63,001 nt of DNA from Marinobacter sp. (GTDB lineage Bacteria > Pseudomonadota > Gammaproteobacteria > Pseudomonadales > Oleiphilaceae). Location of the stretch: positions 1 through 63,001 of the forward strand of contig JACIZI010000023.1 in assembly GCA_014359475.1 (NCBI GenBank), given 5' to 3'. The position numbers and the translations under genes were made by a program. Numbering within the stretch: the stretch's first letter is position 1; each line of letters begins with the position of its first letter. A model generated the notes under the pieces. The model saw only the letters and a program-made list of their open reading frames with translations. It searched no databases and was not told the DNA's origin. Shown in pieces: positions 1-63,001 of this stretch.

Positions 1-82
1 ACCTGCCCGTCCTCAACGATCGTGGGTTATCGTTGGGGATGGGTAAAAACCCTTAGACAGAGCCACATTGAGGAGGGCAGGT
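1..82. repeat. Long imperfect inverted repeat (foldback) at window edge
   Basis: Bases 1-8 (ACCTGCCC) pair with 75-82, and 10-16 (TCCTCAA) pair with 68-74, giving 15 base pairs interrupted only by a bulged G9. The enclosed 17-67 holds a small hairpin, GGG-TAAAAA-CCC (41-52), and the short arms AACGAT/ATCGTT (15-20 and 29-34). It could be a structured leader RNA, a cruciform, or the end of a small mobile repeat. It touches base 1, so it may extend further left. Its function is not known. Confidence 0.5.
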
Positions 83-100
83 CAAAACATCATGTCTAGG

Positions 101-131
101 GCCGATCAGCCACCATATGGTGCTGACCGGC
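101..131. promoter_or_regulatory. Extended palindrome centred on CACCATATGGTG
   Basis: GCCGATCAG-C-CACCAT is mirrored by ATGGTG-CTGACCGGC, with one A/C mismatch and one bulged C. The central 12 bases form a perfect palindrome. No T-run follows, so it does not look like a rho-independent terminator. It lies about 320 bases upstream of the amidohydrolase start and may be an operator or part of a structured leader. Confidence 0.4.
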
Positions 132-453
132 ATAACATAAGACAAGCAGCATCCATGCCACTCGTCAGCAGGCAGAAAGCACACGACAATCAATTACCTG
201 TGGAGAAAAAAGCATAACGACCCGACTGCCCCCGGAACCATGGCAGTGCAAGGTCTGCCACACTTGCACCCTCAAGGTGCAGTAATGAAAGCCTTCCAAG
301 AGAGAAACTCCCGGCCTGACCATGCGGTCAGGAAATGGACAGAATCTTGCATCACACTGCCTGCCCTTATCCTTCAACACAAGAATAGAAGCGGTCAGAA
401 GCCTGCCTGTCAGTGCTTCGGGACATTGCTCTTTCTTCCCAAAGGAGCAAGCA
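132..453 (+). other. Upstream region of the 8-oxoguanine deaminase-like gene, no convincing gene
   Basis: Open frames here on both strands are short or run into the downstream gene without a ribosome site, and none encodes a recognisable domain. I see no ATTGCTAGCAAT site, unlike the other operons of the island. The only clear signal is the ribosome binding site AAAGGAG at 441-447, just before the GTG start at 454. Confidence 0.5.
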
Positions 454-1815
454 GTGAACTACCTGATCCGGAACGCCACCGCCATTCATACCCAGGACAC
501 CCCCGGTGCCCGGGACATTCGCATCCGCAATGGGCGTATCACCGAGATGGGCCGGGGCCTCACGCCCTTGCCGGAACAACCGGAAACCGTTATCGACGCC
601 AGCGGCTGCGTGATCTGGCCAGGGCTGGTGAACACCCACCATCACCTGGCCCAGTCCATCATGAAGGGCGTACCGGGGGGGCTGAACCAGGGCCTCGGGG
701 AATGGCTCAGTAGCGTGCCCTATCGCTTCTGGCCGAAGGTCACTCCGGAACTGATGTACCACGCTGCCCGGCTGGGCCTGTACGAGATGATCCGCTCCGG
801 CGCCACCACTTGTGCCGACCACCACTACCTCTACCACTCCAATACCAGCCCGGAGCTGGAAGATACTGTGTGGCAGGCGGCGGAGGAACTGGGCATCCGC
901 CTGGTACTGTGCCGCGGCAGCGCCACCGAGACCGGGTCCCACGAAGGCATGATCGAACACCGTATAGAACCGGAGACCATCGACCAGGTGATCGACCGCC
1001 TGGATGCCACCCGCAAGAAGCACCACCAGAGCGGTGCGGATGCCATGAAAAAACTGGTGGTAGCCCCCACCAGCCTGATCCACTCCAGCACACCTGAGGG
1101 GTTGAGGATTCAGGCCCGCTGGGCCCGGGAGCATGGCCTCAGGATGCACTCCCACCTGCTGGAAGTAGAGTTTGACGAGATTAAAGCGCGGGAGAAGTAC
1201 CGCCAGAGTGCCATCGATTATGCAGAAGCCTGCGACTGGCTGGGGCCGGACGTATGGTATGCCCACCTGGTCCACAGCAACCCTCGCGCGGTCGAGCGGC
1301 TGGCTGCGACCGGCACCGGCATTGCCCACTGCCCCACGTCCAACTGTCGCCTGGGCAGCGGCATCGCCCCGGTAGTGGACATGCAAAAGGCCGGCGTACC
1401 CGTCTCTCTGGCAGTCGACGGCTCCGCCTCAGCCGAATCCGGCTCCATGCTGCAGGAACTGAACCTGGCCTGGCTGATCCACCGGGCTACCCACGGACCG
1501 GACGCTACCACTCTTGAACAGGTGCTGGACTGGGGCACCCGCGGCGGCGCCAACCTGCTGGGCCTGCAGGATACCGGCAGCCTGTCCGTAGGCAAACAGG
1601 CAGACCTGGTGGTCTACGACATCGACCAGCCCCGCTTCGCCGGCGTCCACTCAACGCTGCTGGCACCACTGATGTGCGGCGAACCCGTGCAGGTGCGGGA
1701 CAGTTTCGTGCAAGGGCGTCGCATTATAAAGGACGGCCATGTCGCCGGCCTGGATGAGCGGGAGCTGACCCGCAAGGTGCAGGAAGGAGTCGCCCGGATG
1801 CTGGCCGAGGCCTGA
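454..1815 (+). CDS. 8-oxoguanine deaminase-like amidohydrolase (AtzB/TrzN-like)
   Basis: Predicted metal-dependent hydrolase that would remove an amino group from a purine or related N-heterocycle in the cytoplasm. The 453-residue protein shows the amidohydrolase layout: a small N-terminal beta domain, HxH at residues 62-64 in NTHHHL, a TIM barrel with MHSHLLE and YAHLVHS histidines, and VDGSASAES carrying the last metal Asp. The closest families I recall are 8-oxoguanine deaminase and hydroxyatrazine ethylaminohydrolase (AtzB). The substrate is not decidable from sequence. I chose GTG 454 because AAAGGAG lies 6 bases upstream and conserved sequence begins there. An in-frame ATG at 322 would add 44 residues of unlikely sequence. 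It is monocistronic and convergent with the BMP gene, sharing a terminator. Confidence 0.8.
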   Translation: MNYLIRNATAIHTQDTPGARDIRIRNGRITEMGRGLTPLPEQPETVIDASGCVIWPGLVNTHHHLAQSIMKGVPGGLNQGLGEWLSSVPYRFWPKVTPELMYHAARLGLYEMIRSGATTCADHHYLYHSNTSPELEDTVWQAAEELGIRLVLCRGSATETGSHEGMIEHRIEPETIDQVIDRLDATRKKHHQSGADAMKKLVVAPTSLIHSSTPEGLRIQARWAREHGLRMHSHLLEVEFDEIKAREKYRQSAIDYAEACDWLGPDVWYAHLVHSNPRAVERLAATGTGIAHCPTSNCRLGSGIAPVVDMQKAGVPVSLAVDGSASAESGSMLQELNLAWLIHRATHGPDATTLEQVLDWGTRGGANLLGLQDTGSLSVGKQADLVVYDIDQPRFAGVHSTLLAPLMCGEPVQVRDSFVQGRRIIKDGHVAGLDERELTRKVQEGVARMLAEA

Positions 1816-1820
1816 GATCA

Positions 1821-1860
1821 GAACGCCGGCGGGGTCTTACCCGCCGGCGTTCCGGTTTTG
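1821..1860. terminator. Rho-independent terminator between convergent genes
   Basis: GAACGCCGGCGGG (1821-1833) pairs perfectly with 1840-1852 around the loop GTCTTA, followed by CGGTTTTG. The 13-bp GC-rich stem and short T-run serve the plus-strand amidohydrolase. The symmetrical stem may also stop the minus-strand BMP gene, which ends at 1870. Confidence 0.85.
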
Positions 1861-1869
1861 CCTGTCGGT

Positions 1870-2937
1870 TTATTCAGGCAGTTTTGCGGTGACACCTTCC
1901 ACGTACCAGTCCATGCCTGCCAGCGCCTCTTTAGTCATGGTCTTGCCTTTGGGCACCCTCAGTTCGCCACTCTGGTCCTTCAGCGGACCCGTGAAGGGGT
2001 GGAACTTGCCACTGTCGATGGACTCAATCACCTTGTCCACCTTCGCCCGCTGCTCGTCGGTCAGGCGGTCACTGATACCGACAATCTGGATCACATCATC
2101 GGCAATTCCGCCCCAGTAGTCGCTAGGTGTCCAGTCGCCGTCCATTACCGCCTGGACCGTTTCTATATAGTACGGGCCCCAGTCGTTGACCACAGACAGC
2201 AGATGCGCATCGCCACCGAACTTGCGCATGTCGGAAGCCTGACCCACGCCCCACTTGCCCCGTTTTTCGGCGGCCATCAGCGGCGCCGGGCTGTCCGTGT
2301 GCTGAACGATAACATCGGCGCCCTGGTCCATCAGCGCATTGGCAGCATCCGCCTCTTTCGCGGGATCGAACCAGGTGTTGGCCCATACCACCTTGATCTG
2401 GATGTCCGGATTAACAGACGTGGCGCCCAGGTATACGGCGTTAATGTCCCGGATAACTTCCGGGATAGGGAAAGAGGCAATATAGCCCAGCGTATCGGAC
2501 TCGGTTACCAGGCCTGCGGCAACGCCTGTTACGTAGCGCCCCTCATAGGTTGCCGAGAGGTAGGTACCCAGGTTGTCGGCCCGCTTATAGCCGGTAGCAT
2601 GCAAAAAGGTGATATCAGGGAACTGCTGTGCCACTCGTGCAGTAGGATTCATGAAGCCAAAGGAGGTGGTAAAAATCACATCATTACCAGCCTGGGCCAG
2701 TCGGCGGATCGTGCGCTCGGCATCGGCTCCCTCGTTAACGTTTTCCACATAGGTGGTCTTTACCTTGTCGCCGAAATGCTCCTCCAGGGCCAGGCGCCCC
2801 AGATCATGCTGGTAGCTCCAGCCGTGGTCCCCTATCGGGCCCACATACACGAAGCCAACTTTCAGCGGATCTTCCGCCATGGCGAGCACGGGCAAAGTGA
2901 GTGCGGCAACAAGTGCCAGGCTTTGTTTAAGACTCAT
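1870..2937 (-). CDS. BMP-family ABC transporter substrate-binding protein
   Basis: Periplasmic binding protein of the BMP (PnrA/Med-like) family, whose characterised members bind purine nucleosides or related compounds. The 355-residue protein starts with a signal peptide (about residues 1-21, cut near AMA-E), then the family motifs VGFVYVGPIGDHGWS, GNDVIFTTSFGFM and HTDSPAPL. It stands alone: no permease or ATPase of the matching type (YufO/P/Q-like) is in the window. It must pair with genes outside or be an orphan. A ribosome site, AGGAGA, precedes the ATG. Its placement opposite the 8-oxoguanine-deaminase-like gene suggests purine salvage (inference). Confidence 0.85.
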   Translation of the reverse strand: MSLKQSLALVAALTLPVLAMAEDPLKVGFVYVGPIGDHGWSYQHDLGRLALEEHFGDKVKTTYVENVNEGADAERTIRRLAQAGNDVIFTTSFGFMNPTARVAQQFPDITFLHATGYKRADNLGTYLSATYEGRYVTGVAAGLVTESDTLGYIASFPIPEVIRDINAVYLGATSVNPDIQIKVVWANTWFDPAKEADAANALMDQGADVIVQHTDSPAPLMAAEKRGKWGVGQASDMRKFGGDAHLLSVVNDWGPYYIETVQAVMDGDWTPSDYWGGIADDVIQIVGISDRLTDEQRAKVDKVIESIDSGKFHPFTGPLKDQSGELRVPKGKTMTKEALAGMDWYVEGVTAKLPE

Positions 2938-3042
2938 GAATACTTCTCCTGAACGGTTTGGTCGTTATGTTGTTTCCGTCATGACGGATCACCAATTAAC
3001 GGCAGCAAAAAGCTGGCCAAGTGTTCAGGAATTGTAATTCAC

Positions 3043-3054
3043 TGTTATATAACA
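3043..3054. promoter_or_regulatory. Perfect palindrome TGTTATATAACA in divergent promoter region
   Basis: A perfect 12-base AT-rich dyad, flanked by AATTGT (3030-3035) on one side and AACAATT (3051-3057) on the other. It lies about 105 bases upstream of the BMP gene and about 305 bases upstream of the importer ATPase. The remaining 2938-3359 intergenic DNA shows no gene. This may be an operator distinct from the ATTGCTAGCAAT family. Confidence 0.35.
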
Positions 3055-3335
3055 ATTTTGTTGATTGCCTGCTCCGGAGACAGGAAAAGCAATGCACCTA
3101 TGATGGCTTCGTGCCCGGTGATGGAGCAGCGGACATTGGGGAGTCACCCCGATTTTCCATGCTCAGAATTTGCGCACAGCGCCTTATTTTCAGGCACTGC
3201 CCCACCCGTGCCTCACTGAAACGACCCGTTTTACACCCTGCATGCCAAATCGTCCTTATAGTTTTCTTTCTATTTTTAAGCAGTTAGCGATATTTCCATC
3301 AGTCTGGCACAAGCTCTGCAGTCATCAACGAACGA

Positions 3336-3347
3336 ATTGTTAGCAAT
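3336..3347. promoter_or_regulatory. Island operator site 1 (ATTGTTAGCAAT)
   Basis: Near-perfect palindrome ending 12 bases before the ATG of the polyamine-type importer ATPase, so a bound repressor would sit on the leader close to the ribosome site. It is the exact reverse complement of the site at 8561. It belongs to the six-member set found upstream of the island operons. The likely reader is one of the two GntR/FCD regulators (inference). Confidence 0.6.
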
Positions 3348-3359
3348 TTTGGTGGTGGT

Positions 3360-4502
3360 ATGAGCAACGGATCGGTCGAGTTGGTGGGTGTGGTCAAACG
3401 TTATGGCGACTCCCCGGCGGTGAAAAACATCAATCTTTATATTGAGGGCAGTTCCTACTGCTGTCTGCTGGGCCCCAGCGGCTGCGGCAAATCCACCACC
3501 CTGCGAATGATTGCCGGACATGAATCGGTCACCGAGGGAGATATTCTGCTAAGCAATCGCAATGTGACCGACCTGCCACCCCGACGGCGGGGTACGGCAC
3601 TGATGTTCCAGAACTATGCCCTGTTCCCGCACCTGAACAGCCTGGACAACGTGGCTTTCAGCCTGCGGATTGCCGGCGTGGCCCCTGCGGAACGCCGGGC
3701 CAGGGCCCGGGAAATGCTGGCGCTGGTCAACATGGAGGATTACAGCGAGGCCCTGCCGGACCAGCTTTCCGGTGGCCAGCAGCAGCGAGTCGCGCTGGCC
3801 CGGGCACTGATCAACCAGCCGGAGGTCATCCTGTTGGATGAGCCCCTCTCGGCGCTGGATCCCTTCCTTCGCAACCGTATGCGAACCGAGCTCAAGCGGA
3901 TCCAGAAGCAATTGGGCATTACCTTTATCCACGTCACCCACTCCCAGGAAGAGGCCTTCGCCCTCGCCGATCAGGTGGTGGTAATGAACAATGGCAGCAT
4001 TGAACAGGTGGATACGCCGCCCGCTCTGTTCAGTGCCCCGCGAACGGCTTTCGTCGCCGGATTCATTGGCGGCCACAACATTATCGAGGGGACCGTCCAC
4101 AACCGGGAAATCCTGGTCAGTGATGGTATCCGTCTGCCACTGCCACCGGGCACAGAGGCGAGAGAACAGCCCGCCGGCGTGTCGCTGCGTTGCGATCACA
4201 TCTCGATCCACGCATCCCCCCCGACGAACACGACCAGCCTGCCCATGACCATCACTGCGGTGGAATACCAGGGACGCTATGTACAGCTGCAGGGTGACTG
4301 TGGCGACGGACTGTCGCTGGCAGTCTTCCAAAGCGATCAGGACTACCTTGCACACCCGTCCCGGGAAGGTGACACAGTACATGTGAGCTGGCACCCCCGG
4401 GATCTCAACATGCTTTATCGCACACCGGAACCGTCCGGCGTGTCCCCTTTCGTCAAACCCATAAACGAAAAACCCATCCCTCAAGGAGAGACCCATGCCT
4501 GA
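3360..4502 (+). CDS. ABC transporter ATP-binding protein, spermidine/putrescine (PotA) type
   Basis: Cytoplasmic ATPase subunit of a polyamine-type importer, 380 residues. Walker A GPSGCGKST is near residue 38, the signature LSGGQQQR near 136, and Walker B VILLDEP near 156 with the H-loop HVTHSQEEA after it. A C-terminal TOBE-type regulatory region follows from about 240. It is the first gene of a five-gene operon and overlaps the binding-protein gene by 8 bases. PotA-class importers move many small cationic or zwitterionic solutes, so the family alone does not give the substrate. The racemase at the operon end argues for a hydantoin or amino-acid-like solute (inference). The ribosome site upstream of the ATG is weak and overlaps the operator. 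Confidence 0.9.
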   Translation: MSNGSVELVGVVKRYGDSPAVKNINLYIEGSSYCCLLGPSGCGKSTTLRMIAGHESVTEGDILLSNRNVTDLPPRRRGTALMFQNYALFPHLNSLDNVAFSLRIAGVAPAERRARAREMLALVNMEDYSEALPDQLSGGQQQRVALARALINQPEVILLDEPLSALDPFLRNRMRTELKRIQKQLGITFIHVTHSQEEAFALADQVVVMNNGSIEQVDTPPALFSAPRTAFVAGFIGGHNIIEGTVHNREILVSDGIRLPLPPGTEAREQPAGVSLRCDHISIHASPPTNTTSLPMTITAVEYQGRYVQLQGDCGDGLSLAVFQSDQDYLAHPSREGDTVHVSWHPRDLNMLYRTPEPSGVSPFVKPINEKPIPQGETHA

Positions 4503-5844
4503 CGACAGCCATAACAACCCGATCCGCCGGCAAACCGAAGTCGACGACGCCACCGGTACAGGCAAGAAGGATGCAGGCCTGAGCCGACGCTCATTCCTCA
4601 AGGCCGCCAGCGCTCTTGGTGGCGCGGCTGTGGGTTCCGGGGCCATTACCGGCTTCCCGATGATCTGGGCCCAGAACATCAAGAATGTCACCCTGCGCCA
4701 GTTCGGCACCGGGGTATCCAACCTGAACGCTATCGCCGAAAAAGCCAGGCAGGACCTGGGCATCAACCTGCAACTCACCGCCCTGGATTCTGACGCAGTC
4801 ACCCAGCGGGCAATTACCCAGCCCAACTCCTATGACATTGCAGACATCGAATACTGGATTGCCAAGAAGGTCTTCCCGGCGGGAGTGATGCAGCCGATGG
4901 ATACACGCCGATTAAGCAATTTCGACAAGATCTCGAAACTGTTTATCACCGGTAAACTGACCGAGGATTCCGAGATTGCCCAAGGAACCGCCCCCCACAC
5001 CGTCGGCTTCGTCGAAAGCCAGAACTCCACCACTTTCGCCAGTGAGCCCACCCGCTGGATGACGCTGATCCCGACCATCTACAACGCGGACACCCTTGGC
5101 ATCCGCCCGGACCTGGTGGGCCGTCCCATCACCCGCTGGCGGGACATCATGGACCCGGCCTTCAAAGGCAGGACCTCAATCCTCAACATTCCCTCGATCG
5201 GCATCATGGATGCGGCAATGATCTGTGAGTCCATGGGCGAGATCCGGTATGGCAACAAGGGCAATATGACCCGCGACGAGATCGATGCCACCATCGACAT
5301 CCTGATGAAGGCCAAGTCCGATGGTCAGTTCCGGGCCTTCTGGAAGAGCTTCGACGAGTCGGTGAACCTGATGGCCTCCGGCGAAGTTGTTATACAATCC
5401 ATGTGGTCGCCCGCCGTCACTGCTGTCCGGTCCCGGGGCATTCCGTGCAAATACCAGCCACTGGAGGAAGGCTACCGGGCCTGGGGTGGCGGCATCGGTC
5501 TGGCAAAGCACCTGTCCGGCCTGGAACTGGATGCCGCCTATGAGTACATCGACTGGTATCTGTCAGGCTGGGTCGGCGCTTACCTGACCAAACAGGGCTA
5601 CTACAGTGCCGCACCAAAGACCTCCAAAGCCTACCTGACGGAGAATGAATGGGGTTACTGGATTGAAGGCAAGGAAGCCAAAGAAGATATCACCAACCCC
5701 GAGGGCAAAGTGATGGAAACCGCCGGTAGCGTCCGGGATGGCGGCTCCTACACCGAGCGGATGGGCAACGTGGCCTGCTGGAACTCCGTGATGGACGAAG
5801 ACCGCTACATGGTCCGCAAATGGAACGAGTTTATCGCATCCTGA
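4495..5844 (+). CDS. Extracellular solute-binding protein, PotD type, Tat signal
   Basis: Binding protein of the polyamine-type importer, 449 residues. The N-terminus carries a twin-arginine motif, SRRSFLKAA (about residues 29-37), followed by a hydrophobic stretch ending near WAQN. It should therefore be exported folded by the Tat system, unlike classical PotD, which uses Sec. The mature part has the type-II binding protein layout of PotD/PotF. The sequence does not identify the ligand. It begins inside the ATPase gene (8-base overlap) and is followed by a hairpin before the permeases. Confidence 0.85.
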   Translation: MPDDSHNNPIRRQTEVDDATGTGKKDAGLSRRSFLKAASALGGAAVGSGAITGFPMIWAQNIKNVTLRQFGTGVSNLNAIAEKARQDLGINLQLTALDSDAVTQRAITQPNSYDIADIEYWIAKKVFPAGVMQPMDTRRLSNFDKISKLFITGKLTEDSEIAQGTAPHTVGFVESQNSTTFASEPTRWMTLIPTIYNADTLGIRPDLVGRPITRWRDIMDPAFKGRTSILNIPSIGIMDAAMICESMGEIRYGNKGNMTRDEIDATIDILMKAKSDGQFRAFWKSFDESVNLMASGEVVIQSMWSPAVTAVRSRGIPCKYQPLEEGYRAWGGGIGLAKHLSGLELDAAYEYIDWYLSGWVGAYLTKQGYYSAAPKTSKAYLTENEWGYWIEGKEAKEDITNPEGKVMETAGSVRDGGSYTERMGNVACWNSVMDEDRYMVRKWNEFIAS

Positions 5845-5856
5845 TCTGAGCACCAG

Positions 5857-5885
5857 GACCGGCCCGGGCGTGGACCTGGCCGGTC
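5857..5885 (+). other. Intercistronic hairpin after binding-protein gene
   Basis: GACCGGCC (5857-5864) pairs with GGCCGGTC (5878-5885), just ahead of the permease ribosome site AGGAG. There is no T-run, so this is more likely an mRNA-stabilising or attenuating stem that raises binding-protein output over permeases than a full terminator. A matching arrangement follows the Liv-type binding protein at 9967. Confidence 0.55.
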
Positions 5886-5897
5886 AGGAGATACCCC

Positions 5898-6746
5898 ATG
5901 GCCTCTTCCCGAATGAGCTACCTGCAGGTCACGCCACTGGTAATGGTGATGCTGCTATTCCTTGTATTCCCGGTGCTGACCATCGTGGTGGTGAGTTTCT
6001 GGGACTTCAACGCCTACTCGCTGATCCCGGATCTGATCTGGGACAACTATGAATTCCTCCTCACCTCAAGCGTGACCCTGAAGGCCTACCTGACCACCTT
6101 GTTCTACGCGCTCACTACCTGGCTCATTACCTTCGTGCTGGGATTCACCGTTGCCTATTACCTGGCCTTTCATATCCGCAGCCCTGTCATTCAGGGCCTT
6201 ATGTTTGTGCTGTGCACCATTCCGTTCCTGACCTCCAACATCATCCGCATGATTTCCTGGATCCCCCTGCTGGGCCGCAACGGTCTGGTCAATTCCGGGC
6301 TGCAGGGTATGGGACTCACATCGGAACCGGTCGAATGGCTGCTCTACAGCGACTTTTCCGTCATCCTGGCGTTTGTGCACCTGTACACCCTGTTCATGGT
6401 GATTCCGGTCTTCAACTCGATGATGCGGATCGACCGGAATCTGGTGGAGGCCGCCATCGATGCCGGGGCCAGCACCTGGCAGACGATCGTGCGGATCATC
6501 CTGCCCCTGTGCAAATCCGGCATCGCCATCGGCTCGATTTTCGTCGTCACCCTGGTGATGGGTGATTTCATCACCGTGCGACTAATGAGTGGTGGCCTCA
6601 GCGCCTCCGTGGGGGTGCTGATCCACAACGAAATCTCCCTGTTACAGTACCCGGCCGCAGCCGCCGGGGCAGTGGTATTGTTGCTGACCGTGCTGCTGTT
6701 ACTGACCATCCTGTTCCGCTTCATCAACATACGCCAGGAGTTGTAA
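5898..6746 (+). CDS. ABC transporter permease, PotB type
   Basis: Inner-membrane permease of the polyamine-type importer, 282 residues with about six predicted membrane helices. The first spans residues 8-27 and the last runs to the C-terminus. The cytoplasmic loop that docks the ATPase is visible as EAAIDAGASTWQTIVRIILP (about residues 185-204). Start ATG 5898 follows AGGAG with 7-base spacing. The next gene starts 2 bases after its stop, so the two permeases are almost certainly co-translated. Confidence 0.88.
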   Translation: MASSRMSYLQVTPLVMVMLLFLVFPVLTIVVVSFWDFNAYSLIPDLIWDNYEFLLTSSVTLKAYLTTLFYALTTWLITFVLGFTVAYYLAFHIRSPVIQGLMFVLCTIPFLTSNIIRMISWIPLLGRNGLVNSGLQGMGLTSEPVEWLLYSDFSVILAFVHLYTLFMVIPVFNSMMRIDRNLVEAAIDAGASTWQTIVRIILPLCKSGIAIGSIFVVTLVMGDFITVRLMSGGLSASVGVLIHNEISLLQYPAAAAGAVVLLLTVLLLLTILFRFINIRQEL

Positions 6747-6748
6747 CC

Positions 6749-7603
6749 ATGGCCCATCATCGTGGACCACTGCATCTGCTGCTGACCCTGGTATTCATCC
6801 TGTTCCTGGCCTTCCTTTACGGCCCCACCCTGACCATCGGTATCCTGTCCTTTCAGGGCCCCGACGGGGGGCTTACTTTTCCCATGAACGGCCTGTCCCT
6901 GCACTGGTACGCTAATCTGTTCGAGAAACAGCAGGTCGGCGATTTTGGCGGCTCGCTGAGCCGCTCCCTGCTGCTGGGCCTGTCGGTGATGGTCTGCACC
7001 GTGGCATTCTCGCTGCTCGCCGGGCTGGCCTACCGGCGCCGGTTTCGGGGCGACTCGGCAATCTTTTACCTGACCCTGATCAGTCTGATCCTGCCGTCCA
7101 TACTGATCAGCCTCGGCATTGGCATCCTGTTCGATCAACTGGGCATCGCGCCCCACTGGTATGGTTCGGCCTTCGGTGCCCACCTGACCTGGACCCTGCC
7201 TTTCGGTTTGCTGATCATGTTTGCGGTGTTCAACCGTTTCAACAAGGTCTACGAAGCGGCCGCCACCGACATGGGTGCCAGTCGCTGGCAAACCTTCTGG
7301 CTGGTGGTGCTGCCACTGATACTGCCCAGCCTGATTGGAGTCGGGCTGTTGGGCTTCACCCTGTCCTACGACGAGTTCGCCCGTACGCTGATGACCTCGG
7401 GGAGCTTCAACACCCTGCCCCTGGAAATCTATGGCATGACTACCAACGTCACCACACCGGTACTCTATGCCCTGGGCACCTTCACCACCGCCGTTTCCTT
7501 TCTGCTGATCGGCCTGGCGCTGCTCAGCATGCGTTTGCTGACACGCCGCAAGCGCCGCCAGCCCCCCATTGAGGCCCCCGCCGATGAACCTGTTAATTAT
7601 TAA
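6749..7603 (+). CDS. ABC transporter permease, PotC type
   Basis: Second inner-membrane permease, 284 residues, about six helices. The docking motif EAAATDMGASRWQTFWLVVLP lies in the second half. Its ribosome site (CAGGAG) lies inside the end of the preceding permease gene. The last 20 bases overlap the racemase gene, showing tight coupling. With the three preceding genes it forms a complete importer: ATPase, binding protein and two permeases. Confidence 0.88.
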   Translation: MAHHRGPLHLLLTLVFILFLAFLYGPTLTIGILSFQGPDGGLTFPMNGLSLHWYANLFEKQQVGDFGGSLSRSLLLGLSVMVCTVAFSLLAGLAYRRRFRGDSAIFYLTLISLILPSILISLGIGILFDQLGIAPHWYGSAFGAHLTWTLPFGLLIMFAVFNRFNKVYEAAATDMGASRWQTFWLVVLPLILPSLIGVGLLGFTLSYDEFARTLMTSGSFNTLPLEIYGMTTNVTTPVLYALGTFTTAVSFLLIGLALLSMRLLTRRKRRQPPIEAPADEPVNY

Positions 7604-8312
7604 CCCTAATGACAGTGAGGCCATGCGCCAACAGATTGAAACCAGTTGCCGGGAGGTACAGGGCTGCCGCACCCTGCTGGATGTGGTCTGTGCGGGGGCT
7701 GGAGTACCCAGTGTGGAGGGCTTCGCCGATGGAGCCCTGGCACAGGTCGGAGTGCTCGAGCGCGTCCGAGAGGGTGAGGGCCGAGGTTACACCGGCTACC
7801 TGATCGCCTGCGCCGACGATACCGGAGTACACGCTGCCCGGGAACTTGCGCGGGGGCCCGTGGTGGGCATCGGCGAGGCCGCGTACCACACAGCAGCGCT
7901 GCTGGGGCATGGTTTTTCGGTGCTCACTGCCCAACGAAAATCCATTCCGGTCCTTGAGCAGAACCTGAGAGCCTATGGCCTTGAACACCTGACCCGCGGC
8001 ATCGAAGCAATGGAAATGCCGGTACTGTCACTGCCGGATGCATCCGAAACCGGCCTGACCAGCTCGCTGCTGGAGCGGGCCAGGCAGGTCACCCGGCGCC
8101 ACCGCAGCGAGGTATTGGTGCTCGGTTGCGCCGGACTCAGTCCCTACCAGCCCATGCTACAGGCGGAACTCGGCCTGCCTGTCGTGGATGGTGTGCGCAA
8201 CGGCCTGGTAATGCTGGAGGGCCTGCTGCGGGCAGGCCTGGCGACCAGCAAGGTCAACGGTTACCGGGCTGACGGACCGAACCGGGGAAGCAGATTTCCC
8301 ATGCCGTCATAG
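7584..8312 (+). CDS. Aspartate/glutamate/hydantoin racemase family protein
   Basis: Cofactor-independent racemase-fold enzyme, 242 residues from the chosen ATG. The family uses two cysteines as acid and base. These appear as IACADDTG in the first half and VLGCAGLSP in the second. Family members racemise hydantoins, allantoin, Asp or Glu. The start at 7584 (MNLLIINPN) matches the family N-terminus and overlaps the PotC gene by 20 bases. A further upstream in-frame start at 7569 looks less likely. As last gene of the importer operon, it suggests that the imported compound is a chiral hydantoin-like or amino-acid-like molecule (inference). Confidence 0.82.
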   Translation: MNLLIINPNDSEAMRQQIETSCREVQGCRTLLDVVCAGAGVPSVEGFADGALAQVGVLERVREGEGRGYTGYLIACADDTGVHAARELARGPVVGIGEAAYHTAALLGHGFSVLTAQRKSIPVLEQNLRAYGLEHLTRGIEAMEMPVLSLPDASETGLTSSLLERARQVTRRHRSEVLVLGCAGLSPYQPMLQAELGLPVVDGVRNGLVMLEGLLRAGLATSKVNGYRADGPNRGSRFPMPS

Positions 8313-8560
8313 CGGAAGGGGTAATCTTCTCCGGCGATTTATTTATTGCCTGCGAGTATATTGCATAAATTGCTGGTCTTTAAACATCTTTGGAGCCACC
8401 GCTCAAAGATTTGAATGGAGCAGCCTTCAATAAGAGCACGCTGGCAGCCCAGCAGCCCGCCGGCGGCGATCTTCATCGCACGGCCACCGGTAAAGTTAAT
8501 TTTCACATCAGGACTCATGAACCCTGCCGCCCGTTCCGGTGCCATGGAAGCCTCCGGAAA

Positions 8561-8572
8561 ATTGCTAACAAT
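8561..8572. promoter_or_regulatory. Island operator site 2 (ATTGCTAACAAT)
   Basis: Exact reverse complement of site 1 at 3336. It lies 204 bases upstream of the Liv-type binding-protein start and 161 bases from site 3, a spacing that could allow looping by a dimeric or tetrameric repressor (inference). Confidence 0.6.
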
Positions 8573-8732
8573 TTTTGAAACTTCATTTTCGACTGCCATC
8601 TTATCAACCTCACTTTTCCTGTTTCGTTCGCTTACTTCGCTCACGTATGGTGCAGAAAAACCTCCATGGCGACTCCCTGGTGCTGATTATGCCTCCTTTA
8701 CCTAAAACCCCGGCTATTTTAATGGCACCAAT

Positions 8733-8744
8733 TTTGCTAGCAAT
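8733..8744. promoter_or_regulatory. Island operator site 3 (TTTGCTAGCAAT)
   Basis: The core TTGCTAGCAA is a perfect 10-base palindrome. It ends 32 bases before the ATG of the Liv-type binding-protein gene, a typical repressor position. It is identical over 12 bases to the site at 23359 upstream of the last amidohydrolase. Confidence 0.65.
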
Positions 8745-8776
8745 CTTTCGAAAACACTTATACCCGGAGAAACAAA

Positions 8777-9955
8777 ATGTCTTTGAAACAAAAAATACGT
8801 CGGTGGTTGATTGCCTTGTGCGCGCCCTTAATGGTGTCGCTTGCCGCTAGCCCCCAGGCTGCGGAACCCTTGAAAGTGGGGCTGGTGGCCGCTCTGTCTG
8901 GCCAGTCGGCCAAGTCCGGTGAGGCCATCACCCGCGGGCTCACCATTGCCATTGATGAGATCAACGCCAGTGGTGGCATCCTGGGCCGGCAGGTGGAGCT
9001 ACTGCGCAGGGATGACGAAAGCAACCCCAACAAGGGGCTTCTTGCCGCCCGGGAACTGGTTCAGCAGGAAAAGGTTGCCGTGCTGTTCGGGGGGCTGGAT
9101 ACCCCCGTTTCCCTGGCTATTGTGCCGCTGGCCAACCGTATGAAGTTTCCGTTCATGGGCGTCTGGGCGGCGGGCACGCCCATCACTCGTAATGGCGCCG
9201 ATGAAAACTATGTGTTCCGGGTCTCTGCAGTGGACGAGCTGGTAGACGAAGCCCTGGTGCAATACGGCATCGATCGGTTCGACATGGAAAAGCCCGGCAT
9301 GATCCTGATCAACAACCCCTGGGGCGAGTCCAATGAACTTGGCTTTCGCAAGGCACTGGAGGCCCGCGATATGGAATGGGCAGGCATTGAGCGGTTTGAG
9401 AGTAACGATACCGATGTGGTGCCCCAGCTCAGCCGCCTGCGGGATCAGGGAGCCGATGCTTTGCTGATGGTGGCCAACGTATCGCCCTCGGCCCAGGTTG
9501 TGAAATCCCTGGACCGCATGGGCTGGGAGGTGCCGATCATCTCCCACTGGGGCCCGGCCGGTGGTCGTTTCAGTGAACTGGCCGGTAAAAACGCCGACAA
9601 AGTGCACTTTATCCAGACCTTTACTTTCTCTGAAGGCGGAACCGGCAAAGGTGCCGAGGTTCTGAAATCCCTCAAGGCGAAGTTTCCGGAAATCCAGACT
9701 CTGGCCGATGTGACACCCGCAGTGGGTATTGCCAATGCCTACGATGCCATGCACCTGACCGCACTGGCTATCGAGAACGCAGGCAACACCAACGGTGCGG
9801 CCATTCGCCAGGGCTACTATGACATCGACAGCTACAGCGGGTTGATCAAGGACTACTCATCACCCTTCTCGCCCCAGCAGCATGATGCCGTGGGGCCGGA
9901 AGACTATGTGTTCACACACTTCGTTGATGGCCGGATCGTACCTCTCGAGTTCTGA
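8777..9955 (+). CDS. Branched-chain amino acid-type ABC substrate-binding protein (LivJ/UrtA-like)
   Basis: Periplasmic type-I binding protein, 392 residues, with a signal peptide (KIRRWLIALC to about residue 29, cut near QAA-E). The family start LKVGLVAALSGQSAKSGEA and the two-lobe pattern with VLFGGLDTPVSLA are clear. Members bind branched amino acids, amides, urea or aromatic acids. The ligand is unknown here. Start ATG 8777 follows CGGAGA. It heads an operon of importer genes and a cytosine-deaminase-like hydrolase, so a heterocyclic or amide ligand is plausible (inference). Confidence 0.88.
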   Translation: MSLKQKIRRWLIALCAPLMVSLAASPQAAEPLKVGLVAALSGQSAKSGEAITRGLTIAIDEINASGGILGRQVELLRRDDESNPNKGLLAARELVQQEKVAVLFGGLDTPVSLAIVPLANRMKFPFMGVWAAGTPITRNGADENYVFRVSAVDELVDEALVQYGIDRFDMEKPGMILINNPWGESNELGFRKALEARDMEWAGIERFESNDTDVVPQLSRLRDQGADALLMVANVSPSAQVVKSLDRMGWEVPIISHWGPAGGRFSELAGKNADKVHFIQTFTFSEGGTGKGAEVLKSLKAKFPEIQTLADVTPAVGIANAYDAMHLTALAIENAGNTNGAAIRQGYYDIDSYSGLIKDYSSPFSPQQHDAVGPEDYVFTHFVDGRIVPLEF

Positions 9956-9966
9956 TCCTGACCGTA

Positions 9967-9993
9967 GCCGCCCGGGACCTGCTCCCGGGCGGC
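9967..9993 (+). other. Intercistronic hairpin after Liv-type binding-protein gene
   Basis: GCCGCCCGGGA (9967-9977) pairs perfectly with TCCCGGGCGGC (9983-9993) around CCTGC. The LivH ribosome site AGGAG follows directly. With no T-run, it probably stabilises the upstream message or limits read-through. Confidence 0.6.
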
Positions 9994-10009
9994 AGGAGAA
10001 CGTCACGCC

Positions 10010-10879
10010 ATGATTACCGCCAGCATTATCAGTGGCCTCAGCATGGGCAGCATGTATGCGCTGCTGGCCCTGGGGTTTCACATCACTTTCATTGTCTCCC
10101 GCACGGTCAACTTTGCCCAGGGCAGTGCGGTCATGGTGGGGGCCGTGCTTGGCTACACCTTCTGCATTACCTGGGGTTTGCCGTGGTTGCTGGCAGCAGT
10201 GCTAACGCTGACAATCTGCGCCCTGTACGGACTGGCCATAGAGCGCTTTCTGGTGCGCCCCTTCCATAGCCGGGGGTCCGAGGCCTGGCTGCTGGCCACC
10301 GTGGCCGGCGGTCTGTTTATCGACAACCTGGTCATGTTCACCTTCGGCAAGGAGCCCCGGCGGTTTACCCTTGAGGCCGTGAACCATCGCCTTGAACTGG
10401 CAGGCACCGGTGTGGACCTGATGCAACTGATTATTCCCGCCGTGGTCGCCATCATCGTGATTTCGCTGGTGCTGGTGCAGCGTTATACCCACTTGGGCAA
10501 GGTGCTGGCAGCCACTGTCCAGAATCCTTCTGCGGCACGCATGATGGGCGTTCATGTCAACCGGGTGGTTGCCGCATCGTTTGCGGTCTCGACGGTACTT
10601 GCTGGTATTGGCGGGTTACTGATCGCACCTCTGGTCAGTGTTCATTCCGATATGGGTACCCTGTTCGGCCTCAAGGCCTTTGCGGTTGCCATTCTTGGCG
10701 GCATTGCCAGCGCCAATGGCGTGGTCATGGCTGGCCTGCTGTTTGGCCTGGCGGAGGCCCTTATCATCGTTTACCTGGGTTCAACGATGGCCCAGATAGT
10801 GACCTTCAGCCTGGTGATCGTCATTCTGGCCATGCGCCCCAACGGCCTGTTCGGCTCAAAAACCCTGGTAAAAGTATGA
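10010..10879 (+). CDS. Branched-chain amino acid-type ABC permease, LivH family
   Basis: Inner-membrane permease, 289 residues, about eight hydrophobic helices. Family markers are GLSMGSMYALLALGF at the N-terminus and FGLKAFAVAILGGIASANG in the last third. Ribosome site AGGAG is upstream of ATG 10010. It overlaps the next gene by 4 bases (ATGA), so it is translationally coupled to the fused permease-ATPase protein. Confidence 0.9.
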   Translation: MITASIISGLSMGSMYALLALGFHITFIVSRTVNFAQGSAVMVGAVLGYTFCITWGLPWLLAAVLTLTICALYGLAIERFLVRPFHSRGSEAWLLATVAGGLFIDNLVMFTFGKEPRRFTLEAVNHRLELAGTGVDLMQLIIPAVVAIIVISLVLVQRYTHLGKVLAATVQNPSAARMMGVHVNRVVAASFAVSTVLAGIGGLLIAPLVSVHSDMGTLFGLKAFAVAILGGIASANGVVMAGLLFGLAEALIIVYLGSTMAQIVTFSLVIVILAMRPNGLFGSKTLVKV

Positions 10880-13383
10880 CTTCTGTAACTGCGGTGACAT
10901 CCCATCGGATGCTGGTGCCGGCGCTAATGGGAGTGCTGGCACTGGCCGGTGCCATCCTGTCATTTACCCTGGGGGGCTACGGTCTTCTGGTGCTGACCCT
11001 GATCGCACTCAGCACGGTGGTGTGTTGCGGCCTTAACATCCTGATTGGGCTGAGCGGTCAGATTTCCTTCGGACATGTGGCTTTCTATGCCATCGGCGCC
11101 TACATCTCCGCCCTTATGATGATGGCAGGGGTGCCCCTTGTGCTCGGCATGATTACCGCAGCCGTTGCGACGGCTGTGGTTGGCGCTCTGCTGGCGATAC
11201 CGGCGGTGCGTGTCAGCGGCCCCTATCTGGCTATGGTTACCATCGCGTTCGGCTTTATTGTGCATCATGGTCTGATCGAATGGCGCTCGGTGACCGGCGG
11301 GTCTAACGGCCTGGCTGGTGTACCCATGCCCGATACCGGCAGCCTGCCGGCGGATACCGGCCTGGCGCTGATTGCCATCGCGCTGATGGTGGCCTCATTG
11401 GCCTTCTTCCACGGGCTGGCAGGCAGTGGCTGGGGGCGCGCCATTCGTTCCGTGAAGGCAACCGAGATTGCCGCCCGGTCCCTGGGCTTCAACCCGGTTC
11501 AGACCAAGACCCTGGCCTTTGCCCTGTCGGCGCTTTTCGCTGGCGTGGCGGGGTCACTGCTGTCGCCGCTGATGATGTTCATCAATCCGGAATCCTTTCC
11601 GTTTACCCAGTCCATCCTGTTTGTGCTGGCGGTGATTGTCGGTGGCGCTGGTACCGTGTTTGGCCCCTTGCTGGGCGCACTGCTGATTGTGCTGGTGCCG
11701 GAACTGCTTTCCGGCATGGCAGAAATGCGACTGCTGCTGTTTGCCGGGGTGCTGCTGGGGGTATTGTGGATAGCACCCACCGGCGCCCTCGGTATTTTGC
11801 AGAAGCGCTTCGCACGACCGGCAAAGGTGATACCCGGGTGCCAGCCCGACACTGCCAGGCTGAAAACCTTCCTGACCTGCGACGCTGCCGCACCGGAAGG
11901 GCTTCAGGTAGAGAATCTTGGCATCCGCTTTGGCGGGGTCCAGGCAGCTGAGAAGGTCACCTTCACTGCCCGGCCCGGCTCGGTCACCAGTATTATCGGC
12001 CCCAATGGCGCGGGGAAAACCACAGTATTGAACATGATCAGTGGTTTCTATGCACCTGACAGCGGCCGCATCGAGCTTGATGGCGACCTGGCAGGACTGC
12101 CTGCCTGGAAAATTGCCCGGGCCGGTATAGGGCGCACCTATCAGACCACCCAACTGTTCACCGGTCTGTCGGTGCTGGAAAACCTGCTGGCCGGCATGCA
12201 GCAGGGACAGTTCGGGGACTGCTGGCGGGGCCCGGAATCAGGTCAGGTAGCGCTGGCCATGGATCTGCTGGCCCTGGTTGGCTACCGGGGCTCCATCCAT
12301 ACCCCGGCGGAAGACCTTCCCCATGTAGACCGGCGGCTGGTGGAAATTGCCCGCGCCCTGGCTCTGAAACCCAGGGTACTGCTGCTGGACGAGCCAGCAG
12401 CCGGGCTCAGCCGCGCCGATACCGATCAGCTCGCAGAGCTTCTTAAGGTTATCTCCGGCTATGGTATTGCGGTGATTCTGGTGGAGCACGACATGACCAT
12501 GGTGATGGCGGTGTCCGACCGTATCCTGGTACTGGATTCCGGCCAGCCTATTGCCTGGGGCGAGCCGGATTCGGTTCGCTCCAATCCGGATGTTGTGCGG
12601 GCCTACCTGGGCAGCACTGACTATCAGGCACCGCCCCGGCCAGAACCCTGGAACGGCAGCCGCGACGCCACACTGTTCGTCAAGGACCTGGTCATCGACT
12701 ATGGCGCCGCGCCGGTTGTGGAGGGTGTCAGCCTGGTGGTTAACCCGGGTGAACTGATTGCCATCCTGGGTGCCAATGGTGCAGGCAAGTCAAGCATTCT
12801 GCAGGCGATAGCCGGGCTGCATGGTGCCAGCGGTGGCAGCATTGTTCTGAATAATGAGAACATCGAAACCCTCGATGCCAGCCAGATTGCCCGCAAGGGT
12901 CTGGCACTGGTACCGGAAGGCCGGCAGGTGTTCCCGGAACTGAGCGTGCGGGACAACCTGTTGATGGGCGCCTATACACGCAACGACCGCAGGGGGCTCC
13001 AGCAGGAAGTGGATCGTATTCTGACCCGGTTTCCGCGCCTGAAAGACCGGATCGACAGCCCCGCAGGCCTGCTGTCGGGTGGCGAACAGCAGATGGTGGC
13101 CATCGGTCGCGGCCTGATGGCAAAGCCCTCAATCCTGCTGCTGGATGAGCCCTCTCTGGGACTGGCGCCCGCCATGGTAGCCGAGCTTTACGATGCCCTG
13201 GCCGCCCTGAGGGACGAAGGGGTCACACTGTTGCTGGTGGACCAGATGGCCAACCTGGCCCTGCAGGTAGCGGACCGGGCCTATGTGTTGGAAACAGGGC
13301 GGGTGGTCCACGCCGGCGACGCCGCGACCCTGCGTAACGACAAGGAACTGGAAGCCGCTTATCTGGGAGAGAATGCCTCATGA
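10876..13383 (+). CDS. LivM-LivG-LivF triple fusion: permease plus two ABC ATPases
   Basis: A single 835-residue reading frame carries three normally separate subunits. Residues 1 to about 320 are a LivM permease with many helices. About 345-580 is a LivG ATPase (Walker A GPNGAGKTT near 375, Walker B VLLLDEPAAGLS). About 595-835 is a LivF ATPase (Walker A GANGAGKSS near 631, signature LLSGGEQQ, Walker B ILLLDEPSLGLAP). LivM-LivG fusions are common, but the full triple fusion is unusual in my knowledge. In the LivG part the signature position reads LPHVDRR instead of an LSxGQQ-like motif, so one composite ATP site may be degenerate. The gene overlaps both neighbours by 4 bases. No frameshift is visible. 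Confidence 0.9.
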   Translation: MTSVTAVTSHRMLVPALMGVLALAGAILSFTLGGYGLLVLTLIALSTVVCCGLNILIGLSGQISFGHVAFYAIGAYISALMMMAGVPLVLGMITAAVATAVVGALLAIPAVRVSGPYLAMVTIAFGFIVHHGLIEWRSVTGGSNGLAGVPMPDTGSLPADTGLALIAIALMVASLAFFHGLAGSGWGRAIRSVKATEIAARSLGFNPVQTKTLAFALSALFAGVAGSLLSPLMMFINPESFPFTQSILFVLAVIVGGAGTVFGPLLGALLIVLVPELLSGMAEMRLLLFAGVLLGVLWIAPTGALGILQKRFARPAKVIPGCQPDTARLKTFLTCDAAAPEGLQVENLGIRFGGVQAAEKVTFTARPGSVTSIIGPNGAGKTTVLNMISGFYAPDSGRIELDGDLAGLPAWKIARAGIGRTYQTTQLFTGLSVLENLLAGMQQGQFGDCWRGPESGQVALAMDLLALVGYRGSIHTPAEDLPHVDRRLVEIARALALKPRVLLLDEPAAGLSRADTDQLAELLKVISGYGIAVILVEHDMTMVMAVSDRILVLDSGQPIAWGEPDSVRSNPDVVRAYLGSTDYQAPPRPEPWNGSRDATLFVKDLVIDYGAAPVVEGVSLVVNPGELIAILGANGAGKSSILQAIAGLHGASGGSIVLNNENIETLDASQIARKGLALVPEGRQVFPELSVRDNLLMGAYTRNDRRGLQQEVDRILTRFPRLKDRIDSPAGLLSGGEQQMVAIGRGLMAKPSILLLDEPSLGLAPAMVAELYDALAALRDEGVTLLLVDQMANLALQVADRAYVLETGRVVHAGDAATLRNDKELEAAYLGENAS

Positions 13384-14603
13384 ACGCAATACGATTTACC
13401 AACCTGCGACTGCCCGACAATCCGCAACAGATCACCGAATTAATGGTGGAAGAAGGCCGGTTCGTCAGCCAGTCCGGTTCCGGCTCTGCCGCCCGGGTAA
13501 TCGACCTGGGTGGCCATCTTGTTCTGCCGGGGCTGATCGAAACCCACGTACACCTGGACAAGGCCTGCATCATGGACCGCTGCAAACTGGAGGAAGGCAC
13601 CCTGCAGGAGGCCATCGCCAAAACCAGCGCGGCCAAGGCCGGGTTCACCGAAGCCGACGTCTACCAGCGGGGCGCCCGCATACTGGAGCAGGCCATCACC
13701 CAGGGCACCACCCATATGCGGACCCATGTGGAGCTGGATCCCGGCATCGGCCTGACAGGATTCCGGGCCATCCGGCAGCTGCAGAAGGATTATGCCTGGG
13801 GCATTGGCCTGGAGATCTGCGTGTTCCCCCAGGAAGGCCTGCTCAACAACCCCGGTACCGAGGAACTGCTTTGCGAAGCTCTGGAAAACGGGGCCTCCGT
13901 GCTGGGCGGCTGCCCCTATATGGACAGTGACCCCAAGGGACAGATACAGAGGCTGTTCGAGCTGGCCGAAAAGTATGATTGCGATCTGGACATGCACCTG
14001 GATTTCGACCTGAACCCGGAGGGCATGACGGTACCGGAGGTCATCCGTTGCACCCTGGCCCATGGCTGGCAGCATCGGGTAACCATCGGCCACGTCACCA
14101 AGCTGTCGACCCTGCCGCCGCAGACCCTGCGGAAAACCGCCCTGGCCCTGGCAGAAGCCGGGGTTCAGGTCACCGCCCTGCCATCCACAGACCTGTTCCT
14201 TTCCGGCCGGGACGCCACCCATAATATTCCCAGAGGCGTTGCGCCGCTTCCCAGACTCCACGAGTGCGGGGTTACCTGCTCGCTATCCACCAATAACGTG
14301 GGCAACCCGTTTACCCCCTATGGTGACGCCTCACTGATTCGCCAGGCCAACCTTCTGGCCAACGTCTGCCATCTCGGGACACCGGCAGAGCTGGTTCAGT
14401 GTCTGGACTGGGTATCAAGGGAGTCGGCCAAAATGATACACCTTGAGGGTTACGGCCTGGAGCCGGGATGTCACGCGGATTTTATCGTACTGGATGCACA
14501 ATCACCGGCAGCGGTTATTTCTGAACTGCAGCAACCACTGATGGCCTTCAAGGCGGGCCGCCAGAGCTTCGAACGCCATGCAGCCCGCCTGCTCAGGCCC
14601 TGA
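13380..14603 (+). CDS. Cytosine deaminase-like amidohydrolase, catalytic Asp replaced by Asn
   Basis: Amidohydrolase of the cytosine deaminase/AtzC group, 407 residues, probably cytoplasmic. HxH is at residues 56-58 (ETHVHLD). Barrel motifs DMHLDFDL and IGHVTKLS are present. In cytosine deaminase the last metal/catalytic Asp lies in a HDD motif before PWYPLG. Here the aligned stretch reads STNNVGNPFTPYG, so this Asp appears to be Asn. The change may mark a separate clade with a different reaction or metal use. It is the last gene of the Liv-type operon (ATGA overlap), so it probably acts on the imported solute. It converges with the GntR gene, 20 bases apart. Confidence 0.82.
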   Translation: MNAIRFTNLRLPDNPQQITELMVEEGRFVSQSGSGSAARVIDLGGHLVLPGLIETHVHLDKACIMDRCKLEEGTLQEAIAKTSAAKAGFTEADVYQRGARILEQAITQGTTHMRTHVELDPGIGLTGFRAIRQLQKDYAWGIGLEICVFPQEGLLNNPGTEELLCEALENGASVLGGCPYMDSDPKGQIQRLFELAEKYDCDLDMHLDFDLNPEGMTVPEVIRCTLAHGWQHRVTIGHVTKLSTLPPQTLRKTALALAEAGVQVTALPSTDLFLSGRDATHNIPRGVAPLPRLHECGVTCSLSTNNVGNPFTPYGDASLIRQANLLANVCHLGTPAELVQCLDWVSRESAKMIHLEGYGLEPGCHADFIVLDAQSPAAVISELQQPLMAFKAGRQSFERHAARLLRP

Positions 14604-14623
14604 AACCAGTCTGCCCGGGCGGC

Positions 14624-15319
14624 TCACACGCTGGCCAGCACCGCTTTCAGGTCTATGTCCCGGCTCTCGGTATCATCCAGCGCCAGCTCTGCCTCCAGAT
14701 GATCCAGATGATGCTTCATCAGCCCCTCGGCTTCCTGCACCGCCCCGGCCATCAGCGCCTCCAGAATGGCCTGGTGCTCGTCATGCTGGCAGCTGGGTTC
14801 GTCGTTACGCTGGTAAAGGGCGACAATCAGTGAGCTGCGCACCATCAGATTCTCCATAATATCGGCCAGCACACTGTTGCCGCTGATGCGGCCAAGCAAC
14901 TGGTGGAAACTGCTCAGCTCCCGCACGATGGCGCGGCGGTCACTGCTCTGGGTGGCCCGGGCCTCTGCCGTCATGTGGGCATCTACCTCGCGGGCGAACC
15001 TGCGCATCTTTTCCGGAGTAATGGAGGCAACCACTGCCCCTTCAATGGCACGGCGTGCCACGAAAATCTCCCGCGCTTCCCGGGCGGAAGGCTGGGATAC
15101 ACGGGCACCCCGATTGGGCTCGATGGTCACGATCCTCTGCAATGCAAGCCGCTGCAAAGCAACCTGAACATGATTGCGGTTGGCCTGAAGCGAATCCACA
15201 ATCTGCGCCTCCACCAGCCGGGTGCCGGGGGGCAAAAGGTGCTGGGCGATGGCCCGGGAAAGAGATTCGATAATCCGGTCGACTTCTTTCTGCTTGTTTG
15301 TTCGGGGGATTGCGCCCAT
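14624..15319 (-). CDS. GntR family transcriptional regulator, FCD type
   Basis: DNA-binding regulator, 231 residues from ATG 15319. The N-terminal winged helix is seen in SRAIAQHLLPPGTRLVEAQI and the following HVQVALQRLALQRI. The C-terminal FCD ligand domain follows from about 90 (histidine pattern in FHQLLGRISGN and HDEHQAILEAL). The frame extends upstream to a TTG at 15388, but that extension runs through an operator copy, so I prefer ATG 15319. An island operator (15374-15385) lies 54 bases upstream, consistent with autoregulation. It is divergent from the Dpp-type operon and is the leading candidate for reading the shared motif. Confidence 0.85.
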   Translation of the reverse strand: MGAIPRTNKQKEVDRIIESLSRAIAQHLLPPGTRLVEAQIVDSLQANRNHVQVALQRLALQRIVTIEPNRGARVSQPSAREAREIFVARRAIEGAVVASITPEKMRRFAREVDAHMTAEARATQSSDRRAIVRELSSFHQLLGRISGNSVLADIMENLMVRSSLIVALYQRNDEPSCQHDEHQAILEALMAGAVQEAEGLMKHHLDHLEAELALDDTESRDIDLKAVLASV

Positions 15320-15643
15320 GGAATGTGTTTCACTGATATTTTTGTGGTGCGTTGAATGTCTGGCGACACGGTAATCGCTAGCAATCAATTAGGAGGCCAT
15401 TATCCCTCTACGACACTATAGAAGTAAACCTTCTGCAACTGAGCGCACCTCCCCTGAGGCTCCCTCGCCCCGGGACGGTGCATACAAGTCCGGATATGTG
15501 CCTTAATCGGGCTCTGAAGCACTGCCAAGGACCCTGGCAACTCATCTTAGTTCGTTGTTTATCATTGTCTTTTTAGATGACGTCTTCTTTGGCTTATGGA
15601 TTGCATGCAGTCTGGTCATGATACCCCCACAGGAGCATGCACA
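15320..15643. promoter_or_regulatory. Divergent regulatory region, GntR gene / Dpp-type operon
   Basis: 324 bases with no convincing gene. It holds the operator at 15374-15385 close to the GntR side. A good ribosome site, ACAGGAG, lies at about 15629-15635 before the binding-protein ATG. I see no second operator copy near the Dpp-type start, so control there may be indirect or use the same site at a distance. Confidence 0.5.
15374..15385. promoter_or_regulatory. Island operator site 4 (ATCGCTAGCAAT)
   Basis: One mismatch from ATTGCTAGCAAT. It lies between the divergent GntR regulator and Dpp-type operon, 54 bases from the regulator ATG and about 258 bases from the binding-protein ATG. A copy in a regulator's own promoter is the classical sign of the cognate operator. 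Confidence 0.6.
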
Positions 15644-17260
15644 ATGAATCGTCGCCACTTTCTCAAAGGCGCCACCACTCTTTCTGTCGGTGCCAGCTTT
15701 CTGCCGCTGGCCAAACTGTTACCCACTGCTTCGGCTGCCAGTCAGGAAACGGCGGTGGTGGTTATTGGCGGCACCATCAACAGCCTGGATATTCACCGCA
15801 GCGGCACCAACCGGGACAGCTACCAGGTTGCCATCAACTGCTACGACCGGCTGGTGTCTTTCGGCACAAAACGGATGCCGGACGGCTCACTGAGCTATGA
15901 TTTCGACAATGTCCAGCCGGAACTGGCGGAATCCTGGGAGATCAGTGATGACGGCACGGTGATGACCTTCATAATCCGAGAGGGTGCCACTTTTTGGGAT
16001 CGCAAACCGGTGACTGCCAAAGACGTGAAATGGTCCCTGGACAGGGCTGTGTCCCTGGGTGGCTTCCCCACGGTTCAGATGAAAGCGGGTCGCCTGGAAT
16101 CTCCGGAGCAGTTTGAAGTGGTGGATGACCGGACGTTCCGGATTACCCTGCCCTTCCCATCCAAACTCGCCCTGCCGGACCTGGCTACACCCATTCCCAT
16201 TATCATCAATTCCGAGGTGGCCAAAGCCAATGCCACCGAAGAAGACCCCTGGGCAACCGAATACCTGCACCGCAACCCTGCCGGCTCCGGCGCCTATAAA
16301 GTGGCTCGCTGGAGCCCCGGTGAGCAGCTTGTGTACGAACGCAACCCGGACTGGGCAGCGGGCGAACTGCCCGGCTACCAGCGGGTCATTGTCCGGGAGG
16401 TACCATCCCAGTCCACCCGTCGCGCGCTGATCGAGCGCGGCAGTGTCAGTGCCTCCCACAACATCCCCAACAAGGATGCGAAAGAGCTGGCCAGCAAGGC
16501 CGGTGTAAAGGTCGTCAGCACGCCCATCGAAAACTGCATCTACTCCCTTTGCACCAACCTGGAATTTGAACCCTTCAAGGACAAACGGGTGCGTCAGGCG
16601 GTTGCCTGGTCCATTCCCTACCAGAAAATCTTTGAGCAGGCGGCCTACGAACAGGGTGTGCCCATGTGGGGCGGTCCGGACACGGTTGACGATATCAAAT
16701 GGCCCCAGAAATCCCCCTACCAGCAGAACCTGTACAAAGCCCGGGCCCTGATGGCCGAGGCCGGCTACAAGGACGGCTTCAAGGTGCCGTTGTCTTTCAA
16801 CCTGTCCCATGCGGACTGGGCTGAACCTGCAGCACTGCAGATCCAGAGCGGGCTGGCAGAGATTGGTATTGAAGCCACCATCGAGAAGATTCCCGGGGCC
16901 AACTGGCGCACCATTGCCCTGGTGGAGAAAAAACTGCCTTTGCACCTGGAGAACTTCGGAGGCTGGCTCAACACCCCGGACTATTACTTCTTCTGGGCCT
17001 ATATCAAGGGCAACCTGTTCAACTCCTACAACTACGACAACCCGGAAATGGCCAGGCTGGTGGATGAAACCCTGGACATGGCCATGGACCATCCCGACTA
17101 CAAGCGCAATGTCACACGCATGATCGAGCTGGCGTTCGACGACATCCCCCGCATCCCACTCTGGCAGCCAACCCTGAACGTAGCCTTCAACGACAAGGTA
17201 GAAGGTTACGAGTACTGGTTCCATCGCCAGATGGACATCCGCGCTCTTGAACCGGCATAG
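15644..17260 (+). CDS. Peptide/nickel-type ABC substrate-binding protein (family 5), Tat signal
   Basis: Large periplasmic binding protein, 538 residues, family SBP_bac_5 (DppA/OppA-like). The N-terminus MNRRHFLKGATT carries a twin-arginine motif followed by a hydrophobic run to about residue 33. Conserved family segments include the N-terminal SLDIHRSGTN, the SWEISDDGTVMTFIIREG block and HRNPAGSGAYKV. Start ATG 15644 is preceded by ACAGGAG at 9 bases. An upstream in-frame ATG at 15596 lacks that spacing and would spoil the Tat signal. It heads an operon with two permeases, a double ATPase, a regulator and a gamma-glutamyltransferase-like gene. Peptide-like or amide ligand likely (inference). 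Confidence 0.88.
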   Translation: MNRRHFLKGATTLSVGASFLPLAKLLPTASAASQETAVVVIGGTINSLDIHRSGTNRDSYQVAINCYDRLVSFGTKRMPDGSLSYDFDNVQPELAESWEISDDGTVMTFIIREGATFWDRKPVTAKDVKWSLDRAVSLGGFPTVQMKAGRLESPEQFEVVDDRTFRITLPFPSKLALPDLATPIPIIINSEVAKANATEEDPWATEYLHRNPAGSGAYKVARWSPGEQLVYERNPDWAAGELPGYQRVIVREVPSQSTRRALIERGSVSASHNIPNKDAKELASKAGVKVVSTPIENCIYSLCTNLEFEPFKDKRVRQAVAWSIPYQKIFEQAAYEQGVPMWGGPDTVDDIKWPQKSPYQQNLYKARALMAEAGYKDGFKVPLSFNLSHADWAEPAALQIQSGLAEIGIEATIEKIPGANWRTIALVEKKLPLHLENFGGWLNTPDYYFFWAYIKGNLFNSYNYDNPEMARLVDETLDMAMDHPDYKRNVTRMIELAFDDIPRIPLWQPTLNVAFNDKVEGYEYWFHRQMDIRALEPA

Positions 17261-17272
17261 GGGGCAAGTCAG

Positions 17273-18304
17273 GTGCCCCCGATACTGGACAGACTGCGCA
17301 AGGTAGCTCTGCGCCTGCTTCAGGCGGTTCCGACTGTCTTCGGAATCCTGGTGGTGTGCTTCCTGCTGACCCGGGCCCTGCCCGGTGACCCTGCCGCCTA
17401 TTTTGCGGGCGACATGGCAGATGCAGAATCCATCGAGCAACTGCGACAGGAAATGGGGCTGGACCAGCCCCTGCCGGTTCAGTTCCTGAGCTACCTCAAG
17501 GACCTTGCCCAGGGTGACTTGGGCATGGCGGTGTCCACCGGGCAACCGGTGATGTCAGAACTGGCGAACCGGCTGCCAGCATCTCTGGAGCTGACCCTGG
17601 GTGCCCTGCTGCTGTCATTCCTGATTGCCGTGCCCCTGGGGGTGCTGGCCGCGACCCGGCCCAACACCTGGGTGGACCACCTGTGCCGGTTTCTGGTGAC
17701 TGCTGGCGTCTCCCTGCCCACCTTCTTTACCGGCCTGGCGCTGATGTATGTGTTCTATTACCTGCTGAGCTGGGCACCTGCGCCCATGGGCCGCCTGGAT
17801 TTCATGTATCTGCCGCCGGACCCGGTGACCGGCTTTCTGACCATCGACGCCATCATTGCCGGTGACTGGGAAGTACTCGGTGCTGCCCTGGCGCAACTGG
17901 CTTTGCCGTTGATCACCCTGGCCCTGTTCACCCTGGCGCCCATCGCCCGTATGACCCGGGCCGCCATGCTGCAGACCCTGAGCAGTGACTTTGTCCGCAC
18001 CGCCCGCGCTGCAGGGCTCAGCAACCGCAGGGTGCTGATTACCTATGCTTTCCGCAACGCCCTGCTGCCGGTGGTGACCACTCTGGGCATGGTGTTTTCC
18101 TTCGTGCTGGGTGCCAATGTGCTGGTGGAAAAAGTGTTCGCCTGGCCAGGCATCGGCTCCTTTGCCGTTGAGGCACTGGTGGTTTCCGACTATGCCGCGG
18201 TGCAGGGGTTCGTGCTGTCCATGGCGTTGCTGTTTGTCGCCCTGAACCTGCTGATTGATGTGATTTACACACTGATTGACCCCCGTGTAGGCGAGGAGGC
18301 CTGA
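17273..18304 (+). CDS. Dipeptide/oligopeptide-type ABC permease, DppB family
   Basis: Inner-membrane permease, 343 residues, about six helices. It has the N-terminal family stretch GILVVCFLLTRALPGDPA and, in the C-terminal half, the docking region FVRTARAAGLSNRRVLITYAFRNALLP split over the cytoplasmic loop. GTG start at 17273, 12 bases after the binding-protein stop; the ribosome site is modest. It forms the transmembrane pair with the next gene. Confidence 0.88.
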   Translation: MPPILDRLRKVALRLLQAVPTVFGILVVCFLLTRALPGDPAAYFAGDMADAESIEQLRQEMGLDQPLPVQFLSYLKDLAQGDLGMAVSTGQPVMSELANRLPASLELTLGALLLSFLIAVPLGVLAATRPNTWVDHLCRFLVTAGVSLPTFFTGLALMYVFYYLLSWAPAPMGRLDFMYLPPDPVTGFLTIDAIIAGDWEVLGAALAQLALPLITLALFTLAPIARMTRAAMLQTLSSDFVRTARAAGLSNRRVLITYAFRNALLPVVTTLGMVFSFVLGANVLVEKVFAWPGIGSFAVEALVVSDYAAVQGFVLSMALLFVALNLLIDVIYTLIDPRVGEEA

Positions 18305-18305
18305 C

Positions 18306-19193
18306 ATGACCAGCCCTGCCACCTCCGCCATGCCCGCAGGTCCTGCCCGCACCAGTTACTGGCAGCACCTGCGCCACGTGGCTTCGGAAAACCCGGTCAC
18401 CGGCCTGGCGTTCGCACTATTCGCCCTCTTCATAGGCATGGCCCTGTTCGGTCCTTACCTGGTACCTTTTGATCCTCTTGCGACGGATGTTGGTCCGGCG
18501 CTTCAGGCGCCCGGCGCTGCCCACTGGTTTGGCACCGACCAACTGGGGCGGGATGTGTTCTCCAGAGTTGTCGTGGCCACACGCCTGGACCTGCTGATTT
18601 CCGTGTCCGCCGTGGCCATTTCGTTTGTGCTGGGATCCGTTATGGGCTGCTTTGCCGGTTATTTCGGCGGCTGGACCGACCGTATTACCGGCCGCGTTGT
18701 CGACACCATCATGGCCTTCCCCCTGTTCGTACTGGCCATGGGTATCGTCGCCGCTGCCGGCAATACCGTGGAGAACATTGTCTACGCCACTGCCATCATC
18801 AACCTGCCCTTCTACGCCCGCATGGCCCGGGCAGAGGTCAGCATCCGCCGCAATGCCGGCTTTGTGCAGGCGGCCCGGCTGTCTGGCAATTCAGAGTTGC
18901 GGGTGCTGTTCGGCCATATTTTCCCCAACACCCTTCCGCCGATGATGGTGCAGATCTCGTTGAACATGGGCTGGGCCATTCTGAACGCCGCCGGGCTGTC
19001 GTTCATCGGCCTGGGCGTGCAACCTCCGGCCCCGGAGTGGGGCATCATGGTGGCCGAAGGCGCCAACTTCATTATTTCCGGCGAGTGGTGGCTGGTGATC
19101 TTTCCGGGGATGGCGCTGATGCTGGCGGTATTCACCTTCAACCTGATCGGCGATGGCCTGCGGGATCTGGTGGATCCCCAACGTCGCACCTGA
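18306..19193 (+). CDS. Dipeptide/oligopeptide-type ABC permease, DppC family
   Basis: Second inner-membrane permease, 295 residues. An N-terminal segment before the first helix (about residues 33-53) and FGTDQLGRDVFSRVV are typical of DppC. The C-terminal region PEWGIMVAEGANFI and VDPQR close the protein as in the family. It starts 1 base after the DppB stop. Its end is 10 bases before the start of the double ATPase gene. Confidence 0.9.
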   Translation: MTSPATSAMPAGPARTSYWQHLRHVASENPVTGLAFALFALFIGMALFGPYLVPFDPLATDVGPALQAPGAAHWFGTDQLGRDVFSRVVVATRLDLLISVSAVAISFVLGSVMGCFAGYFGGWTDRITGRVVDTIMAFPLFVLAMGIVAAAGNTVENIVYATAIINLPFYARMARAEVSIRRNAGFVQAARLSGNSELRVLFGHIFPNTLPPMMVQISLNMGWAILNAAGLSFIGLGVQPPAPEWGIMVAEGANFIISGEWWLVIFPGMALMLAVFTFNLIGDGLRDLVDPQRRT

Positions 19194-19203
19194 GGAAGGC
19201 AGA

Positions 19204-20898
19204 ATGAGTGAATCATCAGGTGTACCCCTGCTGGATATCAAGCGCCTGAGCGTGGACTTTGTCACCCGCAAGGGCACCGTCCGGGCCATCGACGATATTT
19301 CCCTGGCGGTAGGCAAGGGCGAGACCCTTGGCATTGTCGGTGAGTCCGGCTCCGGAAAATCGGTCACCTCCTACGCGGTCATGCGCATCCTGGACCGCGC
19401 GGGCCGCATTGCCGGTGGCAGTATTACCTATGGCGGCACACCCCTGCATAAGGCCCGCGAAAAGGACATGCGGGACATACGCGGTCGGGAGATTTCGATG
19501 ATCTTCCAGAATCCCCGGGCGGCGCTGAATCCGATCCGCCGAATAGGCCATCAGGTCGCCGACGTACTGATGCAGCACAGCCAGGCCACCCGCAGTAATG
19601 CCCGGGAAAAGGCAATCGCCATGCTCAGAGCGGTCAAGATCCGTGATCCGGAGCAGCGCTTCAACGCCTATCCCTTCGAGCTGTCCGGGGGCATGTGTCA
19701 ACGAGTGGTCATTGCCATCGCCCTGGCCTGCCGGCCCCGGTTGCTGATTGCCGACGAGCCCACCACCGGCCTGGACGTCACCACCCAGAAAGCGGTGATG
19801 GACCTGATTGTCGAGCTCACCCGGGAATACAGGATGTCCACCGTGCTCATCACCCACGACCTGGGGCTGGCGGCGGCTTACTGTGACCGGCTGGTGGTTA
19901 TGGAAAAAGGCCGGATTGTCGAAACCAACAGCTCCGCTGAAATGTTTCACCACCCCCGAGAGCAATACACCCGATTGTTACTGCAGGCCACGCCTCACCA
20001 TGACTCCCGGATCCGCGACCTGCTGACACCGGAAGCCAGGGCCCAGGCTATCAGGCTGCCGGAAACCCGAACCCTGGGGGAACCGATTCTTACCGTCAGC
20101 AACCTGCGCAAGCAGTTCGGCAAGCCCGGATCGGACGGCAGCCACCTGGCGGTGCAGGACCTGTCATTCCAGATCCGCGAAGGCGAGAGCCTGGGTCTGG
20201 TGGGTGAGAGTGGCTGCGGCAAATCCACGACCTCGTCCATGATCATGCGGTTACTGGACACCAGCAGCGGGCAGATCGACTTTCTGGGCCAGGACATTGC
20301 CCCGGTACCCGCCGCAAAATTCGCGTCCCACCCCTTACGGGGCAAACTGCAAATGGTCTTTCAGGACCCCACGGACAGCCTCAACCCCCGATGGAGCGCG
20401 GCCAAGTCTATTGGCGACCCGATTCAACGGCTGGAACCGGACATGGATCGCGCTGGCCGGGAGCAGAGGGTGATCGAGCTGGCAGGCCTGGTGGGGCTGC
20501 CGGTACATCTGCTGGACCGGTTCCCCCACCAACTGTCCGGAGGCCAGAAGGCCCGGGTTGGCATTGCCCGCGCCATCGCCCTGGAGCCCAGGCTGCTGAT
20601 TCTGGACGAGCCCACGGCCGCTCTGGATGTATCGGTGCAGGCGGTGGTGCTGAACCTGCTGGAGGACCTGAAGCATCGTCTGGGCATGAGCTACCTGTTC
20701 ATCAGCCATGACCTGAACGTGGTGCGGCTGTTATGTGATCGCATCATGGTGATGCAGAACGGTGCCGTGGTGGAGGAAGGCGATGCCCGCCAACTACTCG
20801 ATAACCCGCAAACCGACTACACCCGGACTTTGCTGGCAGCCATTCCCCACCCGCCGAAACCCGATGGCAATGAACAGACCACAGGAGCCGCACTTTGA
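19204..20898 (+). CDS. Fused dipeptide-type ABC ATPases (DppD-DppF in one chain)
   Basis: 564-residue protein with two ABC ATPase domains. Domain 1 has Walker A GESGSGKSVT, signature LSGGMCQRV and Walker B LLIADEPTTGLD. Domain 2 has Walker A GESGCGKSTT, signature LSGGQKARV and Walker B LLILDEPTAALD. DppD-DppF fusions are known (GsiA and YejF types), so this one is less unusual than the Liv triple fusion. The Cys in LSGGMCQRV, where Arg is usual, is a small oddity. I chose ATG 19204 (MSESSG); the upstream ATG at 19153 lies inside DppC. The stop overlaps the TTG start of the regulator gene. Confidence 0.9.
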   Translation: MSESSGVPLLDIKRLSVDFVTRKGTVRAIDDISLAVGKGETLGIVGESGSGKSVTSYAVMRILDRAGRIAGGSITYGGTPLHKAREKDMRDIRGREISMIFQNPRAALNPIRRIGHQVADVLMQHSQATRSNAREKAIAMLRAVKIRDPEQRFNAYPFELSGGMCQRVVIAIALACRPRLLIADEPTTGLDVTTQKAVMDLIVELTREYRMSTVLITHDLGLAAAYCDRLVVMEKGRIVETNSSAEMFHHPREQYTRLLLQATPHHDSRIRDLLTPEARAQAIRLPETRTLGEPILTVSNLRKQFGKPGSDGSHLAVQDLSFQIREGESLGLVGESGCGKSTTSSMIMRLLDTSSGQIDFLGQDIAPVPAAKFASHPLRGKLQMVFQDPTDSLNPRWSAAKSIGDPIQRLEPDMDRAGREQRVIELAGLVGLPVHLLDRFPHQLSGGQKARVGIARAIALEPRLLILDEPTAALDVSVQAVVLNLLEDLKHRLGMSYLFISHDLNVVRLLCDRIMVMQNGAVVEEGDARQLLDNPQTDYTRTLLAAIPHPPKPDGNEQTTGAAL

Positions 20899-21605
20899 CC
20901 GGCCCGACGACCTCTGCGGACCGCCGTGGCAAGGGCACGGTAGTGGACGCTATTGTCCAGGCCCTGGCCGATGACATTATCAGCGGCAACCTTACCCCGG
21001 GAACCAAGCTGGACGCCCAGACCATGGCGGAACGGTTTGGCGTTTCCCGTACGCCCATCCGGGAAACCTTCGGCCATCTTGCCGCCATGGGCCTGCTGAC
21101 CCACCGCCCCAACCGGGGCGTGATCGTTGCCACCGTGTCGTCGGATGACCTGAGTGATCTCTATGAAGCCATGGCAGAACTGGAAGCGGCCCTGGCAAGA
21201 CTGGCAGCCCTGCGCATGAACAGTGACCAGCGCCAGACGCTGCTGGAACTGCATCAGGACTCGGTACACCTGGTGCGGGATGGTACCGCCGATGAGTACG
21301 CTCGTTACAACCAGCGCTTCCATGCACTGATTTTCGAAGGTGCCCACAGCAGCCAGCTGCAACAACTGGCAGAAGCCACCCGCCACCGGCTGTCGCCCTT
21401 CCGGCGCGCCCAGTTCCGCCTGTCCAACCGGGTCAGTAAATCCTGGGAGGAACACGATGCCATTGTCCGCGCCATCCTGGCCGGCGATGCGGATGGCGTG
21501 GCCCGCCTGATGCGCCTGCACGTGCAGACGGTAAGCGCCATGTCGGCGGAATTTGTGGCTGAACATCAGCAGGCGACGGGTGCAAAGAGGAAAGCCAACA
21601 CATGA
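20895..21605 (+). CDS. GntR family transcriptional regulator, FCD type (operon-embedded)
   Basis: 236-residue regulator with an N-terminal winged helix (IISGNLTPGTKLDAQTMAE then GVSRTPIRETFGHLAAMG, a textbook GntR recognition region) and a C-terminal FCD helical domain. The start is TTG 20895, supported by AGGAG 8 bases upstream and overlap with the ATPase stop. It ends in an ATGA overlap with the gamma-glutamyltransferase-like gene. Being inside the operon, it may sense the imported ligand. It is the second candidate for binding the shared island operator. Compared with the 14.6 kb regulator, its HTH is closer to the family consensus. Confidence 0.85.
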   Translation: MTGPTTSADRRGKGTVVDAIVQALADDIISGNLTPGTKLDAQTMAERFGVSRTPIRETFGHLAAMGLLTHRPNRGVIVATVSSDDLSDLYEAMAELEAALARLAALRMNSDQRQTLLELHQDSVHLVRDGTADEYARYNQRFHALIFEGAHSSQLQQLAEATRHRLSPFRRAQFRLSNRVSKSWEEHDAIVRAILAGDADGVARLMRLHVQTVSAMSAEFVAEHQQATGAKRKANT

Positions 21606-23185
21606 AAGCGGAATCCACCGCTGGCGTGATCTGCACGCCGGACGCCCGCGCCACCGAAGCGGGCATGAACATTCTCCGGGCCGGTGGTACAGCCATCGAC
21701 GCGGCTATCGCAGCGGGCGCGGTTCTGTCGGTGGTCTACCCGCACATGACCGGTATTGGCGGCGATGCCCTGTGGCTGCTCAGCGATGGACGCCAAATAG
21801 ATACTCTGCTGGGTCTGGGTCAGGCCGGCTGGAATCTGCCGGAATGCGGAACCATTACCCTGCGGGGGCCCGCCTCGGCGGCAACCACCGCAGGAGCCCT
21901 GAGGGGCTGGTCCATGGCACATGACTGGGGTAGCAATCGCTGGGGTTCTGCCCTGGCCTGGCCGGAACTACTGGAGCAGGCCATCGCCTGCGCTCGGGAT
22001 GGCTATAGCCTATCCGCCAACCAGGCGTTCTGGCAGCAACAGCGACGGGGTCTGATCAGCAATCTGCCCGATCTCGCCAGCCTGTGCTGTGACGCGAACG
22101 GCACACTGCTCCCCGCTGGCACCAGGGTAATCCGTCCAGAACTGGCCAACACCCTGGAACATCTTGCCCGGGCGGGAATATCGGACTTCTACGAAGGCGA
22201 GCTGGCGACGGCCCTGGCAGAAGGGTTTGGCCGTCTCGGCAATGGCCTGACCCGGGAAGACCTGGCGAGAACAAAGGCCTGGCACAGCGAGCCCCTTAGT
22301 ATCCGTTACCGCAGCGGCCGCCTTTACAACTTCCCACCCCCCACCCAGGGCCTGTATACCCTCAGTGCGTTGAACGCCCTTAACTTTGTCGACCTGGGTG
22401 CTCTGGGAAATGGTAGTGCGGATTATTTCCACTATCTGGTGGAAGCCATCAAGGCCCAGTTAAGCCAGCGCAACCAAAAGTTGTGTGATCCGGCCGGTGG
22501 CACCCTGCACCCCCGCCGCCTGCTTGACTCTACCCGGGCGTCCGCCAGCTTTGCCGCCATCGACCCCGGGGTCGCCGTTCCCTGGCAGGAAGAAGGAAAA
22601 CCAGCCGATACGGTCTGGCTGGCAGCCAGCGATGCCAGCGGCCGGACCGCCTGCCTGATGCAGAGCCTGTTCCACGATTTCGGTTCCGGCTGCATGGTGG
22701 GAGACACCGGTATTCTGTGGCTGAACCGGGCTGCGGGCTTCAACCCCGACCCGGCCCATGCCAATGCCTGGGCCCCGGGCAAGCGCCCGGCCCATACCCT
22801 GAACCCATCGGCCTATCTGGCGGATGATGGCCGGCAGTTCTATTTCGGCACCCAGGGCGGCGACGGCCAGCCCCAGACCCAGATGGTGCTGGCGACCCAA
22901 CTGATCGACTTCCGGCAGCCTGTCGACCAGGCATTGCAGGCCCCGCGTTTCCTTCAGGGGCGCAGCTTTTTTGGCAGCAGCGAAAGCCTTAAGCTGGAAC
23001 ACAATATTGCACCGGCGGTGGGAGCAGACCTGGCCAGCCGGGGCCACGATATCGAATGGATTCCGGAACTCAGTCCCTTTACCGGACTGGCCGGGGCTGT
23101 GGCAATCCATCCGGATGGCCGCCGCGAGGCCATGCACGACCCACGGGGTGAAGGCACCGCCCTGGGCTACCGGCACTCGCTCTGA
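21602..23185 (+). CDS. Gamma-glutamyltransferase family protein, cytoplasmic (YwrD-like)
   Basis: Ntn-hydrolase fold protein of 527 residues. Family motifs include ATEAGMNILRAGGTAIDAAI near the N-terminus, MTGIGGDALWLL, and TLNPSAYL late. The autocatalytic nucleophile Thr is predicted at residue 337 in ADTVWLAASDA. Canonical enzymes have TTHLSVVD there, so the second Thr and the His are replaced. It has no signal peptide, so unlike classical periplasmic enzymes it should act in the cytoplasm. It is coupled (ATGA) to the regulator and transporter genes, suggesting hydrolysis of an imported gamma-glutamyl or cyclic imide-type compound. Substrate unknown. Confidence 0.82.
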   Translation: MKAESTAGVICTPDARATEAGMNILRAGGTAIDAAIAAGAVLSVVYPHMTGIGGDALWLLSDGRQIDTLLGLGQAGWNLPECGTITLRGPASAATTAGALRGWSMAHDWGSNRWGSALAWPELLEQAIACARDGYSLSANQAFWQQQRRGLISNLPDLASLCCDANGTLLPAGTRVIRPELANTLEHLARAGISDFYEGELATALAEGFGRLGNGLTREDLARTKAWHSEPLSIRYRSGRLYNFPPPTQGLYTLSALNALNFVDLGALGNGSADYFHYLVEAIKAQLSQRNQKLCDPAGGTLHPRRLLDSTRASASFAAIDPGVAVPWQEEGKPADTVWLAASDASGRTACLMQSLFHDFGSGCMVGDTGILWLNRAAGFNPDPAHANAWAPGKRPAHTLNPSAYLADDGRQFYFGTQGGDGQPQTQMVLATQLIDFRQPVDQALQAPRFLQGRSFFGSSESLKLEHNIAPAVGADLASRGHDIEWIPELSPFTGLAGAVAIHPDGRREAMHDPRGEGTALGYRHSL

Positions 23186-23358
23186 AGGGTTGCTTCGGCG
23201 CCCTGCTACTCCTGGTCGCTGGCCGGATGTTATTCAATGCTCTTTAAAGATGGATGATCTTTGGTGCGGTTTTGTTGCTCAGGCATCAATATGGCGCACC
23301 AGTAGCCATTCACCTCCTCCCAAAGCCAGATATTTCCGTGTCTGAGGATGGCATCAGG

Positions 23359-23391
23359 TTTGCTAGCAATCATGTATTTAGAGCTAGCAAT
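23359..23391. promoter_or_regulatory. Island operator sites 5 and 6 (tandem)
   Basis: TTTGCTAGCAAT at 23359-23370 and AGAGCTAGCAAT at 23380-23391 repeat with a 21-base centre spacing (two helical turns). They lie 38 bases before the ATG of the last amidohydrolase gene. Site 5 is identical to site 3 over 12 bases. Site 6 keeps only one good half. The rest of 23186-23429 shows no gene and no clear terminator. Confidence 0.65.
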
Positions 23392-23429
23392 GATGAGCCA
23401 GCCAGATAACCCTCAAAGGAAATAGCGAT

Positions 23430-24647
23430 ATGGCGGTCGTCGATTACCTGTTCACCAACGCACGTCTTCCCGATGGCAAAGTCGTCAGCCTGGCGGTAAG
23501 CGACGGTCGTTTCTCCAACCTGATTGAATCGGGGGGCGAGCTTCCTGGCGCCCTGCACAAGACAGACCTGGGTTGCCGGCTGGTGGTTCCGGGCTTTGTT
23601 GAGGGCCATATTCACCTGGACACCAGCTTCTACGGCGACACCTGGCGCCCCCATAAACCCTGCACCGGTGAATTCGACGTTCGCGAGCGTGCGGCTTTTC
23701 AGGCCGAAAACCTGGCACTGGCTGCGCCGGTCGAAGAACGGGCCCGCAGTCAGCTCGAGCTCTGCCTGGCCCGGGGCACAACCAGCATGCGCAGTCATGT
23801 CATGGTTGACGACAGCGTTGGCGTGGAGCATCTGGAAGCGGTTCTTGCAGTTCGGGAAAGCTACCGCAAACAGATTGACATTCAACTGGTGGCCTTTCCC
23901 CAGCACGGCATACTTCAGAGCCCCTGCACGGCAGATTATATGAATCAGGCCATGTCCATGGGCTGTGATGTGGTCGGCGGGCTCGACCCGGCCGGTTTCG
24001 ACGGCAACATCGCCGGGCACCTCAAGGTGGTTTTCGACATGGCGGAGCGACACGACGCCCGCATTGATATCCATCTGCACGACCCGGGGACCCTGGGCGT
24101 GTTCGAGATTAAATGCGTCGCCGACCACACCCGCGCCATGGGCATGGAAGGCCGTGTCACCATCAGTCACGCCTACTGCCTGGGTGACTTGCCCCTGGAC
24201 CAGGTTCGCCGGGTCGCAGATACACTGGCCCGTTCGGGCGTTGCTGTTGTCACCAATGCTCCCGGAGCAAGAGCCTTTCCACCGGTGCACGTGCTGCGGG
24301 ATGCCGGGGTAAATTATTTCGCTGGGAACGACAACATCCGGGATTCCTGGTGGCCCTGGGGAGATGGCGACCTGCTGCGCCGGGCCAATCTTATCGGTTA
24401 CTGCTCCGGGTTCAATGAGGACCGGGAGCTGGAAGTGGCATTTGACATGGTAACCCTGGCGGGTGCCAAAGCACTTGGCCTTGGCAATTACGGTCTTGCG
24501 GTCGGGGCCGTGGCGGATTTCGTGGTTCTGGATGCAGAGCATATCCCGGAAGCCGTGGTAGCCGTCCCCACAGCCCGGGATGTCTACAAGGGCGGACGCC
24601 TGGTGGCATCCGGGGGGAAGTGTTTTGCTTCCCAGGTCACGACCTGA
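23430..24647 (+). CDS. Cytosine deaminase-like amidohydrolase (second copy)
   Basis: 405-residue amidohydrolase of the cytosine deaminase/AtzC group. HxH at residues 60-62 (EGHIHLD), IDIHLHDPG and ISHAYCL supply the other histidines. The last Asp is kept in AGNDNIRDSWWPWGDGD, unlike the relative at 13380, so this one should be an active hydrolase or deaminase. Good ribosome site (AAAGGA) before ATG 23430. It is a single-gene unit with two operator copies upstream. Substrate unknown: cytosine-like, creatinine-like and s-triazine-like rings are all possible in this group. Its 3' end abuts a broken ATPase gene on the other strand. Confidence 0.84.
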   Translation: MAVVDYLFTNARLPDGKVVSLAVSDGRFSNLIESGGELPGALHKTDLGCRLVVPGFVEGHIHLDTSFYGDTWRPHKPCTGEFDVRERAAFQAENLALAAPVEERARSQLELCLARGTTSMRSHVMVDDSVGVEHLEAVLAVRESYRKQIDIQLVAFPQHGILQSPCTADYMNQAMSMGCDVVGGLDPAGFDGNIAGHLKVVFDMAERHDARIDIHLHDPGTLGVFEIKCVADHTRAMGMEGRVTISHAYCLGDLPLDQVRRVADTLARSGVAVVTNAPGARAFPPVHVLRDAGVNYFAGNDNIRDSWWPWGDGDLLRRANLIGYCSGFNEDRELEVAFDMVTLAGAKALGLGNYGLAVGAVADFVVLDAEHIPEAVVAVPTARDVYKGGRLVASGGKCFASQVTT

Positions 24648-24868
24648 ATCGGTGTATGCAGCGCGTTCAGCCTGATGGAGGAGCGGAAGATCTGGTCAGC
24701 CAGGCTCTGATCGTCATTCTGCTCCCGCAGGCTGGACTTGCCAAGACTACCCGGCCCCAGGATCCGCCCGTGGTTATCAACCGGAATCTCCACATACCAG
24801 AAACCCACCGAATCGCAGAGAACCAGACGCCGGACACCGAAAGTAAAGCTGCCGGGCTTGCCTGTGCA
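24584..24868 (-). pseudogene. N-terminal remnant of SMC/condensin-like ATPase
   Basis: Read directly after the Toprim stop and in its frame, this stretch gives RRLVLCDSVGFWYVEIPVDN, then a Walker A-type motif GPGSLGKSS, then runs out. This matches the start of SMC-like or RecF-like ATPases that sit next to Toprim genes in Mks/Wadjet-type systems (family assignment is inference). The ATG that overlaps the Toprim stop (ATGA, 24869) is in a different frame, so a frameshift lies near the start. The sequence after Walker A quickly enters the antisense of the amidohydrolase gene end. It is therefore a truncated, frame-broken gene. Confidence 0.45.
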
Positions 24869-25648
24869 TCATTCATCAAGAATCACTTCCTGTTCCATGA
24901 ATTTACCGGTGGTACGAAAGGCCCCGGCCAGATCAACAAACCCCAGGTCTTCTGCCAGCGACAGAGCCTTAGTAAACCTCTCTGTAGAATCCGGAGACTT
25001 ATGAAAACTGGTCAGCCAGGGTTGCCAGTCCGCTGGCTGCACAAAACCGGCCGCAGGCCCCAGTGCAGCAGCCACCGTAGCGAACATCTGCAGGCCACCC
25101 GCATCATAGTCAAAGGCGCAGAGCACTTCGCTGTAACCGCCCAACCATTCAAGAACCGCCGCCTGGTTAACCCGGTTGCCCGCACCCAGAACCACATCGC
25201 AGGCAGCCAGATCCAGTGGCCTGCCCAGCGCCTGGCTGGTAAAGGACAGCATCTGGTGATAGCAGTAGAAATTGCGTTCATTTTCCACCACCAGCACACA
25301 GGGCGCCCGCTGAAAGCCCTGATCCACTGAATCGCCACCGATAACCACCACATCCGGCCGCCCCGAAGCCAGGCCCTGATGGTAAGCCAGAAGGAAACTG
25401 ACGTCGGTACCGTGACGGTGGGAATTGCCTTTTCTGGCGGCATCAGCACGGCTGACGGGGACCGCTGTTTCATTCTGCAGGAGGGCAAAGGCGGATTCAT
25501 CCAGCACTGTGACCAGCCAGCGGTCAGCGCGCACCTTTTCCGTGGCAAAGATATCGCGATGGCGCCGACGGAAGTGCTCCGGAAGCTTTTTCAGAAAGGC
25601 TTCGTAGTTGATGGGCTGGCCGCTGAGTATTTTACGAAGGTAGTTCAC
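24869..25648 (-). CDS. Toprim-domain protein, JetD/MksG-like (DUF2220 type)
   Basis: 259-residue protein whose C-terminal half matches a Toprim fold: VLVVENERNF supplies the conserved Glu, VVLGAGNRV a glycine turn, and LCAFDYDAGGLQMF the DxD. This is the layout of the nuclease subunit JetD/MksG of Wadjet and Mks condensin systems. The N-terminal part is shorter than in full JetD proteins. Start is GTG 25648 with no good ribosome site; the upstream frame has a stop, so N-terminal loss is possible. The neighbouring ATPase is broken, so the system is probably inactive. Alternative: a stand-alone Toprim protein of unknown role. Confidence 0.6.
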   Translation of the reverse strand: MNYLRKILSGQPINYEAFLKKLPEHFRRRHRDIFATEKVRADRWLVTVLDESAFALLQNETAVPVSRADAARKGNSHRHGTDVSFLLAYHQGLASGRPDVVVIGGDSVDQGFQRAPCVLVVENERNFYCYHQMLSFTSQALGRPLDLAACDVVLGAGNRVNQAAVLEWLGGYSEVLCAFDYDAGGLQMFATVAAALGPAAGFVQPADWQPWLTSFHKSPDSTERFTKALSLAEDLGFVDLAGAFRTTGKFMEQEVILDE

Positions 25649-25787
25649 GTGTCTGATTCCATATACCGCACTGGTCGTCCGGATTGTTTATCAGCTTTTC
25701 CAAAGGCGTTGGCGCCTGCGGAGCATGGTGAGAATACAAGGCGCATATTCGTCACAGAGACTTCCTGTCACCCCTGACCCATAACGC

Positions 25788-25817
25788 AAAAAGCCAGTCG
25801 TTTCCGACTGGCTTTTT
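25788..25817 (-). terminator. Terminator after initiator tRNA
   Basis: AAAAAGCCAGTCG (25788-25800) pairs with CGACTGGCTTTTT (25805-25817) around a TTTC loop. Read on the minus strand, the stem ends in a T-run a few bases after the tRNA 3' end. It is symmetrical and could also work on the plus strand. Confidence 0.88.
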
Positions 25818-25824
25818 TCAATAA

Positions 25825-25901
<77 letters not shown>

Positions 25902-25957
25902 TCAAACTGGTTGTTTTTCGGGAGGTTTTCTTTCTCTTCCCGATCAACGTGGCGCGT

Positions 25958-25986
25958 ATATTAAGGATATCTTGCAGATCTGTCAA
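25958..25986 (-). promoter_or_regulatory. Sigma-70 promoter of initiator tRNA
   Basis: On the minus strand TTGACA (25986-25981) and TAATAT (25963-25958) are separated by exactly 17 bases. A GC-rich discriminator, ACGCGCC, follows, as is usual for stable RNA promoters under stringent control. The predicted start is about 50 bases before the tRNA. The promoter sits directly after the rnhB stop. Confidence 0.88.
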
Positions 25987-26004
25987 ACAGTTTTCGACAG
26001 ATTT

Positions 26005-26664
26005 CTATAAATGTTCGAACAGGTCGGTAGGAAAACCCTTTTCCTTCATCTCCCCGGCGGCTTCCAGCGCTTCTCTCACGGGCCGGAAGGAGCGCCGGTG
26101 CTGAGGGGTAGCACCCAGCCGGTTCAGGGCCTCCAGATGATCAGGGGTGGGATACCCCTTATGCCTGGCCAGCCCATAACCGGGCCAGTGGCGATCCAGC
26201 TCAACCATTTCCCGGTCACGGGTGACCTTGGCAAGAATGGAGGCAGCACTGATCGCCGCCACCCGCAAATCACCTTTCACCACCGGCTCCGAGGGCCAGT
26301 GCCACACGGGACACCGGTTACCATCCACCAACACGTACTCCGGTACAACAGAGAGACCGGCCACGGCACGTTCCATCGCCACCATGGTGGCCTGATAGAT
26401 ATTCAGCTCATCCACTTCACGGGCCTCACAACGGCCCAGATTCCAGCTCAGGGCCTTGCGGGTAATCTCTTCATACAGAATCTCACGACGCTTTTCCGAA
26501 AGCTTCTTGGAATCGGTCAGGCCCTCAACAGGGTTGTCCGGGTCAAGAATCACCGCAGCGGTCACCACCGCACCAATCAGCGGTCCACGGCCCACCTCGT
26601 CCACACCCGCCAGCAACCGGCCGGCATAACGGCATTCAAACGGGGGCAGTGGCACACGAGTCAA
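26005..26664 (-). CDS. rnhB: Ribonuclease HII
   Basis: Degrades the RNA strand of RNA-DNA hybrids and removes misincorporated ribonucleotides. 219 residues, usual length. The active-site segments [12 protein letters not shown] and DSKKLSEKR near the N-terminus and [13 protein letters not shown] are present. The start is TTG 26664 overlapping the lpxB stop (TTGA), an unusual start supported only by the coupling; GTG at codon 4 is an alternative. It is the last gene of the long minus-strand core operon. In E. coli and Pseudomonas dnaE follows rnhB; here the initiator tRNA follows instead. Confidence 0.95.
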
Positions 26665-27848
26665 CGCTTTCCCCTCTCCAGCAACCCGCCAATGGCTTCC
26701 GCAGCCCGGTCACTGGCGTTACGGCGCAACTGATGGTGCAGCCTGGTGAAGGCCTCTTTTTGCTGCTCCCGGGTGCTGCTGTCTTCCAGACACGCCAGCA
26801 CTGCCGCACCCAGACTCTCCGGCGAGGCATCATCCTGCAGCAGCTCCGGCACCAGAGGTTGCTCCCAGAGCAGATTCGGCAAGGCAACATGGGTAACATT
26901 GACAATACGGGAGAGAATCGCCCAGCTGAAACCGCTCAGCCGGTACCCCACCACCATCGGCTTTTTCAGCAGCATCGCTTCCAGCGTCGCAGTACCAGAA
27001 GCAAGCAAAACCGCATCGGCGGCGGCCATCACTTCCCGCGAGCGACCCCGGATGATCGTCAACGGCAGAGACACGGAAAGACTCTCAACCAAGGTGCGCA
27101 CCTGTTTTTCCCTCTCCCCGTTCACACAGGGAATCACCAGCTGCAGGTCTGGCTTGCGCTCCTGCAACCAGCGGGCCGCACCCAGAAACAGCTCCCCGAG
27201 TCGCTCAACCTCGCCGGCACGACTGCCGGGCAGGATAGCCAGCACCGGGGCATCCGGCGCAAGCCCCAGCCGCTCCCGGGCTCCGGCGGTATCGGTTTCC
27301 AGTGGAATCATGTCCGCCAGCGGATGGCCAACAAAGGAGACGGGCACCTGATGCTCTTCGTAAAAGCGCGCCTCGAAGGGAAAGAGTGTCAGCATCAGGT
27401 CCACGGACCTGGCGATGCGGAAAACCCGTTTCCGCCGCCAGGCCCAGACAGAGGGACTCACGTAATGGGCGGTGAGTATTCCGGCATTGCGACAACGTCG
27501 CTCCACTTCGAGGGTAAAATCCGGAGAATCAATGCCGATCACCACATCCGGCCGGACATTGCTGAGGAAGTAATCCAGCAGCCGGTCCCGGATACTGAAC
27601 AATTCCCCCAAACGACCGAGCACTTCTACCAGCCCCATGACCGACAAGCGCTCCATCGGCACCAGCGAATGAAAACCGGCAGCGATCATTTCATCTCCGC
27701 CAATACCGACAAAGCGGGCGCGGGGATAGCGTTTGCGGAGGGAGCGGATCAGCCCGGCACCGAGAATATCGCCGGAGGCTTCTCCGGCTACGATGCCAAT
27801 GGTCACTGGTCGATCAATAACCATCCCTGGTCGGGCGGGTCCCGTCAC
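26661..27848 (-). CDS. lpxB: Lipid A disaccharide synthase
   Basis: Glycosyltransferase of the inner membrane face that joins UDP-2,3-diacylglucosamine and lipid X to make the lipid A disaccharide. 395 residues, with [17 protein letters not shown] at the N-terminus and [13 protein letters not shown] and [15 protein letters not shown] later, all typical. The start is either GTG 27848 or the ATG eight codons on (27824). It is part of lpxD-fabZ-lpxA-lpxB-rnhB and 15 bases after lpxA. Confidence 0.96.
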
Positions 27849-27863
27849 AGAGCGTTCACCTGT

Positions 27864-28655
27864 TCAGCGGACGATGCCACGTTCGGCGATCTTGAGGGAT
27901 TCAATCAGCGGCTGCACTTCCGGCACGTCACCGTAGGCGGTTTGCAGTTCTTCCAGCGCCTGCTCACGGGTCAGGCCCTGCCGGTAGATGACCTTGTAGG
28001 CACGGCGCAGGGTCAGCAGAGAATCCTTGCTGAAGCCCCGGCGCTTCAGGCCTTCCACATTCATACCGTGGGGCCTTGCAGACTGGCCGCTGGCCATTAC
28101 GTAGGCAGGAATATCCTTCAGCACGATGCTGCCGCCGGCACTCATGCTGTGTGCTCCAATGTGGCAGAACTGGTGCACCATGGTGCCACCACCGAGTATG
28201 GCGTAATCACCCACGGTCACATGGCCGGCCAGGGTGGCACAGTTGGCCAGGATGGTGTGGTCACCCAATACGCAGTCGTGGGCCACATGCACATAGGCCA
28301 TCAGAAGATTGTGGTCACCAATGCGCGTTTCGCCGCGATCCTGCACTGTGCCCCGGTGGATGGTACAGTTCTCACGGATAACATTGTTGTTGCCGATGAC
28401 CAGGGTAGTGGGCTCACCGTTGTACTTTTTGTCCTGGCACTCCTCGCCTATGCTGGCGAACTGAAAGATGCGGTTGCCGGAGCCGATCACCGTCGGACCC
28501 TTGATGACCACATGGGACATCACCTCGGTACCCTCGCCGATTTCCACGCCGGGGCCGATGTAACTCCAGGGACCAACGATCACACTATCCGCCAGCCGCG
28601 CACTCGGATCAACAATGGCCTGGGGATGAACGCCTGAGCCTTTAGCTGTTGTCAT
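27864..28655 (-). CDS. lpxA: UDP-N-acetylglucosamine O-acyltransferase
   Basis: First step of lipid A synthesis: transfers 3-hydroxyacyl from ACP to UDP-GlcNAc. 263 residues. The left-handed beta-helix hexapeptide repeats fill residues 8-190, and the catalytic His lies in [14 protein letters not shown] chose ATG 28655, which overlaps the fabZ stop by one base, over a TTG one codon earlier. Confidence 0.96.
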
Positions 28656-29092
28656 CAAACCCCTCGCTCGGCACTCATGACTTCTGCCACGCAGGCCACC
28701 TCGTCGCCCACCAGTGCGCGACAGTCAAATTTCCAGATACCGTGTTTTGCGGAAATCAGTCTTGACTCCATACGCAACTGATCTCCGGGCACTACCGGGC
28801 GTTTGAACCGCGCCTTGTTGGAGCCCGCCAGATAATGGATCACGCCGTCCGCCGTTTTGCGGTCCGCCGTAACAAAGCCAAGAATACCGGACAACTGAGC
28901 CATCGCCTCGATAATCAACACCCCGGGCATAACCGGCTTACCGGGAAAATGGCCGTTAAAGAATGGCTCATTGATGGAGATATTCTTGTAACCGGTGATG
29001 GATACGCCCTTTTCCACCTCAGTCACCCGGTCTACCAGCAGAAACGGATAACGATGGGGCAGGTATTGCATGATCTCTTCAATTTTCATCAT
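28655..29092 (-). CDS. fabZ: 3-hydroxyacyl-ACP dehydratase FabZ
   Basis: Fatty acid elongation dehydratase with a hotdog fold. 145 residues from the ATG at 29092. Signature region [13 protein letters not shown] holds the catalytic His, and [20 protein letters not shown] holds the second catalytic segment. GTG 29098, two codons earlier, is also possible. It sits in the conserved lpxD-fabZ-lpxA order linking fatty acid and lipid A synthesis. Confidence 0.96.
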
Positions 29093-29104
29093 TTCCACAG
29101 GGCC

Positions 29105-30130
29105 TCAGCCATCTATTTTCTTCTCCAGTTCCCGCAGCTTGCGAGCCATACTGTCCAACTGGCGAAAGCGTACTGCGTTCTTGCGCCACTGGCGATTGGT
29201 ATCCGACCCTGTCCCGGATGAGTAAACACCGGGCTTGTCGATGTTGTTGGTGATCATGGTCATACCGGTTGCCTGCACGCCATCGGTGATTTCCAGGTGC
29301 CCGCTTACACCGGTGGCACCGCCAAACACACAGTTGCGGCCGATCCGGGTACTGCCGGCAATGCCCACCATGGCTGCCATGGCGCTGTTATCGCCAATGG
29401 TGACGTTGTGGCCGATCTGGATGAGGTTATCCAGCTTTACACCGTTACCGATGATCGTGTTGTCCAGGGCACCACGGTCGATTGTCGTGTTCGCCCCGAC
29501 TTCCACATCATCTCCCAGCACCACGCCCCCCAACTGGGCAATGCGGTGCCAGACACCCTCCTCGATGGCAAAGCCAAAGCCGTCGGAGCCAATCACCGCA
29601 CCGCTGAGAATATGGCAGCGCTTACCCACAGCGACATCATGGGCGATGGTTGCCCGTGGACGGATCACCGTATCTTCGCCAACCCTACTGCGAGCACCTA
29701 CTACGCATCCGGCACCGACCACAACCCGTTCATCGATCACCGCATCCGCCTCAATCACCACATGGGGACCAATGCAGGCAGACTCCGCAATGCGGGCGGT
29801 CGGGTCGATTACCGCCGTCGGATGCACCCCCTGCTCAGGCACCGGGGCACGGTCAAACCAGTGACTGAGGCGAGCATACCCGAGATAGGGATTGTCCAGT
29901 ACCAGGACATTGGTCGGACACTGTCCCACCATCTCCGGTGCGAGAATCACCGCGGCGGCGGAGGTGCCCTCAAGATAGCGGGCATAATTCGGGTTGGCCA
30001 GAAAGGCAATTTCCGAAGGGCCGGCGGCTTTCAGGGTGGCAACGCCGGTAATCCGTACCTGCCCGTCCCCCCGCAACTCGGCCCCCAGGGCCGAGGCCAT
30101 GTCCTCCAGCCGGAATGATCGGTCTGTCAT
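29105..30130 (-). CDS. lpxD: UDP-3-O-(3-hydroxyacyl)glucosamine N-acyltransferase
   Basis: Third step of lipid A synthesis. 341 residues: an N-terminal uridine-binding domain (to about 100), then hexapeptide repeats with the catalytic His in NLIQIGHNVTIG, then a C-terminal helix ending KLRELEKKIDG. ATG 30130 (MTDRSFRL) is preceded by TGGAG. A GTG ten codons upstream (30160) has no such support. Confidence 0.96.
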   Translation of the reverse strand: MTDRSFRLEDMASALGAELRGDGQVRITGVATLKAAGPSEIAFLANPNYARYLEGTSAAAVILAPEMVGQCPTNVLVLDNPYLGYARLSHWFDRAPVPEQGVHPTAVIDPTARIAESACIGPHVVIEADAVIDERVVVGAGCVVGARSRVGEDTVIRPRATIAHDVAVGKRCHILSGAVIGSDGFGFAIEEGVWHRIAQLGGVVLGDDVEVGANTTIDRGALDNTIIGNGVKLDNLIQIGHNVTIGDNSAMAAMVGIAGSTRIGRNCVFGGATGVSGHLEITDGVQATGMTMITNNIDKPGVYSSGTGSDTNRQWRKNAVRFRQLDSMARKLRELEKKIDG

Positions 30131-30188
30131 CGGTTGACTCCACACATCCAGGTTTGGCACCGGCCACGGACCAGTACCGGCTTCCGGT

Positions 30189-30692
30189 TCATTTATCCAG
30201 TTTTTGCAACAGTTTATCGGTCAGATCCATAGTGGGCCTGACATAGACCACGGCCTCGGCAGGCAGCACCAGGTCCAGCTCCTCTTCATCCAGCAGTTCC
30301 TTAAGGGCCTGATCCACTTCAGGGCGCGCCTTGTCGAGGAATGCCTGCTTGCGTTTGGCCACGGCGGAGTCCAGTTTCTCCTTGCGGTAGTTGAATTCCT
30401 TGAGCGCCTCCTGAAACTCGCTGGCCAGTTGCTGGCGTTCTTGCTCGTTCATCATCGCGGCATCTTTCTCGAGGCGCTCTTTTATCTTGCGAGCTTCTTC
30501 CTGGGCTTTGCGAACGCTCTCTTCATCATCGGCAAAGTCACTTTGCAGCTTGTCGCTGAAGCTGCGGGCCTCGTTCGAGGAAAACAGCGCCTGACGAAGG
30601 TTCACCACGCCGATTCTGGTTTCCGCCACGGCAGACACCGGGGCCGCCAGAAGCGCAGACAGCAACACTGCCACTACCGATAAACGCAACAT
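30189..30692 (-). CDS. skp: Periplasmic chaperone Skp/OmpH
   Basis: Periplasmic chaperone that carries unfolded outer-membrane proteins to the Bam complex. 167 residues: a signal peptide (1 to about 23, ending VSAVAE) and a long charged coiled-coil region typical of the Skp tentacles. ATG 30692 has AGAGGAGA at good spacing; longer in-frame starts upstream lack it. Located directly downstream of bamA, as in most gammaproteobacteria. Confidence 0.93.
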   Translation of the reverse strand: MLRLSVVAVLLSALLAAPVSAVAETRIGVVNLRQALFSSNEARSFSDKLQSDFADDEESVRKAQEEARKIKERLEKDAAMMNEQERQQLASEFQEALKEFNYRKEKLDSAVAKRKQAFLDKARPEVDQALKELLDEEELDLVLPAEAVVYVRPTMDLTDKLLQKLDK

Positions 30693-30747
30693 GCTCAATC
30701 TCCTCTGCTTCATTTCATTGTTCTGAGGGCTTGTTGGTCCCGTCAGG

Positions 30748-33066
30748 TCAGAAGGTCTGGCCCAGGGAGAACTGGAATACCTGGGTTTCATCACCTGGCT
30801 CGTCGTTCAGCGGCTTGGCCAGACTGAACGCGAGCGGGCCCACCGCCGTGATCCACTGGAAGCCGATGCCCGCCGACAATCTTATTTCATTCAACGCCGG
30901 ATCATAATTACGCTCGGTGTCAAACACCTGGCCGGCATCCAGAAACAGCGCAGTGCGCATGGACCTGCCTCCACCCGCAAAGGGTGTCGGGAAGATCAGT
31001 TCCAGGCTGCCTTCCGTGAGAATATTGCCGCCGAAAGGATCTTCATCCGAAAGATCATTGTCTGCAGGCCGCGCCAGCGGGCCCAACGAATTAGAACGGT
31101 AACCCCGAACCGAGCCGTAACCGCCGGCATAGAAATGCTCATAGAAGGGCATCACGTCACGACCGTCAAAACCTCCACCGTACCCGATCTCGCTGCGGGT
31201 GCGAATAATCCACGTCTGATCTTTATTCAGAGGCTGATAGAACTCCGTACGGTGGGTCAGCTTGTAAAAGCTCAGGTCACTGACCGGGATGGACACATCC
31301 GCAGACAGCGAGTGGCTGTAGCCATCGGTCGGCAGAACACCCCGGTTGAGCGTACTTCGCCGCCAGGAACCAAACAGGAAGTAGTTATTGAAATCGTTAC
31401 CTTCCTCCTCCACAAACTCTGTTACATCCTTCGACGTAAAGACCCCCGTCTTGATCCTGGAGAGGGTATAGCCCAGCCCGAAATTGATGCGCGTGATATT
31501 GTCGGTGGGATAACCGAAGGTCAGGCGGCCACCGTATTCGTCCAGCAGGTACGATGAAATATCCCGTTCCTCGTAATCCGTTTCCCGGGCAAACACGCTG
31601 AAGCCACGGCTGACACCATCCACGGTGAAATAGGGATCGAGATAGGAGAAGTTGGCGCCCTTGACCGACTCGCTGATGTTGACCCCAAAAGAAACCCGCT
31701 TACCGGTACCCATGAAGTTACGTTCTGAAATGCTTGTCCCGATGATCGCGCCCGAATCCTGGGAGTAACCGATGGATGCCGAAAGGCTCCCTGTGGGTTG
31801 TTCGACCACATCGAAATTCACGTCAACCAGGTCATCCTGCCCGGGCACCGGCGCGGTATCCACCGTCACCCTTTCAAAGAAGCCAAGCCTTTCCAGCTGT
31901 GTTTTCGAGAACTCGATTCGGTCTGTGGAGGCAACGGCACCTTCCATCTGGGTCATTTCCTGGCGCAGAACGTCATCGCGGGTGCTGACATTGCCCCGGA
32001 AGGTAATACGGCGCACATAGGCCCGCTTGCCGGGCTCAATGTAAAACGTCACTTGCGCCGTATTATCCTCCGAGGTTTCCGGAATGGGATTAACGTTGGC
32101 AAACGCATAACCTTCCATACCCAGACGACGCGCCAGATTCTCCGAGATGGCGGTCATCGCGGCCCGCGAGAATACATCGCCTTCCTTGATGGTGATCAGC
32201 TTGCGAAGCTCTTCCTCCGGCACAATGAGCTCACCCCGCAAGCGGATACCGGAAACGGTGTACTGGGGGCCTTCATTGATGGCAATGGCGATGAACACTT
32301 CTTTCTTGTCCGGGGATATGGACACCTGGCTGGATTCCACATTGAAATCCAGATAACCCCGGTCCAGGTAAAAGGATCGCAAGGTTTCCAGGTCACCGCT
32401 CAGTCGCTCACGGGCGTATTTGTCAGCGCTGGTGATGGAGCTCCACCAGTTGGAGGTCTGCAGCTCGAACAGGTCTTTAAGCCGCTCATCACTGAAATTC
32501 TGGTTGCCCACGATATTCAGGTGCTGGATGGCGGCCACATCCCCTTCATTGATCTTGAGCATGACGGCAACGCGGTTACGTGGCAGCTCCTCCGCCGTGG
32601 CACGTACCCGGGCATTATAGCGCCCCTGGGCCACGTAGGAGCGGAGAATCTCAAGTTCCAGGCGCTCCAGGGTGGCGCGACGGAACACCTGCCCCTCTTC
32701 AAGCCCTGCGCCGGCCAATGCATCCATCAGCATGCCAGTTTCGATATTCTTGTTACCTTCGATCTTGATTTCGCTGATCGAGGGCCGCTCACGGACGGTC
32801 AGAATCAGCACATTACCATCCCGGCTGGCTTTAATATCGGTAAAGAGTCCGGTGCGGAACAGCACCTTGATGGCATCGGCCAGGTCCGTCGAGGCCAGGG
32901 ATTCGCCGATATCCACCGGTAATGCGGAAAAAACGGTACCTGCGGATACCCGTTGCAGCCCCTCCACCTCAATATCCGATACGGTGAATTCGTTCGCAAG
33001 GGCCGTTCCGGCATCGGCGAATACTGCAACAAGGCCAAAGGCCAGAGCCAACAGAGTACGTCTCAT
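30748..33066 (-). CDS. bamA: Outer membrane protein assembly factor BamA
   Basis: Essential outer-membrane beta-barrel insertase. 772 residues: signal peptide to about residue 24 (ALANE), five POTRA repeats to about 420, then a 16-strand barrel. The conserved loop-6 motif reads YGSVRGYRSNSLGP, and the chain ends in Phe (FSLGQTF), as expected for a Bam substrate. ATG 33066. It lies between rseP and skp. Confidence 0.97.
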   Translation of the reverse strand: MRRTLLALAFGLVAVFADAGTALANEFTVSDIEVEGLQRVSAGTVFSALPVDIGESLASTDLADAIKVLFRTGLFTDIKASRDGNVLILTVRERPSISEIKIEGNKNIETGMLMDALAGAGLEEGQVFRRATLERLELEILRSYVAQGRYNARVRATAEELPRNRVAVMLKINEGDVAAIQHLNIVGNQNFSDERLKDLFELQTSNWWSSITSADKYARERLSGDLETLRSFYLDRGYLDFNVESSQVSISPDKKEVFIAIAINEGPQYTVSGIRLRGELIVPEEELRKLITIKEGDVFSRAAMTAISENLARRLGMEGYAFANVNPIPETSEDNTAQVTFYIEPGKRAYVRRITFRGNVSTRDDVLRQEMTQMEGAVASTDRIEFSKTQLERLGFFERVTVDTAPVPGQDDLVDVNFDVVEQPTGSLSASIGYSQDSGAIIGTSISERNFMGTGKRVSFGVNISESVKGANFSYLDPYFTVDGVSRGFSVFARETDYEERDISSYLLDEYGGRLTFGYPTDNITRINFGLGYTLSRIKTGVFTSKDVTEFVEEEGNDFNNYFLFGSWRRSTLNRGVLPTDGYSHSLSADVSIPVSDLSFYKLTHRTEFYQPLNKDQTWIIRTRSEIGYGGGFDGRDVMPFYEHFYAGGYGSVRGYRSNSLGPLARPADNDLSDEDPFGGNILTEGSLELIFPTPFAGGGRSMRTALFLDAGQVFDTERNYDPALNEIRLSAGIGFQWITAVGPLAFSLAKPLNDEPGDETQVFQFSLGQTF

Positions 33067-33110
33067 TCAGTTAATTGCCTGTTTATACACGTAGAAGGAA
33101 GCCGCAATTC

Positions 33111-34460
33111 TCACAACCGCATCAGGTCGTTGTAAAGGGCGAATACCATTAATGTGAGAATCATCGCCATACCAATTCGTAACCCGAACGCCTGAGCCTG
33201 CTCTGACAGGGGTTTTCGACGAATCATCTCAATGGCGTAATACAATATATGACCGCCATCCAGGACCGGAACCGGCAGCAGGTTAAGTATCCCCAGACTG
33301 ACACTCAGGTACGCCAGAAAACGGACAAAGTCCTCGAATCCCGAACTGACACTGGCTTCCGCCACCCGGGCGATGGTAATGGGGCCGCTGAGATTGGTGG
33401 GGGAAAGCAAACCGGTCAGCATCTTCCGGATCGCCACCAGGGTCAGGCGGGTATCCGCCCAGGTTTCTGACAGAGCCCGGGGAATAGCGGCAATTGGGCC
33501 ATAGCTGACATCCCGCATCAGGTGATCAGGCCAGCGGATCTCTGTAACACCTGCCCCCACATACCCGGTGACGGTACCATCGTCCAGGGTGCGCGCCCGG
33601 GGGGTCACCTCAATCTGCTGCTGCGTACCATTGCGCTCTACGGTCAAAGCAAGAGTGGTTTCCGGCGCCTCGCGAATATGTTCCACCAGGGCAAACCAGT
33701 CCTCAACCGGCTCGCCGTCCACCGCCACCACCCGGTCACCGGTTTGCAGACCCGCCTGCCAGGCGCGGCCGCCCTCGGCAATCCGGCCCAGCACTGCGGG
33801 TACCTCCGGCCTCCAGGGGCTCAGTCCGAACTCCGCCAGCGGATTGGGGGTATCCCTGCTGAGCTGCCAGCCGCCAAGCTGACCGGTCAGGGTGTGCTCC
33901 CAGCCATTTTCCGCAACGGTAAGAGAAACCGTACCCTGCTCCCCTGCCCGCTCCAGCAGACGCATATTAATGTCGCGCCAGGAGGTCACTGGGTGGCCGT
34001 TTACCTCACGGATTTCCATGCCTTCCTGAAGGCCGACCCGCGCCGCAACGGAGTCCTGCGCAACCCCACCGACGACCGGTGCAACAGTGCTGAACCCCAC
34101 GAAACTGAGCACCCAATAGGCAACAACAGCGAACAGAAAATTGGCAATCGGGCCGGCAGCAGCAATGGCGATACGACGGGAGGGGGGCTTGGACATGAAT
34201 TCCTGGTCTATCTCGGATTCAGGTACCGGACCCTCCCGGCTGTCCAGCATTTTCACGTAACCGCCCAGTGGAATCGCCGCCACGGCAAACTCGGTGCCGT
34301 GGCGGTCATACCACGAAAACAGGGGTTTGCCGAAACCGACCGAGAACCGCAGCACCTTCACGCCACAGCGACGTGCCACCCAGAAATGGCCATACTCGTG
34401 CAGGGTGACCAGTATGCCCAGGGTCAGCAACAGTGCCAGCAGGGTTTGAATGATTTCCAT
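33111..34460 (-). CDS. rseP: Intramembrane site-2 zinc protease RseP
   Basis: Cuts anti-sigma-E factor RseA in the inner membrane during envelope stress. 449 residues. The zinc motif HEYGH is at residues 21-25. Two PDZ domains fill the periplasmic middle (about 110-290), and the second metal site is in NLLPVPVLDGGHI. ATG 34460 (MEIIQTLL) follows GGGAG; the frame continues nine codons further up without support. Confidence 0.95.
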   Translation of the reverse strand: MEIIQTLLALLLTLGILVTLHEYGHFWVARRCGVKVLRFSVGFGKPLFSWYDRHGTEFAVAAIPLGGYVKMLDSREGPVPESEIDQEFMSKPPSRRIAIAAAGPIANFLFAVVAYWVLSFVGFSTVAPVVGGVAQDSVAARVGLQEGMEIREVNGHPVTSWRDINMRLLERAGEQGTVSLTVAENGWEHTLTGQLGGWQLSRDTPNPLAEFGLSPWRPEVPAVLGRIAEGGRAWQAGLQTGDRVVAVDGEPVEDWFALVEHIREAPETTLALTVERNGTQQQIEVTPRARTLDDGTVTGYVGAGVTEIRWPDHLMRDVSYGPIAAIPRALSETWADTRLTLVAIRKMLTGLLSPTNLSGPITIARVAEASVSSGFEDFVRFLAYLSVSLGILNLLPVPVLDGGHILYYAIEMIRRKPLSEQAQAFGLRIGMAMILTLMVFALYNDLMRL

Positions 34461-34504
34461 AGGGCTCCCGAAGTCAGCCAGTCTCAAGTACAGATCAACA
34501 AGGA

Positions 34505-35695
34505 TCAGACCGCCTGTTGGCGGATCTGTTCCCGGGCCCGCTGCCGGGCCTCACTGTCCCTGGCAAAGATGGTATCGAATGAGTCGGCCGGCGCAACCGG
34601 AGTGCGGCACAGTACCTGCTCTATGATAACCGGTATGTCGGTAAAACGGACCCGCCCCTGCAAAAACGCCGCAACCGCTTCCTCATTCGCCGCATTCAGG
34701 ACCGCCGGCGCGGTTCCGCCCTGACTGAATGCCTCCGCGGCCAGGCCCAGGCATGGGAAACGCTGCATATCCGGCCGTTCGAAATGGAAGCGGCCGATGG
34801 CAAACAGATCCAGGGGCGCAACGCCCGCATCAATCCGCTCCGGCCAGGCCAGGCCGTTAGCTATGGGGGTACGCATATCCGGACTGCCCAGCTGGGCCAG
34901 CACCGAACCATCCGCGTACTCCACCATGCTATGGATGATGGATTCCGGATGCACGTGCACTTCAATATTGCCCGGATCGGTATTGAACAGCCAGCAGGCC
35001 TCAATCAGCTCCAGACCCTTGTTCATCAGGGAAGCGGAGTCCACGGAAATCTTCCGGCCCATGGCCCAGTTGGGGTGTGCGCAGGCCTGCTCCGGGGTGA
35101 CCGTGGCCAGTTGATCCGCCGGCATATTACGGAACGGGCCGCCGGATGCCGTCAGCAGGATACGGGTAATGCCAGCGGCGCGCAGATTGCGGACATGAGC
35201 CGGAGGCAGGCACTGAAAAATCGCGTTGTGCTCACTGTCAATGGGCAGCAATTCGGCACCGGAATGCCGCACCGCCTCCATGAACAGCCCGCCGGACATG
35301 ACCAGTGCTTCCTTGTTGGCCAGCAATACCCGCTTGCCGGCACGCACCGCGGCGAGCGTGGGAGAGAGACCCGCCGCCCCGACGATGGCCGCCATCACGG
35401 TGTCGGCAGCCGGGTCTGAGGCTACCTGGCACAAACCATCAACGCCGGCCAGCACCTCCACCCCCGAGCCCGCACCCAGCCTCTCTCTCAGTCGCACAGC
35501 GGCATCCGGGTCGGCCATCACGGCATAGCGGGGCAAAAACTCCCGGCACAGGGTTTCCATATCCGCATCACGACTGCTGGCCGCCAGAGCATGCACCCGG
35601 AAACGGTCCGGATGGCGACGCACCACATCAAGCGTGCTCAGACCGATGGATCCGGTGGCGCCCAGCAGGGTGACGTGGCGTATCACGGCAGTCAC
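34505..35695 (-). CDS. dxr: 1-deoxy-D-xylulose 5-phosphate reductoisomerase
   Basis: Second enzyme of the MEP isoprenoid pathway, using NADPH and a divalent metal. 396 residues. The NADPH loop [13 protein letters not shown] is at the start; [15 protein letters not shown] and the metal/substrate region [15 protein letters not shown] follow. GTG 35695 overlaps the cdsA stop (GTGA), so it is translationally coupled. The order uppS-cdsA-dxr matches Pseudomonas rather than E. coli. Confidence 0.97.
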
Positions 35696-36531
35696 CAGTA
35701 ACCCGTTTTGAGCCAGCCCAGCAGCGTGATCATCAACGCAAATACCGGAATGGCCGCCGTCAGGCTGTCAATACGATCCATAATGCCACCGTGCCCCGGC
35801 AGCAGACCACTACTGTCCTTGATGCCCCGGAACCGCTTGAGCATGCTCTCCAGCAAGTCACCCAGTACCGAGACTCCTCCGGTCACCAGGGTGGCCAGTA
35901 CCAGTAGAACAGCATCGGGCCAGCGGGCACCAGCCAGCTGGCTGATGATCGCCGCAAAGATGGCCACTGCCAGCAAGCCACCCCAGACGCCCGCCCAGGA
36001 CTTGCCGGGACTGACCCGGGGCGCCAGTTTGGCCTTACCGAAGGCGCGGCCCGCAAAATAGGCCCCGATATCCGCCACCCAGACCACACAGAACACATAC
36101 AGAATCAATAACAGATTGTTGTCCGCATCGCCGTAATAAAGCCCGGCGGTACGCATGTGATTGAGGCCGACCCAGGCCGGCACCAGCACCGGCAGGCCCA
36201 TCAGCATGCGCACCGGAACACTGCCCCAGGCATGTGTGCCCGCCGGATAACTGCGCACCAGGGCGAAACATATCAGCCACCAGGCCAGCGCCAGCCACAA
36301 TACCGGCATCGCGGGCAGGTCCCGCAGGAAAAACAAAAGAACCACCACAGCCAGCGCGTAGAGCACCCGATGCACCTGCCGGACCAGGCCGGACATATTG
36401 GCCCATTCCCAGGCCCCCAGGGTAATAACGACACCGGTAAACAGAGAGAACCCACGGGGGTCAAGGAGAAACACACCGCCAATGGCAATCGGTGCCAGCA
36501 CAAGTGCGGTTATGATGCGTGTAATCAGCAC
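35692..36531 (-). CDS. cdsA: Phosphatidate cytidylyltransferase
   Basis: Inner-membrane enzyme making CDP-diacylglycerol for all phospholipids. 279 residues, about eight helices. The family signature is complete near the C-terminus: [19 protein letters not shown] followed by IMDRIDS. It starts at GTG 36531 with no strong ribosome site visible, so the start is less certain than the identity. Confidence 0.95.
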
Positions 36532-36556
36532 AATTGAATTCGCTTTTTTGTCGTTA

Positions 36557-37324
36557 TCAGGTCATTTTCAGGCGATCAATCTGATCGTCTGTCTGGCCGA
36601 ACCGGCGTTTCCGGCAGGCGTAGGCGGCCAGTGCCTTGAGCATTTCGTTTTCCCGGAAATCCGGCCAGTATACCTCGGAGAAGTACAGCTCAGTGTAGGC
36701 CAGATGCCAGAGCAGAAAGTTGGAAATTCGCTGCTCTCCGGCCGTGCGGATCATCAGATCCGGCATCGGAAGATCGCCGATAACCAGGTGCTGCTGGATA
36801 AGGTCATCCGTAATATCCGACGGCTCCAGCTCTCCGGCATGCACCATGGCCGCCACAGTTTGCGTAGCCTGGGTGATATCCCAGTGGCCACCATAATTCG
36901 CCGCGATCACCAGCGTCATGCCGGAGTTATCCCGGGTCAGAGCTTCCGCCTGCTCCATGTGACGTTGCAGCTTCTCGCTGAAGGCCGAACGGTCACCGAC
37001 AATGCGTAGCCGGATGTTGTTGCGGTGAAGCTTTTTCACCTCCCGTTCCAGGGCGAACAGGAACAACCGCATCAGGGCAGTCACCTCTTCTTCCGGGCGG
37101 CGCCAGTTTTCACTGGAAAATGCGAACAGGGTCAGCACCTCGATCCCTTCCCGGGCGCAGGTCTCCACCACTGCACGCACGGCTTTGACACCGGCCTTGT
37201 GGCCGGACGCTCCTGTCAGGTTGCGGGCCCTGGCCCAGCGATTATTGCCATCCATGATGATGGCGATATGCCGGGGCCTGCTGCCAGCTGACACCGGAAT
37301 CTGTGCGGATACCCGTACCGTCAT
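36557..37324 (-). CDS. uppS: Undecaprenyl diphosphate synthase
   Basis: Cis-prenyltransferase making the C55 carrier lipid for cell wall and O-antigen. 255 residues. The substrate-binding signature is near the N-terminus, IIMDGNNRWARARNL then GHKAG; FSSENWRRP and RTAGEQRISNFLLW follow as in the family. ATG 37324. Confidence 0.96.
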   Translation of the reverse strand: MTVRVSAQIPVSAGSRPRHIAIIMDGNNRWARARNLTGASGHKAGVKAVRAVVETCAREGIEVLTLFAFSSENWRRPEEEVTALMRLFLFALEREVKKLHRNNIRLRIVGDRSAFSEKLQRHMEQAEALTRDNSGMTLVIAANYGGHWDITQATQTVAAMVHAGELEPSDITDDLIQQHLVIGDLPMPDLMIRTAGEQRISNFLLWHLAYTELYFSEVYWPDFRENEMLKALAAYACRKRRFGQTDDQIDRLKMT

Positions 37325-37388
37325 GAAATCCCCTGCCGCCCGGACTCACTGCGCCGGACGGGTTGTCGTGTTTTGCGAAGCCGGAGGA

Positions 37389-37946
37389 TCAGACCTCCAT
37401 CAGGTCATGTTCCTTGGTCTTGAGCTCTGCGTCGACTTCGGCAATGTACTTGTCGGTCAGTTTCTGGATCTGGTCTTCACCGCCGCGCTCTTCGTCTTCG
37501 TTGATCTCTTTTTCCTTCAACAGATCCTTGAGCATGCTGTTGGCATCACGCCGTGCGTTACGGATTGCCACACGAGCGTTCTCCGCGTCTGCCCTGGCCT
37601 GTTTGACCATCTCCTTACGGGTCTGCTCGGTGAGCATCGGCATGGGTACGCGGATCAGATCCCCGTTGGAAGACGGGTTCAGGCCCAGGTCAGATGCCAT
37701 GATGGCCTTCTCGATGGTTGATGCCAGCGACTTTTCCCAGGGCTGCACCGCCAGAGTGCGATTGTCTTCCACGTTGATGCTGGCCACCTGTTTTAACGGA
37801 GTGTCCTGGCCGTAGTAACTGACCATCACACTGTCCAGAATGGACGGATGCGCACGGCCGGTGCGAATCTTGTTAAACGCGAAATGAAGCGAATCCAGAC
37901 TTTTCTGCATCCGCTTTTCGGCATCTGCTTTGATATCGTCAATCAC
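37389..37946 (-). CDS. frr: Ribosome recycling factor
   Basis: Splits post-termination ribosomes together with EF-G. 185 residues, the standard length. Features include [20 protein letters not shown] and [23 protein letters not shown] start at 37946 with GAGGA 7 bases upstream. It follows pyrH in the conserved order. Confidence 0.97.
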
Positions 37947-38031
37947 TGCAATATCCTCGGTTCGTTATCTGGCTGATTTTCAGCGCCGGTCCGGCTGCCG
38001 GCCCGTTATTCAGTCGGTTTATTTGATCGGG

Positions 38032-38760
38032 CTACTCAATCAGAGTCCCCTCGGACTCACCGGTCACGATGCGGGTCAGCACCCCGGATTTCGCCATATC
38101 AAACACCCGCAGCGGCATACCGTGGTCCCGGGCCAGGCAGATGGCGGTCAGGTCCATGACCTCCAGCTTTTTGTCGAGCACCTCGTCATAGGTCAGGTGA
38201 TCATACTTTTCCGCCGAGGGATCCTTGACCGGATCTGCCGAGTATACGCCATCCACCTTGGTGGCCTTAAGCACAGCGTCCGCCTCGATCTCAATGCCTC
38301 GCAGGCAGGCAGCCGAATCCGTGGTAAAGAACGGGTTGCCGGTACCCGCACAGAAAATGACCACATCCCCATCCTTCAGGTCCCGCAACGCACGGCGGCG
38401 ATCATAATGTTCCACAATACCACTCATGGGAATGGCTGACATGACCCGGGTACGGATACTGGAACGCTCCAGGGCATCACGCATCGCCAGTCCGTTCATC
38501 ACGGTGGCCAGCATGCCCATGTGGTCACCGGTCACCCGGTCCATCCCGGCAGCATTGAGAGCCGCGCCACGGAACAGGTTACCCCCGCCGATCACCAGGC
38601 CTACCTGAACACCAATACCGATCAGGGCACCGATTTCCAATGCCATCCTGTCCAGCACTTTCGGATCAATACCGAACTCGTGTTCTCCCATCAGGGCTTC
38701 GCCACTGAGCTTGAGCAGAACGCGCTTGTATCTGGGCTGGGTGCTGGACGACTTCGGCAT
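38032..38760 (-). CDS. pyrH: UMP kinase
   Basis: Phosphorylates UMP to UDP; hexameric and allosterically controlled in bacteria. 242 residues of the amino acid kinase fold: [19 protein letters not shown] at the start, [14 protein letters not shown], and [16 protein letters not shown]. Located between tsf and frr. Confidence 0.97.
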
Positions 38761-38805
38761 AGTGATTCCCTCTCTGGTGTCTGGCGGTTAAAGCATTGCA
38801 GGCCT

Positions 38806-38845
38806 GTATCTGACATACTCCTCGCAAAAGGGGTATCTCAGATAC
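38806..38845 (-). other. Hairpin between tsf and pyrH
   Basis: GTATCTGA (38806-38813) pairs with TCAGATAC (38838-38845), enclosing about 24 bases. It lies in the 167-base gap between tsf and pyrH and may set their relative expression. No T-run, so not a strong terminator. Confidence 0.4.
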
Positions 38846-38927
38846 AAGCCCGCCACGGAAGCCGGCAGAACCGGCCAACGTGGCAGACTTGAAGGGTCCG
38901 GCTGAGCACCGGCCCCGAGGCGAAGCA

Positions 38928-39797
38928 TCAGGCCTTGCCAGTACCTGCGGCAGCAGCTACTTCAGCGGCAAAATCCACTTCTTCCTTTTCGATACCCTCG
39001 CCCACTTCAACACGGACGAAACCAACCAGCTCACCACCAACGGACTTGATCAGCTCGCCAACCGTCTGGTCGGGATTCTTTACGAAAGGCTGCTCCACCA
39101 GGCTGTTCTCCTTGAGGAACTTCTTGATCCGGCCACCCATCATCTTCTCGACGATTTCGGCAGGCTTGCCTTCCATATCCGGCTGGGCCCTGATTACTTC
39201 TTTCTCTTTTTCCAGCTCGTCTTCCGGCATTTCTTCGGCCTTGCCAACCCGCGGGTTGACCGCCGCGGCATGCATGGCGATGTCGCGGGCCACTTCCGGA
39301 TCACCGGCCGTCAGAGCTACAACAGACGCAATCTTGTTATTGCTGTGCACATAACCGTCCACAACCGGGCCTTCAATGCGCACGATGCGGCGCACGGTCA
39401 CGTTTTCGCCGATCTTCTGGACCAGTGCTTCACGCTTGCTTTCGAGCTCACCGCTCATCAGCTCGGACACATCGGTAATACCTTTCTCGAACGCCACGTC
39501 CAGCAGTTCGCGGGCGAAGTTCTCGAAATTGTCGTCACGGGCAACAAAATCGGTTTCACAGTTTACTTCCAGAATGTAAGCCACTGTGTTGTCGTCCGAC
39601 ACCTTCAGGAAGGCAACGCCTTCGGCAGCGGTACGGCCGGCTTTCTTGGCAGCCTTCAGACCGGAAGACTTGCGCAGCTCCTCGATGGCAGCATCTACGC
39701 TGCCATCCGCTTCCACCAGTGCCTTCTTGCATTCCATCATGCCAAGGCCGGTACGCTCACGCAGCTCCTTGACCATTGCGGCAGTAATTGCAGCCAT
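38928..39797 (-). CDS. tsf: Translation elongation factor Ts
   Basis: Nucleotide exchange factor for EF-Tu. 289 residues. The N-terminal UBA-like domain ([20 protein letters not shown]) and the exchange motif [14 protein letters not shown] are present. I chose ATG 39797 (MAAITAAM) with GAGAGGA 7 bases upstream, rather than the ATG two codons earlier. It is co-transcribed behind rpsB. Confidence 0.97.
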
Positions 39798-39831
39798 GTT
39801 CAATCCTCTCTACAAATCCGAATTCTTGACA

Positions 39832-39854
39832 GGGTGCCCCTCGCAGGGGCACCC
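39832..39854 (-). other. Hairpin between rpsB and tsf
   Basis: GGGTGCCCC (39832-39840) pairs with GGGGCACCC (39846-39854) around TCGCA. No T-run follows on the minus strand, so it probably acts as an attenuator or RNA processing signal in the rpsB-tsf transcript. Confidence 0.6.
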
Positions 39855-39881
39855 CTTGCTATCTTGCAGCCTGCAGCCACT

Positions 39882-40634
39882 TTATTCCGCGGCCGGAGTA
39901 GCACCTTCGGCATCTTCGCTGACCTCAACAAACTCATCAGCGCCGGCGCCGGCAGACTGGACTGCTTCAATGCAGGTATCGGCAACTGCCTTCACGTAAA
40001 TCTGGACGGCGCGGATGGCGTCGTCGTTACCCGGGATCACGTAGTCAACGCCGTCCGGATCACTGTTGGTGTCCACAATACCGATCACCGGAATGCCCAG
40101 CTTGTTGGCTTCCTTGATAGCGATCCGCTCGTGGTCAACGTCCACAACGAACAGTGCGTCCGGCAGGCCGCCCATGTCCTTGATACCACCAATACCACGC
40201 TCCAGCTTGTCCATCTCGCGGGTACGCTCAAGGGCTTCTTTCTTGGTCAGCTTGTCGAACGTGCCGTCCTGACTCTGGGCTTCCAGGTCACGGTAGCGAC
40301 GGATGGACTGGCGGATGGTCTTGTAGTTGGTCAGCATGCCACCCAGCCAGCGGTGGTTAACGTAAGGCTGACCCGCGCGCTGGGCTTCTTCCTTGATGAT
40401 CTTGGCAGCGGAACGCTTGGTACCAACGAACAGAATCTTGTTCTTGTTCTCTGCCAGGGACTGAACGAAGTTCAGCGCTTCATTCATGGCAGGAACAGTC
40501 TGCTCCAGGTTGATGATATGAATCTTGTTACGGGCGCCGAAGATATACTTCGACATTTTCGGGTTCCAGTAGCGGGTCTGGTGACCGAAGTGAGCACCTG
40601 CCTTGAGCAGGTCACGCATATTTACCTGAGCCAT
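39882..40634 (-). CDS. rpsB: 30S ribosomal protein S2
   Basis: Small-subunit ribosomal protein, 250 residues. Starts [18 protein letters not shown] and has FIFVGTKR-like [14 protein letters not shown] and [13 protein letters not shown]. It is the first gene of the long minus-strand core operon, with a structured autoregulatory leader upstream. Confidence 0.98.
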
Positions 40635-40659
40635 GATAGTTACCTTTTAGCTTCGGGTT

Positions 40660-40743
40660 AGGCCTCCACACGTCCGATTGCCCCAACCTGATCACCGCAA
40701 AAACGGCGAACGGGCACCCTGGGACAACGTGCCGACGTGTGTG
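40660..40743 (-). ncRNA. S2 ribosomal protein leader (t44-type RNA)
   Basis: In the rpsB 5' leader, GACGTGTG (40741-40734 side) and CACACGTC (40674-40667 side) close a stem of 8 pairs. Inside it are GGCAC/GTGCC and CGCCG/CGGTG hairpins. This position and shape, between divergent map and rpsB, match the t44/S2 leader known from enterobacteria, by which S2 represses its own synthesis. The identification rests on context and visible pairing, without a covariance search. Confidence 0.65.
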
Positions 40744-40904
40744 TGAATTTGCCGGATTCGTTTCCGGCGGCGCGTTTATACCATAAACCGACCGTGCTTC
40801 GCCATCACTTTTCGCCCCCGAGGGAGGCCCTGGCACTGCCTTCCTTGTACCCGGCGGCCCTCAGCCTTAAAATGGTGCTTCAACCAAAATCAACGGGAAA
40901 GTCC
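40744..40904. promoter_or_regulatory. Divergent promoter region of rpsB and map
   Basis: Contains the dyad GTTTATACCATAAAC near 40775-40790, giving a TATAAA-like -10 for rpsB on the minus strand. I do not see a clear consensus -35. The map ribosome site is a weak GGGAAAG. No gene is supported in this stretch. Confidence 0.4.
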
Positions 40905-41675
40905 ATGCAGGTATCCATCAAGACTCCGGAAGAAATCGAGAAAATGCGGGTAGCCGGCCGGCTGGCCGCTGAGGTGCTGGAAATGCTCGACGAGCATGTA
41001 AAGCCCGGCGTCAGTACGGAGGAACTGGACCGCATTGCCCACGACTACATGGTTAAAGAACAGGGCACTGTTCCCGCCCCGCTGAATTACAAGGGCTTTC
41101 CGAAATCCATCTGCACCTCGGTCAATCACGTCATCTGTCATGGCATTCCGTCGGAAAAGAAAATCCTCAAGGACGGCGACATCATCAATATCGATGTCAC
41201 CGTTATCAAGGATGAATTCCACGGCGATACCAGCAAGATGTGGATCGTCGGCAAACCGAAGCCCGGTACCGAGCGGCTGATCCAGATTACCCAGGAGTGC
41301 CTGTACAAGGGCATTGAGCTGGTCAAACCCGGCACCCGCCTGGGCGATATCGGGCATGTCATCCAGAAGCACGCCGAAAAACATCGCTACTCCGTGGTCC
41401 GGGACTACTGCGGCCACGGCATCGGCCGGGTGTTCCACGAAGAGCCCCAGGTGATGCACTACGGAAAGCCCGATACCGGCCTGGAGCTGCAGGAAGGCAT
41501 GACCTTCACCATTGAGCCGATGATCAACCAGGGCAAGTACCAGACCAAGCTGCTGCCGGACGGCTGGACCGTGGTCACCAAGGACCACAAACTGTCTGCC
41601 CAGTGGGAGCACACCCTTCTGGTCACCGCCGATGGCCACGAAGTGCTGACCAAACGCAAAGAAGAGTCCTTCTAG
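40905..41675 (+). CDS. map: Methionine aminopeptidase, type I
   Basis: Removes the initiator Met from new proteins; essential. 256 residues from ATG 40905. The five metal ligands are seen: Asp in NIDVTVIKDEFHGDT (two), His in GHGIGRVFHEEP, Glu in TIEPM and Glu in WEHTLLVT. The frame extends further upstream but that part is not conserved-looking. It runs divergent from rpsB, with glnD starting right after its stop. Confidence 0.96.
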   Translation: MQVSIKTPEEIEKMRVAGRLAAEVLEMLDEHVKPGVSTEELDRIAHDYMVKEQGTVPAPLNYKGFPKSICTSVNHVICHGIPSEKKILKDGDIINIDVTVIKDEFHGDTSKMWIVGKPKPGTERLIQITQECLYKGIELVKPGTRLGDIGHVIQKHAEKHRYSVVRDYCGHGIGRVFHEEPQVMHYGKPDTGLELQEGMTFTIEPMINQGKYQTKLLPDGWTVVTKDHKLSAQWEHTLLVTADGHEVLTKRKEESF

Positions 41676-44321
41676 GTGGATCTGAGCGAACTGGAATCCC
41701 GTATCAGCAATGACCCGTCCCCCGTCAAGGCAGCCCGGGAGCTGCTGAAATACCATTACGAGAGGGACGCACAGGCTTTCCGGGAAGGCGATGATGTTCG
41801 CTCGCTGGTTCACGGCCGGGCCCGGACGGTTGACCGGGTGCTGCAACTCATCTGGGGACGCTACCCGTTTGCCTCGTCAGACCGCATTGCCCTGGTCGCC
41901 GTCGGTGGCTATGGCCGGGGCGAGCTCCACCCCCATTCAGACATTGACCTGCTGATCCTGACCCGCGATGGCATTGATGATACCTGGCATGAGGACCTGG
42001 GGGCCTTTGTGACCCTCTTGTGGGATCTGCGCCTGGATATCGGCCACAGCGTCCGCAGCCTGGAAGAAAGCCTGCAGTCGGCCCGGGACGACGTCACCAT
42101 ACTCACCAACCTGCTGGAAACCCGCACTATCGCGGGACCCGATGAGCTGCGGGCAAAGCTCAGCAAAGCCGTCTACTCGGATGCCGTGAGCACTGACGGT
42201 GATTACTTCATCGCCAAACGGCAAGAGCAGAAACAGCGGCACAAAAAGTACGGTGATACCGAGTACAACCTGGAGCCTAACCTCAAGGGCGCACCCGGCG
42301 GACTGCGGGACATCCAGACAATCGGCTGGATCACCAAGCGCCATTTCGGCCTGCAGAGTCTGGCAGATCTGGCCCGCTTCAGCATACTGACCCAGGAAGA
42401 ACACCAGATTCTGGTGGAAGGGGAAACCTTCCTTTGGCGACTGCGTTATGGTCTTCAACTGATCGCCGACCGCAACGAGAACCGCCTGCTGTTCGATCAT
42501 CAACGCGCCCTGGCAGAAATGCTGGGTTATCGTGGTCAGGGCAAACGCCTGGGTGTGGAACTGATGATGCAGGCCTACTACCGAACCGTGCTGGCGTTGG
42601 CCGAACTCACCGATGTGATCCTGCAATATTACGACGAGGCGATCCTCGGCACCGGCGGCGAAGACGAAATCCGCCCTCTGAACAAACGATTCCAGACCCG
42701 CAACCAGTATATAGAAGCCGTTAACAATCAGGTGTTCGCCTACGCTCCCTACGCCATTCTGGAAATCTTCGTGCTGATGGCGCAACACCCGGAGGTCAAA
42801 GGCATACGGGCCACCACCATTCGTTCCCTGCGGGCACACCGCCACTTGATTGACGATGCCTTCCGCTCGAGTCTGGCGGTTATCTCCCTGTTCATGGAAC
42901 TGTTGAAAACGCCCCACGACCTGGACGACACCCTGGCGGCCATGAAGAAATACAACGTGCTGGGTCGTTATCTGCCGGAGTTCGGCCAGATCATCGGGCA
43001 AATGCAGCACGACCTGTTCCATATATACACCGTGGACACCCACACATTGCGGGTGATCCGCAACATGGTGCGACTCGGCAAGCCGGAGGCCCGGACCGAT
43101 TTCCCGCTCGCCTCCCGGCTGGTACACCGGCTCCCGAAACTGGAAGTGCTGTATATTGCCGGACTCTACCACGATATTGCCAAGGGTCGCGGCGGCGACC
43201 ACTCGGAACTCGGCGCCATCGAGGCGGAGAACTTCTGCCAACGGCACCACCTGAGTGAGCGGGACACCCGGCTGATCTGCTGGCTGGTGGAGAACCACCT
43301 GCTGATGTCCATGACGGCCCAGCGCAAGGACATTTCCGACCCGGACATCATCCATCAGTTTGCCCGCAGCGTGCCCAGCCAGATCCACCTGGACTACCTC
43401 TATGTAATGACGGTTTGCGATATCAGCGCCACCAACCCCAAGCTGTGGAATACCTGGCGTGCCTCGTTGCTGCGCCAGCTTTACATCGAAACCAAACGGG
43501 CCCTGCGCCGCGGCGCCGAAACCCCGGTGAACCGCCACGAGTGGGTTCAGGCAACACAGCAGGAGGCGCGGGGGATTCTCCGCGCCCAGGGACTGAGTGA
43601 CAAGCAGATCGACCAGGCCTGGCTGTCCCTGGATGAAGAGTATTTCCTGCAGGATTCGACCGTGGATATCGCCTGGCAGACTGCGGCGATCATCCGCCAT
43701 GGCGACAATCCGGACCCGCTGGTCCTGATTCGTGACACCCGGGGCGGGCCGTCCGACGGCTACTCCCAGATCATCATCTTCATGCAGGACCGGGTTGACC
43801 TGTTTGCAGCCACCACCGCGGCGCTGGAACAGCTGAACCTGAACATCGTCGACGCACGCATCAGCTCAAGCGGTGGCCCATATTCCATCAGCTCCTACGT
43901 AGTACTGGACGAGCAGGGCCAGCCCCTGGGGGTGGACCCGGCACGCAAGGAAAGGGTGCGCAAACGACTGGTGGAGGAACTGGATGATCCGGAGGACTAC
44001 CCGGACATCATCCATCGCCGCACCCCGAGACAGCTCAAGCACTTCGACTTCCCCACCGAAGTCACCCTGTCCAATGACACCGTCAACCAGCGCACCGTCA
44101 TGGAAGTGATCACCCCTGACCGCCCTGGCCTGCTGGCGCGCATCGGCCGGGTGATGCTGGAGCACCGGGTACGACTCACCAACGCCAAGATCGCCACCCT
44201 CGGCGAGCGGGTAGAAGACGTTTTTTTCATTACCGACGAACACGGCAACGCGCTGCAGGATGCCGATGCCTGCCTGACCCTGCAACAGGACATGCGCAAC
44301 ACCCTGGACAACATTCAATGA
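41676..44321 (+). CDS. glnD: PII uridylyltransferase / uridylyl-removing enzyme
   Basis: Nitrogen-status sensor that adds UMP to PII when glutamine is low and removes it when high. 881 residues: nucleotidyltransferase domain with GGYGRGELHPHSDIDLLIL (about 73-91), a GlnE-like helper domain, an HD domain with LYHDIAKGRGGDHS (about 495), and two C-terminal ACT domains that bind glutamine. GTG 41676 follows the map stop directly. The stop overlaps dapC (ATGA). Confidence 0.95.
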   Translation: MDLSELESRISNDPSPVKAARELLKYHYERDAQAFREGDDVRSLVHGRARTVDRVLQLIWGRYPFASSDRIALVAVGGYGRGELHPHSDIDLLILTRDGIDDTWHEDLGAFVTLLWDLRLDIGHSVRSLEESLQSARDDVTILTNLLETRTIAGPDELRAKLSKAVYSDAVSTDGDYFIAKRQEQKQRHKKYGDTEYNLEPNLKGAPGGLRDIQTIGWITKRHFGLQSLADLARFSILTQEEHQILVEGETFLWRLRYGLQLIADRNENRLLFDHQRALAEMLGYRGQGKRLGVELMMQAYYRTVLALAELTDVILQYYDEAILGTGGEDEIRPLNKRFQTRNQYIEAVNNQVFAYAPYAILEIFVLMAQHPEVKGIRATTIRSLRAHRHLIDDAFRSSLAVISLFMELLKTPHDLDDTLAAMKKYNVLGRYLPEFGQIIGQMQHDLFHIYTVDTHTLRVIRNMVRLGKPEARTDFPLASRLVHRLPKLEVLYIAGLYHDIAKGRGGDHSELGAIEAENFCQRHHLSERDTRLICWLVENHLLMSMTAQRKDISDPDIIHQFARSVPSQIHLDYLYVMTVCDISATNPKLWNTWRASLLRQLYIETKRALRRGAETPVNRHEWVQATQQEARGILRAQGLSDKQIDQAWLSLDEEYFLQDSTVDIAWQTAAIIRHGDNPDPLVLIRDTRGGPSDGYSQIIIFMQDRVDLFAATTAALEQLNLNIVDARISSSGGPYSISSYVVLDEQGQPLGVDPARKERVRKRLVEELDDPEDYPDIIHRRTPRQLKHFDFPTEVTLSNDTVNQRTVMEVITPDRPGLLARIGRVMLEHRVRLTNAKIATLGERVEDVFFITDEHGNALQDADACLTLQQDMRNTLDNIQ

Positions 44322-45514
44322 ACCCCAACCTGACCCGACTGCACCCCTACCCGTTCGAAAAACTGGCCAGGCTGAAAGCCGGCATCACCGTGCCGGAGCA
44401 CCTGCCCGCCATCTCACTGGGCATCGGCGAACCGAAGCACCCGTCACCGGCCTTTGTAAAACAGGTGATTGCCGACCACCTGGACCGGCTGGCCAATTAC
44501 CCCACCACCCGGGGCACCGACGAGTTGCGGGAGGCAATCAGCCAGTGGGCCACCACCCGCTTCGAACTCAAACCAGGAACCCTCAGTGCCGAGCGCCATG
44601 TGGTACCGGTCAATGGCACCCGGGAAGCCATTTTTGCGCTGGTGCAGGCGGTGATTGATAACAGCCAGCCGGCCACGGTAGTCAGCCCCAATCCGTTCTA
44701 CCAGATCTATGAGGGTGCCGCATTGCTGGCCGGCGCTACGCCCCATTATCTTGCCTGTGACGGCACCCACGGATTCATTCCGGATTTTGCCGCGGTCCCG
44801 GCAGAGGTGTGGGACCAGTGCCAGCTTCTGTTCCTGTGCTCTCCGGGCAACCCCAGCGGCGCGGTGATCCCCAGGGAAACTCTGTCCCACGTGATCGAAC
44901 TGGCAGACAGGCACGACTTCATCATTGCCTCCGACGAATGCTATTCGGAAATCTATCCCGAGGAAGGCCGCGCCCCGGAAGGCCTTCTGCAAACCTGCGC
45001 CGCCCTCGGCCGGGATGATTTTGCCCGCTGCATCGTGTTTCATAGCCTGTCCAAACGCAGCAACCTGCCAGGCCTGCGCTCCGGCTTCGTGGCCGGCGAT
45101 GCCGGGGTACTGGCCGGCTACCTGAAATACCGCACCTACCATGGCTGCGCCATGCCGGTTCCCAATCAACTGGCCAGCATCGCCGCCTGGCAGGACGAAG
45201 ATCACGTAAAAGAAAACCGCGCCGCCTACCGCGCCAAATTCGAAGCCGTAGTGCCAATCCTGCGTGAGGTCATGAACGTAGACTACCCGGATGCAGGCTT
45301 CTACCTCTGGCCGGAAACCCCGATGGACGACGAAACCTTCGCCCGGGGGCTGGCGGAACAACAGAACGTCCACGTACTGCCCGGTCGCTACCTTTCCCGC
45401 ACCGTTGCTGGCCACAACCCGGGGGAAAACCGGGTACGCATGGCGCTGGTGGCTCCGCTGGAGGAATGCGTGGCAGCGGCGCGGCGGATTGTTGAGTTCG
45501 TCAAGAGCTATTGA
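44318..45514 (+). CDS. dapC: Succinyldiaminopimelate transaminase
   Basis: PLP-dependent class I aminotransferase, 398 residues, acting in the succinylase branch of lysine and peptidoglycan precursor synthesis. SPGNPSGAVIPRE, the PLP-lysine segment HSLSKRSNLPGLRSGF, and the C-terminal Arg in ENRVRMALV are visible. The neighbours dapD and dapE support DapC over other transaminases. Coupled to glnD by an ATGA overlap. Confidence 0.9.
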   Translation: MNPNLTRLHPYPFEKLARLKAGITVPEHLPAISLGIGEPKHPSPAFVKQVIADHLDRLANYPTTRGTDELREAISQWATTRFELKPGTLSAERHVVPVNGTREAIFALVQAVIDNSQPATVVSPNPFYQIYEGAALLAGATPHYLACDGTHGFIPDFAAVPAEVWDQCQLLFLCSPGNPSGAVIPRETLSHVIELADRHDFIIASDECYSEIYPEEGRAPEGLLQTCAALGRDDFARCIVFHSLSKRSNLPGLRSGFVAGDAGVLAGYLKYRTYHGCAMPVPNQLASIAAWQDEDHVKENRAAYRAKFEAVVPILREVMNVDYPDAGFYLWPETPMDDETFARGLAEQQNVHVLPGRYLSRTVAGHNPGENRVRMALVAPLEECVAAARRIVEFVKSY

Positions 45515-45520
45515 TTGATG

Positions 45521-45547
45521 GGCCGCGGATTCCGCGGCAGAAAAGAG
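45521..45547. repeat. CCGCGGAA-family repeat, copy 1 (short)
   Basis: GCCGCGGATTCCGCGGC dyad followed by AGAAAAGAG, in the 43-base gap between dapC and the arsC-like gene. It shares the CCGCGG...AAAAG layout of the longer copies further on. Confidence 0.55.
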
Positions 45548-45557
45548 TATTAAGACC

Positions 45558-45899
45558 ATGAAACTATACGGCATCAAAAACTGCGATACCGTCAAAAAAG
45601 CCCGCCAATGGCTGGATGAAAACGGCATTGATTACCAGTTCCACGATTTCAAGAAAGACGGCCTGAATGATGAGCTGCTGGCCCGGCTTGAGGAAGGCGT
45701 CGGGTGGCAAGCCCTGCTCAATCGCCGGGGCACGACCTGGCGCAAACTTCCCCGGGAGGTTCGTGATACCATTGGCCCCCAATCCGCCCACCAGGTCATG
45801 CTGGAGAACCCGTCGATCATCAAACGGCCGGTTGTGGAGCGTGACGGGGAGATCACCGTGGGCTTTAACGCAGAGCAGTGGGCTGCGTGGGCGAAATAA
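45558..45899 (+). CDS. ArsC/Spx family reductase-like protein (YffB type)
   Basis: Small thioredoxin-fold protein, 113 residues, of the ArsC/Spx/MgsR group. MKLYGIKNCDTVKKARQWLD has a single Cys rather than the CX3C or CX2C of true redox pairs, as in YffB proteins. WRKLPREV and LMLENPSIIKRPVV-like LENPSIIKRPVVE follow. Commonly found between dapC and dapD in this group; its role there is not known. Confidence 0.85.
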   Translation: MKLYGIKNCDTVKKARQWLDENGIDYQFHDFKKDGLNDELLARLEEGVGWQALLNRRGTTWRKLPREVRDTIGPQSAHQVMLENPSIIKRPVVERDGEITVGFNAEQWAAWAK

Positions 45900-45902
45900 A
45901 TT

Positions 45903-46089
45903 GTTAGCCGCGGAAACCGCAGAAAACGCGGAAGAAATCAAAGATGGCACGGACTTTGGTGTTCAGCGATCGAGGGGGTCAGCGCCGCAGAGACAGAGCC
46001 CCTCGAAAACTTTGTCTTTTTTCCGCGTCCTTCCGTGGATTCCGCGGCTGAATAATTTCTTTTATCTTTTCCGTGTTCTTCCGCGGCAC
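45903..46089. repeat. CCGCGGAA-family foldback element, copy 2 (long)
   Basis: Left arm TTAGCCGCGGAAACCGCAG and ACGCGGAAG (45904-45934) faces right arms TTTTTTCCGCGTCCTTCCGTG with GATTCCGCGGC (46016-46049) and TCTTTTCCGTGTTCTTCCGCGGC (46065-46087). A central stem, CGAGGGG (45971-45977) / CCCCTCG (45999-46005), sits between the arms. It fills the whole arsC-like to dapD gap. No gene lies in it. Confidence 0.7.
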
Positions 46090-46129
46090 ATAGGCTTTGA
46101 AACTGATCAATAACAGGAGCGACCACCAA

Positions 46130-47158
46130 ATGAGTTTTGCATTCGGCATTGGCATTGGCACCCAGAACAACCAGGGCGAGTGGCTGGAGGTTTTCTACCA
46201 GCAGCCGGTGCTGTCTCCGGACAGTGTGCTGCTGGAAGTGGCTGGTAACGTGCTGGATTACACCAGTGGCAACAGGGCCATTGCCGCTAATGGCGATACT
46301 CTGAAAAACCTCGCCGGGGCGCTGCGCCAGGCCGGTCAGGCGGAGCAGGCCAACCTGGCCGCCAAGGCCGCCGAGAGCCGCCGCCCGGTGGTGGTCACCC
46401 TGCTGGACACCGATGATACCGCCTCCAGCACTCCGGAGGTGTACCTCAAGCTGCACCTGATCTCCCATCGTCTGGTCAGACCCCACGGCGTAAAGCTGGA
46501 CGGAATCTTCGGCCTGCTGCCAAACCTGGCCTGGACCAGCGAAGGCGCGATCGACCTGAACGAACTACCCGAGCGTCAACTGCAGGCACGCATCGAAGGC
46601 CGCACCCTGGAAGTAAAGTCCGTGGACAAGTTCCCGCAAATGACTGACTACGTCGTGCCCAAGGGCGTTCGTATCGCCGATACCGCCCGGGTGCGCCTGG
46701 GTGCCTATGTGGGTGAAGGCACCACCATCATGCACGAAGGCTTCATCAACTTTAACGCCGGCACAGAAGGCGCCAGCATGATCGAAGGCCGGGTATCCGC
46801 CGGTGTAATGATCGGCAAGGGCTCCGACCTGGGCGGTGGCTGCTCCACCATGGGCACCCTCTCCGGCGGCGGCAACATTGTCATCTCCGTCGGCGAAAAC
46901 TGTCTGCTCGGTGCCAACGCCGGCATTGGCATCCCGCTGGGCGACCGCTGCACCGTGGAAGCCGGCCTGTACATCACCTCCGGCACCAAAGTAGCCCTGC
47001 TGGATGACAGCAACGAACTGGTGGACGTTCTCAAGGCCCGCGACCTGGCCGGAAAATCCGACCTGCTGTTCCGCCGCAACAGCCAGACCGGCGCCGTGGA
47101 GTGCAAGACCAACAAGTCGGCCATTGCGCTGAACGAAGAGTTGCACGCTAATAACTAA
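46130..47158 (+). CDS. dapD: Tetrahydrodipicolinate N-succinyltransferase, long form
   Basis: Adds succinyl to tetrahydrodipicolinate in lysine synthesis. 342 residues, the long Pseudomonas/actinobacterial form. The C-terminal half is a left-handed beta helix (PKGVRIADTARVRLGAYVG onward, GKGSDLGGGCSTMG). ATG 46130 has CAGGAG 11 bases upstream. An earlier in-frame ATG at 46097 precedes that site and is less likely. Confidence 0.93.
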   Translation: MSFAFGIGIGTQNNQGEWLEVFYQQPVLSPDSVLLEVAGNVLDYTSGNRAIAANGDTLKNLAGALRQAGQAEQANLAAKAAESRRPVVVTLLDTDDTASSTPEVYLKLHLISHRLVRPHGVKLDGIFGLLPNLAWTSEGAIDLNELPERQLQARIEGRTLEVKSVDKFPQMTDYVVPKGVRIADTARVRLGAYVGEGTTIMHEGFINFNAGTEGASMIEGRVSAGVMIGKGSDLGGGCSTMGTLSGGGNIVISVGENCLLGANAGIGIPLGDRCTVEAGLYITSGTKVALLDDSNELVDVLKARDLAGKSDLLFRRNSQTGAVECKTNKSAIALNEELHANN

Positions 47159-47165
47159 AGATTGA

Positions 47166-48455
<1,290 letters not shown>

Positions 48456-48460
48456 TTTTT

Positions 48461-48526
48461 TTAGCCGCGGCCCAATAATTTCTTTTATCTTTTTTCCGTG
48501 TCCTTCCGTGGTTTCCGTGGCAATAA
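48461..48526. repeat. CCGCGGAA-family repeat, copy 4 (degenerate)
   Basis: TTAGCCGCGG (48461-48470) then TTTTTTCCGTGTCCTTCCGTG and GTTTCCGTGGCAATAA (to 48526). It fills the space between convergent dapE and slyX and could serve as a terminator for either. Confidence 0.6.
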
Positions 48527-48527
48527 A

Positions 48528-48743
48528 TCAGTAATGCGGCGGCGGGGTTTCTTCAGCTTCCGGGCGGATATGCGACGGCGCAATATCCTGCAACTGCCTG
48601 TGCAGCTTCTGCTTCGCCTCCCATAACTCGCGGATATCCAGCTCCTGGCGCGCCATCTGGGTATTCAGTTCGTCAATGGTCTGCTCCTGGAAAGCCAGTC
48701 GCATTTCCAGCGCTTCCAGGCGTGCCTGCAGTTCTTTACTCAT
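48528..48743 (-). CDS. slyX: SlyX family protein
   Basis: Small soluble coiled-coil protein of unknown function, 71 residues, as usual for SlyX. Heptad-rich region LEALEMRLAFQEQTIDELN is followed by a proline-rich tail ending PPPHY. It converges with dapE and diverges from the cold-shock-domain gene. Confidence 0.88.
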   Translation of the reverse strand: MSKELQARLEALEMRLAFQEQTIDELNTQMARQELDIRELWEAKQKLHRQLQDIAPSHIRPEAEETPPPHY

Positions 48744-48867
48744 GGTTTGGTCAGCACTCCCCCTAATCTGCTATCATCCGCCACTGCCCGTTTCCCGGTG
48801 AAGCGGGTTATGTTCGTGGCCGGCCGCTCAATAATACCGGATTGCCGGCTTTTTATCGTCATCGTTT

Positions 48868-49452
48868 ATGAGTATGGAGAAACACCAGTCAATGCGTAAT
48901 CCAGCAAAAGCGATCGTTGGTGCTCTGCTGATCGCCATTCCGTCGCCGTTTATCCTCGGCTTTCTTCTGGTCTCCCTGACCCCGGAAGCCATCCAGAACC
49001 TGTCCATGTCAGAGGCCGCCAAGCTGGTCACCAACACCCCGTTCATTCTGGGCAGTGCACAGGGCATTTCTGCTTATCTGATCACCGTGCTGCTGTTCGG
49101 TATCGCGGCTTATCTGGGTGTGGCCCTGTACGTCCGTGAAGGCAAGCGCAAGCCAGCCCGCAAGCCGGTCAGCCAGGGCCAGCAGGCGCCCCGAAGCCAT
49201 ACTGAGGCAGAAGAGGATCAGGACGATTCCGAAGGCCCGGAAGGCAGTGAGGAAGGCACCGTCAAATGGTTCAACGTCAAGAAAGGCTTCGGCTTTATTG
49301 TCCGCGACCAGGGGGACGAGATCTTCGTTCACTTCCGCGCCATTCGTGGCCGTGGCCGCCGCGTACTGCGCCAGGGCCAGCTGGTGCGCTTCGATGTGGT
49401 TGAGGCCGAAAAGGGCCTGCAGGCGGACAATGTGTCCACCCTGAGCGACTGA
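48868..49452 (+). CDS. Membrane-anchored cold shock domain protein
   Basis: 194 residues. Two hydrophobic helices (about 17-37 and 66-88), then a charged linker with an acidic run ([18 protein letters not shown]), then a C-terminal cold shock domain starting [16 protein letters not shown] and [10 protein letters not shown], with the RNP1 and RNP2 motifs intact. This would tether a single-strand nucleic acid binding domain to the inner membrane, facing the cytoplasm. Starts at 48868, 48874 or 48892 are all possible; GGAGAAA favours 48892. It is followed by a strong terminator. Confidence 0.85.
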
Positions 49453-49468
49453 TCACCGTTGCCGTGAT

Positions 49469-49500
49469 CCGGCAGGTCCCCAGGGATCTGCCGGTTTTCT
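49469..49500 (+). terminator. Rho-independent terminator after cold-shock-domain gene
   Basis: CCGGCAGGTCC (49469-49479) pairs with GGATCTGCCGG (49484-49494), with one G-T wobble and loop CCAG, followed by TTTTCT. The minus-strand gene ends at 49512, so it may act both ways. Confidence 0.85.
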
Positions 49501-49511
49501 CTTCGCGGCCC

Positions 49512-49889
49512 TCAGTTCCAGACCGCCAGCTGCTCCCCCCGCTCATCCAGCCGCCACCATTTTTCATCCTCTACCGCATCCCCTTCCTGCCACTCGCTCT
49601 GACTGCAACGTATTTCCGTCTCCAGGCTGCGCCAGGCACTGCGGGCACACGTCAGGTCGCTGCTCCAGGGCAGGCTCTCACCTTCCAGCACCAGGCAGCT
49701 ATAACGCTTGCCAAAGGCACCGGCATAAGCACTGATCGCTACCCGGCAACCACGATAAAAACCCGTACCTCTCATGGCAGGCGCGAGCGGATCACTCTCA
49801 TCCAGTGTCAATTGATCCAGGTGGTCGGCCAGCCAGGCAGATAACTGGCCCGGGGCGAGGTCACGAATGTAGATTTCCAGATCCTGCAA
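49512..49889 (-). CDS. Hypothetical protein, partner of Clp-like ATPase
   Basis: 125 residues from TTG 49889, which has AGGAG at about 9 bases; an ATG at 49928 would give 138 residues. I recognise no domain. It is acidic with several Trp (WRSLETEIRC, WWRLDERGEQLAVW) and no membrane segment or signal peptide. It overlaps the end of the Clp-like ATPase gene, so the two are likely expressed and work together. Confidence 0.65.
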   Translation of the reverse strand: MQDLEIYIRDLAPGQLSAWLADHLDQLTLDESDPLAPAMRGTGFYRGCRVAISAYAGAFGKRYSCLVLEGESLPWSSDLTCARSAWRSLETEIRCSQSEWQEGDAVEDEKWWRLDERGEQLAVWN

Positions 49890-51264
49890 GGGTGGTGTCT
49901 CCTGTGTGCGGTTCGGTCTGTCGCCCATTGTTCACCGGCGCCGCCTCGGCTGCAAGCCACCGCCGCTGCTCCTCCTGAAGGTCCTGCACCTGCAGACGAC
50001 GAAGGTTGCCGGATTGCCTGCGCTGCTCCCACTGCGCCCCGAGATTCGCCAGCCGGGCTTCCAGCTCCCGAATAGCCTCAGCCAATACATCGTGATTTTC
50101 ATGCCGGGCAACAGCCACCAGGGACTGTCGCCGTAGCGTATCCAGCTGTGCCCGCAACGCCTGCTGGCGGGACGAACCCCGCTGGGCATGCATGGCCAGG
50201 CGCACACAGGACCGTTCCACCCAGTGAAGCAACTGCCCCGGTAAAACCAGCGCCGGATCACGATATAGGGCCGCGTAGCGCAGCACGGTTTCAGGAATTT
50301 CCACGTTCCAGCGTTTCTCGAGGATCGGCTGGTGCGCCACCAGAATCGCCAGCCGCTGGTCATTACCGGGCAGTGGCATATCCACCAGATCCACCGCCCG
50401 ACCCAGCCGTGACGCCAGTTCCCGGGTGGCAGTCCCCGCGTCATCCGGAGCGGGGCCCAGCAACAGTATCGACCCCGGCCAGGCAGATACCAGTCCAGAG
50501 GCCAGGCCGGAGGGCTGGTTCATCAAGGCCAGCAGATCGGCCGGCGGCATATTGTCCAGCACCAGTACCGGTAGCTGCGCGGGATCTGCCCCCGGCTCCG
50601 GCAGGCAGGGTTGGTCGTCCGCCAGCACCTCGGTCTCGGAGCGCAGATCCATGACCACATGACCGTACAACAATCCGGGGAGCACGCTGCGCAACCAGCA
50701 ACTTTTACCGCTCCCGCGCGGCCCCCTCACCCACACCAATGCCCCGGGGCAGGACAGAGCCACCGCCACATCCTCAGCGAGCGCAGCCCAGCCCGGATCG
50801 GCCACCACCACCGGTACATGACCGGTACCAGACAGGGGGATTTCGCCCCGCCCCTCCGCAGACAAAGGCCACTGGCCCACAAGTTCCAGCACCGCGACAT
50901 AGGCCTTACCCGACAGGCGGTCCAGATCCGAGGTCAGAACCTGCAACAAGTGAGGCCAGTCCAGCCATGGCAAATTGTGGACCTGCCGCGCGGTGGCAAA
51001 CCAGTCCTGCAGCTGTGAGGACAAATGCCCGTCACCCCCGACTTCTGTGACGATGGGTTGCTCACACTGGATGGTGCGAATCAGTTCATCGAGGTCCACC
51101 CCACGGCCCTGCAAAAACGCACACAGCTGTGCGTCTGCATCCAGCAGCTCCAGCAGGAAATCCTCAACGGTAATCGCATGACCGCCCCGACGGGCGACAT
51201 GGTCCCGCGCAGCCTGCAGCGCGGATTGACAAAGGGGGCTCAGGCATCCCTGCCAGTCTTCCAT
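49861..51264 (-). CDS. Degenerate Clp-like AAA protein
   Basis: 467 residues. The first 130 resemble the Clp N-domain double repeat (LQAARDHVARRGGHAITVED FLLELL pattern). A single AAA module follows with Walker A GPRGSGKSCW near residue 180. Walker B reads VLVLDN, lacking the usual Glu, so ATP hydrolysis may be weak. A C-terminal helical, probably coiled-coil, part follows from about 350. It has one AAA domain where ClpA, ClpB and ClpV have two. Function unknown; a link to the type VI genes 10 kb away is possible but unsupported. Confidence 0.65.
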   Translation of the reverse strand: MEDWQGCLSPLCQSALQAARDHVARRGGHAITVEDFLLELLDADAQLCAFLQGRGVDLDELIRTIQCEQPIVTEVGGDGHLSSQLQDWFATARQVHNLPWLDWPHLLQVLTSDLDRLSGKAYVAVLELVGQWPLSAEGRGEIPLSGTGHVPVVVADPGWAALAEDVAVALSCPGALVWVRGPRGSGKSCWLRSVLPGLLYGHVVMDLRSETEVLADDQPCLPEPGADPAQLPVLVLDNMPPADLLALMNQPSGLASGLVSAWPGSILLLGPAPDDAGTATRELASRLGRAVDLVDMPLPGNDQRLAILVAHQPILEKRWNVEIPETVLRYAALYRDPALVLPGQLLHWVERSCVRLAMHAQRGSSRQQALRAQLDTLRRQSLVAVARHENHDVLAEAIRELEARLANLGAQWEQRRQSGNLRRLQVQDLQEEQRRWLAAEAAPVNNGRQTEPHTGDTTLAGSGNLHS

Positions 51265-51303
51265 ACACAGCTCCTTGTGTAATGTCCGGGCCTCTATGCC
51301 GGG

Positions 51304-52710
51304 TCAGCTCCGGTTGTAAGTATCCTGAAATCGTACAATATCGTCTTCACCGAGGTAACTGCCGGTCTGCACTTCAATCAGCTCCAGCGGAATCACCCCC
51401 GGATTGGTCAGGCGGTGCGTGACTCCCAACGGTATGTAAGTAGACTGATCTTCGGTAAGCAGCATGGTTTCCTCACCACGATGCACCGTTGCAGTACCCT
51501 TCACCACCACCCAGTGCTCTGCCCGGTGATGGTGCTTCTGCAACGACAGGGAGGCTCCGGGGTTCACCGTAATACGCTTGACCTGGAAGCGGTCCGCCTG
51601 GGCAATACCCTCATAGGTTCCCCAGGGGCGATGCACTTTCTTGTGGAACTTGTGCTCATGCCCACCCCGGTCCTTCACCTGCTGGACCAGCTTCTTCACA
51701 TCCTGAACCCGGCTACGGTCCGCCACCAGCACCACATCGTCGGTTTCCACTATAACATGGTTGGTGAGACCCAATGCCGCAATCAGGCGCCCCTCGGAGT
51801 GCAGGTAGGAACCGGTGACATCCTCAACAATCACATCACCACGGCACACATTACCCTGCGCATCCTGGGGCTGGATTTCCCAGAGGGCCGACCAGGATCC
51901 CACATCGGACCAGCCGGCATCCAGCGGCACCACGACCGCATCGGAAGTCTTTTCCATCACAGCATAGTCAATGGAATCATCCGGGCAGGCCTCAAACGCA
52001 GCTTTATCCACCCGGGTGAAATCCATGTCCGCCGCCCGTTTTTCCCAGGCGGCACGACAGGCGCTCATCATCTCAGGCTGGTGCTTTTCCAGCTCCTGCA
52101 GGTAACGATCCGCCCGGAACAGGAAAATCCCGCTGTTCCAGAAGTAATCCCCCTCGTCCAGATAGCCCTGTGCCGTGGCGGCATCCGGTTTCTCCACAAA
52201 TGCTGCCACATCGCTGTAATCGCCCTGGCTCTGCCCGGCCTTGATATAGCCATAGCCCGTGTGTGGCGTGGCCGGCACAATGCCAAAAGTAACCAGCTTG
52301 CCGGCTTCGGCAGCCCTGGCACCACAGGCCACAGCCTTACCAAACGCCTCGGCATTCTTCAGCACATGATCGGAGGGCATCACCAGCATCAGCTCGGCCG
52401 GATTCTGCTCCGCTGCAGCCAGTGCTGCCAGCGCAATCGCCGGCGCGGTATTGCGCCCCACCGGCTCCAGTACAATGCCCGCCGTACGATCACCGGCCCC
52501 GGACTGCAGGTGAGCCGCCACCACAAAACGGTGTTCCTCATTGGTAATGGCCATTACCCGGATGTCGTCCCCCAGTCCCAGACCACGGTCAATGGTCTCC
52601 GCCAGCAGGGAATCATCAGACACAACGGGAAGGAACTGCTTGGGGTAGGCTTCACGGGAAAGCGGCCAAAGGCGCGTACCGGAACCACCGGAAAGAATAA
52701 CAGCCAGCAT
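51304..52710 (-). CDS. Mannose-1-phosphate guanylyltransferase / mannose-6-phosphate isomerase
   Basis: Bifunctional enzyme making GDP-mannose for exopolysaccharide or LPS (AlgA/ManC/CpsB family). 468 residues. The nucleotidyltransferase domain begins VILSGGSGTRLWPLSREAYP. The C-terminal type-II isomerase cupin shows RPWGTYEGI and LSLQKHHHRAEHWVVV. ATG 52710 has AAGGA 6 bases upstream. It stands alone with no polysaccharide genes beside it here. Confidence 0.93.
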   Translation of the reverse strand: MLAVILSGGSGTRLWPLSREAYPKQFLPVVSDDSLLAETIDRGLGLGDDIRVMAITNEEHRFVVAAHLQSGAGDRTAGIVLEPVGRNTAPAIALAALAAAEQNPAELMLVMPSDHVLKNAEAFGKAVACGARAAEAGKLVTFGIVPATPHTGYGYIKAGQSQGDYSDVAAFVEKPDAATAQGYLDEGDYFWNSGIFLFRADRYLQELEKHQPEMMSACRAAWEKRAADMDFTRVDKAAFEACPDDSIDYAVMEKTSDAVVVPLDAGWSDVGSWSALWEIQPQDAQGNVCRGDVIVEDVTGSYLHSEGRLIAALGLTNHVIVETDDVVLVADRSRVQDVKKLVQQVKDRGGHEHKFHKKVHRPWGTYEGIAQADRFQVKRITVNPGASLSLQKHHHRAEHWVVVKGTATVHRGEETMLLTEDQSTYIPLGVTHRLTNPGVIPLELIEVQTGSYLGEDDIVRFQDTYNRS

Positions 52711-52869
52711 GAGTCGTCCTTGCATCAGTGTTTTGCGGATTCTACCACAGCCTTTATAAACCGTGGGAACAGGCCTTGCTTTTACAGTGCCCGGTTTGTC
52801 AACGCATAATTGCTTCCGGCTGACCTTTGTGTGAGGTTACTCATACATTAACACTTACCGACCAGACCC

Positions 52870-53529
52870 ATGAGAATACGGATAACCCACCAACGCATCA
52901 CCATAGCTCTGCAACTGATCCTGCTGACCGAGGCGATATTTGCGGCCTGGCAACAGCGCTGGCTGACCGCCTTCCTCAGCAGCATGATTATCCTGATCAC
53001 CTTCTTCCCGGTCCTGTTCGAGCGGCGCTTTCGCATTCACATACCACCGGAGTTACAGCTCTCCGCGATCGGCTTCGTGTTTGGTTCCCTGTTCCTGGGC
53101 GAAGTCCGGGATTACTACAGCCGCTTCTGGTGGTGGGATACCGCACTGCATACCCTGTCCGGATTCCTGCTGGGCATACTGGGCTTCCTGCTGGTGCACG
53201 TGATGAACCAGATGGAACGCATCCACATACACCTCAAGCCCGGCTTCGTCGCCTTCTTCGCCTTCATGTTTGCCCTGGGTGTCGGGGCCCTTTGGGAGAT
53301 TTTTGAATTCACCATGGACAGCGTGTTCGGCATGAACATGCAGAAACCGATGCTCGGCGACCCGTCCGGGCTCACTGATACCATGTGGGACCTGATTGTC
53401 GATGCGCTCGGTGCCCTGATTGTCTCCGTCCTTGGCTGGCGTTACCTGAACAACCCGGAGCAGGATTCCTTTCTGGAGCGGTGGATCAATGGCTTTATCG
53501 AGAGGAACCCGAGGTTCTTCCGGAAATAA
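52870..53529 (+). CDS. DUF2238-like (YjdF-type) integral membrane protein
   Basis: 219 residues with about five hydrophobic helices. Motifs RFWWWDTALHTLSGFLLG, GALWEIFEFTMD and TMWDLIVDALGAL carry conserved polar residues inside the membrane, as I recall for the DUF2238/YjdF family. Function unknown. The start ATG 52870 lacks a clear Shine-Dalgarno. It is a single gene with flanking genes on the other strand. Confidence 0.75.
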   Translation: MRIRITHQRITIALQLILLTEAIFAAWQQRWLTAFLSSMIILITFFPVLFERRFRIHIPPELQLSAIGFVFGSLFLGEVRDYYSRFWWWDTALHTLSGFLLGILGFLLVHVMNQMERIHIHLKPGFVAFFAFMFALGVGALWEIFEFTMDSVFGMNMQKPMLGDPSGLTDTMWDLIVDALGALIVSVLGWRYLNNPEQDSFLERWINGFIERNPRFFRK

Positions 53530-53583
53530 CCGGGCCGGCAGGTGCCCTTACGCTTCAATGATCGCAGGCTGCTACAGGCCACA

Positions 53584-54024
53584 TCACCAGGTACCGGTAT
53601 TCTCCATGCTGGCCCAGGGTTCTCTCGGCTCCAGCGCCTCCCCCTTCTGCAATAACTCAACCGAGATGCCGTCGGGCGAGCGCACAAACGCCATGTGCCC
53701 GTCTCTCGGCGGGCGGTTAATCACCACGCCGTTGCTTTGCAGGTGCTCGCACAGTACGTAGATATCATCTACGCGATACGCCAGGTGGCCGAAGTTCCGG
53801 CCGCCGGTGTATTCCTCCGGGTCCCAGTTCCAGGTCAACTCAATCATCGGGGCCCGGTCTTCCTTCGCGCGTTTTTCATCTTCAGGCGCTGCCAGAAACA
53901 CCAGTGTAAACCGGCCCTTTTCGCTGTCCTTGCGGCTGATTTCCTTAAGGCCCAGCAGGTCGCAATAGAAATGCAGGGATTCATCGAGGTTGCTGACGCG
54001 AACCATGGTGTGCAGGTATTGCAT
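53584..54024 (-). CDS. gloA: Lactoylglutathione lyase (glyoxalase I)
   Basis: Converts the methylglyoxal-glutathione adduct to lactoylglutathione. 146 residues, vicinal oxygen chelate fold with two repeats. Metal ligands are expected in LHTMVRVSNLDESLHFY (His), IELTWNWD (Glu), NFGHLAYRVDD (His) and ISVELLQ (Glu), all visible. ATG 54024 has GGAGAG 7 bases upstream; two further ATGs lie just upstream. Confidence 0.9.
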   Translation of the reverse strand: MQYLHTMVRVSNLDESLHFYCDLLGLKEISRKDSEKGRFTLVFLAAPEDEKRAKEDRAPMIELTWNWDPEEYTGGRNFGHLAYRVDDIYVLCEHLQSNGVVINRPPRDGHMAFVRSPDGISVELLQKGEALEPREPWASMENTGTW

Positions 54025-54061
54025 AGTCATTCTCTCCAACGGGCATTGGACATTATCGCCC

Positions 54062-55183
54062 TCAATTTCCCAAATCCAGTTGATAGCGAGCGTAGCGCCC
54101 TTTGCTTTGAATTGGCACCAATACTCCCTTTGCCACCAGCTCCTGGAGGTCGCGAGTGGCGGTGGCTTTGGAGCAACGGGTCAGGTTCTGGTACTTCTTC
54201 GCATTAATTCCATCCTCAAACTCCGGCGAATGACGCCCGAGCATTCTCCGGATCAGCTTTATCTGCCGGTCATTCAGGTCACGTTTATTGAGCGAATCCC
54301 AGAAGCGGGCCTTTGTGACAACATATTGAATGACACCTATAGCCCCTTCCAAGGCCTCCACGACACGTTCGCCAAACCAATTCACCCAGGGCGTTACATC
54401 CAGCGTATCTTTTGAGGCGGCATGCAATTGCTGATAATAGGCTTTGCGGTGCTTGCTCAGCACCGTCGCCAAACTCATCATCAGCGGCTGCCCCAGCATC
54501 TGAGACACGGCCACATCAGCAATCGCCCGGCCCACCCTTCCATTACCGTCCTCATACGGGTGAACCGTTTCAAACCAGAGATGAGCAATTGCCGCCCGCG
54601 CCACCCCGGGCAACTCCCGGGATTCTTCATTAAACCAGTCCACAAATAGCTGCATTTCTCCCGGCACACGCTCCGACGGGGGTGCTTCGAAGTGAATCGT
54701 CGGATTATGGACAGGGCCGGAGACTATCTGCATAGCATCTGAATGCGTGCGCCATTGCCCCGCGGTACCTGCCGAGTTAATCAATGGCCCGGGGCCCGGC
54801 TCGGGTATCACAAGTTTGTTCCAGCGATGCAAGCGCTCCGCCGTTAACGGCGCTTTATAGAGATCCATCACTTCAAGAATCAAAGCCGAAATACCAGCAG
54901 CGACCGGGTCATGAACAGCCACTTTTTCTTCGGGATCCAGAAAGTGATTCTTGATGGAACTGCGCACATCATCGCGATTCAGCGCCTCCCCCTCAATCGC
55001 ACTGGTTTCAATCGCAGCGCTGACCAGGAGATCCAGCCTGGCCTCACTACTGAGATCCTCCGGAACGACCTCCACCGCACCCAGAATTTTGTGAGCGGCA
55101 GCGAAAGCCCTGCTCGTCCAAAGCTCTCCAGCTTTCTGATCAAAGGTATAGGCAGGCCAATCATCCAGTTCCCAGGTGTACAT
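54062..55183 (-). CDS. Fic family protein with C-terminal winged helix
   Basis: Likely AMP-transferase. 373 residues: an N-terminal DUF4172-like segment (to about 90) with the inhibitory motif TSAIEGE, which fits the (S/T)xxxE(G/N) rule; a Fic core with HPYEDGNGRVGRA, matching HPFxxGNGRxxR; and a C-terminal winged-helix region (LTRCSKATATRDLQELVAKG). This layout is typical of self-inhibited class II Fic proteins. A perfect 11-base inverted repeat lies just upstream, so the winged helix may control its own promoter. Part of its coding sequence is duplicated at 56233. Confidence 0.92.
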   Translation of the reverse strand: MYTWELDDWPAYTFDQKAGELWTSRAFAAAHKILGAVEVVPEDLSSEARLDLLVSAAIETSAIEGEALNRDDVRSSIKNHFLDPEEKVAVHDPVAAGISALILEVMDLYKAPLTAERLHRWNKLVIPEPGPGPLINSAGTAGQWRTHSDAMQIVSGPVHNPTIHFEAPPSERVPGEMQLFVDWFNEESRELPGVARAAIAHLWFETVHPYEDGNGRVGRAIADVAVSQMLGQPLMMSLATVLSKHRKAYYQQLHAASKDTLDVTPWVNWFGERVVEALEGAIGVIQYVVTKARFWDSLNKRDLNDRQIKLIRRMLGRHSPEFEDGINAKKYQNLTRCSKATATRDLQELVAKGVLVPIQSKGRYARYQLDLGN

Positions 55184-55205
55184 GTCACGGGCCTTTCAGA
55201 AGGTT

Positions 55206-55260
55206 CTATCGGCTCAATATAAATAAAAATATGAGCCGATAGAAGCATTCTAACGGCTCA
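55206..55260. promoter_or_regulatory. Dyad operator upstream of Fic gene
   Basis: CTATCGGCTCA (55206-55216) and TGAGCCGATAG (55232-55242) are a perfect inverted repeat around a 15-base AT-only spacer. A third partial half, CGGCTCA, lies at 55254-55260. The position 23 bases before the Fic ATG suits an autorepressor site overlapping the promoter. Confidence 0.65.
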
Positions 55261-55388
55261 AGTGCATGACTGAGTCACAAGCGAGAGAGAGCCAGGTGAG
55301 ACCTGAATCCGTGACTTGAACATTTGATTCTGATCATACAACAATCAGACTCGCGCCACTGACCGCCCTTTCCCTACGCATTCATCTG

Positions 55389-55601
55389 TCATGGACTATG
55401 CTCTTCCTTCATTATCCGGACCACACGCTCATCCATACAACTGCGCACAAACCGGTTCATCGGCGCCTGATCGCCCGACTCATAGAACGCCAGCATCCGT
55501 TCGTTAAACTCCAGTTGCCTGGACGCAGGGACGTTAATCGCGGGGTATCCGCTATTCAGCAAATGCCCGTTCATCATAAACCGGCCCATGCGTACTTTCA
55601 C
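55389..55601 (-). pseudogene. C-terminal fragment of a second Fic protein
   Basis: 70 codons that begin at the Fic core tail (RMGRFMMN, as after GNG in GNGRMGRF) and continue NSGYPAINVPASRQLEFNE, typical of the Fic C-terminal region. The catalytic HPFxxG half is missing; upstream the frame hits a stop within about ten codons. It is therefore a 5'-truncated remnant, not a gene. The rest of 55261-55388 and 55602-55814 shows no gene. Confidence 0.6.
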
Positions 55602-55814
55602 TCTCCAGCAATCCCGAACCGAAGTCTACACACCCCACAGCGGAACCCGGAAAATCATGTCGGGGCGGCTGACCCAACCTGTCCTGTGTCTTCCCGCCCT
55701 TAACAACCCGGCTTTGGCCAGATTCCAGGGAAAATTGGCTTGAGTCCTGCCCGGGTGGGTATATTAGGTGTAGAGTCATTGATTCAGGCTGTATCCATAG
55801 TGTAAGGAGGCTTC

Positions 55815-56249
55815 ATGGCGGACCTGGAAAACCCAACCATAAGACAAGTATGCGCTGCCCTTAAGCGGCATCAGAATATCCTTATGGCAGTTGTTTTCGG
55901 CTCAGTCGCCGAAGGGACTGCCCAAAACACCAACGATGTGGATGTCGCCGTGTTGGCCAACGACAAGCTGACGGCCGAGCAGGCAATTGCCCTGATCGAA
56001 GATATCGCTCACGCAACGGGGCGGGCGGTTGATCTCATAGACCTGCGAAAGGCGGGACAGCCGGTACTGAGTGAAATAGTCGCTCATGGAAAGCAGATTC
56101 TTGGCGCCAGAAGCCACTGGGGCGATCTGATCTTCCGCAATGTCATGGACCAGGAGGACTTTGTTCCCTATCAGCAACGCATTCTTGAAGGACGCAGGCA
56201 GGCATGGATCAACAGCCAGGGTCCCGGATTCTCAGAAAGTGATTCTTGA
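55815..56249 (+). CDS. MNT-type nucleotidyltransferase (MntA antitoxin-like), 3' end altered
   Basis: 144 residues of the minimal nucleotidyltransferase group. GSVAEGTAQNTNDVDVAV fits GSx10DxD exactly. In HEPN-MNT toxin-antitoxin pairs such a protein AMPylates and silences the HEPN toxin. The strong ribosome site AAGGAGG precedes the ATG. No HEPN gene follows: the last codons (SESDS) come from a duplicated piece of the Fic gene, so the 3' end was rearranged and the partner lost. Confidence 0.75.
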   Translation: MADLENPTIRQVCAALKRHQNILMAVVFGSVAEGTAQNTNDVDVAVLANDKLTAEQAIALIEDIAHATGRAVDLIDLRKAGQPVLSEIVAHGKQILGARSHWGDLIFRNVMDQEDFVPYQQRILEGRRQAWINSQGPGFSESDS

Positions 56250-56375
56250 TGGAACTGCGCACATTATCACGATTCAGCGTCCTCCCTCATGCGCACTGGT
56301 TTCAATCGCAGTGCTGACCAGAAGACCCAGCCTCGCCTCCCTACTGAGCTCCTCCGGAACGACCTCCACCGCACC
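56233..56375. repeat. Duplicated segment of the Fic gene
   Basis: Bases 56233-56375 match 54938-55081 (Fic codons about 35-82) in the same orientation, roughly 90% identical by eye with a small indel. In the Fic reading frame the copy has a stop soon after the TSA-EG motif. It joins the MNT gene end to the tail fragment of a type VI-associated gene. Confidence 0.85.
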
Positions 56376-56625
56376 TGGCCCGCAACGAATCCTGGCCTGA
56401 ACATTCATCACTGACCTGAGCAAAGATCTCGGTAACCGGTCTATTCGGATCGGCCTTGTGCAGTTCCAGCACTCGCTTGCTTTGCTGCTTCAGCGCCTCA
56501 CTGGGTCTGGCCCACTGGTCTTCCGGCAGCGGTTCAGACCATTTGGCCATGGCTTCGGGCAAAGCCTTTTGGTTCATGCGCCGGATTTTCTTTACCTCCC
56601 ACTCCACCAGCCGGTTCGGGAGGGT
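56376..56625 (-). pseudogene. C-terminal fragment paralogous to the type VI membrane protein
   Basis: On the minus strand, LPNRLVEWEVKK, KALPEAMAKWSEPLPEDQWA and RPSEALKQQ parallel TEWRTNK, RSLPQELHDWSEPVPGEEQA and KPSEELQK at the C-terminus of the protein at 56699. Identity is moderate, so it is a divergent paralogue's tail, not a recent copy. No upstream part exists. Region 56626-56698 shows nothing else. Such stray tails are common beside polymorphic toxin loci. Confidence 0.65.
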
Positions 56626-56698
56626 CTACTTTTGGGGACTCCTGTACGGGGACAATGGGGTGGCCGTTCTCCGGCCTGGCCCTCAGCAGTTCGCAGGC

Positions 56699-57955
56699 TT
56701 ACGCCAGGAGCTTTTCGTGTTCCGTGGAAGACCGGTAGAACGCCTCCAGCAGCTGCTGAGGAGTCAGCCGGGGGTTCTTCCTGCGCATGGCGCGGATTTG
56801 CCGGTTGGCTTTCTGCAGCTCTTCAGACGGCTTCGCCTGTTCTTCTCCGGGTACAGGTTCTGACCAGTCGTGGAGCTCTTGCGGCAGCGATCGGGGCATC
56901 AGTTTGTTGGTACGCCACTCGGTGATTTTGTAGGCCAGATAACGCTGAAAGAACCAGTCACCGACTTTCTTCCACAGCCAGGCACCGGTGGACTTTTCCT
57001 GCCGGGCTTTGCGGCAGCTTTCCTTGTAGTGGGCCAGGGTGTCGCTGTTCTGCGGATCCGGGCAGGCTTCGGGGCCGTCTTCCATAAAGCGGCGGAGGCT
57101 CTCCCACTGGGCAATGCCGGCGGTTTCGTGGCCAACGGAGATGGAGGTTGCGGCCAGGGCGGTTTCCGGATCGCCCGGATCGGGGACCGCCAGGGTGAGC
57201 ATAACCTGTTCGGTGAACAGGGCGGGACCGACAGCATCCCGCTTCTCGATGTAGGCGACCAGCTTTTCCCAGGGGTAGTAGACGTATTCCAGGCGGGGGG
57301 CGTGTTTTTTCTTGAAGTAGATCGCTGTCGTTATATATGGAATAAAAATGAGGTTCTCAATTCCAAAAACAACCCAACTCCAGAAAATATAGGCCTGTTG
57401 ATAGTCATCAAACGGCTTGTCTTCCGTTAAAGGGACAAGCAGGGCAAAAATGGTAAACATGTAGATAACGTAGATCCCAATCCAGGCACCTTCTCCCCAA
57501 AATGGGACTTTTACATCCTGCCCACCACCCCATCGGGGTATAGCGATTTGCCTCTTTACCCTGTTAAGACGGACGAGGGGGGACTCCTTGAGCTCTTTGT
57601 TAGTGCGGAAGTGGATAACAAGCCCCCAAGGCAATGTTAAAAATACGTGTAGCACCAACACAAAAAGAGGCGGTCCCCAACTGAAATACCCCCAATCCGA
57701 CCACTTTATCAAGGAAGGTAAAATGCCCACTAAAATCGTCGTCAAAAATGCCAGACTCAGAAACATCAAAGCAAACTCGGCAGCGAAAACTAAATTGCCA
57801 CCCTGAAGGTCCATCCATTTGTTATTCTTTTGACGGATCCACTGAACCGGATCCGTGGCCTCAGCACCCGTCTCTACGGGTAACGGGCTCAGGGCCAATA
57901 TATCCCCGGTTTCTGTCTGGCGATGCTCACCAGCCTGCAACCTTTGCTCACTCAT
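56699..57955 (-). CDS. Multi-pass membrane protein next to type VI effector (possible immunity, DUF6708-like)
   Basis: 418 residues. Four likely membrane helices: about 57-82, 92-115, 156-178 and 188-212. A long soluble C-terminus follows, ending with SLPQELHDWSEPVPGEEQ and a basic helix. It overlaps the effector gene by 4 bases (ATGA), so the two are made together. Position after the effector and its membrane location fit an immunity protein against a membrane-acting toxin (inference). An accessory role in effector delivery is an alternative. The domain name is from memory and should be checked. Confidence 0.6.
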   Translation of the reverse strand: MSEQRLQAGEHRQTETGDILALSPLPVETGAEATDPVQWIRQKNNKWMDLQGGNLVFAAEFALMFLSLAFLTTILVGILPSLIKWSDWGYFSWGPPLFVLVLHVFLTLPWGLVIHFRTNKELKESPLVRLNRVKRQIAIPRWGGGQDVKVPFWGEGAWIGIYVIYMFTIFALLVPLTEDKPFDDYQQAYIFWSWVVFGIENLIFIPYITTAIYFKKKHAPRLEYVYYPWEKLVAYIEKRDAVGPALFTEQVMLTLAVPDPGDPETALAATSISVGHETAGIAQWESLRRFMEDGPEACPDPQNSDTLAHYKESCRKARQEKSTGAWLWKKVGDWFFQRYLAYKITEWRTNKLMPRSLPQELHDWSEPVPGEEQAKPSEELQKANRQIRAMRRKNPRLTPQQLLEAFYRSSTEHEKLLA

Positions 57956-60900
57956 GCGTCACTCTCTTCGGCAAGAACAGATTCATAGCCCAGTATCAGT
58001 GGAGCAATGTTCTCATCGGGCTCCTCGGCCACTTTCAGAGGTTGCCAGGCTTTCTCCGAGTTCGCTGGCACATGGGGCACATTACCCTGTTCATGAAGAG
58101 CCAACCTAGCGTGAAATGCCTTGCCAGATCCCGGCAACCAGTCACTCACGCCATCCGGCTTGAAACGAACCGCAAGATAAAGACCGTTAACCCATTCCAG
58201 TTCATCAAACAACAAGCTCGCGCGAAGTCTCACTCCGTCTTCGTTATTTCCGAGGGGTAAAAAGGCTTCGGACCATTCACCGGTTGCTGCCTGCCATTCT
58301 GTTCCTCTTTTCTCGAGTATGACCCATTCAGCATTGTCAGCCGATAATTTGCTGATTCCGGGTAAGACAAGCTCAATAGCGCAGTAGCGGAACTGTTGGT
58401 TCAAGGCTTCCCGTTCCGCCATCACTGACAGTTCGGGACGATAGGTCAACTTTGCCAGTTCGTACCGTTGTTCGTCAGCTTCCCACCCTTTGCTTTCATT
58501 GCCCCATTGGCTCTTTTCGCACCAGGCCTGCAGCTCTGAGCGGGTAAAACGGTTGTGAATGTATTCACCAGCCAGCACAAGGATTGTGCCCGCCCAGAGC
58601 CAGGCATTCATCCCACGAAAAACTCCACCCCCCAAGCCCAGCATCCCCTTATGGACTGACCTCCACGTTACATTCTTGGCTTCCTTCCTGATAATTTGGT
58701 TGATGCCGCTGGATCCCATCCATCCCAATCGTCCACTGCCATAGACCATCATTCCATCGCCTGAAAGAGCTATTGCAGAACCAACTCGCTGCCCAGTACG
58801 TTGATTTGCACCAAAAGTACTTATAAAGCGCTTTATTCCGTCCGCACCAGCCGCAAAAAAACCACCCCAAGCGGCAATCGTCCCACCCCAAACGTTAACA
58901 CGCGCCAACCGTGTCAATACAGACTCAGCTTTACTCACATGCTGGTAGTAATAATTCAGTCTCGCGCTGCCAACTATGGTGACAACACTTGCTGTGGCGC
59001 CAATAGCTCCGAAAGAATTGCTTGCTACGTCAGCATACCAACTGACAACATCATCACTGTCATCCTGCGCAAAAAGTTCGGCCAACCCCACAAAACTAAC
59101 CAACCCCATAAACGACACAACCCCAAGCCCACCAATCCGCCTGGTGATGTCCCCGGCATTGTCTCCGTTTACCAGCCCCCGCGCATGGTCGAACACGGCC
59201 TTCATTCCAGAGCGGTTGCGCAGCTTCTCGAGTTCGTCCAGCTCTGCCATCACGGCACGGGCTTCGGCGGTGCCTTTGAGATTACCGATTTTGAGGATAC
59301 CGTTGTATTGGTTGCCTTCCGAGGGTGCCAGGTCTTCGAGTGCCTTACGGGCTTGCTTCACCTTCCTGCCTTGCGCCCTTCTTGCAGCTCGCAATCGGCG
59401 AATTTCAGCGTCATAAATGTTCTTCTGATCTTTCCTTAAAGCCCTGTTGGATTCCCTGCGCTGTTGGTCGAGTCTGGCTTCCCGCTGCTTGTATTCGTTG
59501 TACTGACGGGCATGGGTTTCCAGATCCGTTATCAGATCATCCGCCTTGCCAAGCGTGCCCTCATCCGCAATGCCAAGATCCAGCTTGTATAATAACTGGT
59601 TATCCAGCAGATACGCGCGCAGACCGGCGTTCATGGACTTGAAGACATTCTTCAGCCGGTCGTGAAGTCTCGCATCGCTGGTTTTCTCCACCAGGCTGAA
59701 CAGCGCCTGCCTGGCTGCGGGCTGCTTCTGGGCAAGGCGCTGACTCAGCTCGGCACTCAGCGCCGGTGTCAGGGTGGCAAATCGCAGCTGGGGGTTCTCG
59801 GCCAGGGTATTCTGCCAGTCGTCATAAGCGACCGCGTTATCCCTGGCATCCAGTACTTTCTTCAGCGCATCCAGCAATTTGGCGATAGGCCGGGCATAAA
59901 CTTCAGGCTTGATATCAAAACTGACCAGATGTTGATGCCCGATTTCATTACCGAAGTAGTAATCAGTGAGAAAGCTGAAGTCGCCGGCATCCTCGGCATA
60001 CTCGTTCAAGACATTGAGTTGCGCGTTATCCAGTCGCAGAAAATCAAGATATGCCTGTTCTTCCAGGCGGTCGTAAACATGCCCGACCAGGTGATAGGAG
60101 GGGATCAGTGTCTGCAAAGACCTGGCGATTTTTTCCTTTTCTGCCCGCAGGGTCTCAAGGGTTGCCTCCGCTTGTTCCAGATAGCGGTTCATCTCGTCCA
60201 CCCTGACCAGATGGCGGATGCCCCGCTCACCCGACAGGCTGCCATGTTCTGCTTTCTTCTGGTTATCGTGGAGGGCCTCAAGCACCCGGTCGAGCGTTTC
60301 GGTTGGTGTGGCCAGCTGGGTTGCCAGCTCCTTCACTTTCTTATTCTGAGCCTGCCAGGCTTTGACGGTTTCCCGTCCGGCGAACTGTGCCCCGGGGCCG
60401 TATGAAACATATTCTTTTGCCAGATCCGCCACTTCCTGACGCTGTGCTGCCGAGGCATGGCCAATCCGTTCCAGTGCCTCGACCTCACCCGGGTCTTCGA
60501 CCTGCGTAAGTGCGGCATCCACAAAGGAGGCCACGGTTTCGTCATCCAGTTTCATCAGACCGTGAATGAACTTTGCCGGGTAATAACGGATATCCTCTTC
60601 GGCCAGCCAGTCGTTGAGTGTGGTGTCCACTTCCCGCCAGGCATCCAGCAAATCGCTGATCTGCCCGGTCAGGTCGTCCACCACCAGATACGCATGATCT
60701 TTCTCATACCTGGTCAGGCGATGAGCGAAAGGCTCCTGCTTTGCCTCTGCAGATTCAGCAGCCCAGTACCAGGGGGCCAGCGGTCCTTCAGCCTCACCAC
60801 TTTCAGGGTGAACCAGAGCCGTCTCCAGGGTTTCTTTCGGCACCAGATGGTCATGACCGGATTCAGGGCAATAACCGTCCAGATTGACCGTGCGCATCAC

Positions 60901-61359
60901 CTGCTGGCGATAGTCCTGCCAGCCGATCAGCATGCTGCATTTCTTCGCCGTGAGCTGGGTTTCCGAGAAAAGAACCTCGATCTGCCCTTTGCGGGGAACA
61001 ATGATCGCCGCTTCTGCCGGAATGCCCTCTCGTTGATCTTTCGTCGCGTCGTCACCTTCCCAGAGGCGCTTCTCCACCGCGCCGCCTTCGGTAACGACAA
61101 ACTCCTGCAGGATATCCGGCGCACTGGAATGGAACAGGTAAAGATAGCCGTCACGAACAGTGCGAATCCCCATCGGACGAAAATCCGTCTCGAATCCCGG
61201 ATCCAGCTGTCCCAGACCCGGATCCTCTTCCGCGTAGGCATAACGGACAGGAATCAGGTGCAGGTCAGCCAGCGTCAGCGGACAGCTTCCCGCTGCAGTG
61301 GAGTCGGACATGCTCTTGCGGTCGGCGGCGGCTATCGGGTCGGCTAGGGTCGCTGTCAT
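57952..61359 (-). CDS. Type VI secretion effector, VasX / BTH_I2691-like
   Basis: 1135 residues. The N-terminus (CPLTLADLHLIPVRYAYAEE, then RTVRDGYLYLF) is the conserved start of the VasX/BTH_I2691 effector group. A long helical, coiled-coil-rich middle follows (about 380-720), then several hydrophobic helices (about 745-770, 790-812, 828-848 and 915-935). A soluble tail ends the chain. This is the layout of pore-forming membrane effectors. ATG 61359 overlaps the DUF4123 gene stop (ATGA). It lies in the order VgrG, DUF4123 adaptor, effector, putative immunity. Toxicity is inferred. Confidence 0.8.
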   Translation of the reverse strand: MTATLADPIAAADRKSMSDSTAAGSCPLTLADLHLIPVRYAYAEEDPGLGQLDPGFETDFRPMGIRTVRDGYLYLFHSSAPDILQEFVVTEGGAVEKRLWEGDDATKDQREGIPAEAAIIVPRKGQIEVLFSETQLTAKKCSMLIGWQDYRQQVMRTVNLDGYCPESGHDHLVPKETLETALVHPESGEAEGPLAPWYWAAESAEAKQEPFAHRLTRYEKDHAYLVVDDLTGQISDLLDAWREVDTTLNDWLAEEDIRYYPAKFIHGLMKLDDETVASFVDAALTQVEDPGEVEALERIGHASAAQRQEVADLAKEYVSYGPGAQFAGRETVKAWQAQNKKVKELATQLATPTETLDRVLEALHDNQKKAEHGSLSGERGIRHLVRVDEMNRYLEQAEATLETLRAEKEKIARSLQTLIPSYHLVGHVYDRLEEQAYLDFLRLDNAQLNVLNEYAEDAGDFSFLTDYYFGNEIGHQHLVSFDIKPEVYARPIAKLLDALKKVLDARDNAVAYDDWQNTLAENPQLRFATLTPALSAELSQRLAQKQPAARQALFSLVEKTSDARLHDRLKNVFKSMNAGLRAYLLDNQLLYKLDLGIADEGTLGKADDLITDLETHARQYNEYKQREARLDQQRRESNRALRKDQKNIYDAEIRRLRAARRAQGRKVKQARKALEDLAPSEGNQYNGILKIGNLKGTAEARAVMAELDELEKLRNRSGMKAVFDHARGLVNGDNAGDITRRIGGLGVVSFMGLVSFVGLAELFAQDDSDDVVSWYADVASNSFGAIGATASVVTIVGSARLNYYYQHVSKAESVLTRLARVNVWGGTIAAWGGFFAAGADGIKRFISTFGANQRTGQRVGSAIALSGDGMMVYGSGRLGWMGSSGINQIIRKEAKNVTWRSVHKGMLGLGGGVFRGMNAWLWAGTILVLAGEYIHNRFTRSELQAWCEKSQWGNESKGWEADEQRYELAKLTYRPELSVMAEREALNQQFRYCAIELVLPGISKLSADNAEWVILEKRGTEWQAATGEWSEAFLPLGNNEDGVRLRASLLFDELEWVNGLYLAVRFKPDGVSDWLPGSGKAFHARLALHEQGNVPHVPANSEKAWQPLKVAEEPDENIAPLILGYESVLAEESDA

Positions 61360-62264
61360 GTGGTTTGCCCGGTCCCTGAGTTCTCGTTAATGGTTGGCTT
61401 TACTGCGTCCCGGGCCAGCACTGCCGCTTCCCGGGCGGCCGTTTCTGCATCCGAGGCCTGCGGAATCGCTTTCAGGAGCGCCTGCACAGGCTCAGGCAGA
61501 TCCTCCGGAAGCCGGCCGGGGCGCAGAAAGCCGAATACGTTGGCCCACTGGGTTAAGGCTCGCTCGGACAGGTATTCTGCCTGACGGGCCAGGTCCAGCA
61601 ATTGCGATAGCCTGGCGATTTGTAAAACCCGTTCAGCGTCATTAGTCCAGTGCGGGAAGAACTGATCCAGGTGCGCCACCATTGCTTTGAGGAGGCTGCG
61701 TCGGTCGACCTTTGTTAACGCCTCGACATCCTGCCCGGACAGCACCAGTGGTTCCGGAAGCTTCTGAGCCTTTGCGCTCGTCAGCTGTATATGGTGCCAG
61801 TTGCCATCGAGTGAATCCGGCAATAACACTTCATCAACCGGAGTGCCAACCCGGCGCAATGCTCCTGCCTCGCCAAATACCACGGAGGCGACTGCCGGCT
61901 CTGCAAATCTCAGAAACAGATCCACTCCGGCAGGGTGTTTAACCCTTACAAACTGGCGCAGCCAGGCCGCCAGCGCCGGCAGCTCCAGAGTACTTCTGAG
62001 CAGGTAGCCCCACTCCTTCGTGAAGCCTTCGTCAATCAAGCGCTGTACCATCGGATGGTCAGAATTAACCCGCACCAGCAACGGGCCCACATCGGATATT
62101 TCACCATAGACCGGACCAGCAAACAGGTTCAGGTGTTCCGGGCTTTCACAGGCCTGGTATAACTGCCTTTCCGCCTCCGGCAGGGCAATGCCGTCGATCA
62201 GCAGATAGTTCCAGCGCCAACCGTTCTCAGTGAGCGATTCGTGTCCGGGAGCCTTGTTAGTCAT
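61356..62264 (-). CDS. DUF4123 type VI effector adaptor (Tap/TEC)
   Basis: 302 residues. DUF4123 proteins load cargo effectors onto VgrG. The first 130 residues (NYLLIDGIALPEAERQLYQA, GPLLVRV, GYLLRSTLELPALAAWLRQF) match that domain; the rest is helical. It sits between VgrG, 12 bases upstream, and the effector, coupled by ATGA, the standard cargo order. Confidence 0.88.
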   Translation of the reverse strand: MTNKAPGHESLTENGWRWNYLLIDGIALPEAERQLYQACESPEHLNLFAGPVYGEISDVGPLLVRVNSDHPMVQRLIDEGFTKEWGYLLRSTLELPALAAWLRQFVRVKHPAGVDLFLRFAEPAVASVVFGEAGALRRVGTPVDEVLLPDSLDGNWHHIQLTSAKAQKLPEPLVLSGQDVEALTKVDRRSLLKAMVAHLDQFFPHWTNDAERVLQIARLSQLLDLARQAEYLSERALTQWANVFGFLRPGRLPEDLPEPVQALLKAIPQASDAETAAREAAVLARDAVKPTINENSGTGQTT

Positions 62265-62276
62265 ATTGCACCCCTG

Positions 62277-63001
62277 TCACGCCTTTTCTTCACAAACAGC
62301 CGTCAGTGCTTTGCCTTCTTTCAGGGCCTGACGCTGAGCCACCGGACTGAAGTTTGCCCGCTGCCCAACCTCCGCCAGCGCCTCCGGCTCCGGCGCGACC
62401 GGCTTATCCCCCTCAAGCACCTGCGGCATCCCCGGCATCACAGTCCCTTGCCCGGTGCCGCTGCCGGCGGCTCCGCCGGAACTGATCTTGATGCCGGGGC
62501 CGGAGAGGGACACTCCGGTGGGATCAAGCTTCAGGAAGCTGCCGCCTGCGGCAATCGTCAGTTCCGTGCCGGCATCAATGACCACCTTGGCTCCGGCCTT
62601 GTGGTGCACTTCCTGGCCGGCTTCGGTGAACGTGCCCTGCGCAGTTTTCTGGTGCAGGGTGCCGCCGATGGTCTGGCTGCTGTCGCCGCCGATAAAGCTG
62701 CGGGCTTCGCCGTCTACCGTCAGGTCGTCGTTGGCCTTGATATGGGTGATGCGGTTGTTGCCGACGGTGGTGTGGCTGTCGTTGTTCACCACCTCGGTGC
62801 GGTTGTTTTCCGTCAGCAGGTCCAGGTCTTTCTGGGCGTGGACGTAGATCTGTTCTTCCCCGGCTTCGTCTTCAAAGCGCAGTTCGTTGCTGCCCTCGCC
62901 CTTGTGGGTTTTGGTCTTGAGGGTGGTGCGGGTTTTGTGTTCCGGCAGCGCATAGGGCGGTGTGTTAGTCGCGTGCCAGGTGCGGCCGGTGATGATCGGC
63001 T
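62277..63001 (-). CDS. vgrG: Type VI secretion tip protein VgrG (partial, N-terminus beyond window)
   Basis: The frame is open from the window edge to the stop at 62277, giving the last 240 or so residues. ITGRTWHATNTPPYALPEHK and NELRFEDEAGEEQIYVHAQK are classical VgrG gp5/gp27-like sequence. Next comes the needle beta-helix with VNNDSHTTVGNNR, then a short C-terminal extension (PEPEALAEVGQRANFSP) that may bind the adaptor. The main part lies outside the window. Confidence 0.93.
   Translation of the reverse strand, partial: PIITGRTWHATNTPPYALPEHKTRTTLKTKTHKGEGSNELRFEDEAGEEQIYVHAQKDLDLLTENNRTEVVNNDSHTTVGNNRITHIKANDDLTVDGEARSFIGGDSSQTIGGTLHQKTAQGTFTEAGQEVHHKAGAKVVIDAGTELTIAAGGSFLKLDPTGVSLSGPGIKISSGGAAGSGTGQGTVMPGMPQVLEGDKPVAPEPEALAEVGQRANFSPVAQRQALKEGKALTAVCEEKA

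Follow-up and report, generated by a model that had tools for sequence, protein, structure and literature searches.

A conserved palindromic operator and its predicted GntR-type regulator in a catabolic gene cluster of Marinobacter sp.

We analyzed 63,001 nucleotides of DNA from Marinobacter sp. (contig JACIZI010000023.1, positions 1 to 63,001; hereafter, the window), in which the following genes lie close together:

3360-4502, 4495-5844, 5898-6746 and 6749-7603, forward strand: PotABCD-type importer
7569-8312, forward strand: Asp/Glu/hydantoin-type racemase
8471-8596, reverse strand: remnant of an NTF2/SnoaL-like gene (residues 2-45 of 136 left), divergent from livJ
8777-9955, 10010-10879 and 10876-13383, forward strand: Liv-type importer (SBP, permease and fused permease-ATPase-ATPase)
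13380-14603, forward strand: deam1, a cytosine-deaminase-like amidohydrolase
14624-15319, reverse strand: GntR1, an FCD-type GntR protein and the predicted regulator of the operator
15596-17260, 17273-18304, 18306-19193 and 19153-20898 (fused ATPases), forward strand: Dpp-type importer
20895-21605, forward strand: GntR2, an FCD-type GntR protein with a canonical helix, not the predicted regulator of the operator
21602-23185, forward strand: GGT-like Ntn hydrolase, best solved-structure match 5hft
23430-24647, forward strand: deam2, an AtzC-like amidohydrolase of PRK05985 (above cut-off) with canonical metal-site residues

Two of the importer subunits are fusions, one combining a permease with two ATPases (10876-13383, 835 aa) and the other combining two Dpp ATPases (19153-20898, 581 aa). 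The cluster abuts a housekeeping block (26005-37324; rnhB, lpxD, bamA, rseP, dxr and uppS), which suggests an inserted island.

Six copies of a short palindromic operator, ATTGCTAGCAAT and its variants, accompany these genes, and all were found where a previous sequence-only reading of this DNA had placed them:

3336-3347, no strand: operator ATTGTTAGCAAT, 12 bp 5' of the potA start (3360)
8561-8572, no strand: operator ATTGCTAACAAT, within the NTF2 remnant and 204 bp from livJ
8733-8744, no strand: operator TTTGCTAGCAAT, 32 bp 5' of the livJ start (8777)
15374-15385, no strand: operator ATCGCTAGCAAT, 54 bp before the GntR1 ATG (15319) and 210 bp before dppA
23359-23370, no strand: operator TTTGCTAGCAAT, first of a 21-bp pair, 59 bp before 23430
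23380-23391, no strand: operator AGAGCTAGCAAT, second of the pair, with two mismatches, 38 bp before 23430

The operator is real. Five matches to ATTGCTAGCAAT at ≤1 mismatch occur in the window against 0.05 expected, a count reached by none of 100 dinucleotide shuffles; all five have exactly one mismatch, and the perfect 12-mer is absent from the whole window. The inner 10-mer at ≤1 mismatch was also found five times, against 1.25 expected and no more than 4 in any shuffle. With the threshold loosened to ≤3 mismatches, the 12-mer showed no excess in the window (22 versus 17.5 expected). Across the 3.69 Mb of the organism's own genome (85 contigs), matches at ≤1 mismatch fall at six places, five inside the window and the sixth at C78:100063 with the core TGG; this whole-genome scan revealed no spread of many sites through unrelated genes at that threshold. 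Matches at ≤2 mismatches are common there (75 places versus 51 for the reversed control), so site 23380 is weak alone, its support being the 21-bp spacing from 23359. A sigma-70 scan of positions 1-20000 gave 8 hits where 6.5 were expected by chance, so the placement of sites at promoters is presumed.

The distances of 12-54 bases from gene starts given in the sequence-only reading hold for 3336, 8733, 15374 and 23380, but not for 23359 (59 bp) or 8561 (204 bp). The gap at 15374, where the operator variant is identical in the relative G110, rests on the chosen ATG at 15319, and a TTG at 15388 would place the site inside the GntR1 frame. For the Dpp and GGT unit this is also the nearest operator, 210 bp away on the GntR1 side of the divergent region; within the window the unit lacks one of its own, and its proposed membership in the regulon would there depend on the divergent GntR1 promoter alone. 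In the Pseudomonas loci described below, many sites have GGT as their closest gene. Near the contig end, 322-1815 encodes an 8-oxoguanine-deaminase-like amidohydrolase (PRK12393 above cut-off; best solved-structure matches, 2paj and 3hpa); the 321 bases that precede its start contain no operator at ≤1 mismatch. Positions 1870-2937 encode a lone BMP-type binding protein without an adjoining importer. A relative of this protein in G110 belongs to the deam2 operon behind an operator, and permease relatives are found on other contigs of the window's genome (best, 51% on C31).

By sequence comparison, dozens of Pseudomonas, Klebsiella-type and related bacteria have the same predicted operator and regulator. 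Scanning genome contigs with GntR1 yielded 59 loci, from Pseudomonas, Stutzerimonas, Halotalea, Winslowiella, Klebsiella, Raoultella, Cedecea, Pantoea and others, 50 of which contain a match at ≤1 mismatch (117 matches altogether). The best of 119 control palindromes, all permutations of the half-site (120 in all with the real one included), reached 4 of the 59 loci, with a mean of 1.1. Core-type sites, that is, those with GCTAGC, GTTAGC or GCTAAC in the middle, were present at ≤2 mismatches in 53 of the 59, counts that are not independent events because the loci share ancestry. Six loci have the GntR1 recognition helix and no core-type site at ≤2 mismatches (L082, L083, L084, L091, L085 and L092), and because L085 and L092 are cut off by the contig on one side, the number without a site is 4-6.

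Invariance of the helix among the 59 loci is partly built in, since one of the peptide patterns used to find them was QANRNHVQ. A whole-protein search with GntR1 of 163 family genomes, 23 of which gave matches, is free of this bias. Seven orthologs (61-77% identity) and a 49% identical paralog (L028) all carry the helix ANRNHV, and all eight have a core-type site within 1.5 kb, six of them at ≤1 mismatch. The other 20 loci from this search all have an SR-type helix, as read on both strands, and 19 are without a core-type site at ≤2 mismatches; the single exception, L030, adjoins GntR1 in the same genome. At the level of the class the system is patchy: 14 of 369 sampled genomes had a match at E 1e-30 (at most seven candidates scored in each, the window's own excepted), and the window alone exceeded 43% identity to GntR1. 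At L152 (43% identical, helix ANRNHVR), no site was found within 1.5 kb.

Neighboring sites less than 60 bp apart show two spacings and no others, 21 bp in 40 cases and 22 bp in 14, which corresponds to two helical turns. The site profile was built from 209 sites in 69 stretches, filtered for the three cores and with near-copies and two overlapping stretch pairs included. Nearest genes were counted for 215 sites and were livJ for 82, GGT for 50, NTF2 for 43, GntR1 for 11, dppA for 6, SDR for 5, deam2 for 3 and others for a few, with none for 4; 41 sites were internal to a called gene by over 60 bp, for the most part the NTF2 gene or a gene whose call took the longest frame. This count uses longest-frame starts, includes both members of the overlapping pairs L071/L126 and L086/L125, and leaves out L120-L124 and L127.

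The regulon looks local. In five Pseudomonas-type genomes, 16 of 17 core-type sites at ≤1 mismatch lie within GntR1-type loci, as do 14 of 20 in six relatives. A regulon spread over the genome was rejected for the relatives: none of 16 outside stretches examined, a part of all such stretches, holds a homolog of the named cluster genes (E 1e-15), and several of their sites fall inside long frames. One outside site, G163 C2:15506, failed on examination as the mark of a relocated GGT gene. Perfect 12-mers at L121 6548 and L124 6206 occupy a homologous place in two enterobacterial genomes, before genes of 386 and 1074 codons that are not homologs of cluster genes. Taken across loci, the comparison strongly supports the earlier proposal that a shared operator joins several transport and hydrolase units.

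The further claim that the sites occur only in promoter regions did not survive, as 8561 sits in the 5' coding remnant of the divergent NTF2-like gene, for which the window's genome yielded no further match. On the minus strand, the site reads ATT GTT AGC AAT, the codons I-V-S-N of this gene. Many related loci have a full-length NTF2 gene, and its coding part often contains an operator-like sequence; G110 has an intact copy plus a similar remnant, identified by eye, before livJ. With 8561 in frame, it and its counterparts could be no operator and merely a conserved stretch of protein, a reading that codon choice makes unlikely. IVS[NDS] is found at the place of the operator in 37 of 52 NTF2-cluster members, the other 15 being left out of the codon count for having no IVS[NDS] or no anchor. 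Among these 37 genes, which come from related and thus not independent species, GTT is the Val codon in 35 (background 10.5%) and ATT the Ile codon in 35 (background 25%), while none of eight NTF2 genes with IVR, IIR or IVK instead uses ATT. This bias suggests conservation at the DNA level and argues for an operator within the NTF2 coding sequence, with shared ancestry as a caveat.

Gene content around the operator differs between lineages. Loci of the Pseudomonas type are arranged as site(s)-GGT-GntR1 facing deam1-livMGF-livH-livJ-site(s), with the NTF2-like gene divergent from livJ. One Stutzerimonas locus (L034) and three same-genus relatives (L112, L113 and L115) have an extra 2OG-Fe(II) oxygenase gene, and L034, L112 and L115 an extra SDR gene; in G073 (L115 7968-8225, 14838-15931), only a fragment of GGT seems to be left and the 2OG oxygenase occupies two separate frames. 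Raoultella and a Pantoea plasmid have the order site-PuuE-like-NTF2-site-Dpp importer-amidohydrolases-GntR1, with perfect 12-mers. The nearest relative found, G110 (77%), has site-deam2-BMP-type importer-cytidine-deaminase-like gene, followed by NTF2, DUF1989 and an NMT1-type SBP, then site-liv-deam1-GntR1-site and lastly Dpp-GntR2-GGT. In G152 (L119), PotABCD and racemase genes are divergent from a GntR1 paralog, and the site precedes potA by 13 bp, compared with 12 bp in the window. The Pot-racemase-GntR order is repeated on an Azospirillum plasmid, where the helix is SR-type and there is no site. On two alphaproteobacterial plasmids with deam1 (L131 and L132), genes for NTF2, an ABC importer and GGT are close by, but the GntR is another one and the site is absent, so enzymes and regulator are partly separable; a third (L130) has deam1 without NTF2, ABC importer or GGT. 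Because gene content under the operator varies in this way, one common substrate is not certain.

GntR1 matches Pfam PF00392 and PF07729 above cut-off (in 14624-15388), giving a GntR wHTH plus FCD architecture that places it in the FadR subfamily. Its recognition helix, ANRNHVQ (ANRNHVQVAL), is unusual, those of its paralogs and of HpxS being SR-type. Aligned by hand to what we take to be the FadR sequence, GntR1 keeps the equivalent of Arg45 but loses that of Arg35; Thr-Arg-Thr-Thr is replaced by Asn-Arg-Asn-His, and Arg49 by Gln. These helix residues would fit an altered DNA specificity, the specific base contacts of FadR being Arg35, Thr44, Arg45, Thr46 and His65 (Table 1 of PMC4494728). 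The regulator tree has long branches, with misread frames in some paralog rows, and we draw no claim of branching from it.

Both GntR proteins had been named as candidates; GntR1 is the likely regulator because its unusual helix goes with the site. It is improbable that the sites bind an unrelated factor, of MarR, LacI or similar type, with GntR1 as a bystander of the same cluster. The TTGC half-site does differ from the GT of the GntR consensus published in PMC4494728, and at least four GntR1 loci are without a site, but helix and site occur together across loci, and the site surrounds GntR1 in clusters of differing content, with GntR1 or its ANRNHVR paralog the part common to the liv/GGT, dpp/PuuE and pot clusters that have the site. 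That the operator belongs to GntR2, or to both proteins, is very improbable even though GntR2 is an FCD-type GntR of the same cluster: its protein cluster has two members (window and G110) versus 70 for GntR1 among 83 sequences, the 53 loci with a core-type site have no member of the GntR2 cluster, and its helix, SRTPIRE, is of the kind whose loci are without the site in 19 of 20 cases.

Of the two genes previously called deaminase-like, deam2 has canonical metal-site residues (best solved-structure matches, 6nbo and 2qt3), but deam1 is without the acid residues of its own best match, CodA (1k6w). In CodA, we take Asp313 to be the metal-site Asp on strand 8 and Glu217 the catalytic Glu. By alignment, deam1 keeps H56, H58, H206 and H238 and has Asn305 and Phe209 at the places of Asp313 and Glu217, both invariant in 26 of 26 sequences. 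Across a wider set of relatives, including alphaproteobacterial ones, Phe is found in 53 of 53 and Asn in 50 of 53 by pattern and in the other three by eye. Loss of the Glu217 equivalent depends on the alignment, because an invariant Asp210 adjoins Phe209. By this alignment, the residue pair expected of a cytosine deaminase is not found in deam1, and the name deaminase is unsafe for it.

Putting these lines together, we consider it probable that GntR1 acts on ATTGCTAGCAAT to repress the cluster until a ligand binds, and that the cluster imports and opens an N-rich heterocycle or ureide-like compound. GntR1, an FCD-type GntR related to HpxS with an altered recognition helix, would have ATTGCTAGCAAT as its operator, and its dimers would occupy sites at the cluster promoters, either single ones or tandem pairs spaced 21-22 bp. 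It would most likely repress the cluster units and its own gene, a role that we infer from site position and the habit of the family, and a substrate or intermediate of the pathway would bind the FCD domain and end repression. Uptake and hydrolysis of an N-rich heterocycle is the best guess for the function, because ureide- and nucleobase-type parts recur: the structure matches 5hft for GGT and 3qvj for the racemase, and PuuE-like, DUF1989 and BMP-importer genes in the clusters of relatives, so that the parts would be relatives of purine and ureide catabolic ones. We put the chance that the substrate is an N-rich heterocycle or ureide at about even. The likeness to the hpx parts makes a pathway for a cyclic amide, ureide or N-heterocycle, as first suggested, plausible.

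A longer evolutionary account is possible but doubtful. An HpxS-related clade may have changed its helix from SR-type to ANRNHVQ and hence its operator from GT/AC to GC/GC. It would now run a mobile, undescribed pathway with a shared NTF2-like protein that carries the operator in its own coding sequence and, in liv-type clusters, an amidohydrolase without the catalytic Asp in every member seen, and so with other chemistry.

The predicted regulator-operator pair departs from the GntR consensus, and its natural variants across several genera could map the change in specificity. The analysis also marks out a catabolic gene set common to several gammaproteobacterial families and a hydrolase family, that of deam1, in which the metal-site histidines are kept and the acid residues of cytosine deaminase are gone.

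Among part of the literature matches for the motif and cluster, no title concerned such a regulator or cluster. The closest likeness is to HpxS and hpxSAB of Klebsiella and Raoultella ureide catabolism, where a GntR regulator also adjoins a racemase. In Raoultella locus L133, which we take from gene order to be HpxS/HpxAB, the regulator is 34% identical to GntR1, with the helix VSRTGIRKVL versus ANRNHVQVAL, and the racemase is 41% identical to that of the window. Identity of GntR1 with HpxS was rejected, given the 34% identity and the other helix; the two are separate genes, because L133 and the GntR1 cluster L086 are found together in one Raoultella genome (G171). The hpx ureide parts in the window are an HpxA-like racemase, whose best solved-structure match is 3qvj (presumably HpxA), and an HpxW-like GGT. 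A PuuE-like protein is found in two enterobacterial clusters alone, at 91 bits versus a cut-off of 425. The GGT-like protein is closest to 5hft (E 5e-52 for the small chain and 2e-42 for the large chain), which we take to be HpxW, a GGT-like oxamate amidohydrolase, and the Thr that opens the small chain of 5hft is kept in 21602-23185; it also matches 2nlz (labelled cephalosporin acylase, 5e-50) and the GGT 2e0w (8e-43). CodA and AtzC-type amidohydrolases are by sequence the family of both other hydrolases, with deam1 differing from CodA at the Asp313 and Glu217 places in 53 of 53 relatives and deam2 canonical.

Operators of the FadR subfamily are likewise short palindromes with a 2-nt center, double sites and a site at the regulator's own gene, and in PMC4494728 HpxS is among the GntR groups with 2-nt spaced sites. 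The half-sites differ, being TTGC-TA-GCAA here and GT/AC there, and the site that GntR1 would bind lies outside the TKGT/ACMA consensus given for the subfamily in that source. Overall, the comparisons point to an operator and regulator that form a real, conserved system, apparently a local one, and a variant of the FadR/HpxS kind over a catabolic cluster.
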